IMG/VR virus record: IMGVR_UViG_3300027977_002218
Span: 1 to 31,587 of that record
Strand: one strand, 5' to 3'
From: a virus
Length of the DNA: 31,587 nucleotides
Part shown: positions 1 to 31,587 of the stretch, piece by piece
Numbering within the stretch: the stretch's first letter is position 1
Layout of the letters: each line of letters opens with the position of its first letter
Program-made: the position numbers and the translations under genes
Notes under the pieces: model-generated
Told to the model about the DNA's origin: nothing
Seen by the model: the letters and a program-made list of their open reading frames with translations, nothing else
The model's database searches: none

Positions 1-1208
1 CCAATGTTAAGAGTAATAATAGTATTAGGGTATAGAGAGTTAACGTCAAAGGATACAATAGCTTCTTTTAGACCTCTTTCAGGTTCTCTTACATACCCAC
101 CTTCTAAAGACTCTCGGGTGGTTTCGTTTTTAAAGGTGGGGATAACGTAACCCTGCTTTTGTGCCTGAAGCGTCATAGCCCCGGTTACGATGGATACCTT
201 TCCTAGAGCTCTTTCAAAATTAGTACAACCTTTGTAAGACAGCAGACGAATAATTTTTAGATAGTTTAGTTTCTCTTCTAACTTACGAAGTAGATCGACG
301 TCTTGAATATTATAATCTACAAAGTTTTCCCAGTCTGTTTCAGATAGAGAAGAGAGATTTGTAGCATTAATAGCAAGTTTACCTTCACCAAGCTCGTATT
401 CACAAATATAGTTAAGTGAAAAGGATTCTCTATCACCTTTAGAGTATGTCTTATAAATTTCCATGTAGTCCAAACAGCTAACACCAGAAATATACCACCT
501 GCCCATTTCTTTACCAAACTTAGCAAAGTTCTCTCTATAATGCACCTGACCTACTGGAGAGAGCTGTTTAATAAAGTCTTCTCCGAGTAAGTTCTTAGCA
601 CGATTAATAATATAAGGTATATCAAACTGCTCGGTATTCCAGCCTGTCAAGATATCAGGAGGGTCTTTCTTCCAAAAATTAACAAATCTTTCAAATAGCT
701 CTCCTTCTGTCTTACAACAATAATACGTAACGTTGTTAAGCTTAGGCTTGTAATCTTCTCTTAGCCCCCAGGTATGTATTTTACCGCTAAGTGTATCTAG
801 TACAGTTATAAGATTGACAGGGTCTTTGGCGTACTTCGGTATAGGGAAAGCTCCCGGAGAGTAGGTCTCTATATCAATAAAGAATACCTTAAGAGGGAAC
901 TGACTAAATTCAGGTTTGTGTACATCTTCCTTAAACTGATCAACCAAGAATTGCTGATCTACAGATAGGTTACCAAATAGTCTCGGGTTCTTAGTTTCTT
1001 GAACAAATTTCGAACGTTCAAATGTATTTTTGAAATAATGCTTCTTAAGAGGTGTCTTGAAAATAGATGTAGCGTCTTTAGAATCCTTATGCTCTGTAAA
1101 GAGGTAAGGGGTGAAGGGAACATCAGTATCGATTCTATCTCCATCTTCAGTCCATGTTCGTAAGAAGACAGTTCCTTCTCGAGGGTTATATGATGCGTTC
1201 CTATACAC
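1..1208 (-). CDS. 43: DNA polymerase, family B, T4 gp43-like (C-terminus outside window)
   Basis: Replicative DNA polymerase with 3'-5' proofreading. Only the first 402 codons are present, because the reading frame runs off the left edge without a stop. Visible motifs are Exo I with D112 and E114 (FFIDIETYSPG), Exo II with D196 (TGWNTEQFDIPY), Exo III with D303 (YNIQDVD) and the start of polymerase motif A with D388 (DVNSLYP). The GTG start at 1208 is chosen because an in-frame TAG lies three codons upstream (1215-1217). It also places the Exo I acids at 112 and 114, the same numbers as in T4 gp43. A good sigma70-like promoter ends 8 nt before the GTG. The thumb and most of the palm are missing, so intactness of the polymerase site cannot be judged. 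Confidence 0.95.
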   Translation of the reverse strand, partial: MYRNASYNPREGTVFLRTWTEDGDRIDTDVPFTPYLFTEHKDSKDATSIFKTPLKKHYFKNTFERSKFVQETKNPRLFGNLSVDQQFLVDQFKEDVHKPEFSQFPLKVFFIDIETYSPGAFPIPKYAKDPVNLITVLDTLSGKIHTWGLREDYKPKLNNVTYYCCKTEGELFERFVNFWKKDPPDILTGWNTEQFDIPYIINRAKNLLGEDFIKQLSPVGQVHYRENFAKFGKEMGRWYISGVSCLDYMEIYKTYSKGDRESFSLNYICEYELGEGKLAINATNLSSLSETDWENFVDYNIQDVDLLRKLEEKLNYLKIIRLLSYKGCTNFERALGKVSIVTGAMTLQAQKQGYVIPTFKNETTRESLEGGYVREPERGLKEAIVSFDVNSLYPNTIITLNI

Positions 1209-1216
1209 TAAGACCT

Positions 1217-1245
1217 ATTGTATTATGATTTAGGGTTAGTCTCAA
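1217..1245 (-). promoter_or_regulatory. sigma70-like promoter for gene 43
   Basis: On the minus strand TTGAGA (1240-1245), a 17-nt spacer and TACAAT (1217-1222) are followed by 8 nt and then the GTG of the polymerase gene. Each hexamer matches the consensus at five of six positions. Usual geometry puts the transcript start about 2 nt before the GTG. The -10 and most of the spacer lie at or just past the stop of the upstream glycosyltransferase gene. Confidence 0.5.
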
Positions 1246-2482
1246 GCAAATACTTACGATCTGGGGAACCAAACGGGGTAAAATATGCCTCATGGTGTTT
1301 CATGAGATTCTTTTCGTCTTCTAACCAGAAGTTATCGGCATATGCTCGAGACTTTTTGCAGTAATCAGCATAAACCGACTGATTCTTTGTAGCAGTTTTA
1401 ATACAGTCAATGAACTCGTTAGCATTAGAGTATTTTAAGAAGGCATCCTTGTATGTACACATATCTGGGCACACACAAGGAATACCTAGTGCGGCAGCTT
1501 CAAGCAACTTAATATTGCTCTTGGCTCTATTAAAATTATTATCCTGGAGAGCTGCAAAAGTTAATTGAGTACCAGATTCAGCCATAGTGCCTGGAAACTC
1601 GGGTAATGGAGCCCATTGATGAAACTCCATCTCTCCTCGATCAATAAAGGGTTTTAAAGGCAGTGGGTAACTTCCGTAGAACTTCCACCTAAAGTCTTTT
1701 CTTGTCTTAATAATAGCAGGTACCACCATTTCAAAGTCATCCTTCTGTCCAGTTCTGTTTGTGACATCAACGTGAGTACCTGAAGCAAAAATAGATACAA
1801 CAGGTTTCTTTTTATTCTTTTCGAAATTTTTAACCAATTCTCCGAGATTATAATACCGATCAAACCACCATTTAAGTAGGTAATTGGGTATTACAGTGGA
1901 TTTTTTGACACCCATCTTTTCGTCAAAATAATCTTTCATAAAATCACAAGTAACTGTAACCTCATCACACATATCGAGAATTTCTAAAATAGAATTACGA
2001 ATCTCATCTGCAACAAAAGCATCTTTATTTCTATTAAAGTCAGGAATATCTTCTCTAAAAACAATATCGTCAATTTCATAGATAATTTTAAACCCGCCGT
2101 CTGGCATTTGACGAGATATCTCTTTAAGCATCTTAACAAAGTCTCTTTGTATAGGTGTAGCCTGACGCTGAATTTTAACTGCTTTTACTCCAGCATAAAA
2201 TCTCGGATCGAGCACCATTGTAGTTAGTTCTAAAAGAACTGCCTTCTGATAAAGATTCAGCATTAGATTAGGAGCCATACAGCGATACCAAGAACATCCG
2301 CCGTAATCTGCAAGATAGTTAATAGCTCTTGATAACCCTTGTCCTGGTATTTCAGGTGGTGGTAAATCTCCATTAGGTCTAGCATGAAGCACTTGAGTAG
2401 TAGAGGGTATAAAAGGTGGTAAACCGATAGGTGCACCCATATTATTAGAAATACCAGATTGCTGGATAATGAATTGAGACAT
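1223..2482 (-). CDS. GT-B fold glycosyltransferase (group 1-like)
   Basis: Putative glycosyltransferase of 419 residues; donor and acceptor are unknown. The N-terminal part has GGCSWYR (61-67), resembling the acceptor-side start of many phage and bacterial group 1 enzymes. The C-terminal half reads like a GT4-type donor domain, with SIFASGTHVDV and then KLLEAAALGIPCV, which fits the E-x7-E-type donor site. The frame is open 20 codons further upstream, but that would run into gene 46. The ATG at 2482 lies 4 nt after the gene 46 stop and begins MSQFIIQQ, so I use it. It sits between genes 46 and 43, outside the main glycan block but probably functionally related. Confidence 0.75.
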   Translation of the reverse strand: MSQFIIQQSGISNNMGAPIGLPPFIPSTTQVLHARPNGDLPPPEIPGQGLSRAINYLADYGGCSWYRCMAPNLMLNLYQKAVLLELTTMVLDPRFYAGVKAVKIQRQATPIQRDFVKMLKEISRQMPDGGFKIIYEIDDIVFREDIPDFNRNKDAFVADEIRNSILEILDMCDEVTVTCDFMKDYFDEKMGVKKSTVIPNYLLKWWFDRYYNLGELVKNFEKNKKKPVVSIFASGTHVDVTNRTGQKDDFEMVVPAIIKTRKDFRWKFYGSYPLPLKPFIDRGEMEFHQWAPLPEFPGTMAESGTQLTFAALQDNNFNRAKSNIKLLEAAALGIPCVCPDMCTYKDAFLKYSNANEFIDCIKTATKNQSVYADYCKKSRAYADNFWLEDEKNLMKHHEAYFTPFGSPDRKYLLETNPKS

Positions 2483-2486
2483 AAAG

Positions 2487-4283
2487 CTATGATAATAAAT
2501 AGGTAAAGTTATTACGTTTTTCCAGAAATATTGTGTTATCAATTTTCTCTGTAATAGCTGTACCTCGATGAGTGATAATGTAGCAATTTTCGTTATGCTT
2601 TAAAGCTCTTTCTCGAAGAACGTCTAAAACTAATTCTACCCCTTTATCATCTAAAGAAGAATCTAAAAGTTCGTCATAAAAAATAGTCGAGAAGTGTACA
2701 TCCCCTTGCATTCTACGAATATCTAAGAATGAGAACAAACAAGCTAAATCAATTCTCTTACGCTCCCCACCAGAGAAGTTAAAGTAGGATTTATGTTCTC
2801 CTTTTTCATCAGTAATTTGCTCATCAAAAAACTCATCGAATTGACACAAACAGTTAGCATGAAGTTTCTCGAGATAGTATGCCATTCTTCCATTAAGAAC
2901 GGCTAAGATCTTTTTAACAATGTATGACTTAACGCCCTCTTCAGATACTACAAACTTAACACACTCGAGAACATTACATTCATGATCTAATTTTTCTAGA
3001 TCAGCCTTTCCAGTTTTAAGCTTTTGTTCGAGCTCTTTTACAACATTTTCTAAAGCTTCATTTGTTTGTCCTTTAACCTCTTCAATTTCTTTTAATATTT
3101 CTTGAATATTTTCGTTGATAAGACTGATCTTAGTTTCAGTATTTTTATTATTGTTTAAGATATCTTTTACAATATTTTTATTATTTTGGATATCATTTAT
3201 CTCTTTTTCTTTTTTAGCCTGAAAGGTGTTTACTTCATCAAGGGACTTTTGAGCAATACTAAGCTCTTTTGTTAGAACTTTTAATTTATTATTAAGCTCT
3301 TTTTTATTAGATTCTTTATGTTTAAGATCATCGTCAGAGTACGCTCTCTTACAGGTTGTACAAATAGCTCCAATCTTTTCAATTTCATTTAGCTGATCTT
3401 TAATATGACTAATTTTACTTTTAACATCAGCTAAAACTTGATAAGCGGTTTTATAAAGTTTTTGCGACTCTTGTAGTTCTTCATTGCATTGCTCAAGTTT
3501 GATATCAAGCTTTTCTATGACGTCATCAGGAAGAACTTTAATACTCTTTTTTAATTCATCAATTTTAACTTTACTCTCTTCAATACGTTTTGTTAAAGTT
3601 TCAATCTTTAATTTTTTTGTTTCTTCAAAAGCATCAAGCTGTTCTTTATTAAATTTGTATCCCTTTTCAATGCCCTCTACTTTAGTAAATAGCACTTCAT
3701 AATCTTTTTTAAGTATGTTATGCTCTTCTCTAGCTTTCGAAAGCATATCTGAAAAGACTTCAAGACTAAGAATACTCTCGATAAACTTTCTCTTATCAAT
3801 TTTAGACTGTGCCATAAAAGGTACAGTAGTATTGATAGTCATTATGACTGAGTTTTGAAATATTTTACCATTGGACATAACGAGTCTTTGAATATACTCG
3901 TTTGTCTTAGCCATAGTGGAACGGGTTATATCTTCCCCGTTTTTTGTCATATGACATTTAGTGGGACCAATAGTACGAATAATACAATATTGAGATAAAC
4001 CGTTACCGTTTTCAATGTCAAAGTCTAAGATTACTTCACATTTTTTCTTAGTAAAAGAGTTTACAATAAGGTCTTTTGGGAGTTCCCGAATTGTAGTACC
4101 AAACAATGCAAAGTACAGTGCATCAGCAATAGTTGATTTGCCAACACCATTCTTAGAGTCCTCTTTGTCATAGTTAATACCTGTTATAACATTAACCCCA
4201 GTTTGAAAATTAATAGTTACTGGTGATTCTCCGACAGAGAGAAAGTTCTTAATAGTAAGAGATTTAAAATTTACTAAACGCAC
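2487..4283 (-). CDS. 46: Recombination endonuclease subunit gp46 (Rad50/SbcC-like ATPase)
   Basis: SMC-like ATPase that pairs with the gp47 nuclease to resect DNA ends for recombination-dependent replication. Walker A is GVGKST (46-51) after an extended loop (TGINYDKEDSKN), longer than in T4. A long Lys/Glu-rich coiled coil surrounds a zinc hook CTTC with C308 and C311. The ABC signature FSGGERKRID and Walker B IFYDELLDSSLD lie near the C-terminus. The 598-residue length is close to T4 gp46. The start is GTG at 4283, because an in-frame TAA lies two codons upstream; AAGGA directly abuts it, which is too close for a normal Shine-Dalgarno. Its partner gene 47 lies about 10 kb upstream in the same direction, separated by the glycan block. 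Confidence 0.95.
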   Translation of the reverse strand: MRLVNFKSLTIKNFLSVGESPVTINFQTGVNVITGINYDKEDSKNGVGKSTIADALYFALFGTTIRELPKDLIVNSFTKKKCEVILDFDIENGNGLSQYCIIRTIGPTKCHMTKNGEDITRSTMAKTNEYIQRLVMSNGKIFQNSVIMTINTTVPFMAQSKIDKRKFIESILSLEVFSDMLSKAREEHNILKKDYEVLFTKVEGIEKGYKFNKEQLDAFEETKKLKIETLTKRIEESKVKIDELKKSIKVLPDDVIEKLDIKLEQCNEELQESQKLYKTAYQVLADVKSKISHIKDQLNEIEKIGAICTTCKRAYSDDDLKHKESNKKELNNKLKVLTKELSIAQKSLDEVNTFQAKKEKEINDIQNNKNIVKDILNNNKNTETKISLINENIQEILKEIEEVKGQTNEALENVVKELEQKLKTGKADLEKLDHECNVLECVKFVVSEEGVKSYIVKKILAVLNGRMAYYLEKLHANCLCQFDEFFDEQITDEKGEHKSYFNFSGGERKRIDLACLFSFLDIRRMQGDVHFSTIFYDELLDSSLDDKGVELVLDVLRERALKHNENCYIITHRGTAITEKIDNTIFLEKRNNFTYLLS

Positions 4284-4290
4284 TCCTTAT

Positions 4291-4318
4291 AGTATAGATA
4301 CAATTTAAATATTTTAAA
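4291..4318 (-). promoter_or_regulatory. sigma70-like promoter for gene 46
   Basis: Minus strand TTTAAA (4313-4318), 16-nt spacer, TATACT (4291-4296), then 7 nt to the GTG of gene 46. The -35 is weak (four of six), but the geometry matches other promoters in this window. A dedicated promoter would make sense here, since gene 46 lies behind a large block unrelated to recombination. Confidence 0.35.
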
Positions 4319-4323
4319 CTACT

Positions 4324-4893
4324 TTATTTAGTAGCAACAATATCCCATCCAATAGTTTGGACTTGATAGCCTAGATCAGTTAATTTATTAATACAGTTTT
4401 GAAGCTTTGTTCCATGCCCGGTAAATCGAGTTCCTTCAGCATGTAAATGTTCAAAGTATAAATACTGTATTTGAACTTTATTAAAGTCAATACTATTAAC
4501 AATATCAACATCCATACCTTCAGCGTCAATGTAAAGCCGATCAATATGTATGAGTTCGTGTTGTTTAAAGAGTGCGGTTAAATTAATTGCAGGGGTTTCA
4601 ATAGCGGTATATGTGCTTTTAAAACATGAACTGTTGATAAAATCAATAGATGTAGTGCACTCTTCAGGAGTTGTTTCAGATACATAAAAGGTAACAGTAG
4701 CTCTATCATCAGTTACAATGGCATAATGAAGTACTTTTACTTTAGGTAAGTCATTATATGCTTCTCTACACAGTTCGACGTATTTTTTATTCCCATCGAT
4801 AAGTATTGCTTTTTGAATAACACTGTAATGTTCTGTTATAAATGCTTGAACATGATCCTGTCCTTTACAACAGCCAATTTGAACTATATTCAT
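4324..4893 (-). CDS. FkbM-family SAM-dependent methyltransferase
   Basis: Predicted methyltransferase of 189 residues. The SAM-binding loop is VQIGCCKGQD (4-13), with an acidic residue after strand 2 (LIDGN, 31-35). The FkbM signature appears as IDAEGMDVD (122-130), equivalent to the usual DxEGxExxVL region. FkbM enzymes O-methylate sugars or small molecules, and the neighbourhood of glycosyltransferases suggests a sugar hydroxyl as acceptor. It is the last gene of the glycan block before gene 46 and starts 4 nt after the stop of the next methyltransferase, so the two are probably co-transcribed. Shorter than most FkbM proteins. The target is not visible. Confidence 0.75.
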   Translation of the reverse strand: MNIVQIGCCKGQDHVQAFITEHYSVIQKAILIDGNKKYVELCREAYNDLPKVKVLHYAIVTDDRATVTFYVSETTPEECTTSIDFINSSCFKSTYTAIETPAINLTALFKQHELIHIDRLYIDAEGMDVDIVNSIDFNKVQIQYLYFEHLHAEGTRFTGHGTKLQNCINKLTDLGYQVQTIGWDIVATK

Positions 4894-4897
4894 ACAT

Positions 4898-5512
4898 TTA
4901 CAATGTACAAACTAAAGTAGGCGGATCGGTAATTCGATACTGTTTCCAATTTTCATCCCACTCAGTATTAAATTCTTCCCATAGCATGTTATGTGTATCT
5001 GGCCAGGTGCGTTGTAAATAGTCATAATCATGTACAATAAAACATTTGGTCTGTTTTTTAAAGTGATTTAAACTTTTATTTCTGTCTGACCAATCTCCTT
5101 GATCAACAAAAATTAAATCGTAGTTGTGTTTAAAATCTTCCATATCGTATTTGGAGTCATAACTTGACATATAGTATGGTTTAACATTTTGTACATCTTT
5201 ATAATAGAGAGGGAAGCATTGATCTGACCATACTTTATCTGTTTCAATGCTATCAATGAGAATGTTTTGATTATTTTTTGCAAAATAAGATAAAATAGCA
5301 CTGCTACCCTTACCCATACCTAGCTCTAATATACGAGCAGTCGACTGTTTACAAAGTTCAGTACATTTTTTAAATAAAAAAGGTACGTGGGTATAATATG
5401 CAAAATATTGCACATCGTGTCTGTGTTTTTCGTCAGCAAGAAAATGCAAATCTGATAACTCATTAATTTGTGCAATTTCTTTATATATTTGTTCTATTTC
5501 TTGTAGTTGCAT
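4898..5512 (-). CDS. Class I SAM-dependent methyltransferase
   Basis: A 204-residue Rossmann-fold methyltransferase. Motif I is ARILELGMGKGS (59-70); a later acidic strand LIFVDQGDWSD and a following IVHDYDYL resemble class I enzymes that bind a metal-assisted hydroxyl acceptor. The N-terminal 50 residues are helical and lack a signal peptide. It is transcribed with the FkbM gene 4 nt downstream. A promoter-like sequence precedes it after the 128-nt gap at 5513-5640, so it may start a two-gene transcription unit. Substrate unknown; a sugar acceptor is inferred only from context. Confidence 0.7.
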   Translation of the reverse strand: MQLQEIEQIYKEIAQINELSDLHFLADEKHRHDVQYFAYYTHVPFLFKKCTELCKQSTARILELGMGKGSSAILSYFAKNNQNILIDSIETDKVWSDQCFPLYYKDVQNVKPYYMSSYDSKYDMEDFKHNYDLIFVDQGDWSDRNKSLNHFKKQTKCFIVHDYDYLQRTWPDTHNMLWEEFNTEWDENWKQYRITDPPTLVCTL

Positions 5513-5520
5513 GTTGTAAA

Positions 5521-5551
5521 ATTATAATATTGTTTTTGTTAAACTTTTCAA
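5521..5551 (-). promoter_or_regulatory. Promoter in the 5513-5640 gap
   Basis: Minus strand TTGAAA (5546-5551) with TATTAT (5524-5529) at 16-nt spacing; an overlapping TATAAT (5521-5526) ends exactly 8 nt before the ATG at 5512. Either could serve as the -10. This is the only real gap in the glycan block; apart from the promoter I see only weak AT-rich stem-loops in it. Confidence 0.4.
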
Positions 5552-5640
5552 TGTAGGAAGAGACATCTCATACTTTATCGTTTCTTAAGTAAAAATGCTA
5601 CTTTACATGTCATTGTTTAATATTCTTAACTTAATAAGCT

Positions 5641-6474
5641 TTAATCTGAATCTGTAAAACGTTTCTTCCAACTCTCTATATAAAGATCAAGTACGTTCCA
5701 ATCTACCTTATTACATTTGTCTATTTGTCTATTCAAATATTCAATTGTAATATTATTCCAATCTTTACAAAATACAATAGGTAAATGGGCGAACTGCCTA
5801 AAGCATTCATGATCTTCAACTATAGGTACAGAACGTAAATACAAACACTCCCATATTCTATGACTATCTACACCATTACCGTGCGGGCAAATAGTAAAAT
5901 AGCTCTTAGATATATCTCTCCAATACTCATCGTTAGGCTTTTTACCCCACATAAAAATACCATTTTTACTTGTGATTTGATCACAAATAATACGCTTAGA
6001 AAAATTCGTACCTGAATCAAAATTTTTAAATACTAAATTATTTTTAATATTATTTTCACTACGAATATTGCTGATGAGCTGTTGATTGCCGTGAGGCCAC
6101 TGACTATTGGCAATACCTATTGGTAATGAATGTAATTTAGGGTGATTTATGTATCTGTTTTGACAAAACCATTTTTTAATATTAGAAGATTCAATATATT
6201 TTAAATGTTGCTCATTAATACCATCATCTGAATTATGGGTGACAATAATAGTGCCTGGCTGTAAATGTAATAAAAATTTGTTCATAAAATCATGAACAAA
6301 GTGAGAGTAGATAAAAATTGTTTTATACTGTTTAACCTCTTCAACGGGAGTATCTGCTATACGTAAAAGTTTTTGTCCTTTATGTCTAAGCTGATTTTCA
6401 ATAATCCAATTGCTTTCAGCAAAAAAACTTACTTCAGTTAAATTTTGAAACTCTTCACCTGATATGATATTCAT
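5641..6474 (-). CDS. Exostosin-like (GT47 / RXYLT1-type) glycosyltransferase
   Basis: A 277-residue protein whose C-terminal third carries the exostosin-type signature ICPHGNGVDSHRIWE (195-209) followed by LYLRSVPIV. In this family the region contributes to nucleotide-sugar binding, with a conserved Glu ending the R-x-x-E motif. The N-terminal part (to about 120) has alternating strands and helices, as expected for the first Rossmann-like half of a GT-B fold. No signal peptide or membrane segment is present, so it should act in the host cytoplasm. It starts 3 nt after the upstream methyltransferase stop. The sugar transferred is unknown. Confidence 0.65.
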   Translation of the reverse strand: MNIISGEEFQNLTEVSFFAESNWIIENQLRHKGQKLLRIADTPVEEVKQYKTIFIYSHFVHDFMNKFLLHLQPGTIIVTHNSDDGINEQHLKYIESSNIKKWFCQNRYINHPKLHSLPIGIANSQWPHGNQQLISNIRSENNIKNNLVFKNFDSGTNFSKRIICDQITSKNGIFMWGKKPNDEYWRDISKSYFTICPHGNGVDSHRIWECLYLRSVPIVEDHECFRQFAHLPIVFCKDWNNITIEYLNRQIDKCNKVDWNVLDLYIESWKKRFTDSD

Positions 6475-6477
6475 TTT

Positions 6478-6969
6478 TTAATTAAAAGCTACAACAGAAA
6501 AAGCCCAATATAAATCTCTTTCGCTATGAATAATGTCTTTATATTTTAATTTATGTAAAACATCTTTAATATGAGACGGAAAAAATAAATGATAATGCTT
6601 TCTATTATTTTGCGGGTTCCAATATTCCATATCAGGGTGCGGTAGATATAAAAATAAAACCCCGTCTTTTTTAAGATGCTTTTTCCAATATTCTAAAGCT
6701 CCGACATAATCCGCTAAATGTTCAAGAGTGTGACTACTAAAAATGTAATCGTATTTTTTGGGGGGTAGATTGAACGCATCATATTCATCGTCAATAACAA
6801 TATTGATTGGCTTAGCACCAGGTAGTGTCCACCTATTAAAACCACCTATATCTAATCCTTCACCGGTACAAAAGTGTTGGGCATAAGGTAGTATAAACGA
6901 GCATGCATTTCCTTTCTTAATATAAGAGGGATAAAGATTATTGTTATATTTAAATATATTTTTGTTCAT
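6478..6969 (-). CDS. SAM-dependent methyltransferase (type 11-like), short
   Basis: A 163-residue methyltransferase. Motif I is degenerate, GLDIGGFNRW (38-47), while the motif before the acceptor site, SSHTLEHL (78-85), is typical of the methyltransferase 11 group. The following KKDGVLFLYLPHP fits the usual strand after the 'L-K-P-G-G' turn. It lies in a tight run of leftward genes (3 nt and 6 nt gaps). Because motif I lacks the usual GxGxG spacing, reduced SAM affinity or a specialised binding loop is possible. Substrate unknown. Confidence 0.65.
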   Translation of the reverse strand: MNKNIFKYNNNLYPSYIKKGNACSFILPYAQHFCTGEGLDIGGFNRWTLPGAKPINIVIDDEYDAFNLPPKKYDYIFSSHTLEHLADYVGALEYWKKHLKKDGVLFLYLPHPDMEYWNPQNNRKHYHLFFPSHIKDVLHKLKYKDIIHSERDLYWAFSVVAFN

Positions 6970-6975
6970 AATAAT

Positions 6976-7590
6976 TTATTGCTTTTTAAACACTGCTGTT
7001 AATATATTTTTATTTTCACCTTTACGTATAGTATCTTCAATTTCAGTAAAATTTAAACAACTAAAACCTATTTTTTTAAAGAAAGATATTAAAGATTTAT
7101 CATTAAAATGATGTAAATGTTCATTCGGTCGTCTGTGTTTCCAATTAGTGAACCATTCATCTGAATGGTAGTGACACCAGGGTAAACTTATGTAGATGTA
7201 ATTACATTTAATATTACATATTTCGTAAATATCTTTAAAATGTTCTAACACGTCAAAAAATGTAACAACGTCGTAGTGTTTGTCTGTTAAAGATGTTACT
7301 TGTTTAGTACCTTCGGGTGGAGGGAGTGTTGTAATGTCGTATCCATAGCACTCAGGTATAATTTCTTTACATACTTTTAAAAAATCTCCTGAGCCGTATC
7401 CTACATCTAAAATAGATGTAGGGATATGGCCTATACTACCTATTAGGTATCCTAGTCTAAGATAGCCCATACTAAGGGATTTAGGATACTTATAATAACT
7501 ATTTTTAATATAATCCGCATCATAGGTAATAGTATTAAAATTTAGTTGATGAATAACACCACATTCATCTATTTTATAATTATCTAGCAT
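6976..7590 (-). CDS. SAM-dependent methyltransferase (type 23-like)
   Basis: A 204-residue class I methyltransferase with a clear motif I, ILDVGYGSGDF (60-70), and the type 11/23 hallmark FFDVLEHF. The region after this (YIYISLPWCHY) and the closing IGFSCLNFTEIED agree with a complete fold. Proteins of this group often accompany sugar biosynthesis clusters and methylate sugar or nucleotide-sugar carbons, which fits the neighbours. A strong promoter-like sequence with an overlapping palindrome lies directly upstream, so this gene probably starts its own transcript, continuing into 6478 and 5641. Confidence 0.72.
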   Translation of the reverse strand: MLDNYKIDECGVIHQLNFNTITYDADYIKNSYYKYPKSLSMGYLRLGYLIGSIGHIPTSILDVGYGSGDFLKVCKEIIPECYGYDITTLPPPEGTKQVTSLTDKHYDVVTFFDVLEHFKDIYEICNIKCNYIYISLPWCHYHSDEWFTNWKHRRPNEHLHHFNDKSLISFFKKIGFSCLNFTEIEDTIRKGENKNILTAVFKKQ

Positions 7591-7598
7591 AAAAGAGT

Positions 7599-7626
7599 AT
7601 TATATGATACTATCATAACAAATCAA
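7599..7626 (-). promoter_or_regulatory. sigma70-like promoter with overlapping palindrome
   Basis: Minus strand TTGATT (7621-7626), 16-nt spacer, TATAAT (7599-7604), 8 nt, ATG at 7590. This is the same architecture as upstream of queE. A perfect 7-bp inverted repeat with a 1-nt centre (7603-7617) fills the spacer and touches the -10, so it could be an operator. Confidence 0.5.
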
Positions 7627-7627
7627 A

Positions 7628-8353
7628 TTATTTTATTTCAATGTAATTTGTATTTGAGAATGTGTATGTATTGTTTATATGTGGCAAATATCTTGTAGGT
7701 GTAATAATATCTATTTTAACATCACTATCCGTTTGATATTTTATTGTTGATGCTAAAACTGATTGACCTGAAAACAGAGCTACAAATTGTTTAGCAGATG
7801 CTATAACGTCTGAATATGTTTTTAAATCATTAATATCTATTGTAGATATATTTTCATTTTTACAAAAATCTTTACTGTAGCCTATTTTAGAATTAGTAAT
7901 ATAAACTATGTCTTGTTTTTTAATGCCAAGGCTTGCTATAGAGTTTTCTATTTTTTGAAGATCATATTCGTGCTGAATACTGTGTGCTGTAAAATTAATT
8001 AAAACTTTATCTTTATATTCTTCAATATACCTTGGTGTATAATAAATTTTAGGATATTCATAATCTGTATCAAACCCGTACACTTTTTGTAAAACTTGTA
8101 TGTGATTAACAGAATTATTTTCAAATTGTCTGCATCTATCTAACCACGATAAGTCTGTAAAATCTATTTTTTCTTTTTCAATATACGGATTTAATTCCCA
8201 TACAAAATTATTAATGTCCTCGTTTCTATAAGCATTGTGTTTAGATAGATAACATTTTATGTTATTTTGAGAGCATAACTCTGGTATGATGGAGTGTGCT
8301 AAATTATCTCCTAAACCTCCCCAGGGTTGATATATAACTATATTCCGTTCCAT
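7628..8353 (-). CDS. Putative glycosyltransferase (GT9/GT-B-like)
   Basis: A 241-residue protein that starts IVIYQPWGGLGDNLAHS, the GGLGDN loop (12-17) being reminiscent of heptosyltransferase-type GT9 enzymes. The second half has FVALFSGQSVLAST, where GT9 proteins keep a G-x-S/T donor loop. No transmembrane segment. Its start overlaps the end of the GT11 gene by 16 bp, implying coupled translation. The assignment rests on fold-level resemblance and position among glycosyltransferases, not on complete motifs, so a different sugar-related role is possible. Confidence 0.5.
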   Translation of the reverse strand: MERNIVIYQPWGGLGDNLAHSIIPELCSQNNIKCYLSKHNAYRNEDINNFVWELNPYIEKEKIDFTDLSWLDRCRQFENNSVNHIQVLQKVYGFDTDYEYPKIYYTPRYIEEYKDKVLINFTAHSIQHEYDLQKIENSIASLGIKKQDIVYITNSKIGYSKDFCKNENISTIDINDLKTYSDVIASAKQFVALFSGQSVLASTIKYQTDSDVKIDIITPTRYLPHINNTYTFSNTNYIEIK

Positions 8354-9024
8354 TCTGGTAAATATATAAACGGATGAAAACTTGTACAGTGCTTAGTGGG
8401 ATAAAAAATATTTTTAGCATTACTTAAAAATGCAATCCACCAACTAAATGTACCATTACTAATGATAATATTATTACATTTTCTACCAAAATTAATTGTG
8501 TTAATTGCAGTATCTTCGTATATGCTCATATTATACTCTTTAACTAATGTCTGTATAAAATTACTAGTAGGTGAATCACTTGAAATAAAGATTTTATCAT
8601 ATTTTATTTTAGATATACACTCTCTGTAATAATCTATACCCGGGTTAAAACGCTCAGCGTCATCTAATCTTACATGAATAAACAGATCGTTATTTTCATG
8701 TTTATCTAAATTAAACAAAGATTTAATATCTTGTTTATATGTTTTTATAAAATCTATATTTTGAAAGAATCCTTCGTATAAAATACCGTGATTCAGCTCA
8801 TTATTATATTGAAGTAGCGGCATGAGATGTTCATCATTATAATAAACATATGTCTCATTTATCTTCGTACCAGAATAAAAATTAAAGTTAAGAACTTTAC
8901 ATTCTTCAGTACTAAAGTATTGATGTACTTTATAATTGTATTTTTTTGCTAATAAAGCTAAACCAACATTTTGAAATATGTGATTACCTAAACGGGCACC
9001 TTGAGTTTGAATTAATCTTAACAT
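8338..9024 (-). CDS. Alpha-1,2-fucosyltransferase-like, GT11 family
   Basis: A 228-residue GT11-type enzyme. Family marks are GARLGNHIFQ (9-18, the usual GGLGNQxFQ), IHVRLDD (116-122, equivalent to the HxRRxD motif that binds GDP-fucose) and ISNGTFSWW (188-196). GT11 proteins transfer fucose from GDP-fucose to galactose in O-antigens and related glycans. The second Arg of HxRRxD is replaced by Leu, so donor preference may differ. It is shorter than typical bacterial members (about 280-300). It overlaps the downstream gene by 16 bp and follows a methyltransferase gene by 2 nt. Confidence 0.75.
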   Translation of the reverse strand: MLRLIQTQGARLGNHIFQNVGLALLAKKYNYKVHQYFSTEECKVLNFNFYSGTKINETYVYYNDEHLMPLLQYNNELNHGILYEGFFQNIDFIKTYKQDIKSLFNLDKHENNDLFIHVRLDDAERFNPGIDYYRECISKIKYDKIFISSDSPTSNFIQTLVKEYNMSIYEDTAINTINFGRKCNNIIISNGTFSWWIAFLSNAKNIFYPTKHCTSFHPFIYLPEWNGI

Positions 9025-9026
9025 TT

Positions 9027-9629
9027 TTATTGTTTAATAAAACATGTTTGTCTGCCTTTAAATAGTAATTTATACTTCTTTTCTAGAAGAAAAGGTATTA
9101 GTAATTTACCTTTACCTCCTAGAGATTCCTCATCATTGTGAAAACCTTTTTCAAAAGTAAAACCTACATCAGTATCGTCAATTAAAATAATAGCATCGTC
9201 ATTAAGTTTATTTTCAGCAACTTCAAACGCTTCAAGATGTTTTTCGGCATGATTAGGTAATTCAACATCCCATGCATCTAGATATAAAAAATCAATTTTA
9301 GAAGTAAAATCTTTTAAAAATTTTATACCATCTCCATTATAAACGTTAGACTGCTTATTTAAATTATACTTTTTAAGTTCTTTTAATGTTAACTTAGAAC
9401 ATTCAATATCGATATCAATAGTATGAAACTCTTTAGCCGATCGAGCTAAAAGTAAAGAACTATGACCATCATTACAGCATTCATAATTGTATTCATCTAA
9501 TGGATGATCGCATGGTTTTCTCATCGACCCTATCTCAACAATAATAGGCTCTTTTACTGTAAGAAAACTTAAAGCTTTTTTAAGAAAAGTATAAGGTCTT
9601 TTTCGAATAGATTGATTAACATTATACAT
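9027..9629 (-). CDS. Class I SAM-dependent methyltransferase
   Basis: A 200-residue protein with motif I IVEIGSMRKP (30-39), in which the glycine loop is altered, then an acidic strand (FHTIDIDIE), KIDFLYLDAWDVE, and IILIDDTDVG. The last two are placed like the metal- or acceptor-binding acidic strands of the methyltransferase 24 group. Context suggests a sugar substrate. A TTGAAA/TAAAAT promoter-like sequence overlaps the end of the upstream gene and stops 6 nt before the ATG. Substrate unknown. Confidence 0.65.
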   Translation of the reverse strand: MYNVNQSIRKRPYTFLKKALSFLTVKEPIIVEIGSMRKPCDHPLDEYNYECCNDGHSSLLLARSAKEFHTIDIDIECSKLTLKELKKYNLNKQSNVYNGDGIKFLKDFTSKIDFLYLDAWDVELPNHAEKHLEAFEVAENKLNDDAIILIDDTDVGFTFEKGFHNDEESLGGKGKLLIPFLLEKKYKLLFKGRQTCFIKQ

Positions 9630-9635
9630 AATAAT

Positions 9636-9663
9636 ATTTTATATTTTATATAATGTATTTCAA
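9636..9663 (-). promoter_or_regulatory. Promoter upstream of the 9027-9629 gene
   Basis: Minus strand TTGAAA (9658-9663), 16-nt spacer, TAAAAT (9636-9641), 6 nt, ATG. The sequence is extremely AT-rich, so a chance match is possible; the spacing agrees with other promoters in the window. Confidence 0.3.
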
Positions 9664-10541
9664 CATATAAAATTTTCTAATTTTTTAGAATGTATATGCA
9701 AATTGCATATAGGTATCTTGTTATCGTTATATATAACGTATGGAACTTTATCAAAAATAACTTTAATTTTATTGTGAATAATTGCAGCTCCTGAATAATG
9801 AACCTCATCGGCATAACCAGGTGGTTGATTATGGTTTGTACCACCTAAATGCTGGCCGTAAGACGCTCCATCAAATAGTGTACCAGTTTTATCAAAATTA
9901 TCATTGCTAGGTTCAAACGGCAAAGTAGGTAAATAATCAATTGTGCCAGGCTTATAATTGTATATGATATCAATTAATTGCATCTCTGATAAATGGGGAT
10001 ACTTTGTTGCCTGCATTACATGACTGTAACTTTTTGTTAATAACTGATCTAAACATTTATTAAATTTCGTAAAATACTCTAAACTATTACAATAAACAAA
10101 ACCAGCTGAGGCTATCTGATATCCGACCCGTGTAAAATAAATTGAAGGGGGTAAACTGTCTAAATGCTTAAAATCAGAGTATACTAGATTGTCATACTCC
10201 AAGTGAATAAACTTCTCAATATTATTATCTCTACAATATGTATAGAGTACAAACAATCTAAAAAGAGAAGTATACCAGAACGGACACCAAACAAGAGGTG
10301 TATAATACTCTTTACACTTTCTATAAAATTCAATTGATTCTTCTCTTATATAATTGTTGATATAATCATTAGATAAAATAATAGGCTCGGTATTCAGGTA
10401 TTTTTTTGTTTGATCTATGCTTATCTGAGCATAGGGAGGTATTTGTTCAAATACCCATTGATTAGGAGTAAATTCGTGACCATATGGTAATTTTTTATAG
10501 TCAATATGTACGTATATAGCTTTCAAAGTTAAATTTTCCAA
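9660..10541 (-). CDS. Putative GT-A fold glycosyltransferase
   Basis: A 293-residue protein. LEYDNLV (114-120) is a plausible DxD-like metal/nucleotide-sugar site after a helix carrying R and Y residues, as in GT-A enzymes that act on surface glycans. A later aromatic, glycine-rich region (ASYGQHLGG, NQPPGYADE) could be the acceptor lid. There is no signal peptide. The start overlaps the end of the upstream two-domain glycosyltransferase by 13 bp. I do not recognise the exact family. Function is inferred from the DxD-like motif and from the neighbours. Confidence 0.5.
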   Translation of the reverse strand: MENLTLKAIYVHIDYKKLPYGHEFTPNQWVFEQIPPYAQISIDQTKKYLNTEPIILSNDYINNYIREESIEFYRKCKEYYTPLVWCPFWYTSLFRLFVLYTYCRDNNIEKFIHLEYDNLVYSDFKHLDSLPPSIYFTRVGYQIASAGFVYCNSLEYFTKFNKCLDQLLTKSYSHVMQATKYPHLSEMQLIDIIYNYKPGTIDYLPTLPFEPSNDNFDKTGTLFDGASYGQHLGGTNHNQPPGYADEVHYSGAAIIHNKIKVIFDKVPYVIYNDNKIPICNLHIHSKKLENFIC

Positions 10542-12190
10542 GAGTGTATAGATAGTATAGATTTATCTGTTTTGCATGCATTTGCAATTGTGTTTTTAAT
10601 ATCTACATCGTTCCAATCTTGTCCTTGATTGAGGTCTCTACCGTCATTAATTTGTTCAAGATGTTTAAACGTATACAAATTAGGGTAAAATTCGTTTACA
10701 TAATTAGCATATGTTTCATATTCTGAAAAATGGTATACTGCATTAAGTCTAGTGCCTATTTTTAGTAAAAGATCTTTAGCTGTAGTACATCCCGTACGAC
10801 TTAAAAAGCTTTTTGTAATATTTTTATTAAAAAGTCCTAAATCCCCAATACCGGTATGGGTAAGAGATTTATTAAGATTAAATGTATTTTTATTAAAATG
10901 AAAATATGGAAAATGGTTTTGTTTCCATCCGTAGTACCAAATAGGTTTTTCATTTATAAATAGGTTTATTTTTTTTAAAATAATAGTATCACTGTCTAAA
11001 GCAAAATAGTATTCTGATATACATTGCTCAAAAAACATTTTTAAGAATTGCTGATAAGTCCAATTAGGTCTAAAAGATATAAACGATTTATCTGGTACAT
11101 CTAATACGTCTCTGTCATTTATATAAATTATCTTACTATCACTTACCTTGTTTTTAATGCTATGAGGTGAACATACAAATATATTTTTTGAATCTAAATT
11201 GTTTAAAGCATACTCTATAACATATTTTAGTTTAAGTTCATCTTTTTCTGCTACAGGTATAAACAAATCGTAATTGGTATTATCTGTTACTTTATTTTTA
11301 ACATAATCTTTATTATACAGTTTGGGTAATGTTTTAAAACTACCAAAGTATTGTTTTTCTATTTCTTCTTCATTATTAAATGGTTGATACCATTTACAAT
11401 TATTAACTGTAGAGCGTTTAAGTAAAATGTTTTGTACATAGTTAAACCAAAGATGTCCTATGATAATATTACGTTTAAATACATCTTGATTGTAATAATT
11501 TTCCACGGAATCTTGACTTGATACACTTTGATGTTCGATATGGAAGCAGACCGGGGGGAGTTTATTAATATTTTTACACTTACATAATAAGTTAAACATT
11601 GTAAAGAAATATGTATCCCAGTAAAAGCTGCCTAAGATTAAATCTTCAAAATTATTGCGCACCTGTAACCAGGTTTCTTTTTTAACTAAAAAAGCATCAA
11701 AACCATGAACAGAGTACGATTCTAATACAGGTTCTTGAGATAGGGAATCTATATCTTCAATATGCATTCTAGTGATGGGGTAACACTCTACCCCATCTTC
11801 AAGTATTTTTAATACGCGATCAGATAAAATAATATCATTATTTAAAAATAAGAAATAGTCACAATCAGTTTGAGACAAAACATCAAATATTTCTTTTACT
11901 GATGGTAACTCTTTTTGATTGTTGTCAATTTCTCTTTTCTTTAAGTTATATTCTATTTTTAAACCTTCGTGCTGAAAGTAATTATGTATAAGTGTATTAG
12001 ACTTAATAGTTAACTTATTAAGTGTAGTGAAATTATCGTACTTTATATTTTCAGTATTAAAGCATATATTGTATAGTTGAATATTAGGGTTTTTGCTTTT
12101 AATCTTTAAAAGACTTTCAATACAAAAACGCTCTCTCTTTACGAGATCTTCATATTTTTTAAAACCATTTATACCAATAGCAATTTTCAT
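10529..12190 (-). CDS. Two-domain putative glycosyltransferase
   Basis: At 553 residues this is the largest gene of the block. It appears to hold two GT-A-like units. The first has YFLFLNNDIIL (112-122), placing an acidic metal site at about N117-D119. The second begins near residue 308 (DLFIPVAEKDEL) and has YFALDSDTIIL with D399-S-D401, a good DxD. Between them are aromatic-rich helices. Two-domain enzymes of this type can add two sugars in turn, but that is inference. Its ATG overlaps the stop of the upstream glycosyltransferase in an ATGA arrangement (12187-12190). Confidence 0.6.
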   Translation of the reverse strand: MKIAIGINGFKKYEDLVKRERFCIESLLKIKSKNPNIQLYNICFNTENIKYDNFTTLNKLTIKSNTLIHNYFQHEGLKIEYNLKKREIDNNQKELPSVKEIFDVLSQTDCDYFLFLNNDIILSDRVLKILEDGVECYPITRMHIEDIDSLSQEPVLESYSVHGFDAFLVKKETWLQVRNNFEDLILGSFYWDTYFFTMFNLLCKCKNINKLPPVCFHIEHQSVSSQDSVENYYNQDVFKRNIIIGHLWFNYVQNILLKRSTVNNCKWYQPFNNEEEIEKQYFGSFKTLPKLYNKDYVKNKVTDNTNYDLFIPVAEKDELKLKYVIEYALNNLDSKNIFVCSPHSIKNKVSDSKIIYINDRDVLDVPDKSFISFRPNWTYQQFLKMFFEQCISEYYFALDSDTIILKKINLFINEKPIWYYGWKQNHFPYFHFNKNTFNLNKSLTHTGIGDLGLFNKNITKSFLSRTGCTTAKDLLLKIGTRLNAVYHFSEYETYANYVNEFYPNLYTFKHLEQINDGRDLNQGQDWNDVDIKNTIANACKTDKSILSIHSWKI

Positions 12191-12960
12191 GACTTAAATT
12201 TTTTAAGTTTAGTTATAACCCAATCTTTATTAACGTCTGGTATTTGATTGACCATTACACCGTGCTTTTTCACAAAATATTCCCATTCTTTTTGGATTCT
12301 TTGTTCCCGAGATCCATCTGGACGATCGCCCTGAAGTCTTGAGACAGCATTCGGATTATTCATTATTAGTTCATCTGAACCTGTAATATCAGCAAACCAC
12401 CAAAAAGGTGCTGCATAGTCTTGTCGGGACTCTCTATAAGCTAAATCAATATCAAAAGGATCTCTAAAATTTGTATCATACAGACCGGTCTTTTCATAAC
12501 AAGTTTTGTGGTGATAGGTAAACTCATTGCACATATTTTTATAAAAAGATACACTGATATCGTTTTTATATTCAACAGTTAGACGGGGCGTACGTTTACC
12601 AGGCTCACCTGATTCCCAAGAAGTAGAAACAAAAGAAAAATATTTTAACCCTGATTCTTTTGAAGCTAGAATGTATTTCTCAAAAATATCTGGTGATTTT
12701 AGTAACATATCATCTTCGATGATAAAAATATGTTCGCAGTTTCTTTGAAGTAAAAAGTTAATACAGTCATTTCTACAAACAGATGGATAGACGTTTTCAG
12801 TATGTTGTATCCAATTACCGTTGTAATTTTCTATATATTTGTTTCCACCGTTAACAGTAACAAGTGTATTAATTTTATTGAACGGTAGTGTTTCGTGTAA
12901 TTTTTTGTAATAGGATTCTGAATTATAGGTAACTATACCTACGCCAATTTTTTCTTTCAT
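12187..12960 (-). CDS. GT2-like glycosyltransferase, paralogue of 13631-14416
   Basis: A 257-residue GT-A enzyme. N-terminal IGVGIVTYNSESY is the usual nucleotide-binding strand; IIEDDMLLK has the DxD-like acids E82-D83-D84; FWWFADITGSDE near residue 190 is shared with the paralogue downstream of gene 47. The frame is open 10 codons upstream, but ATG 12960 overlaps the preceding stop as ATGA and gives the same N-terminus as the paralogue, so I use it. Probably transfers a sugar to a glycan in the host cytoplasm. Confidence 0.72.
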   Translation of the reverse strand: MKEKIGVGIVTYNSESYYKKLHETLPFNKINTLVTVNGGNKYIENYNGNWIQHTENVYPSVCRNDCINFLLQRNCEHIFIIEDDMLLKSPDIFEKYILASKESGLKYFSFVSTSWESGEPGKRTPRLTVEYKNDISVSFYKNMCNEFTYHHKTCYEKTGLYDTNFRDPFDIDLAYRESRQDYAAPFWWFADITGSDELIMNNPNAVSRLQGDRPDGSREQRIQKEWEYFVKKHGVMVNQIPDVNKDWVITKLKKFKS

Positions 12961-13634
12961 TGTTTTTGGGCTAAAACCCAACCTATACATGGTCGGTTTA
13001 TGTCATTGTTAAGTTTTATTTGTGTATAATCAGGCCAGGACAAATATGTATATATATGTTTAATATAATCTTCATTGCCCCATTGCCCTGAAACCAATAT
13101 CTTAAAATTGTTTTTAATTAGTAAGTATATAATATACTGCACTGTAATACCAGTGAAAAAATAAAAGGGCTCACCGTGAGGTATGTTTATTACTGGAAAG
13201 TTACTATAAAAATAACCACCGGTTATTAAATGTTTTTTAATATTTTTAATAGATTCTTCAATTTCCATTAAGTGTTCAAAAATTTGATTTGCAAAGCAAA
13301 AATCAAAATCTTTATCTAAATTACTATCATGTAAATTTTCTATATCATGTTTATCATTAATCCAATAATCGCAGTCAACCCATTTATCTTTAGGGAACAT
13401 TTTACATTCTGGATCATATAAACCACCAAAGCTTAATAATTTTTTTGATGTTAAATTAAATTGCTTTACGTATTGTGAAAAATAAAAGGTAGCAGGCAGC
13501 CGAGCTGCGTCTTTATTTTTCCAAAAATTTAAATCTGTTATTTTGTTTTTAACAAAATTAAAATCAAACTCTTTACAAAAGTTTAAATTTTGTTGATGTA
13601 TATTATAAACTGTTTGTACATTTATTTTGTTCAT
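12957..13634 (-). CDS. SAM-dependent methyltransferase-like protein
   Basis: A 225-residue protein lying between two paralogous glycosyltransferases and overlapping both by 4 bp. Motif I is unusual, LLSFGGLYDPE (66-76), without a full GxGxG loop, but DFCFANQIFEHLMEIE (111-126) is the characteristic methyltransferase 11 segment and GGYFYSNFPV follows where the product strand is expected. Likely a class I methyltransferase acting on a sugar or glycan intermediate. Binding of SAM cannot be confirmed from the loop alone. Confidence 0.6.
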   Translation of the reverse strand: MNKINVQTVYNIHQQNLNFCKEFDFNFVKNKITDLNFWKNKDAARLPATFYFSQYVKQFNLTSKKLLSFGGLYDPECKMFPKDKWVDCDYWINDKHDIENLHDSNLDKDFDFCFANQIFEHLMEIEESIKNIKKHLITGGYFYSNFPVINIPHGEPFYFFTGITVQYIIYLLIKNNFKILVSGQWGNEDYIKHIYTYLSWPDYTQIKLNNDINRPCIGWVLAQKQ

Positions 13635-14416
13635 AATTTTGGTTTTATTTTTTTTAGATAAATCATAGTTTCTTCTTTTGTAGATGTTATAGCGTGAGGA
13701 TTCCGGACGTCAAAACCAAATTTTTTAGCAAAGTGATCTGCTGCTTTATGAAAATTTTCAATCCATTTTTGATCTTTACGAATTTCACTACCAGAATGAC
13801 CTTTATCTATTTCTTCTATATAATTGCTACTATCTGCAATGTCAGCAAACCAACGAAACGGGGGATGCATACCCGCTTTAATGATAGCAGCTGTATGATC
13901 AACATGTTCCATAGCATTATAATAAAATTCATCCATTAAACCTATTTCTTCAATACATTTTTTTGTATACATTGAAAAAGCCCCATATACGTTGGGATAT
14001 AAACATATAGACACATTTGGTGAATAGTCAATTTTTAAACGAATTGCAGGTGTACCGTCGGGTTTATAGTTATCTACACCGTGAAACGCAAAATTGAAAT
14101 GCTGAATACCTGATAACTTTGAAGCGTTTATATATTTTTCAAAAACTATTTTATCCTTTATAATAATATCATCCTCTAAAAGAAAAATATAGTCATTATC
14201 TTTAAGTAGATTTAGTGCTTGGTTTTTTGCCTTACCAACACCCTGTTTCGAGGGAGTATTGTTATGTACAAAAAACTTACCTCCGTCTAATTGTTTTTCT
14301 CCATCGTTAACAATAACAATATTACTCGTAGAAATTCCAACAAGAGACTTGATTAATTTTTTAAGATAATCAGGTCTATCACACGTAATAATACCTATTC
14401 CAATTTTAGTGCTCAT
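13631..14416 (-). CDS. GT2-like glycosyltransferase
   Basis: A 261-residue GT-A enzyme: IGIGIITCDRPDYL at the N-terminus, VNDGE at about 37-40 and FLLEDDIIIK with E81-D82-D83 as the metal/nucleotide-sugar site. FRWFADIADSS is shared with the second GT2 gene of the block. It is the first gene of the glycan block and overlaps the end of gene 47 by 11 bp, so the block is joined to the recombination operon without a promoter gap. Sugar and acceptor are unknown. Confidence 0.75.
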   Translation of the reverse strand: MSTKIGIGIITCDRPDYLKKLIKSLVGISTSNIVIVNDGEKQLDGGKFFVHNNTPSKQGVGKAKNQALNLLKDNDYIFLLEDDIIIKDKIVFEKYINASKLSGIQHFNFAFHGVDNYKPDGTPAIRLKIDYSPNVSICLYPNVYGAFSMYTKKCIEEIGLMDEFYYNAMEHVDHTAAIIKAGMHPPFRWFADIADSSNYIEEIDKGHSGSEIRKDQKWIENFHKAADHFAKKFGFDVRNPHAITSTKEETMIYLKKIKPKL

Positions 14417-15467
14417 TTACAGTTTGAGAAATTCTATAAAGATCAATACATTTATTCAGAATATCTTTCTTAGGCACTGGTGTATCTAAAAGATTAACAA
14501 ACTCATGCAAGGCAGTATCAATATCTATAGATACTTCGTTAAGCTCAGTAGCAGATAACTGTACAGATTCGAAAATATTAAAATCAGTTCGAACATGTCG
14601 GGGTTTATACTGATTAAACTTAGAAAGCATTAAATTTAAAACCTGCTCGTTAACATTTCTATCAATACAAAGACTCACAAAGTTATTTTGTAATTCATCA
14701 GAAACGTTTTCTAAGTTAATTTTATTATCAAGAAGATCTGATATTTTAATTTTTTTATGTTTTGGTGTTGTATGATTCTCTACTAGCTCAAGTGAAAGGT
14801 TATCAGTATCTAAAATAGTAAAACCTTTTGTTTGTTCTCTATCTCCAAAATCTAATTCATAAGGTGAACCGAGATAGATAATTGATTTACCATTTGTATA
14901 CTTTCTATGGTCTCGGCAATGAAAATGCCCGGTAATAACAAGCTTGGATTTATCCAATAACGACTCACTCTCAAACCCATGATCACATACTTTGTGAGAG
15001 CTCATTTTAAAATTAAGAATCTCAAAATGACCTACAATAATATCACATAAAGGAATCTCTTGTAAATCTATTCCCCAAGGACAGAATACAAATTTTTTGT
15101 TGTTTATTGTTTGTGCAACTAATTCTTGATACACAGTGACATTTTTATACCCATTAAGAATAGATATTGAGTTAATATCTGACTTATCTTTGTAATAACA
15201 GTCATGATTACCAGTTATAGTTACAATGTTGTAGTTAGAAAGTATATCAAAGAATTTACGAGCACAATGAATAGTATTAACTCCAATCTCATGACGATTG
15301 TGAAAAATATCTCCAGCTATAATAATATCCTTGATATATCTAAGCTTTAACTCTTGATCAAGCCATCGAGCAAAGTCTAAAGCTATTTCATGCCAAGTAT
15401 GAGCGTTCTGATGCACGCCTAAGTGTATATCAGAAATACAAGCTACTTTGTTCGAACTAAAATGCAT
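14406..15467 (-). CDS. 47: Recombination endonuclease subunit gp47 (Mre11/SbcD-like)
   Basis: Metallophosphoesterase nuclease subunit that works with gp46. The catalytic motifs are all present: DIH (D13, H15), GDIFHNR (D53), GNHD (86-89), VGHFE and ITGHFHCRD. The length (353) is close to T4 gp47 (339). It overlaps the gene 55 stop by 1 bp (TGATG arrangement), placing it in the leftward operon uvsY-uvsW-55-47. In T4 and relatives genes 47 and 46 are close together; here thirteen glycan genes lie between them. Confidence 0.95.
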   Translation of the reverse strand: MHFSSNKVACISDIHLGVHQNAHTWHEIALDFARWLDQELKLRYIKDIIIAGDIFHNRHEIGVNTIHCARKFFDILSNYNIVTITGNHDCYYKDKSDINSISILNGYKNVTVYQELVAQTINNKKFVFCPWGIDLQEIPLCDIIVGHFEILNFKMSSHKVCDHGFESESLLDKSKLVITGHFHCRDHRKYTNGKSIIYLGSPYELDFGDREQTKGFTILDTDNLSLELVENHTTPKHKKIKISDLLDNKINLENVSDELQNNFVSLCIDRNVNEQVLNLMLSKFNQYKPRHVRTDFNIFESVQLSATELNEVSIDIDTALHEFVNLLDTPVPKKDILNKCIDLYRISQTVNEH

Positions 15468-16036
15468 CAGGCGTTCTCTTGACGGTACGAATCGTCATAA
15501 TCACTATCAAACTTTGTATTTTTCTGAGAAGGGATTTGACCTGACTCAGTTAAAAGGGTATATACCTCAGTTTGATAACGATGAATAGTGTCATGCTCTT
15601 TCTTTTCTTTTTTAATACGATTCTGAAAAGCTCTATAAGCTACCTTTGTAAAATAAGAGAAAGGGTTATAACCAGACTTACACTTAAAGCGCTGACGGGT
15701 TACTGCTGTTATCATCTTTATAATAGCATCTCCGATCATTTCTTCTTTATAAGAATAGTTAATAAAATTCTGGGCATAACCAAGACGGGTAGCAATCTTT
15801 TGAATCATGTCAGCTAATTCAGAAGGTATATCTTTACCTCCCTGTTCGTAATACTGGATAATAAAATTTTCCATCTCGATAGGATCGACGTAATTAGGTT
15901 TTAACTCCTCTTTAGTTCTCCTTACACGTTTCTTTTTTTTCTTTGGTTCAGAATCCCATAAAGAAGTAAAGTCCTCCTCATTCGGATCATTAACAAATTC
16001 TTCATCTTTTATTTTTCTTTTACGAGGAAACGGCAT
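15467..16036 (-). CDS. 55: Late-transcription sigma factor, T4 gp55-like
   Basis: Divergent sigma factor that directs host RNA polymerase to T4-type late promoters. The segment NFINYSYKEEMIGDAI and the following KSGYNPFSYFTKVAYRAFQNRI match the sigma region 2-like core of gp55. The N-terminus is highly basic (KKKKKRVRRTKEE). ATG 16036 gives 189 residues, close to T4 gp55 (185). The frame can start 12 codons earlier at a TTG that overlaps the uvsW stop, but that adds a hydrophobic tail with no family counterpart. Candidate late promoters (NNTAAATA) on the right side of the window would be its targets. Confidence 0.88.
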   Translation of the reverse strand: MPFPRKRKIKDEEFVNDPNEEDFTSLWDSEPKKKKKRVRRTKEELKPNYVDPIEMENFIIQYYEQGGKDIPSELADMIQKIATRLGYAQNFINYSYKEEMIGDAIIKMITAVTRQRFKCKSGYNPFSYFTKVAYRAFQNRIKKEKKEHDTIHRYQTEVYTLLTESGQIPSQKNTKFDSDYDDSYRQENA

Positions 16037-16068
16037 AATAAGTAAGTCTATTATAAATTGACAATAAA

Positions 16069-17514
16069 TCAACTCTCTGTTAATTCAGTGACAGAATAAG
16101 GTATTTGTTCTCTATCGTATAGAGCTAATCTTTCTACCATATGTTTGTTACCGTAACGAAGGTTATCCCAAATATCAAAAATTGTAGCTAATTTCTTACT
16201 GGAATGTTTTCTTAAACTTCTGCCAATAGACTGAATAATTTTAATACGTGCTTTGCCAATAGCAGCAAAAATAATATTATGAAGGTTCTTAATATTAATA
16301 CCTGTAGAGAATATCTTAGAGATAGCAATACAAGCTACATTATCGTGTTCTTCCATAAGCTTACGAATCATTTCTCGTTCTTCAATTTCAATAGCACCAT
16401 GTACAAAGTGTACTTGCTTATTGGTACTTTCCCGTAATACCCTTAATAACTCTTCCCCATGAGCAATTCTATCTACCATAATAAGAGTATTTTTATCTGA
16501 CTTATTAACTAATTTTATAATGATTGCGTTTCTATACGGGTTAGTTTGTAACCAGGTTATCTCCTCTTCATAACCTGCAGTTGGATTATGCATAGATGGT
16601 GTAGTAAATTGAGGGATGTTTTTATAGGTTAATTTTAAAGCAGCTACATGAACTTGAGAAATATAATTTTGATCTCTCAAATCTATTGATTCTTTAAAAT
16701 AGATAACTCTACCTATCTTCCCGAAAATGTTCCATTGGTCGATTTTATAGTCTGGCAGAGTTCCTGTAAATCCGTAGCGAAAAAGTGCAGGAATTTGCTC
16801 AACAACTTTGTTAATTTTGTTTCCATATTTTAGTTTGTGTACCTCGTCAATAACAAGCAATTTAATATCTTTTAGTAAAGATAGATCTTGTTTTTCAGAG
16901 AGTAAAATTTGTGCATTTGAGATTACTATCTTAGCATTCTTATCTGGTTCTGTAGAGCCAGTCCACTTAGTAATTTCGGATTCCGGTATTCCGTAGTCAA
17001 TAAAGTCAGAGTACGTTTGCGCAACAAGCTGTATATCAGGAACAAGTATTAGAGCCTTAAAGTCGTGTTGATCCTGGATAGATTTAACTAAAGTAGCAAT
17101 AACAAGAGTTTTACCTGCTGAGGTAGGTAAAATAATAACCCCTGATTTGTTTTTTAAAGCTAACTTAACCGACTCTTCTTGATAATCTCTAAGATCAAGA
17201 TTTAGTTTTGTTAAATTCTCTTTTAATTCAGGTATAAAAATTATATCTTTAAACTTGTCTGTTAATTCAATATTGAATTGAATATCTTGGTTTTGTAAAA
17301 ATTCTAAAATAGAAAATATCAAACGAGGCTCAAACCTACCTTGAGGGGTTATAGCATAAAGTCTGGTCTGAGGTCTATAACCTATAGCGTAACGGCGCTT
17401 AAAGACTTGCTGTTTGTCTTCAACCGAAAAATGCTCTCTAATATTCGGTAAGTAATCTGAGACTATTATACCTTTCTTTCGAGTAGAGTCGTAATCAAGA
17501 GTTATTTGTACCAT
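16069..17514 (-). CDS. uvsW: ATP-dependent helicase UvsW
   Basis: Superfamily 2 helicase that unwinds branched DNA and R-loops in T4 recombination and the switch from origin-dependent replication. Motif I PTSAGKT (130-136), motif II DEVH (223-226), motif III FTGT (249-252) and motif VI QSIGRSLR are intact. The 481-residue length matches T4 UvsW (about 500). The N-terminal 110 residues form the small UvsW-type DNA-binding region. Its ATG overlaps the uvsY stop (TAATG), as expected for coupled translation. Confidence 0.93.
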   Translation of the reverse strand: MVQITLDYDSTRKKGIIVSDYLPNIREHFSVEDKQQVFKRRYAIGYRPQTRLYAITPQGRFEPRLIFSILEFLQNQDIQFNIELTDKFKDIIFIPELKENLTKLNLDLRDYQEESVKLALKNKSGVIILPTSAGKTLVIATLVKSIQDQHDFKALILVPDIQLVAQTYSDFIDYGIPESEITKWTGSTEPDKNAKIVISNAQILLSEKQDLSLLKDIKLLVIDEVHKLKYGNKINKVVEQIPALFRYGFTGTLPDYKIDQWNIFGKIGRVIYFKESIDLRDQNYISQVHVAALKLTYKNIPQFTTPSMHNPTAGYEEEITWLQTNPYRNAIIIKLVNKSDKNTLIMVDRIAHGEELLRVLRESTNKQVHFVHGAIEIEEREMIRKLMEEHDNVACIAISKIFSTGINIKNLHNIIFAAIGKARIKIIQSIGRSLRKHSSKKLATIFDIWDNLRYGNKHMVERLALYDREQIPYSVTELTES

Positions 17515-17933
17515 TATGTAGTTTCAAGCTTAACTATCTCAATAAGGTTTTTAATATCGAACGAGATAGATCTAAAGTTAGCTTCAATCTTTCCTAGATA
17601 CTCAACAACAAGTTCATGTTCAGCAATTTGACTGTCGATCTTACCCACTAAAGGGTGATGTTGTTGAGCTTGTTCTAAAGTTTTAGGGTTAAGACCAACA
17701 GGGGATTCATGCTCAAGTTTATCAGCAATTTTTTTCTGAGCTTCTTTTCTAAGTCTTTTTAATTTTAAAATTTCTTGTTTGTGGTACATAAGACGACCAA
17801 CCCAGTAGTGACGCGTAGCTGGCAAATCCATTTGGATCTGTTTCATGTTAAACTCATTAACAGATACATATTGTTTGATCTCTTCACTATATTTTGCTAT
17901 TAATAAAATTGGTGTTTGTTCTTGTTCTTCCAT
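17514..17933 (-). CDS. uvsY: Recombination mediator UvsY-like
   Basis: In T4, UvsY loads the UvsX recombinase onto gp32-coated single strands. This 139-residue protein (T4 UvsY is 137) shares an all-helical, charged make-up and the segment YHKQEILKLKRLRKEAQKK, which resembles the conserved basic helix of UvsY with its EAQKK. Position next to uvsW, as in T4, supports the call. It is the first gene of the leftward operon, and a promoter-like sequence lies 11 nt upstream. Sequence similarity is limited, so the assignment rests on motif, length and synteny together. Confidence 0.75.
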   Translation of the reverse strand: MEEQEQTPILLIAKYSEEIKQYVSVNEFNMKQIQMDLPATRHYWVGRLMYHKQEILKLKRLRKEAQKKIADKLEHESPVGLNPKTLEQAQQHHPLVGKIDSQIAEHELVVEYLGKIEANFRSISFDIKNLIEIVKLETT

Positions 17934-17944
17934 AACTATTACCT

Positions 17945-17972
17945 AATATAATAGTAACTTTTAGAGAGTAAA
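17945..17972 (-). promoter_or_regulatory. Promoter for the uvsY-uvsW-55-47 operon
   Basis: Minus strand TTTACT (17967-17972), 16-nt spacer, TATATT (17945-17950), 11 nt, ATG of uvsY. It lies in the 56-nt divergent gap and overlaps the region of the rightward late-type box, so the two directions may compete. Confidence 0.4.
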
Positions 17973-17975
17973 CAA

Positions 17976-17983
17976 CTTAAATA
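17976..17983 (+). promoter_or_regulatory. T4-late-like promoter box
   Basis: CTTAAATA, followed by 6 nt and the ATG at 17990. T4 late promoters have TATAAATA at -13 to -6, which would place the transcript start 1 nt before the ATG. Three other starts in the window show a box at nearly the same distance. Confidence 0.4.
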
Positions 17984-17989
17984 ATCTAT

Positions 17990-18130
17990 ATGCAAACCTT
18001 TAAGCAGTATCTTTTAGAAAAAGAAGAAAAACGTAGATTAGATCCAAAATGTTGGAAAGGTTATCGCAAATCTGGTACTAAACTTAAAGATGGTACTAGA
18101 GTAAATAAGTGTATAAAGGTAAACAAATGA
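17990..18130 (+). CDS. Small basic phage protein with capsid-targeting-like N-terminus
   Basis: A 46-residue protein. It starts MQTFKQYLLE, much like the T4 internal-protein leader MKTYQEFIAE, ending in L-L-E, a legal (L/I)xE site for a T4 gp21-type prohead protease. The rest, DPKCWKGYRKSGTKLKDGTRVNKC, resembles a short Cys/Gly/Lys motif common at the ends of marine phage proteins; no biochemical function is known to me. The stop overlaps the next ATG (ATGA), so translation is probably coupled. Assigned as real because of motif conservation, coupling and the late-type box 6 nt upstream. Confidence 0.7.
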   Translation: MQTFKQYLLEKEEKRRLDPKCWKGYRKSGTKLKDGTRVNKCIKVNK

Positions 18131-18354
18131 TTAGCTTAGAAAAAATAATATTAGATGTTTTAAAAGAAGAGAATATGGCTGGTGGTGCCGGTTCAGCATT
18201 CGGTCCCGGTGTGCAAGCAACAGCTACTCAGTTTTCTGGAGATAATTACGCCCCTGGGGATGCCCGGGTACCTAAGAGTCTATACGGTGGTATTGTTACT
18301 CGTGGAGGCTTAATTAAGCGCAGAAAGAAGCGTAAAAAGAAGCGTAAAAGTTAA
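18127..18354 (+). CDS. Small glycine-rich, basic-tailed protein; possible core or internal protein
   Basis: A 75-residue protein. The frame is open from a GTG at 18109, but the ATG at 18127 overlaps the preceding stop as ATGA and has AAAGG about 8 nt upstream, one of the few Shine-Dalgarno-like sites in the window. The N-terminus MISLEKIILDVLKE is an amphipathic helix ending in L-K-E, a possible prohead protease site. A Gly/Ala-rich middle and a very basic end (RRKKRKKKRK) follow, suggesting DNA contact inside the head. Function not recognised. Confidence 0.65.
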   Translation: MISLEKIILDVLKEENMAGGAGSAFGPGVQATATQFSGDNYAPGDARVPKSLYGGIVTRGGLIKRRKKRKKKRKS

Positions 18355-18356
18355 TA

Positions 18357-18770
18357 ATGGATACTGGTCATTGGTTGTTAAATGAAGATGTTTACATTTT
18401 TGAAAACATGTTTGGTTTCATTTATGAAATAACTAACAAAGTTAACGGCAAAAAATATATTGGTAAAAAACAGTGTGTGCGTAAGATAAGACGCAAACCA
18501 CTTAAGGGTAAGACCCGCAATAGGATTGATCATAAAGAATCAGATTGGAAAACCTACACATCTTCTTCGAGCGAACTAAACGAAGATATTCAAAAATACG
18601 GTAAAGATAGCTTCGAGTTTCGTATTCTTAAAATATGCGGATCAAAATGGGAGCTCGGGTATGAAGAGATTAAAGAACAGATAGCTCGAGATGTGCTCCG
18701 CAGGAATGACTATTACAACGGAATTATTAATGTGCGTATCGGGACTCCTCCTAAGAGTCTCCTTAAATAA
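18357..18770 (+). CDS. GIY-YIG endonuclease, Seg-like
   Basis: A 137-residue protein with the GIY-YIG nuclease signature: FIYEITNK (21-28) and KKYIGKKQ (32-39), followed by a conserved basic stretch (KIRRKPLKGK) and a segment rich in Ser/Thr and acidic residues containing SELNEDIQKYGKD. In T4-like phages such proteins (Seg family) are free-standing homing endonucleases or degenerate relatives. No separate DNA-binding domain is visible, and the protein is short. It begins 2 nt after the upstream stop. A start at the later ATG 18408 (MFGFIYEI) is possible and would leave the nuclease core intact. Confidence 0.75.
   Translation: MDTGHWLLNEDVYIFENMFGFIYEITNKVNGKKYIGKKQCVRKIRRKPLKGKTRNRIDHKESDWKTYTSSSSELNEDIQKYGKDSFEFRILKICGSKWELGYEEIKEQIARDVLRRNDYYNGIINVRIGTPPKSLLK
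18762..18769 (+). promoter_or_regulatory. T4-late-like box overlapping a stop codon
   Basis: CTTAAATA, 7 nt before ATG 18777. It overlaps the Leu-Lys-stop end of the upstream gene, so part of the match is dictated by coding. Kept because spacing matches similar boxes. Confidence 0.25.
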
Positions 18771-18776
18771 TACACA

Positions 18777-19385
18777 ATGACTCCAGTTAGTGAAAAAGTA
18801 TCTGTGTTTAAGCCTGTTTCGAGGTGTCTATACTGTAATTCAACCTCTTATGGTAAGGGGTGTAGATTTGCGCCCAAGGGTGTTCACTTTCATCCTCAAG
18901 ACCCTAAAAGGTGCTCCTATTGCGGCTCTACTTCTTATGGTAAAGGCTGTAAGTTAAATCCATTTTCAGATATCCATCTTCATGGTATTGACTACAATAA
19001 GATGTTCAATGAATCTATGAAAAACAAGTTTCTACTCTCTACACTTAACAAAGACTACAAAGAGTTTGAAGCTTATAAATTAGGTATAATAAACAGTAAC
19101 GGTGATAAGATTAAAGAGCCTGTGACTGAACAAGAACAAGCTGCTTACTCACCAGAAACAAAAACTATTCTCAAAGTTAAAAAATATTTAGGTTCTAAAC
19201 TAGATCTCATAAATCAAACCGCTATTCTTGAATCAGCCTCCAAACTGAACTACAATAAAGAAAATCATAAAACAGTCTTACGTTACGAAGAAAAGATTAA
19301 TAATATTATTGCTGAGCTTTACGAAACAGCAGAAGAGGCTCTAAAAGAAGGCTTGAGTATCGAGCAGGTTCAAGCATTATTATAA
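18777..19385 (+). CDS. Protein with tandem CxxC-C-HxH modules, unknown function
   Basis: A 202-residue protein. The first 70 residues hold two copies of one module: C17, C20, C29, H37, H39 and C46, C49, C58, H67, H69, each with STSYGKGC in the middle. This pattern suggests two small zinc-binding folds. The remaining 130 residues are charged and helical, with a segment (LKVKKYLGSKLDLINQTAI) that may coil. Similar Cys/His modules occur in phage proteins I cannot assign. No signal peptide or membrane segment. It is transcribed with the 162-residue gene downstream (2-nt gap). Confidence 0.6.
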   Translation: MTPVSEKVSVFKPVSRCLYCNSTSYGKGCRFAPKGVHFHPQDPKRCSYCGSTSYGKGCKLNPFSDIHLHGIDYNKMFNESMKNKFLLSTLNKDYKEFEAYKLGIINSNGDKIKEPVTEQEQAAYSPETKTILKVKKYLGSKLDLINQTAILESASKLNYNKENHKTVLRYEEKINNIIAELYETAEEALKEGLSIEQVQALL

Positions 19386-19387
19386 TA

Positions 19388-19876
19388 ATGCATTTTATAG
19401 AATATCCTAAATCAAGAGTGTGTGGGATTGATTATTACCCTTACTTTATCGATGCTCTTAAAGAATCTTATGCTTTTTGTAAAAAATATAAGATCCCTTA
19501 CAGCTTTAAAAATAAAGATATACAAAAATTCTTTTATCATTATTGCTTAGAAAAGCTCTGTTACGGATACAAAAAATGTGATTCAAAGTACCCTAAAGCG
19601 TTTGTTATATATCCCTTACCTAAAAATGTAGGTTTTACGGATAAACACTTTCAAACGATTTTGAAGGTATTACCTGTTCCCTGGGTCAAGGTCAGTTCAT
19701 TTGATTCTGCAGATGCAGAAATGGCTCTAACTCGAGTTCTTAATGTAAATCGTCTGGTGAGCTCTAAGTTAGAAAAGTTTCTGAATAGAAATGCCCTCTA
19801 CAATTTTCAAAAGAAAAATAAAAAATCTAAAACTTTTTCTTTAGGATCAGTGGATTTACCCGAAGCAAAAGATTAA
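19388..19876 (+). CDS. Conserved-looking phage protein of unknown function
   Basis: A 162-residue mixed alpha/beta protein rich in Tyr and Lys (FYHYCLEKLCYGYKKC, VIYPLPKNVGF). The C-terminal end is strongly basic (KKNKKSK). I recognise no domain. The reading frame is complete, tightly spaced to the upstream gene and longer than chance frames here, so the gene is likely real. A 72-nt gap with only a weak 5-bp stem-loop (near 19898-19914) follows. Confidence 0.55.
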   Translation: MHFIEYPKSRVCGIDYYPYFIDALKESYAFCKKYKIPYSFKNKDIQKFFYHYCLEKLCYGYKKCDSKYPKAFVIYPLPKNVGFTDKHFQTILKVLPVPWVKVSSFDSADAEMALTRVLNVNRLVSSKLEKFLNRNALYNFQKKNKKSKTFSLGSVDLPEAKD

Positions 19877-19934
19877 TTGCATGTATGGAAGATTGGGACT
19901 TCGCCAATTAGATTCTAGAAATATATAGTTCCCG

Positions 19935-19942
19935 ATTAAATA
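19935..19942 (+). promoter_or_regulatory. T4-late-like promoter box
   Basis: ATTAAATA, 6 nt before ATG 19949, in non-coding sequence, so the match is not forced by a coding frame. Same distance as at 17990 and 20602. Confidence 0.4.
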
Positions 19943-19948
19943 ATACAT

Positions 19949-20197
19949 ATGAGTAAATTTGATGCCGTTTTTAAAAGAATAGAAGAAATGCTGCCTGTTA
20001 CACCTGGACAGCCTCAACCAAAACCTGCACCTAGTGCAGCAGCTGCCCAGCAGCCTCCTATTGATCCAAAGATTGTACAAGAGCTAATTGCTGCTAAAAC
20101 AGAACAACAGGTTCAAATAGCTCTACAAAAAATGCAAGCATTACAAGCTGCTAAACCCAGCCAACAACCTGCTCCAAATCAACAGCCAGCTGTCTAA
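19949..20197 (+). CDS. Pro/Ala/Gln-rich small protein
   Basis: An 82-residue low-complexity protein. It starts MSKFDAVFKRIEE, an amphipathic segment ending in I-E-E that could be a prohead protease site and is close to the start of the gene at 27371 (MSKFDQVCESFF). A Pro/Ala/Gln linker (about 15-45) leads to a helical part (PKIVQELIAAKTEQQVQIAL) and another Pro/Gln tail. Composition suits a core or internal head protein, but this is inference. Its stop overlaps the next ATG by 1 base (TAATG). Confidence 0.6.
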   Translation: MSKFDAVFKRIEEMLPVTPGQPQPKPAPSAAAAQQPPIDPKIVQELIAAKTEQQVQIALQKMQALQAAKPSQQPAPNQQPAV

Positions 20198-20565
20198 TGG
20201 ACAAAGTAATTGTCAATTTAATTAAAATACAGAACCAGTTAAGAATACTGCACTGGCAGACTCTTTCTTATGCTGCTCACAAAGCTTTAGGTAAAGCATA
20301 CGAAAGCCTTGATGAATTGATTGATAGTTTAGTAGAAGTTCATCAAGGCAAATACGGAAGATTAACCTTTGAAACCCCTATCGATTTAGGTTTAGTTAAT
20401 CAAGATGAAATAGATCTTGAGGATATTTTAATTCAATTGAATGATTACCTATCTGGTCCATTCAATGAGATGCATGACCCTGTAAAAGATACCGATTGTC
20501 TCAATATTAGAGATGAAATATTAGCTGTTATTAATAAACTACGCTATCTCTTAACACTTAAATAG
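20197..20565 (+). CDS. Ferritin-like / Dps-like small protein
   Basis: A 122-residue helical protein. LRILHWQTLSYAAHKALG resembles the first helix of Dps (LHWxxxGxxFxxLH). Candidate metal ligands are H19, H28, D43 and E47. The 15- and 4-residue steps from H28 to D43 to E47 equal the H-D-E spacing of the Dps ferroxidase centre as I recall it, while H19-H28 is 9 rather than 12 residues. Dps proteins oxidise iron and bind DNA; here only a minimal two-helix core is clear and the protein is shorter than Dps (about 160-170). Metal binding is inferred. Starts at the stop of the preceding gene. Confidence 0.55.
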   Translation: MDKVIVNLIKIQNQLRILHWQTLSYAAHKALGKAYESLDELIDSLVEVHQGKYGRLTFETPIDLGLVNQDEIDLEDILIQLNDYLSGPFNEMHDPVKDTDCLNIRDEILAVINKLRYLLTLK

Positions 20566-20585
20566 TTAAGCTTTTACATTTAAAA

Positions 20586-20599
20586 TAGATAAATATCTA
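20586..20599. repeat. Short palindrome over a late-type box
   Basis: TAGATA-AA-TATCTA, 6-bp arms with a 2-nt centre, overlapping the GATAAATA box upstream of the nucleotidyltransferase gene. Could be an operator or a chance AT-rich repeat. Confidence 0.3.
20588..20595 (+). promoter_or_regulatory. T4-late-like promoter box for the nucleotidyltransferase cassette
   Basis: GATAAATA, one base from the T4 late consensus, followed by 6 nt and ATG 20602. It lies in a 36-nt non-coding gap and would drive the three overlapping genes that follow. Confidence 0.45.
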
Positions 20600-20601
20600 A
20601 T

Positions 20602-21303
20602 ATGTACGAGCTGTCATTTAGTGACTTTTTTAAAACATCTACTCTCTTATCGGAAGGGGGGAATATATTTTCAAGTCGCCGGATTAATAAGTCTGAGGTT
20701 ATGCCCACGCTCAAAAAAGCTCAAGAACTTACTGGTTTATCATTACTTGATAATACACTCGGATCAACCGGGAAGACAGAAACATCAGGAGATTTAGATG
20801 TAGTTGTGGATAGCAATAAAACAAACAAAGACGAATTTATTAAACATCTCATATCTAAAGGTGTTGATCCATCCCATCTTAAAAAAACAGGTATTGAGGT
20901 TGCCTACAAATCTCCGATATATACGGCTAATGGCGAAGAGACTGGGGATTTTGTTCAAATAGATTTCATGTACCATGATGATCCTGGTTACTTAAAATTT
21001 TATTATGCCAATAATGAAACACCTCCATATAGGGGTGCTCATAGAAATATAACTCTGGCATCTATAGCTAAAACTAAAGGTTACTCTTTATCAATGAAGG
21101 GGCTTGCAGATAGGGAAACAAAACAAATTATTACTAGAAAACCAGATGAGATGGCAAAAAAAATTCTAGGAGAAGATGCTACTCAAAAAGACCTATTTAA
21201 CCTTCCTTCTATTATTAGTTATTTAAGAAAGCATTATTCTGAAGAAGAAATAAAAGCAATGGTGCAAGAAGCAGAAAAAACAATAGGAATTAATATTTTA
21301 TGA
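20602..21303 (+). CDS. Pol beta-superfamily nucleotidyltransferase
   Basis: A 233-residue protein. LGSTGKTETSGDLDVVVD (53-70) is a nucleotidyltransferase-fold signature: GS followed by the metal-binding pair D64 and D66; FVQIDFMYH supplies the third acid, D120. The active site looks intact. Families with this core transfer NMP to RNA, protein or small molecules; the acceptor is unknown. The first 18 residues, MYELSFSDFFKTSTLLSE, form an amphipathic leader ending in L-S-E, resembling a capsid-targeting peptide, and the enzyme core starts after it. Its stop overlaps the ligase-like ATG (ATGA). Confidence 0.75.
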   Translation: MYELSFSDFFKTSTLLSEGGNIFSSRRINKSEVMPTLKKAQELTGLSLLDNTLGSTGKTETSGDLDVVVDSNKTNKDEFIKHLISKGVDPSHLKKTGIEVAYKSPIYTANGEETGDFVQIDFMYHDDPGYLKFYYANNETPPYRGAHRNITLASIAKTKGYSLSMKGLADRETKQIITRKPDEMAKKILGEDATQKDLFNLPSIISYLRKHYSEEEIKAMVQEAEKTIGINIL

Positions 21304-22241
21304 TTTCATTTAAAAAATATTTTAAATACACTATAGATGAAGCTAAAGAGGGGGATAGAGTTGGTATATCTCATCTATACTCATTGAATAAACCAGAATT
21401 ATATTCAATGGATTTTTTAACATTTAAGAAGTTTATAAAATATCTTAAGCAAAACGGTGGTAAAATTGATCCTACTAATTCAACTGTATCTGAAAAAGTT
21501 GACGGTATGGCCTTAAAGGTTGGTAATGATGAGCAAGGTAAATTTTATGTTCAATCTAGCTATTCTGGTAAGGTATATGAACCTCGAGAATTTTTAACTG
21601 CTGTTAAATTTCCACCCGCTCAGCAAGCATTTATGAGTAGTTTTGATCGTATAAAAAGTATGATTAAACCTATCATAGGCAACTCGCCGTGCACAATACA
21701 GCTTGAGTGGTTGTACTCTCCAAACGCTACTAAAATTAATGAAAGACCAGGTATGGTTTCTTTTGTAGTATCTGGTTACAAGACAAGTAAGCTCGGCACT
21801 TGGTCGACTTTTGTTATTTTAAATATTAATTGTCAAGAGATAGATGCTAACGAAATAAAATCAAAAATGCTCAAATTGAGTAATGATGAAGTTAAATTTA
21901 TACTCCCTAATGTTGAGATGTTTACATCTATAGATCTCTCTAAAGAAGTAAGAGATGCGGAAGTGTCTATTAATAAAATTGAATCTTCGAAGTTACCAGA
22001 GCAAATAGAGCAACTTAAAGGTAATAGAAAGAGAGAAGCAATAGCAAAACGTAAAGAGCTTGAGCAACAACTTGCAGCTCTAAGATTACCTATACAAAAA
22101 GAAATGTATAATAAGATTGTTTCTAATCTTGTTAAAACAGAAGGTATTTTGGGAGATATAGAAGGTTATGTTATTAAGGCGGGGGATATAACTTTTAAAG
22201 CTAATAACCCTGAGTTTATGAAATCCAAATTTGATGTATGA
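21300..22241 (+). CDS. ATP-dependent RNA/DNA ligase-like adenylyltransferase
   Basis: A 313-residue protein with covalent nucleotidyltransferase motifs: KVDG (66-69, motif I with the AMP-accepting Lys66), an internal Glu in IQLEW (E136), EGYVIK (288-293, motif IV) and TFKANN with K300 (motif V). This is the ligase/mRNA-capping fold; no C-terminal OB domain is evident after motif V, so it may be a minimal RNA ligase. An inserted charged coiled coil (about 215-265) is unusual. The leader MISFKKYFKYTIDE ends in I-D-E. It overlaps both neighbours by 4 bp, so the three enzymes are probably made in fixed ratio. Confidence 0.75.
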   Translation: MISFKKYFKYTIDEAKEGDRVGISHLYSLNKPELYSMDFLTFKKFIKYLKQNGGKIDPTNSTVSEKVDGMALKVGNDEQGKFYVQSSYSGKVYEPREFLTAVKFPPAQQAFMSSFDRIKSMIKPIIGNSPCTIQLEWLYSPNATKINERPGMVSFVVSGYKTSKLGTWSTFVILNINCQEIDANEIKSKMLKLSNDEVKFILPNVEMFTSIDLSKEVRDAEVSINKIESSKLPEQIEQLKGNRKREAIAKRKELEQQLAALRLPIQKEMYNKIVSNLVKTEGILGDIEGYVIKAGDITFKANNPEFMKSKFDV

Positions 22242-22852
22242 GATCATTTAGCAATTTTTTTACAGAACAAACTAGAGACGGTAAACTTGTAATTATTTAC
22301 TCAGGTCGCTTTCAGCCTGCCCATAAAGGTCACGCTATGGCTTATAATGCCCTCGTGCAGGAGTATCCAGAGGCAGATGTATGGGTGGCTACATCAAATG
22401 TTGTTAAAGAGGATTCTCCTTTTAATTTTCAAGAACGTAAATTTTTGTTGGAAAAAGCAGGTGTTCCTGGAGATAAAATAGTACAAGTAGTCAATACCTA
22501 CGTAGCCAAAGAGATTTCCTCGAAGTACAATGAACAAAAAGACCATCTTATATATGTTGTCTCTCAAAAAGACGCTGATCGTTTTTCCTATAAGCCAAAA
22601 AAAGATGGAACAATGCCCTATTTACAAAAGTTAGAAAATGTGAATGAACTTTTACCTATGGGGGAGAAAGGATATGTCAAAGTTGGTAAAACATTCCCTT
22701 TTAAAATACTCGGTAAAACGGTAACTGGGGCCACACAAATTAGAGATATGTACAAGCATGTTTCAGAGCCAGAAAGAAAACAAATTATTGTAGACCTTTA
22801 CGGAAAATTTGATGACGGTATTTATAACTTGTTTAATAAAAAGTTGAAATAA
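22238..22852 (+). CDS. HxGH nucleotidylyltransferase (NadM/cytidylyltransferase-like)
   Basis: A 204-residue protein. After the short leader MRSFSNFFTE comes VIIYSGRFQPAHKGHAM, with the GRFxPxHxGH signature (H29, H32) of nucleotidylyltransferases that form dinucleotides such as NAD or CDP-linked compounds. TGATQIRDMYK (about 165-175) matches the second conserved motif (ISxTxIR). Sequence alone does not settle whether the substrate is nicotinamide mononucleotide. NAD salvage is one possibility, since some T4-like vibriophages carry NAD salvage genes and a P-loop kinase gene lies at 25292. Overlaps the ligase stop (ATGA). Confidence 0.78.
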   Translation: MRSFSNFFTEQTRDGKLVIIYSGRFQPAHKGHAMAYNALVQEYPEADVWVATSNVVKEDSPFNFQERKFLLEKAGVPGDKIVQVVNTYVAKEISSKYNEQKDHLIYVVSQKDADRFSYKPKKDGTMPYLQKLENVNELLPMGEKGYVKVGKTFPFKILGKTVTGATQIRDMYKHVSEPERKQIIVDLYGKFDDGIYNLFNKKLK

Positions 22853-22871
22853 GTTCCAGAGGTAGTATAAT
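22844..22871 (+). promoter_or_regulatory. sigma70-like promoter for gene 22880
   Basis: TTGAAA (22844-22849), 16-nt spacer, TATAAT (22866-22871), then 8 nt to ATG 22880. The -35 overlaps the stop of the upstream gene. The -10 lies in the loop and right arm of a perfect inverted repeat. Confidence 0.55.
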
Positions 22872-22877
22872 ACCTCT
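22858..22877. repeat. 7-bp inverted repeat centred on a -10 element
   Basis: AGAGGTA-GTATAA-TACCTCT: perfect 7-bp arms around a 6-nt centre, with the -10 TATAAT running from the centre into the right arm. No T-run follows on either strand, so it is not a classical terminator. An operator or a hairpin near the transcript start are both possible. Confidence 0.5.
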
Positions 22878-22879
22878 AT

Positions 22880-23167
22880 ATGAAAACTAGTAGTACCGTA
22901 ACCTTAGATCTTAAACAGGAGGAAGCTAATACATTGCTTGAAGCTTTATTATTTGCATCCTCCATTAATGTTGGAGCAAATTGGTCTGAAAGAGATATTA
23001 ATAAAATGGTTACTCTATCTAAGAAACTTAAACAGCAATTAAATGGCTCTACTAAACTAGATCATATTGTATTTTACGAAGAAGAAAATTACGAAGATAA
23101 ATGGTCTCAAGACGTATTTAACTTTTTTAGAGATAATTTAAATATAGTACCTTTACAGCAAGCTTAA
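22880..23167 (+). CDS. Small phage protein, unknown function
   Basis: A 95-residue acidic protein: one beta-like N-terminal segment (STVTLDLKQEE), a helix (ANTLLEALLFASSINVGANW) and an acidic, aromatic C-terminus (FYEEENYEDKW, VFNFFRDNLN). The pattern recalls small conserved proteins of T4-like marine phages, but I recognise no domain. A good sigma70-like promoter with an overlapping inverted repeat precedes it, so it may be an early and separately regulated gene that also reads into queD, 1 nt downstream. Confidence 0.6.
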   Translation: MKTSSTVTLDLKQEEANTLLEALLFASSINVGANWSERDINKMVTLSKKLKQQLNGSTKLDHIVFYEEENYEDKWSQDVFNFFRDNLNIVPLQQA

Positions 23168-23168
23168 A

Positions 23169-23615
23169 ATGGTTAGATTTCAGTCAACAAAGATTATAGA
23201 ACTTGGCTCTTGTGCATTCAGGCAATGGCGAGCAGAAGGTACTCATTGTAAATATGTACATGGCTATCAGCTTAAGGCTAAATTCTGGTTTGGTTGTCAG
23301 GGACTAGATGATAAGAATTGGGTTATTAATTTTGGAGGATTAAAAGAGGTTAAAAAGGTATTACAAGATCAATTTGATCACACGCTTTGTATTGCTCAAG
23401 ATGACCCATTACTACCTAGTTTTGTTCAATTAGCAGATAATGGGGGATGTCAGCTTCGTATTATGGATGGGGTAGGTATTGAAAAGACGGCTGAATGGTG
23501 CTTTAAAACTGTAGATCCTATGATAAGAAGCATGTCTGTAGGTCGTTGCTGGCTTAATAGAGTTGAAGTGTGGGAACATGAACTAAATAGTGCAATATAT
23601 GAAAAAAGATCTTGA
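23169..23615 (+). CDS. queD: QueD-like 6-carboxytetrahydropterin synthase
   Basis: PTPS-fold enzyme of the 7-deazaguanine pathway (queuosine in tRNA, or deazaguanine bases in phage DNA). Catalytic features align well with E. coli QueD: C27 in GTHCKYVHG, D70-H71 in FDHTL, WVINFGGLKEV for the WxxDFxxLK segment and a Glu in VEVWEH. However, the position of the first zinc His is F17 (CAFRQW), and the HGH pair is HGY (H31, Y33), so two of three canonical zinc ligands are absent. It may bind metal differently or have changed activity. Transcribed after gene 22880; queE lies downstream beyond an inserted endonuclease gene. Confidence 0.8.
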   Translation: MVRFQSTKIIELGSCAFRQWRAEGTHCKYVHGYQLKAKFWFGCQGLDDKNWVINFGGLKEVKKVLQDQFDHTLCIAQDDPLLPSFVQLADNGGCQLRIMDGVGIEKTAEWCFKTVDPMIRSMSVGRCWLNRVEVWEHELNSAIYEKRS

Positions 23616-23796
23616 AGTAATTACAGCTAAATTTGAACAAGTATGGCCTAAAGACCGTAAGATAGGTTTTTGGGAATTTTTATCTTTAGTGTCTGTCTTG
23701 ATTTTTGCCTTACTTTATCTATTATTGTTTAATCCTATTGGGTGGGTTGCTATTGTAATCTGTTCATTACTTTTTAAATTTATTATTGGTGCTTAA
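23599..23796 (+). CDS. Small single- or double-pass membrane protein
   Basis: A 65-residue protein with a soluble N-terminus (KKDLEVITAKFEQVWPKDRK) and hydrophobic segments at about 24-43 and 46-62 separated by NPIGW. The frame is open to ATG 23590, but ATG 23599 (MKKDLEV) gives a more natural start. It overlaps the end of queD by 17 bp and ends 4 bp inside the convergent endonuclease gene. Role unknown; inner-membrane location is inferred from hydrophobicity only. Confidence 0.55.
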   Translation: MKKDLEVITAKFEQVWPKDRKIGFWEFLSLVSVLIFALLYLLLFNPIGWVAIVICSLLFKFIIGA

Positions 23797-24449
23797 ACAT
23801 AAACAAATTTTAAAACATCTCCTGGCACAAAAGGATGTTTGCGTCGTTGTTTAACAGTCCATGTTTTATTTTGCAAAAACTTATATACACAACTTCGATC
23901 TATTTTGTAAGTATTACTAAAATGGGTTTTATTGCGAAATAAACCTAGTAATTCATTATTTTTATAAACCTTAAAAGTATGATCTTGATAATTTTTATAA
24001 TCTAAATTATTAAAAGTCTTCTTAAGAGATGCTTTCCGTCTTTCTTGATGTAGTTGTTTTTGTTCAGTAGTTCTATTTTTAATAGATTTTTTTATGGCAT
24101 CACTGTGTTTTTTACCGTAACGTTTCTTTATAAGAGACGTTTTGTTTGGTAAGTTTGCTAATGTGTCTCCTCCTGCTGCAAATCTTTTTACATTATAATA
24201 TTTCGGTTTTTTACCGTATAACAATTCTTCGTTTTTAATCATATCTAAATACTTTTGTTCTTCTTTAATTAGGTTGTTTGTAAACTTTATAATTCGTCTT
24301 TTAAAATCTTGAGGTCGTTTTTTGTATGCTTTTAACATTCTTGATGACGAACAAATATATCTATCATTTACATTCCCCTTATGAGAGCCAATGTAATACA
24401 GTTTTCTTAATTTATCATACCAAATATAAACAAAACCTATATATGTCAT
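23793..24449 (-). CDS. GIY-YIG homing endonuclease, free-standing
   Basis: A 218-residue protein. The nuclease core has GFVYIWYDK (5-13), LYYIGSHKG (17-25) and R30 in DRYICSS. A basic region (KRYGKKHSDAIKKSIKNRT) looks like a NUMOD3 DNA-binding helix, and the last 50 residues (LLGLFRNKTHFSNTYKIDRSCVYKFL) look like a NUMOD1/IENR-type helix-turn-helix. This is the complete layout of a mobile homing endonuclease. It is transcribed against both neighbours and separates queD and queE, which is what recent insertion would look like. The start is ATG 24449. Confidence 0.85.
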   Translation of the reverse strand: MTYIGFVYIWYDKLRKLYYIGSHKGNVNDRYICSSSRMLKAYKKRPQDFKRRIIKFTNNLIKEEQKYLDMIKNEELLYGKKPKYYNVKRFAAGGDTLANLPNKTSLIKKRYGKKHSDAIKKSIKNRTTEQKQLHQERRKASLKKTFNNLDYKNYQDHTFKVYKNNELLGLFRNKTHFSNTYKIDRSCVYKFLQNKTWTVKQRRKHPFVPGDVLKFVYV

Positions 24450-24490
24450 ATTAATATTTATTTAACATGCTAAGGTTTTTAAATTAAATA

Positions 24491-24518
24491 TTGATTAAAA
24501 ATAAGTTTATACTATACT
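24491..24518 (+). promoter_or_regulatory. sigma70-like promoter for queE
   Basis: TTGATT (24491-24496), 16-nt spacer, TATACT (24513-24518), 8 nt, ATG of queE. Same spacing as the promoter at 7599-7626. Lies in the 77-nt gap between the divergent endonuclease and queE. Confidence 0.5.
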
Positions 24519-24526
24519 TTATAGGT

Positions 24527-25279
24527 ATGAGTGAAAATGATTATCTTTTAATTTCAGATGACGGTCCCGGCTTTAGCACTATTGAGGGAGAGGGTAGATT
24601 AATCGGTACACCGAGCATATTTTTGCGTTTGTTTGGCTGTAACTTAACCTGTAAGGGGTGGGCTTCTCCTGACTCGCCTTGGGGATGTGACTCATTTGTC
24701 TCCTGGTCAAAAAAGAATAAATGGACTTTTGAAGATGTGTTTAATTTCTATGAAGAAAACGGCTTTATAGAAAAATTAAATAGAGGGGATGTTTGGAAAT
24801 TGACTGGTGGTGAGCCAAGCTTAAGACAAAAACCTCTTATTAAATTTATTGATGCATTTATTGAAAAGTATGGTTTTTTACCTCGTATAGATTTTGAAAC
24901 TAATGCTACTTTAATGTTCGAAGAAATTTGGGTCAAAAAGTATAAAGCTACATTTACAACATCTCCAAAGATGTCTAGTAACGGAGACCCTGAAGAAAAA
25001 ACTTATGTTCCAGAAGTTCTAAACTGGCATATAAAACAAAATTCATGCTTTAAATTTGTTGTTACAGGTGAAAAAGATGTTGAAGAACTTTTTAGAAAGT
25101 ATATTACTTCTGATAAAGTAAAAGTGCCTAAGCATCTTATTTGGCTTATGGTTTGTGCCGGTTCTAGAAAAGAACATATTGAAAATGCTGCTTATGTAGC
25201 AGAACTTTGTAAAGAGTGTGGTTTTAATTTTTCACCTCGTTTACAATTAATTTTGTGGGATAAAGCACTGCGGGTTTAA
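24527..25279 (+). CDS. queE: QueE-like 7-carboxy-7-deazaguanine synthase (radical SAM)
   Basis: Radical SAM enzyme that contracts carboxytetrahydropterin to 7-carboxy-7-deazaguanine. FSTIEGEG (16-23), PSIFLRLFGCNLTC (29-42), LTGGEPS (92-98) and a C-terminal SPRLQLILW are family marks. The cluster cysteines appear to be C38, C42 and C54: CX3C with the third Cys delayed by nine residues compared with CX3CX2C of E. coli QueE, and GCDSFVSW aligning with WCDTKHTW. The start ATG 24527 is preferred to a TTG 12 codons upstream because that TTG is the likely -35. FolE and QueC are not in the window. Confidence 0.85.
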   Translation: MSENDYLLISDDGPGFSTIEGEGRLIGTPSIFLRLFGCNLTCKGWASPDSPWGCDSFVSWSKKNKWTFEDVFNFYEENGFIEKLNRGDVWKLTGGEPSLRQKPLIKFIDAFIEKYGFLPRIDFETNATLMFEEIWVKKYKATFTTSPKMSSNGDPEEKTYVPEVLNWHIKQNSCFKFVVTGEKDVEELFRKYITSDKVKVPKHLIWLMVCAGSRKEHIENAAYVAELCKECGFNFSPRLQLILWDKALRV

Positions 25280-25291
25280 TAAGTTATTTAT

Positions 25292-25924
25292 ATGAAAATT
25301 GCATTCATGGGTACACAGTGTAACGGAAAGAGTACACTAATTAAAGAATTTATTAAAAGATGGCCTATGTACAAGGAGGTTAAGTCTTCATATAGAAACT
25401 TAATAAAAACAGGCAAAATCACTAATAATCAGGAGGGTACTGCAGAGTCTCAAAAAGCTATTTTAAACGCTATTATTGATGATACTCAAAACGCTATTGC
25501 AAAAGATGGTGATTTTTTAGTTTTTGATCGCTGTGTTATAGATAATATTGTTTATTCCCTTTGGTTAAATGAAAAAGGTAAAGTGTCCGATGAATTTATT
25601 ATGGATACAAAGCGTATAGCTTTTGAGGCTGTTCGGGTATTTGATATTATCTTTTATCTACCTTTAAGAGAGGAAATTAAGATTGTACCTAAAAAAGGTA
25701 GAGATCTTGACCCGGTATACCGAGAAGAAATTGATAACTTATTCAGAGCTGTAGTAGGTACACAGGAGAAGAGTCAGGGAATTTTCTTTCCTAAAGAAGA
25801 CTGTCCTGCAGTTATAACTCTTGAAGGACCTCCTGATCTACGTATTGAACAAATACCTATGTATATTAAGCCTTCTGGTAAGTTCTTTGATGAAAATGAT
25901 GGATCTCTGTTAGCCAATATGTAA
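25292..25924 (+). CDS. P-loop kinase/ATPase (AAA_28, NadR kinase-like)
   Basis: A 210-residue P-loop protein. Walker A is GTQCNGKST (7-15); FLVFDRCVIDNIVY holds the DR-containing catalytic strand found in nucleoside-kinase-like NTPases, including the NadR kinase domain. The C-terminal part is Pro- and acid-rich. Probably phosphorylates a nucleoside or nucleotide. Together with the HxGH nucleotidylyltransferase at 22238 it could form an NAD salvage pair, but no substrate-specific residues are recognisable. It follows queE by 12 nt, likely in the same transcript. Its stop lies in a 10-bp inverted repeat. Confidence 0.7.
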   Translation: MKIAFMGTQCNGKSTLIKEFIKRWPMYKEVKSSYRNLIKTGKITNNQEGTAESQKAILNAIIDDTQNAIAKDGDFLVFDRCVIDNIVYSLWLNEKGKVSDEFIMDTKRIAFEAVRVFDIIFYLPLREEIKIVPKKGRDLDPVYREEIDNLFRAVVGTQEKSQGIFFPKEDCPAVITLEGPPDLRIEQIPMYIKPSGKFFDENDGSLLANM

Positions 25925-25950
25925 ATTCGTATAAATAATAATACGAATTT
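25923..25950. repeat. 10-bp inverted repeat around a T4 late promoter
   Basis: AAATTCGTAT and ATACGAATTT, perfect 10-bp arms with an 8-nt centre. The left arm contains the kinase stop; the right arm ends directly before ATG 25951. TATAAATA runs across the left arm and the loop. Confidence 0.6.
25930..25937 (+). promoter_or_regulatory. T4 late promoter, exact TATAAATA
   Basis: Exact T4 late consensus octamer, 13 nt before the ATG of the Gln-rich 472-residue protein. This predicts an 8-nt leader. Expected to be read by RNA polymerase carrying the gp55 protein. Confidence 0.6.
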
Positions 25951-27369
25951 ATGTTTGATTTTACAGGTATAGTATCTAATGTTTTATTAGAACAACAACC
26001 AGGGGCTACACAGCAAGGTACCCCTAGCCCTAATAATCCTAATGCATCATCTCAGCAACAGACTGGTAGTAACAACCAGTCTTTATTAAAGACTCTATAC
26101 AGTAACCCCAATAGTGAATTTGATAATCTTATTGCTGCTTATAATACTAAATTTAAAAGTAATATAGATCCTTCAGCAGCTGAATCTTTTTTGCAGTCAG
26201 TGTGTGCCCCTGGTTATTTTGCAGGTAAAACTCTTGAAACTGCTGGAGGGTATACCTTTATACCTATTTTTGATGGTTTCTTACTATATTTAGCACAAAT
26301 TCGCACAAGCAACCCAAAAGCAGACTTTGAAACAATAAAGCAAAATTTAATAGCAGATCCTACACTTGCAGCTCAACACTTTAAACAAGTAATAGATCAA
26401 ATCAAAAAAACCCAAGATGCAAATGAAGAATCTTATGTGCCAATTAACGCAGCTCTTGGTAAAGCAAAAGGGGTTTTAGACAATCAAGTTGATCTATTAA
26501 GCAAAACTGCCATAGCAGAATTACATAAAGATAGCGTGTTGGTTGCTGTTGAAAAAATTGTTGCAAAAAGAACTAGTGTAGTAAACCGTATTTCCCATTT
26601 AAAAGGATTAAAAAGACCTTTTAGTAGAACATTAATACAACCGCTTTTTTATAGTTATAAAAGCTTTGTATCAAGTACCCCCGGTAATTTGTTAGCAGGC
26701 TTGTATGGTGGGTGGCAAAAGAAAATTTCAGGAGATTTTCAATCTGCAGTCGACGATTTAACATCAAATAAATTAATGACTATTGCTATTTTAACCGGGG
26801 AGTACTACAAGTATTTGTTAAATAAAGTTCTTTCTGGACAAAGTCAAGAAAATCAACAAACAGTTAATGCAAGTTTAAATTTATTTGATACTTTTATAGG
26901 ATCTATTTTACAGGAAGCCCCTCTTACATCTGCAGGTAATCTTGCAATGCAGGGCGGAACTAGTACACCATCTTCCCTTACACTTAATAATCAACAGCAA
27001 ACTCAACAACAACAACAACAAAATACCAATCAAACTCAACAACAGCAACAAAATACATCAACATTAGACCCTAAAAACGCTAAAGAAATAGAAGATATGC
27101 TTAAAATGGTAGGTTCTCAAAAATTTGTAGATTATCAAAATTTTGTTGAAAAAGGTGCAGGTAGATATTTCCCAGGTGTGATTTATAACCTTGGTAAAAT
27201 TGATGAAGATGCTCGTTCAGGTGTAAAACCTGCAAAAGAATTATATGATGCCATTAAAGGGGTAGCTTTTTTTACACGCTCAACACCAGGGTTTAAACAA
27301 AGGTCTCAATTTGCAGGACAAACAGCCAGTGCTATAACTGCAGCAGCTGGAGCTAAGCTTTATAATTAA
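25951..27369 (+). CDS. Large Gln-rich putative internal head protein
   Basis: A 472-residue protein with no recognised domain. It starts MFDFTGIVSNVLLE (leader ending in L-L-E), followed by a Gln/Pro/Asn linker, an alpha-helical region (about 45-300), a second leader-like segment LFDTFIGSILQE (311-322, L-Q-E) and a poly-Gln linker (348-367), then a final helical domain (about 372-472). The two leader-like segments suggest processing by a prohead protease into two domains. An exact late promoter precedes it. No signal peptide or membrane segment. A virion-internal role is inference from the late promoter and the processing-site pattern. Confidence 0.65.
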   Translation: MFDFTGIVSNVLLEQQPGATQQGTPSPNNPNASSQQQTGSNNQSLLKTLYSNPNSEFDNLIAAYNTKFKSNIDPSAAESFLQSVCAPGYFAGKTLETAGGYTFIPIFDGFLLYLAQIRTSNPKADFETIKQNLIADPTLAAQHFKQVIDQIKKTQDANEESYVPINAALGKAKGVLDNQVDLLSKTAIAELHKDSVLVAVEKIVAKRTSVVNRISHLKGLKRPFSRTLIQPLFYSYKSFVSSTPGNLLAGLYGGWQKKISGDFQSAVDDLTSNKLMTIAILTGEYYKYLLNKVLSGQSQENQQTVNASLNLFDTFIGSILQEAPLTSAGNLAMQGGTSTPSSLTLNNQQQTQQQQQQNTNQTQQQQQNTSTLDPKNAKEIEDMLKMVGSQKFVDYQNFVEKGAGRYFPGVIYNLGKIDEDARSGVKPAKELYDAIKGVAFFTRSTPGFKQRSQFAGQTASAITAAAGAKLYN

Positions 27370-27370
27370 T

Positions 27371-27604
27371 ATGAGTAAATTCGACCAGGTTTGCGAAAGT
27401 TTCTTTCCAAGAACTATGAAGTTTGTTACAAGGGTTCGTTATCCAAAACAAATTCAGTTTTCAGAAAAATTTCTCAAGTCTTTACAAGAAGAATTTGCTA
27501 GACTTCAAATGATTGAAGAGGCAGAAACTGAAGTTAGACCTATTCGCAATTACAAAGATAAGTTTTTAAAAGCTGTCAACTTCTGTGTTAGTAATCTCAA
27601 GTAG
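27371..27604 (+). CDS. Small basic protein of unknown function
   Basis: A 77-residue basic protein beginning MSKFDQVCESFFPR, similar at the start to the protein at 19949. The middle is charged and helical (FSEKFLKSLQEEFARLQMIEEAE). No domain recognised. It starts 1 nt after the preceding stop, so it probably shares the late transcript, and ends 8 bp inside the convergent primase gene. Confidence 0.55.
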   Translation: MSKFDQVCESFFPRTMKFVTRVRYPKQIQFSEKFLKSLQEEFARLQMIEEAETEVRPIRNYKDKFLKAVNFCVSNLK

Positions 27605-28601
27605 TCTTTTGTTTCATTAAAGCCTCTACCCCTGAATAAGAGTTCTGTACAATGAACTTGTAGGGTAATTCATCTAAATGTAAGTTACAGCAAATTTCGT
27701 TTACATCTTTAAACTTCTTAAACTCTTTAGGCCATACAAAGAGTTTTTTATTTTGTTTAATAAGATTCTTAATCTTTTTAGACATCTCTTTATTGTTCTT
27801 ATCATTGTCGTAGACGTAAATTATTTCTTTATCAACACACTTCTTAATAAAAGATTCCTGTTTATCAGTCATTGAAGAGCCTCCAACAGCTACAGCGTTC
27901 TTAACAAACATAGCATCAATAGGTCCTTCGAAGATAAAGATATAAGGAATATCATTATCTATATTGTTTTCACCGTAAAGACTCTTCTCTCCGTACTTTG
28001 TTAGATATTTTGGATATACATCTCCATCTAGACTCCGGGACTGGTAGGACTCCACTTTACCTGTCTCCCCATAAAAGGGTATAATAAGTCTATTCTTGTG
28101 TACTTTATCCTTTAAAGAAACGTAAAGAGACTTTGGTCTATTTACAGCAGTAAACAGCCTTCTTTTTTGAGCATACTCAACAGAACTCTTAACGAGCTTT
28201 TCTTCTTTATGAAAGACTACTTGATTACTATCAAATATATCAATTGCATCGTCAGGAAGCGCAGGTATATCAACAGCTTTTACGACTTCGTTTTGTTTAG
28301 CTATTTTAGTCTGAATCTCTTTACTGCTATGAAACGTTTTAGTTTCTTTTAAGATTTCATAAACAGGTTTTTTAGAAATCTCATGAATCCAATTAAGCTC
28401 AGACCAAGACCTACTGCAATTAAAACAATAAAAATACCGATCGTCTGGAAAATAAAATAAACGACGCTTACGACCGGCAGAATGACCTTCCCCGCATACA
28501 CAGCACTCAGCGTTATATACTCTCTGATACTTCTTATAAACCGGTCTCTTACAGTGAGAGTAGAGAGCCTGTATGACATAATCTTGAGGTAGTCCTTCCA
28601 C
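27597..28601 (-). CDS. 61: DNA primase, T4 gp61-like
   Basis: DnaG-type primase that makes RNA primers with the replicative helicase. Zinc-ribbon cysteines C33/C36 and C59/C62 lie at the N-terminus. The TOPRIM domain has FIFEGPIDAMF (E225) and YVYDND (D265, D267). The length of 334 is near T4 gp61 (342), and the segment ESYQSRSLDGDVYPKYL matches the T4 GKAESFQGRAL region. The start is GTG at 28601, just past a TATAAT that ends 6 nt upstream. It is transcribed leftward and overlaps the convergent 77-residue gene by 8 bp. Confidence 0.9.
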   Translation of the reverse strand: MEGLPQDYVIQALYSHCKRPVYKKYQRVYNAECCVCGEGHSAGRKRRLFYFPDDRYFYCFNCSRSWSELNWIHEISKKPVYEILKETKTFHSSKEIQTKIAKQNEVVKAVDIPALPDDAIDIFDSNQVVFHKEEKLVKSSVEYAQKRRLFTAVNRPKSLYVSLKDKVHKNRLIIPFYGETGKVESYQSRSLDGDVYPKYLTKYGEKSLYGENNIDNDIPYIFIFEGPIDAMFVKNAVAVGGSSMTDKQESFIKKCVDKEIIYVYDNDKNNKEMSKKIKNLIKQNKKLFVWPKEFKKFKDVNEICCNLHLDELPYKFIVQNSYSGVEALMKQKTT

Positions 28602-28607
28602 CTCTAT

Positions 28608-28635
28608 ATTATATATTAACCCTGGCCGGCAGCAA
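28608..28635 (-). promoter_or_regulatory. Promoter for the primase gene
   Basis: Minus strand TTGCTG (28630-28635), 16-nt spacer, TATAAT (28608-28613), 6 nt, GTG 28601. The -10 is perfect but the -35 is weak and lies within the end of the upstream gene. Confidence 0.35.
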
Positions 28636-29059
28636 TATCTCTTTGACGTTTAGCTGAATTAATAATAAAACCTTTAAAGATTTCTGATAACTCTCTAGCT
28701 TGTTCTGCAAGTTTGATAATCTTTGAAGATGTTTCTCTCGATATTCCTTGAAATAATGAACCTTGTTTATCAAGGTCTGTTACCATTTGCTGAAGAGAAC
28801 CGGTATCAATACCATTTAATTCATCAGCAAACTGATCGAGTTTCATAACATGATTTTTAACAGTTCCGGCATCTCCAGCTGGTGAGGCTACAGGTGCAGG
28901 ATCCACATCAAAATTATCAGGCATTGGTACACCGTCAGTAGCTGGCTCCGGAGCTGGCTCTTCCCCGGTCATATCGTCTGTTACTGGTTCATCGGTAGGA
29001 ACGGGCATCTCATCTTGTTCAGTGATAAATACGTTTCTATAAAGGGTATCAAATTTCAT
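28616..29059 (-). CDS. Acidic protein with capsid-targeting-like leader, possible core protein
   Basis: A 147-residue protein: leader MKFDTLYRNVFITE ending in I-T-E, an acidic Pro/Asp/Glu-rich segment (about 15-65) and a helical C-terminus (66-147; MKLDQFADELNGIDTG, SKIIKLAEQARELSEIF). Acidic segments of this kind occur in prohead core and scaffold proteins. The gene lies upstream of primase in the leftward direction and is divergent from 29080 with only 20 bp between them. I recognise no domain; a virion-core role is inferred from the leader and the composition. Confidence 0.6.
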   Translation of the reverse strand: MKFDTLYRNVFITEQDEMPVPTDEPVTDDMTGEEPAPEPATDGVPMPDNFDVDPAPVASPAGDAGTVKNHVMKLDQFADELNGIDTGSLQQMVTDLDKQGSLFQGISRETSSKIIKLAEQARELSEIFKGFIINSAKRQRDIAAGQG

Positions 29060-29066
29060 ATATCTT

Positions 29067-29074
29067 TATAAGTA
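29067..29074 (+). promoter_or_regulatory. T4-late-like box, TATAAGTA
   Basis: TATAAGTA, one base from the T4 late octamer, 5 nt before ATG 29080. It sits in the 20-bp gap between two divergent genes, so any leftward promoter must overlap it. Confidence 0.4.
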
Positions 29075-29079
29075 TATTT

Positions 29080-29436
29080 ATGGTAGATTTAATAGTTTTT
29101 CTCAAAGTAATAGCTTTATTAGTAACTATTATGATAGTTTGGTTTAATTCTGGTGCTTTTCCAGCGTACTGTAAGGTATTAGGTTTAAAAAAACTGCTAG
29201 CTGGTTATGATACCAATACAGATGGTTTAACTTTTCCACAATATCTCTATGTTAAACGTAACCTACTTTTTAATTGTAATGCTTGTATGTTTTTAATAGA
29301 ACTAATTACTTGCCCTCTATGTTTGGCTTTATGGCTGAGTATTTTAGGAGCCTGTTTATTTTTAACAGTTTTGTATACCCCGGTGGTGTTTCTTGTGACT
29401 TTAGCAGTATATCTTTTGTTTAGTCGCTTACTATAG
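29080..29436 (+). CDS. Integral membrane protein with paired CxxC motifs
   Basis: A 118-residue membrane protein. Hydrophobic segments lie at about 4-22, 70-95 and 97-114. Two CxxC pairs, C66-N-A-C69 and C78-P-L-C81, flank the start of the second segment, spaced by eight residues; this could bind metal or form disulfides. An amphipathic loop (FPQYLYVKR) precedes them. No family recognised. The stop is 6 bp inside the convergent nuclease gene. Likely inserted in the host inner membrane. Confidence 0.6.
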   Translation: MVDLIVFLKVIALLVTIMIVWFNSGAFPAYCKVLGLKKLLAGYDTNTDGLTFPQYLYVKRNLLFNCNACMFLIELITCPLCLALWLSILGACLFLTVLYTPVVFLVTLAVYLLFSRLL

Positions 29437-30234
29437 AGCTAGGTGCTCAATTAAGTGTTTTTCCATAATTGCTGCACACTCATCAGGCATAAACTTTAAA
29501 GGCACTATTTTATAATCTTCGTTATTAACAGAGAACCAAATAACTTTGATATCCCCGATCTTAATATCTGTATACTTTTCTATGAATATTTTGTATAAAG
29601 ATAGCTGTAAGCTATAAGAACTAAATTCGCATTCGTCAAGATGTTCTACAGGGGGTAGAAGCTTTTTTTCGTATTCTGACTCTAAACTAAAACGTTTATT
29701 AGTTTTAAAGTCGTAAATTTCAAATGTTTCTGTTTGTGTATTGTATGCGAGCATATCTAGCATACCGCACACTTTTGTATTTGTTAGATCCCCAACCACA
29801 AATTCATTCTTAATAGGTAGAATATAATCTTTTGTAGCATTATAAAAATTGTTAAACTGCTTAACAAGAACTACAAGATTTTTTTGCATCATTTCATGCA
29901 AAGTTTGTCCTAAAATAGCTTCAGCTAAATTACGGTTGTAAGGAATAATTTTATTCTGATAGTAGTTGTCAATGTAGTTATGAAGAGTAGAACCTTGATA
30001 GGTAGCCATTTGATTATTCTTCTTCCAGACAAGTCTCATCTCTTCTGGAGTAATACCATGCTCCTTAGCCTTAATTGCTGACCATTTGTTTTCGTCAAAC
30101 TTTTCTTTAACAGATCCAACAAGACCTGTTACTGAAACTCTTGCGCTAGGCTGACCATCTATTTTATATGTATGGTCTTTATCGAAATAGGTGATTCGAT
30201 CAAATACTTTTAGCTTTTTTAACTCTTCTATCAT
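29431..30234 (-). CDS. PD-(D/E)XK exonuclease, RecB/Cas4-like
   Basis: A 267-residue nuclease with the RecB-family arrangement: GSTLHNYID (H85), E144 in KNEFVVGDL, GMLDML (D160), IYDFKT (D175, K177) and the family-specific QxxxY (Q210 to Y214). Acts on DNA ends; in phages it is used for host DNA degradation or recombination. No Cas4 cysteine cluster is visible. It overlaps the upstream gene by 35 bp and the convergent membrane protein by 6 bp. Start ATG 30234. Confidence 0.8.
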   Translation of the reverse strand: MIEELKKLKVFDRITYFDKDHTYKIDGQPSARVSVTGLVGSVKEKFDENKWSAIKAKEHGITPEEMRLVWKKNNQMATYQGSTLHNYIDNYYQNKIIPYNRNLAEAILGQTLHEMMQKNLVVLVKQFNNFYNATKDYILPIKNEFVVGDLTNTKVCGMLDMLAYNTQTETFEIYDFKTNKRFSLESEYEKKLLPPVEHLDECEFSSYSLQLSLYKIFIEKYTDIKIGDIKVIWFSVNNEDYKIVPLKFMPDECAAIMEKHLIEHLAL

Positions 30235-30754
30235 GAGGTTTTCGCTTGAGATTTTTAATAGGACAAGCGCAATTGTCTTTCAGTATACAGGCCTCACATC
30301 CTAAATCAAGATATATGTCCGGTCTCCAACAAGCAAACTGAGTTACTTGTTCACACATCTCTTTGTTCTTAACCATACTAATAGGCTCAGAACCCTTCCA
30401 TTGCATTACAATAGGCTTTTGTTTATACTCTTCTGCTACCTTCTTTTGTCGCTTTCTATCTACAGCGTCCTTTGATTTAAATTTCTTAACGTAACACTTC
30501 AGTATAGGGAAAGGAATCGGTTTTGTTTCTTTACAATTAAACTGCTTACGAATTTCTAATTCTGTATTTCCTTTCGATAACAACTTACGAGCGTCCCTGC
30601 TTATAAAATAATTGATGTAATCTTCAACATCATCAAATTTAAGCTTCTTAGCTTGTTTCTCAACCCGAGCTCTTGGCTGCTTAGGTATTACTTCTCCGGT
30701 TAGTATACAAACCAGATCAACCCGTTTTTGACGTTTTTGTTTTTTTGCAACCAT
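30200..30754 (-). CDS. Basic protein with Cys-rich C-terminus, unknown
   Basis: A 184-residue Lys/Arg-rich protein whose last 55 residues hold six cysteines: C134, C142, C153, C156, C162 and C164 (CWRPDIY, GCEACILKDNCACP). This could bind zinc or an Fe-S cluster. The rest is helical with a basic N-terminus (KKQKRQKRVD), suggesting nucleic-acid binding. It overlaps the RecB-like nuclease by 35 bp in the same direction, so the two may act together, but I do not recognise the family. Confidence 0.55.
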   Translation of the reverse strand: MVAKKQKRQKRVDLVCILTGEVIPKQPRARVEKQAKKLKFDDVEDYINYFISRDARKLLSKGNTELEIRKQFNCKETKPIPFPILKCYVKKFKSKDAVDRKRQKKVAEEYKQKPIVMQWKGSEPISMVKNKEMCEQVTQFACWRPDIYLDLGCEACILKDNCACPIKNLKRKPHDRRVKKAKSI

Positions 30755-30783
30755 TAGTAATATATTGCTTAATTAATCATAAT

Positions 30784-30963
30784 ATGCCAGCAAAGTCAGA
30801 AAAACAGCGTAAATTTTTTGGAGCTGTAATGGGTGCCAAAGAAGGTCAAAAAGGCGTTAAAGGTGCAGCTAAGAAAGTAGCTAAAGAAATGCCTAAAAAA
30901 GAAATTAAAAAGTTTCTTAAAAAAGAGTCTTTTGAAGACTTAGTTAGTTCGATCCTCGAATAA
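30784..30963 (+). CDS. DUF3008-like small protein with a C-terminal leader-like tail
   Basis: A 59-residue basic protein. MPAKSEKQRKFFGAVMGAKEG at the start matches the DUF3008 pattern (MPAKSxxQxxFFGMV). A Lys-rich middle (KKVAKEMPKKEIKKF) is followed by ESFEDLVSSILE at the very C-terminus, closely resembling the N-terminal leaders of other proteins here and ending in I-L-E. The open frame begins at 30745, but ATG 30784 gives the family's usual start. It overlaps the end of the convergent gene by 20 bp. Function of DUF3008 is unknown; virion internal location is possible. Confidence 0.75.
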   Translation: MPAKSEKQRKFFGAVMGAKEGQKGVKGAAKKVAKEMPKKEIKKFLKKESFEDLVSSILE

Positions 30964-31234
30964 GTTTTTTAAATCTTTTTTCAGCAGATGGGAGATCAAG
31001 ATGGGTCCATCCGAGAATGCCCCACTGAGTAGAGCCAGGGTAGACTTCTGCAGCAGCAATTTTTGAACCGCCAATCTCATAGCCGTTGTGAGACTTAATT
31101 TGCACCACTTCGTAGTTAGCTTTCGAGTCTTTTAGTTTGGCGTTTTCCTGTTTGTAAATGGCAAACTCTCCCTTACGTTCAACCTGAGTATATTTGAATC
31201 CCTTTTTAACAAACGTTTTTTCTAATTTTTTCAT
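30944..31234 (-). CDS. Conserved-looking phage protein, unknown
   Basis: A 96-residue protein with alternating strands: FKYTQVERKGEFAIYKQ, YEVVQIKSHNGYEIGG and YPGSTQWGILGWTHLDL. No domain recognised. ATG 31234 (MKKLEKTF) is preferred to an upstream frame start because the -10 TATACT ends 6 nt before it. Overlaps the DUF3008 gene tail-to-tail by 20 bp. Confidence 0.6.
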   Translation of the reverse strand: MKKLEKTFVKKGFKYTQVERKGEFAIYKQENAKLKDSKANYEVVQIKSHNGYEIGGSKIAAAEVYPGSTQWGILGWTHLDLPSAEKRFKKLIRGSN

Positions 31235-31240
31235 ACTGTT

Positions 31241-31269
31241 AGTATAAAAGGAACCCGGCTTCAAGTCAA
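31241..31269 (-). promoter_or_regulatory. sigma70-like promoter overlapping a terminator
   Basis: Minus strand TTGACT (31264-31269), 17-nt spacer, TATACT (31241-31246), 6 nt, ATG 31234. Both hexamers match the consensus at five of six positions. The -35 lies in the loop of the terminator hairpin of the gene upstream. Confidence 0.55.
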
Positions 31270-31285
31270 GCTCAAAGCCGGGTTC
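31245..31285 (-). terminator. Rho-independent terminator of the 31304-31543 gene
   Basis: Perfect 11-bp GC-rich stem (31251-31261 with 31275-31285), 13-nt loop, followed in the leftward direction by CTTTTAT. On the opposite strand no T-run follows. It starts 19 nt after the stop of the 31304 gene. Confidence 0.75.
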
Positions 31286-31303
31286 GTGTAACGCTACAAC
31301 AAC

Positions 31304-31543
31304 TTAGCGAGCACTACGGGTAGCGCGGATCTTAGCGAAACGACCATTGTTATCACGAACGCTGTGAAAGCGTTGGCGAAGAACAGCAGTGTTCGAGCGA
31401 TCAACGAAACCGAGAAACTCGTAACGTGTTGTATCGAGGTAGTTCTCGACGATGCAGGACTTAACATTCTTAGGCGCATTGGCCGGAATGTAGAAGTCAG
31501 CAATCTGTTCGAGGTTCATTGTCGTGATGTTTGTGTTTTTCAT
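31304..31543 (-). CDS. Small, basic-tailed protein, high GC for this genome
   Basis: A 79-residue protein. The body (LEQIADFYIPANAPKNVKSCIV, YEFLGFVDRSNTAVLRQRF) leads to a basic end (NGRFAKIRATRSAR), suggesting nucleic-acid contact. The frame extends to a GTG at 31582, but ATG 31543 looks the better start. It is far richer in GC than its neighbours: one line of it (31321-31380) is 30/60 GC by hand count. It ends before a strong terminator, so it may be a separately transcribed, highly expressed gene. Family not recognised. Confidence 0.6.
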   Translation of the reverse strand: MKNTNITTMNLEQIADFYIPANAPKNVKSCIVENYLDTTRYEFLGFVDRSNTAVLRQRFHSVRDNNGRFAKIRATRSAR

Positions 31544-31553
31544 AACGCGTTTA

Positions 31554-31581
31554 ATAATATATGAGGTTTTAAGCTTTTCCA
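31554..31581 (-). promoter_or_regulatory. Possible promoter for the 31304-31543 gene
   Basis: Minus strand TGGAAA (31576-31581), 16-nt spacer, TATTAT (31554-31559), 10 nt, ATG. Weak match at the edge of the window. Confidence 0.25.
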
Positions 31582-31587
31582 CTAACT

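Follow-up and report, generated by a model that had tools for sequence, protein, structure and literature searches.

Ever since the cyanophage genomes appeared, T4-like phages have been known to carry clusters of glycan genes. In P-SSM2, S-SM2 and S-SSM7, same-strand runs of glycosyltransferase (GT), methyltransferase (MT) and NDP-sugar genes form LPS/glycan clusters near hli03 or phoH, which Sullivan et al. 2010 left possible as head-filling stuffer DNA (PMC3037559). The pelagimyophages, aquatic T4-like phages, carry a hypervariable, GT-rich host recognition cluster, in which they resemble the clade described here, although theirs sits with the tail-fibre genes (PMC7029224). Such clusters are already known, then, at other sites; no account of an island at the gp47-gp46 junction was found in the literature. 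As the preliminary description had stated, genes 47 and 46 lie close together; in the T4-like phages known so far they are neighbours or almost neighbours. P-SSM2 has just one 93-aa gene, and no glycan genes, between them, and pelagimyophage HTVC008M likewise has a single gene there. (Whether this HTVC008M gene is homologous to the lone GT present at some junctions was weighed, but it encodes a 2OG-Fe(II) oxygenase and does not match the profile of the G13 family, and the idea was dropped.)

The DNA analysed here (the window, 31,587 nt, positions 1-31,587 of IMGVR_UViG_3300027977_002218) differs from this arrangement. Its gene order is uvsY-uvsW-gp55-gp47-[13 ORFs]-gp46-GT, and PHROG matches to gp46, gp47, gp55, UvsW and UvsY place it among the T4-like phages. 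(A Pfam match to gp23 is found in the relatives G005, G017 and G022; in G017 the N-terminal half of gp23 contains stretches rich in Gly, Ser, Thr and Asn, suggestive of a candidate glycan acceptor.) The island, 13 minus-strand ORFs at 4324-14416 (Table 1), is a same-strand run of GT and sugar-modifying genes in a T4-like genome, as in the cyanophage clusters, but it lies neither near hli03 or phoH nor in a tail-fibre host recognition cluster, locations that are not strictly required of such a cluster. Its ORFs are spaced by -34 to +40 nt, apart from one gap of 128 nt, and there is an 11-nt overlap between gp47 and the first cargo gene; these ORFs bear out the earlier claim that 13 same-direction genes of GT and MT type separate gp47 from gp46 and run into gene 47. 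The T4 late-promoter motif TATAAATA has 5 matches, with 8 expected. Searches against phage isolates gave no match for the island (megablast) or for G13 and M8 (tblastn), and the cyanophage GT11 genes are 23-27% identical to G7.

Table 1. Genes of the gp47-gp46 island, its borders and the adjoining glycosyltransferase (labels: G, GT; M, MT).
Gene	Coordinates	Strand	Assignment	Evidence
gp47	14406..15467	-	SbcD-like nuclease subunit, upstream border	PHROG_100 E 8e-63; Pfam Metallophos
G13	13631..14416	-	GT2-type GT-A GT, first cargo gene	Pfam Glycos_transf_2 8e-5; PHROG_2456 6e-23
M12	12957..13634	-	Class I SAM MT	Pfam Methyltransf_11 4e-5
G11	12187..12990	-	GT, G13 paralogue	PHROG_2456 6e-15; in G13 family alignment
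G10	10529..12190	-	Two predicted GT-A-like domains	AlphaFold pLDDT 73 (modest); Foldseek heparosan synthase 2 E 1e-10
X9	9660..10541	-	Predicted GT-A-fold GT	AlphaFold pLDDT 92; VIA Z 12.6 UGGT catalytic domain, LARGE1
M8	9027..9629	-	Class I SAM MT, MT24/spermine-synthase-like fold	Pfam 6e-8 and 8e-6; PHROG_24975 8e-21
G7	8338..9024	-	GT11-type (fucosyltransferase-like) GT	Pfam Glyco_transf_11 1e-6; PHROG_2644 8e-13
X6	7628..8353	-	Putative GT-B (GT9-like) GT	GGLGDNL and SGxxxLA motifs, conserved in 3 homologues
M5	6976..7590	-	Class I SAM MT	Pfam Methyltransf_23 4e-18; PHROG_6564 2e-15
M4	6478..6969	-	Class I SAM MT	Pfam Methyltransf_23 1e-8
G3	5641..6474	-	GT47/RXYLT1-type GT	Pfam RXYLT1_C 1e-7; Exostosin_GT47 5e-5
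M2	4898..5512	-	Probable class I SAM MT	Motif ILELGMGKGSS (class-I SAM-type)
M1	4324..4893	-	FkbM-type MT, last cargo gene	Pfam Methyltransf_21 9e-9
gp46	2487..4283	-	SbcC-like nuclease subunit, downstream border	PHROG_77 E 8e-99
Clade GT adjoining gp46	1223..2542	-	GT-B, group 1/4-like	PHROG_7162 1e-20; Pfam Glyco_trans_1_2 0.002

The proposed count of seven GTs and six MTs stands for 12 of the 13 genes: nine have Pfam or PHROG matches, X9 and G10 are supported by their predicted folds, and M2 by a weak profile match; the thirteenth, X6, has no match in Pfam, PHROG or NCBIfam and is probably a GT-B (GT9-like) enzyme on motif evidence alone. G13 also has a PDB profile match to GalT1 (1e-4). 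PDB profile searches found no sequence match for G10, X9 or the GT adjoining gp46, and G10 and X9 were assigned by fold: G10, which in Foldseek also matches the chondroitin polymerase K4CP, is by its model probably a bifunctional glycosyltransferase. Pfam supports five of the six MTs; M2 has no family match, and its profile match is to another cargo cluster (51.7% probability); it is a probable class I SAM methyltransferase. M1 matches NCBIfam fkbM_fam at 7e-7, under the family cut-off.

Comparison of relatives indicates that the site is old. The 60 gp47-gp46 junctions fall into three size classes (2-23 bp, 780-835 bp and 4.5-16 kb), for each of which one change suffices on the gp47 tree. One branch divides this tree: all 25 rows to one side of it have an island of 4.5-16 kb, while the remaining lineages have one GT at the junction, in each case a G13-family relative, or none. 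Because islands fill one whole side of the branch, within which gp47 identity falls to 42%, the site has held an island all across a deep and large clade of uncultured T4-like phages. A second sample, anchored on the GT adjoining gp46 and including a few contigs from the first, has islands in 11 of 11 closed junctions, and every closed island junction lies between gp47 and gp46. Members of the G13/G11 family occur in 27 of 27 islands, of the G10 family in 19 and of the G3 family in 11. The GT adjoining gp46, which lies outside the island, was found in all 11 clade records tested and has at least 560 relatives in a scan, and alignment shows that it is kept even in phages that have no island; the cyanophages P-SSM2 and S-SM2, by contrast, do not have it. 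A genome scan with a profile of this GT found no bacterial relative, and so gives no clue to the host.

The site is constant, but its contents are not. Two phages very close to the window, L082 and L097 (gp46 95%, gp47 96%), share with it only 2 and 1 of the 13 cargo genes, respectively, at 34-45% identity. Nucleotide homology between the window and its nearest relative, L082, covers 590-4287 and 14360-15585 with nothing in between; it stops four bases before the start of gp46 and breaks at the end of gp47. These near-identical flanks, different cargoes and sharp borders are those of a hypervariable cassette, and show whole-cassette replacement between near-identical phages. Conversely, cargo genes are common to distant phages: the window and L034 (gp46 only 52%) have G13 and G11 genes in common at 82-87%, and L097 and L098 (gp46 39%) have ten genes in common at up to 83% identity. 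The earlier proposal of a module for building or methylating a glycan is supported, with GT and MT genes forming a coherent set for both, and exchange of the module between phages is now evident.

These results bear on two accounts of the cargo. A single block recently taken from a bacterial capsule locus, and particular to this phage, might be suspected from base composition, given that the island genes (mean 29.3% GC) fall about 4.7 points under the other window genes (33.9%). It should be noted, however, that gp46 and gp47 themselves have 31% GC, and that the cargo of 24 islands lies just 0.7 GC points under gp46+gp47 (p = 0.10), not a significant difference, so that composition is a weak sign of acquisition; the counts of G+C that had been offered for AT-richness, 9/60 and 25/60, are correct to the base but not typical (9 or fewer in only 4 of 526 such lines). 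Moreover, relatives carry an island of ordinary composition at the same place, all of the close ones and many of the distant ones, which makes the site ancestral although most of its genes differ and turn over fast, and the first cargo genes belong to a phage-clade family. A recent block is already contradicted, and is very improbable. Stuffer or transient DNA that fills the head and serves no phage function would suit the fast turnover and the size range of 4.5 to 16 kb. Nevertheless, selection on the cargo is purifying (median dN/dS 0.08, maximum 0.18, in 78 ortholog pairs), the 27 islands are packed with ORFs (359, of which 356 are on one strand; coverage about 98-101%), and glycan genes are always present, at a single site, across a deep clade; among the accounts weighed here this one has the least chance of being correct.

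The cargo families also point to a soluble pathway. They comprise GT2, GT10, GT11, GT25, GT47, GT61, FkbM and MT24, together with GDP-mannose dehydratase/epimerase and sugar nucleotidyltransferases, and none of the 359 island ORFs is predicted to be a multi-pass membrane protein (at least two segments). Neither an initiating phosphotransferase (PF02397, Bac_transf) nor a Wzx-type flippase (PF01943, Polysacc_synt) was found in 11 clade records, which are fragments, while bacterial controls matched both; the searched-for components of a Wzx/Wzy surface-polysaccharide locus are thus missing from these records but, all being fragmentary, the genomes may hold such families elsewhere. The best explanation, to which we would give a probability of roughly one half, is that a hypervariable glycan-assembly cassette between the end of gp47 and the start of gp46 specifies a methylated glycan that would be made in the cytoplasm and placed, most likely, on a virion protein. 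In this scheme, cytoplasmic GTs and O-methyltransferases would build up a methyl-capped oligosaccharide, whose soluble acceptor would most likely be this protein; some phages would supply their own NDP-sugar enzymes, and the conserved GT adjoining gp46 may add an early sugar. Entire cassettes would change hands by recombination within the conserved flanking sequence, leaving phages of nearly identical core with different surface sugars.

The main rival, less probable than the virion-protein reading and somewhat doubtful, is that the cassette alters the surface glycan of the infected host (LPS or capsule). Cytoplasmic GTs and MTs might act on the growing host glycan, which host machinery would then export; the possible benefit would be a receptor hidden from competing phages, or progeny spared loss on cell debris. 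Peripheral cytoplasmic GTs can likewise use as substrates lipid A-core or lipid-linked intermediates that the host exports, so a phage with no flippase of its own, for which host intermediates would make one unnecessary, may still modify the host surface. GT25, GT11 and GT10 are families typical of LPS and capsule loci, and their presence in the cargo, like that of heptose genes in the cyanophage clusters, also favors this rival, which is the proposal made for the pelagimyophage GTs by their authors (PMC7029224). Against it stand the lack of an initiating transferase, a flippase and multi-pass proteins noted above. In addition, the GT adjoining gp46 is kept in phages without an island, which accords somewhat better with a constant acceptor on the phage than with a host surface that changes.

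Glycosylation of DNA is a classic trait of T4-like phages: the T4 alpha- and beta-glucosyltransferases modify phage DNA, which then resists restriction, and RB69 and Thanatos are further examples of DNA glycosylation. A like role for the cassette would gain from the QueD-like (PTPS) protein and QueE-like ORF of the window, on account of which some base modification is conceivable. However, PF00303 (dCMP/dUMP hydroxymethylase or thymidylate synthase), the family that a gp42 homologue for T4-type DNA glucosylation would match, is absent from eight long clade records (54-227 kb, possibly incomplete) under conditions in which T4 gp42 matches, and for this reason DNA appears to be the least likely of the three acceptors (virion, DNA and host surface). 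Base glucosylation also needs far fewer than seven GTs and six MTs, and protection of DNA is an improbable function for the cassette. (In the search for Tet_JBP, no control gave a match.)

In the large clade studied here, a cluster of this kind keeps to one fixed border, is under purifying selection, and passes whole between phages whose flanks are 95% identical. This exchange makes natural pairs with the same core and different cassettes available, a direct route to the roles of phage sugars in host range, defence evasion and phage competition. Bacteria swap capsule genes and so switch capsule types. By analogy, it may tentatively be proposed, with a probability below one half, that the clade has a "glycotype" system, in which a lytic phage lineage keeps a dedicated exchange site and swapped cassettes would give virions of nearly the same core different methylated sugar coats; equally tentative is the likening of this site, flanked by the phage's own recombination-nuclease genes, to capsule-type switching.

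Other known systems share parts of this design. According to Freeman 2023, as cited in PMC11600133, GT genes of cluster O mycobacteriophages adjoin an O-methyltransferase gene, as GT and MT genes do in the island, and are said to act on the capsid and the tail tube; that cluster, as cited there, is small (three GTs and one MT), and its carriers are unrelated siphoviruses. The capsid glycan of chlorovirus PBCV-1 is built by virus-encoded, mostly soluble GTs and methyltransferases (A064R, A061L; PMC9614988), the latter capping the glycan as proposed for the island. The X9 model matches the A064R GT domain with a Z of 12.0, a fold match common to many GT-A enzymes; PBCV-1 is, however, a eukaryotic virus whose glycan genes do not form one swappable cassette. 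Similar in plan are the flagellin glycosylation islands (PMC4875605), where a single site holds variable cargo of GTs, FkbM/SAM methyltransferases and sugar-biosynthesis genes and the acceptor is a protein, although these islands are bacterial, adjoin the flagellin gene and have only 1-3 GTs each.

The window, a complete IMG/VR virus contig of 31.6 kb, has 13 ORFs (the island, or cassette) between gp46 (2487-4283) and gp47 (14406-15467). All are on the minus strand, as are uvsY, uvsW, gp55, gp47, and gp46, and island gene spacing is -34 to +40 nt, with the single exception of a 128-nt gap. The ORF map bears out the same-direction 13-gene run of the preliminary description, including its overlap with gene 47 (11 nt, by the first cargo gene). 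The assignment of seven genes as glycosyltransferase (GT)-type and six as methyltransferase-type is supported by family searches for four GTs and five of the six methyltransferases, and by structure prediction for two further GTs (X9 and G10); X6 and M2 are candidates.

Glycosyltransferase and methyltransferase genes within the island and adjoining gp46 (window positions)
Gene	Position	Strand	Assignment
M2	4898-5512	minus	candidate methyltransferase; motifs and weak profile matches
X6	7628-8353	minus	candidate GT; motifs and weak profile matches
X9	9660-10541	minus	confident GT-A fold in predicted structure
G10	10529-12190	minus	predicted structure like two-domain GT-A polymerases, e.g. heparosan synthase 2; medium-confidence model
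GT adjoining gp46	1223-2542		GT-B-type; overlaps gp46 end

Elsewhere in the window, an 81-aa ORF (18109-18354, +) contains a stretch, FSGDNYAPGDARVPKSLY, similar to the N-terminal part of gp23 in relatives (NSYPSGDTYATGDARLPKVLIP in the related contig G017), followed by a basic tail, and is possibly a head protein. Next to it is a SegE-type GIY-YIG endonuclease (18357-18770, +; Pfam 2e-32). An AT-rich ORF (23793-24449, -; 26.6% GC), on the strand opposite to its neighbours, has a GIY-YIG-like start and no Pfam match. QueD-like (PTPS, Pfam 4e-16; 23169-23615) and QueE-like radical-SAM (24491-25279) ORFs, both on the plus strand, may together form a preQ0 pathway that supplies 7-deazaguanine to DNA or tRNA.

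A gp47 scan gave 80 loci, for which longer stretches were then fetched; 60 junctions were measurable. These form three classes: 47 and 46 adjacent (2-23 bp), separated by one gene (780-835 bp; a distant relative of the GT-type genes G11 and G13), or separated by an island (4.5-16 kb). In an unrooted gp47 tree of 49 rows, every class is confined to one side of a single branch. The island is present in 25/25 rows on its side, at gp47 identities down to 42%, and the site is therefore old. In a second sample, which was anchored on the GT adjoining gp46, covers nearer relatives, and partly overlaps the contigs of the first, 11/11 closed junctions are islands, and at 24 further junctions cargo-like sequence continues past the contig end. 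In isolate BUCT-ZZ01, genes 47 and 46 are adjacent. P-SSM2 has a lone 93-aa gene at this position, S-CRM01 two small genes, and HTVC008M a 2OG-oxygenase gene. For the acquired module proposed earlier the outcome is mixed: its site has been occupied across a deep clade, but near-identical flanks mostly carry other genes.

The island had been described as markedly AT-rich and as an acquired module. The hand counts of GC per 60-nt line were exact, but lines at or below 9/60 GC number only 4/526. Mean GC in the window is 29.3% for island genes and 33.9% for other genes. However, this is no evidence of recent acquisition, because flanking gp46 and gp47 are at 31% GC and, over 24 islands, cargo differs from gp46/47 by a mean of only -0.7 points (Wilcoxon p = 0.095; for GC3, p = 0.027).

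Pairs that are at least 90% identical in gp46 have just 20% of cargo genes in common at an identity of 50% or more. The window has one cargo gene in common with the related contig L097 (45% identity) and two with L082 (44% and 34%), although both match it at 95% in gp46 and 96% in gp47. In nucleotide alignment with L082, 590-4287 and 14360-15585 align at 90-91%, with no match between 4287 and 14360. Between these two the whole cassette has been replaced; one border coincides with the gp46 start, and the other falls slightly within the first cargo gene, the one overlapping gp47. G13 and G11 are 82-87% identical between the window and L034 though gp46 is only 52% identical, and L097 and L098 (gp46 39%) have ten common cargo genes, one at 83%; these comparisons argue that cassettes or their parts move between lineages. 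At the start of many islands the genes G13, G11, G10, then X9, G3 appear in this order, and variability is greatest in the downstream cargo genes. The first island gene in L098, L099, L075, L100, and L101 is of the G13 family with an altered EDD (DxD-type) motif (e.g. LHSN), which suggests that an inactive or changed GT is retained at the border.

In the 27 islands, which include a few near-duplicates, coding density is nearly complete and 356 of 359 ORFs lie on one strand; the exceptions (L083 5251-5892, +; L092 11691-12332, -; L076 13286-13852, -) are possibly recent insertions or spurious ORFs. Pfam matches of 203 cargo representatives include many GT families (among them 2, 10, 11, 25, 47, and 61) and FkbM and MT24 methyltransferases; some islands have GDP-mannose dehydratase/epimerase, nucleotidyltransferase, TPP, and HAD enzymes. 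A second five-gene run, weakly (25-34%) like island cargo and distant from the 47-46 site, is present in L111 (10422-19485; contig of L004), so at least one relative may carry two glycan clusters.

The GT adjoining gp46 is retained at islands, single-gene junctions, and cargo-free junctions, and is present in 11/11 clade records tested, which suggests a basic glycosylation step independent of the island. It is absent from P-SSM2 and S-SM2, and a genome scan gave no bacterial relatives.

Taken together, the site is fixed and its glycan-enzyme cargo is swapped wholesale; no genes of the export families searched for were found. None of the 359 island ORFs has two or more membrane segments in a simple hydropathy scan, and Bac_transf and Polysacc_synt are absent from 11 clade records (fragments), with bacterial controls detected. 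O-glycosylation of virion proteins fits best as the role of the cassette: its enzymes would make a methyl-capped oligosaccharide in the cytoplasm, to be put on virion components. Precedents are virion protein glycosylation by cluster O mycobacteriophages (cited through PMC11600133), virion glycosylation in PBCV-1 (PMC9614988), and protein glycosylation by flagellin islands (PMC4875605). The leading alternative, proposed for pelagimyophages (PMC7029224), is that the cassette modifies host LPS and relies on host machinery for export. Glycosylation of DNA is unlikely, given that the thymidylate-synthase/hydroxymethylase family is absent from eight long clade records (fragments; T4 control detected). 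The idea of stuffer DNA (PMC3037559) is likewise improbable, as conserved cargo orthologs are under purifying selection (median dN/dS 0.08, with many dS >1 and individual ratios rough).

Glycan clusters in T4-like phages are already known: those of cyanophages lie near hli03 or phoH (PMC3037559) and the pelagimyophage cluster in the tail-fibre region (PMC7029224), whereas those of the window's clade lie between gp47 and gp46. A search of open-access literature gave no account of a glycan cluster fixed between gp47 and gp46 or of whole-cassette exchange there.

Follow-up and report, generated by a model that had tools for sequence, protein, structure and literature searches.

Short N-terminal leaders in an uncultured T4-like phage most likely tag eight proteins for loading into the head

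In an uncultured T4-like phage, a short removable front tag most likely brings eight proteins into the head. The leaders lie in the 31,587-nt stretch of viral DNA analysed here (the window), and we consider it probable, at roughly 0.88, that they are T4-type capsid-targeting sequences, with packaging and cutting by a gp21-type protease as the predicted outcome. The tag system is known from T4; the cargo set of this phage is new.

Leaders and cargo in the window

The eight N-terminal leaders, which an earlier note had read as T4-type, were confirmed as written and in place in the translations of the window's open reading frames (Table 1; genes are named by their left coordinate). Only the position of the 28616 leader had to be corrected, because this gene is read from the minus strand, from 29059 to 28616, which puts its leader at the high end. 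Each leader is a short N-terminal propeptide with a gp21-type [L/I]xE end. Position P3 of this end is taken by F in 22238 and by V in some relatives. A second class consists of the longer leaders, 13-18 residues in length, with the pattern F..[LIV]...[LIV]L.E. The leader of 19949, previously ranked as weaker, equals the others. The protein of 22238 does end its leader in F-T-E, but this is no exception, since FTE is regular at the site and alternates with LAE, LTE, LLE, LEE and IEE in the orthologues of 17990. The leader region had also been drawn as far as 30963, an end that takes in gene 30781-30963, whose protein has no N-terminal leader; judged from its letters, the segment at the C-terminus of this protein is possibly a C-terminal leader variant. 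Gene 27371 (MSKFDQVCESFFP...) appeared leader-like at first sight and was rejected because it has no [L/I]xE site. PTPS, radical SAM, kinase, primase and nuclease, enzymes of the same stretch with an expected role inside the cell, carry no leader.

Table 1. Positions of leaders, cargo bodies and late-promoter-like motifs in the window
Feature	Position	Strand	Description
Leader MQTFKQYLLE	17990..18019	+	F4, Y7, L8, E10 match T4 CTS determinants; P1 Glu in 13/13 orthologues
Leader MISLEKIILDVLKE	18127..18168	+	gene start overlaps 17990 stop; orthologue comparison
Leader MSKFDAVFKRIEE	19949..19987	+	IxE in 13/13 distinct orthologues
Leader MYELSFSDFFKTSTLLSE	20602..20655	+	exact insertion ahead of homologues' GG start (MAFFT with Phosso, Atu_ph07 and PA5oct proteins)
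Leader MISFKKYFKYTIDE	21300..21341	+	satisfies T4 rule
Leader MRSFSNFFTE	22238..22267	+	FFTE in 14/14 orthologues
Leader MFDFTGIVSNVLLE	25951..25992	+	LLE in 4/4 orthologues
Leader MKFDTLYRNVFITE	29018..29059	-	P1 Glu 11/11 once most divergent homologue realigned
Leader-like segment SFEDLVSSILE	30928..30960	+	C-terminus of 30781-30963 protein; conserved in five orthologues, one ending ILS
17990 body	18020..18130	+	small basic protein, 36 aa, pI 10.2; CWKGY..GTK module common to S-CREM2 virion protein gp160
18127 body	18169..18354	+	mature gp23 N-arm copy and K/R-rich tail, 61 aa, pI 11.1
19949 body	19988..20197	+	Pro/Gln/Ala-rich protein, 69 aa
20602 body	20656..21303	+	polymerase-beta-like nucleotidyltransferase; GSTGKTETSGDLDV at residue 54, VQIDFM at 118
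21300 body	21342..22241	+	probable covalent nucleotidyltransferase / ligase-like protein; KVDG at 66, EGYVIK at 288, FKANN at 299
22238 body	22268..22852	+	NMNAT/cytidylyltransferase-like enzyme; GRFQPAHKGH at 23, TGATQIR at 163; PF01467 E 3e-7
25951 body	25993..27369	+	458-aa protein, family without assignment
28616 body	28616..29017	-	acidic protein, 133 aa, pI 4.2; possible head-core protein
TAAATA, late-promoter-like	17978..17983	+	12 nt before 17990 start
TAAATA, late-promoter-like	19937..19942	+	before 19949
TAAATA, late-promoter-like	20590..20595	+	before 20602-21300-22238 operon
TAAATA, late-promoter-like	25932..25937	+	before 25951
TAAATA, late-promoter-like	29075..29080	-	before 28616

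Pfam and PHROGs searches of the leader proteins mostly gave no match. Of the three nucleotidyl-transfer enzymes claimed in the earlier note, two are well supported: 20602 has the GS...DxD motif with the third Asp of polymerase-beta-like enzymes, kept in four aligned homologues, although no Pfam family scored above the cut-off, and 22238 combines the HxGH and TxxR motifs with PF01467. The third, 21300, is a probable covalent nucleotidyltransferase or ligase-like protein from its motifs only; it had no Pfam or PDB match. The predicted structures of 21300 and 20602 (mean pLDDT 48 and 36) were too poor for a fold search. All three enzymes would probably start working immediately on the RNA or nucleotide pools of host or phage, probably to repair ends or restore NAD, for example. 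The family HMM of 18127, built without the leader, matched gp23 (E 1.6e-16 to 1e-8), and the LKE of 18127 aligned with the gp23 LRE directly ahead of the N-arm copy. Both 17990 and 18127 are probably DNA-bound internal proteins, and the latter probably mimics the capsid N-arm as well; an LHKWF module of two relatives (G013 and G014) did not match S-CREM2 gp160 significantly. In relatives, the 25951 locus is occupied by proteins that differ in length. Most of these have a leader-like start; a clean site is absent from the 388-aa one (G012).

Proposed packaging route and the head genes

In the proposed mechanism, the leader, a 10-18 residue amphipathic propeptide, would bind the growing prohead core of gp22-like scaffold, so that the tagged protein would be enclosed once the gp23 shell forms. 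A gp21-type protease would then cut after the Glu of [L/I/V/F]xE and free the mature protein inside the head. Cutting and packaging of the window proteins are predicted by homology, and the tagged proteins may be ejected into the host with the DNA. Since the tag would load its cargo into the head, enzymes and DNA-binding proteins would become deliverable to the next host cell together with the DNA.

The earlier note had made this reading depend on a gp21-type protease in the genome. None was found in the window record or in the first twelve relatives, all of them fragments; the gp21 of the window phage is not seen because the 31.6-kb window, itself a fragment, contains no head genes. Such a protease (Pfam S77, E 3.6e-30) is encoded, together with gp23, in the 103-kb relative G014, which shares most of the leader-gene neighbourhood with the window, and 65 gp21 loci occur on larger contigs across the clade. 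The gp22 scaffold of the clade itself begins with MDFKSILKE or MNFKEILKE.

The similar N-terminus of gp22 is also what would be expected if the tagged proteins entered the prohead as core or structural parts and stayed there or were degraded at maturation, like T4 gp22, gp67 and gp68, with little or nothing injected. The acidic 28616 (pI 4.2) and the low-complexity 19949 fit this alternative and may be head-core parts, and 28616 and the small 18127 and 19949 may all be such parts rather than injected effectors. For the set as a whole we regard it as unlikely, though worth keeping in view: the catalytic motifs of 20602 and 22238 are intact and would be unneeded in structural parts, the cargo bodies are swapped between relatives as in the T4 internal proteins, and the T4 internal proteins and Alt are ejected (PMC9026906).

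Enrichment, conservation and late-promoter-like motifs

As [L/I]xE is a weak motif and amphipathic helices are frequent at N-termini, chance resemblance was considered. The motif alone is barely enriched at residues 8-20 of the window genes (13 of 44 against 6.7 expected, P 0.011, about twofold over protein interiors) and not significantly so in most single relatives, and simple [L/I]xE counts were discarded as too weak for the claim. In T4, mutagenesis assigned residues 4 and 7 of IPIII to targeting and residues 8 and 10 to processing (PMC9026906). A rule taken from this work (the T4 rule: aromatic at residue 4, hydrophobic at 7, [LIF]xE with the E at 10-18) is satisfied by five of the 44 window genes, against 0.23 expected (P 4e-6). 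The T4 determinants are matched at each position by 17990 and by 22238 (F4, F7, F8, E10). Taken strictly, residues 4 and 7 are aromatic or hydrophobic in 5/8 leaders; 18127 has L4/I7, and in 20602 and 28616 the i,i+3 pair is shifted relative to positions 4 and 7. A motif search in relatives, as the earlier note had suggested, supported its reading: two regular expressions, fixed beforehand and then run on five related, previously unseen contigs, gave 8 matches against 0.47 expected (P 4e-8) and 4 against 0.24 (P 1e-4). With a looser pattern derived from T4, no significance was reached in single relatives.

The close homologues all retain the leader and its Glu, which together with the protease of G014 supports the T4-type reading; of the refuting conditions in the earlier note, these two were checked and neither spoke against it. 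The P1 Glu and a hydrophobic P3 were kept throughout in 17990 (13/13), 19949 (13/13), 22238 (14/14), 25951 (4/4), 18127 (24/24 clean members) and 28616 (11/11 after realigning one), counts that are not independent of one another across relatives and that leave out 20602 and 21300, whose genes occur only in near-identical contigs. One kind of tag stands on unrelated bodies, the P1 Glu being constant across usable orthologues while the bodies are exchanged. In the closest relatives, the NTase/ligase locus is filled by DUF6267 (PF19782), a family of cyanophages and pelagiphages, with [V/I/L]xE in 18/18 proteins; the cyanophage copies, unlike these, begin at the domain itself without a leader, and DUF6267 was not significantly similar to 21300 by hhalign or HMM. 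Distant homologues of the NTase 20602 also have no leader. Aligned with three of them, the NTase leader is a clean N-terminal insertion whose end coincides exactly with the predicted cut, a result in favour of a detachable tag: cutting after LLSE would leave GGNIF, and the leaderless homologues begin M-GG or M-SG.

TAAATA precedes all five leader operon heads of the window and none of the 13 other operon heads; in relatives it precedes 21/22 leader operon heads against 112/330 others (P 7e-9). At the level of the motif, its position at -9 to -24 is consistent with late expression together with virion genes. The T4-rule enrichment, the held-out contigs, the conserved Glu, the exact insertion ahead of the NTase core and this common box contradict chance resemblance and leave it very improbable. 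In principle, any docking protein could be the target of a shared amphipathic tag, for example at a membrane, in a phage compartment or in some other phage assembly, yet no tool result favours such a target, and the tag-like start of the gp22 scaffold, the [L/I]xE at the tag end, the gp21-type protease of relatives and the tagged homologues detected in virions make it equally hard to credit.

Known systems and meaning

The window leaders resemble those of T4 IPI-IPIII and Alt in forming a 10-20 residue N-terminal propeptide with aromatics at 4 and 7, in the cut (predicted for the window) after Glu in a gp21-type motif, in the unrelated bodies under one kind of tag and in the gp22/gp23/gp21 head system (in relatives). 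They differ in the cargo, which comprises NMNAT-like, pol-beta-like NTase and ligase-like proteins and a gp23 N-arm copy, in having the longer leader class and in a P3 that may be F or V. In the phiKZ-like giant phage SPN3US, a prohead protease of the phage cuts head proteins after Glu, as predicted for the window, and these proteins are thought to be ejected; its motif, unlike that of the window, is A/S-x-E and its propeptides are mostly much longer (PMC5694885).

Further parallels come from cyanophages. The virion of S-CREM2 contains a homologue of the cytidylyltransferase/NMNAT-like type (gp154), which bears the leader MKNFSSFLTEA (PMC10665884), and the T4-GC190 family is a virion protein in S-SM1 (PMC3037559); both phages share this kind of protein with the window and have it in the virion. 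The S-CREM2 enzyme gene lies between UvsW and primase, as in the window, and its product, a SAM hydrolase, a kinase and two further proteins have F..F[LM].E-type leaders as in the window. When the T4 rule was compared with published mass spectrometry of S-CREM2 (PMC10665884), whose authors allow that detection is possibly carry-over, all four proteins that satisfy it among the 139 genes read (gp6, gp14, gp154 and gp155) were among the 13 virion-detected non-structural proteins, and they include the relative of 22238. A looser pattern matched 5/13 virion-detected against 4/126 other proteins (P 3e-4). The leader is not the sole route, because it is absent from several S-CREM2 proteins detected in virions; the PA5oct homologue of 20602, annotated as structural from its detection by ESI-MS/MS, also has no leader. 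The identification of S-CREM2 gp12 as 'Cas9' was dropped for want of Pfam support. In the accessible parts of the S-CREM2 (PMC10665884) and S-SM1 (PMC3037559) literature, virion enzymes are not tied to a targeting leader.

We tentatively suggest, as an idea rather less likely than not, that environmental T4-like phages use the tag as a general and exchangeable means of delivery, in which different enzymes are put on one packaging signal, and that the gp23 N-arm-copy cargo (18127 and, independently, cyanophage gp160) could dock and tether or condense DNA in the head. On this reading, both proteins carry the mature N-arm copy with a basic region and so could sit in the N-arm site of the shell. 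Such a capsid-arm copy is a kind of protein not noted in the accessible parts of the T4 and cyanophage virion literature. Cyanophage virion proteomes repeatedly include enzymes left unexplained or suspected to be carry-over (PMC10665884). A T4-type packaging tag offers a testable mechanism for these, with a sequence rule that predicts, for T4-like phages, the proteins carried in the head, and it points to NMNAT-like, nucleotidyltransferase and ligase-like proteins as candidate first-minute effectors in uncultured phages.

Leader genes and their signal over chance

The window is an IMG/VR virus record fragment of 31,587 bases without end repeats, and it carries T4-like replication genes (gp46/gp47-like, UvsW-like and primase). 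All eight leaders quoted in the earlier note are present; the one placed at 28616 reads as quoted, but its gene lies on the minus strand, with its start at 29059. We put the probability that the leader proteins are packaged and cut at about 0.9.

Of the 44 window genes, 13 have [L/I]xE near the N-terminus, where protein interiors predict 6.7 (P = 0.011). This motif alone is a poor signal, and stronger tests were therefore used. The earlier note had proposed a motif search in relatives, and two patterns drawn up from the window and six relatives, run unaltered on five fresh related contigs, were both enriched there (8 matches against 0.47 expected, P = 4e-8; 4 against 0.24, P = 1e-4). In T4 IPIII, mutagenesis assigned targeting to residues 4 and 7 and processing to residues 8 and 10 (review, PMC9026906). 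A T4 rule built on these positions (aromatic residue 4, hydrophobic residue 7, [LIF]xE with Glu at 10-18) picked out five of the 44 genes in the window, where 0.23 would be expected (P = 4e-6). In relatives it matched 13/390, 6/326 and 6/292 genes, with 1.8, 0.9 and 1.2 expected; these relatives' counts are not fully independent because orthologues recur.

The T4 late promoter is TATAAATA. The similar TAAATA lies 9-24 nt upstream of 24 of the 54 virion-block genes in the 103-kb relative G014, gp21 and gp22 included, as compared to 8 of 61 genes outside the block. It precedes five of five leader operon heads in the window and none of 13 others; each of the remaining three leader genes overlaps its upstream neighbour. 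Across eleven related contigs it was present at 21/22 leader operon heads versus 112/330 others (P = 7e-9), many of the latter likewise being virion genes.

Features of the window and related sequences
Feature	Sequence	Coordinates	Description
Leader genes	window	17990-29059	eight genes
18127 body	window	18169-18354	copy of mature gp23 N-arm, then K/R tail
Gene block	window	4324-14416	~12 genes resembling glycosyltransferases and methyltransferases, flanked by gp46-like and gp47-like genes; content varies among relatives
PTPS-like and radical-SAM-like genes	window	23169-25279	near each other, no leader; pairing as in 7-deazaguanine pathways
Small basic protein	window	30781-30963	C-terminal SFEDLVSSILE resembles other genes' N-terminal leaders; kept in relatives
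LR756508 fusion	L013	11584-14331	915 aa, uncultured huge phage; leader-like N-terminus MKLGSFSKKLTINLIEE
Atu_ph07 gp60-gp63	L016	6588-9965	neighbouring starts MRLFQLLE, MRWHQLIE, MKWHQLTE, MRWDQLTE
Small-protein array	G013 (L053)	734-6439	two leader types, MNFDxLVxxIL.E and MNKDQ.LLAEAY
S-CREM2 gp12	L071	7704-10313	virion protein annotated Cas9; start MTSRWSNWSTGSDKKPLRFASFMAEA
S-CREM2 gp160	L072	15343-16236	virion-detected

The C-terminal segment of the small basic protein is possibly a variant of the leaders; T4 Alt, too, undergoes processing at the C-terminus (PMC9026906).

Processing machinery and virion proteins in relatives

G014 has a gene neighbourhood much like that of the window (UvsW 88% identical) and encodes gp23 (E = 2.7e-48) and a gp21-type S77 protease (E = 3.6e-30); a scan with this protease matched 65 loci, some on contigs up to 236 kb. 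The adjoining gp22-like scaffold starts with MDFKSILKE, MDFKKILQE or MNFKEILKE in most members, an N-terminus that resembles the leaders. The mechanism proposed here is that of the T4 capsid-targeting system, of which no testable defining feature failed, the protease and scaffold being known from relatives and not from the fragment. The cargo set is new, and the leaders include a second class of greater length. PhiKZ-type head processing differs in motif and propeptide length (PMC5694885).

Of the proteins in the published virion proteome of cyanophage S-CREM2, 13 from the genome parts covered are non-structural or hypothetical (PMC10665884). Among 139 S-CREM2 genes the T4 rule matched gp6 (SAM hydrolase, MKDFDSFLEE), gp14 (kinase, VKRFDAFLTE), gp154 (cytidylyltransferase, MKNFSSFLTE) and gp155, and all four are among the 13. 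A looser pattern matched 5/13 virion-detected proteins versus 4/126 others (P = 3e-4); both patterns were written with the detected proteins already known, which is weaker than a blind test, and the rule's positions derive from the T4 literature. Gp154 and 22238 belong to the same enzyme superfamily (PF01467 in both), and T4-GC190, a cytidylyltransferase family, is present in the S-SM1 virion (PMC3037559); its member in Syn33 begins MKKFSAFLTEA. The S-CREM2 authors weighed packaging and carry-over alike (PMC10665884). Our search on capsid targeting in cyanophages, in literature that included few subscription journals, returned only a T4 review and no earlier link of these virion enzymes to a targeting tag. 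The start of S-CREM2 gp12 is possibly a longer tag; its Cas9 label is doubtful because no Pfam family matched.

Conserved tags on exchanged bodies

The earlier note named homologues lacking the leader as a refutation; the Glu before the predicted cut is kept among distinct orthologues of 17990 (13/13), 19949 (13/13), 22238 (14/14) and 25951 (4/4). It is also kept in all 24 clean sequences of the 18127 family, a count that leaves out one gp23 sequence and one divergent member that was out of register. For 28616 it is kept in 11/11 after the most distant homologue (VLRE) was brought into register. The residue two before it is L, I, F or V.

Protein bodies are exchanged while the tag is mostly retained. 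In relatives the place of the nucleotidyltransferase 20602 and the ligase-like 21300 is taken by a DUF6267 protein (PF19782, E = 1e-100), whose domain begins at residue 28. Its leader varies in length and sequence among 18 variants, but each of them can be read with [V/I/L]xE directly before the domain. The protein encoded at the 25951 locus varies by contig, with lengths of 472, 182, 176, 388 and 413 residues, and most versions have leader-like starts; the 388-residue protein of contig G012 has no clean site. The G013 array looks like an internal-protein island.

Homologues of 20602 in Sinorhizobium phage Phosso, Agrobacterium phage Atu_ph07 and Pseudomonas phage PA5oct have annotated starts M-GGAAF, M-GGRAF and M-SGNAF. 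MAFFT placed the extra 17 residues of 20602 as a single insertion, with the G of GGNIF right after LLSE, so a cut there would give the start of the homologues. Because the insertion ends at that start, the alignment argues for a grafted leader with a predicted cut exactly after LLSE. In contig L008, an in-frame fusion joins 17990 to 18127, retaining the first leader and lacking the second (single contig; possible assembly fault). In the distant jumbo phage Atu_ph07, gp60-gp63 probably have tags of this sort; against Pfam, three of the four had no family and one a weak acetyltransferase match.

Without its leader, the 18127 family profile matches the gp23 proteins of five related contigs and of a distant sixth (E = 1.6e-16 to 1e-8) in the segment directly after the likely maturation site, with LKE of the leader aligned to LRE of gp23. 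Analogously, 24 residues of S-CREM2 gp160 match residues 61-84 of that phage's own gp23 at 75% identity, and gp160 also has a CWPGY module like the 17990 body (E = 1e-5). Both proteins are possible capsid-arm mimics, and such a copy might dock to the shell and bind DNA.

Proposed packaging and delivery

A late-made protein would attach to the scaffold core via its amphipathic leader, the gp23 shell would then enclose it, and a gp21-type protease would release it by a cut after Glu. Ejection of the leader proteins is likely by analogy with T4 internal proteins and Alt. Gene 21300 appears ligase-like from the motifs KVDG, EGYVIK and FKANN, and structure models of 21300 and 20602 were unusable. 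The LR756508 fusion combines a ParB-like segment with an NMNAT-like domain and a further domain that is probably ligase-like, and on these assignments it joins functions that are separate in the window. At infection, enzymes and basic proteins would exit with the DNA and, speculatively, the NMNAT-like, pol-beta-like nucleotidyltransferase and ligase-like proteins may fit early RNA-end repair or NAD/nucleotide restoration.
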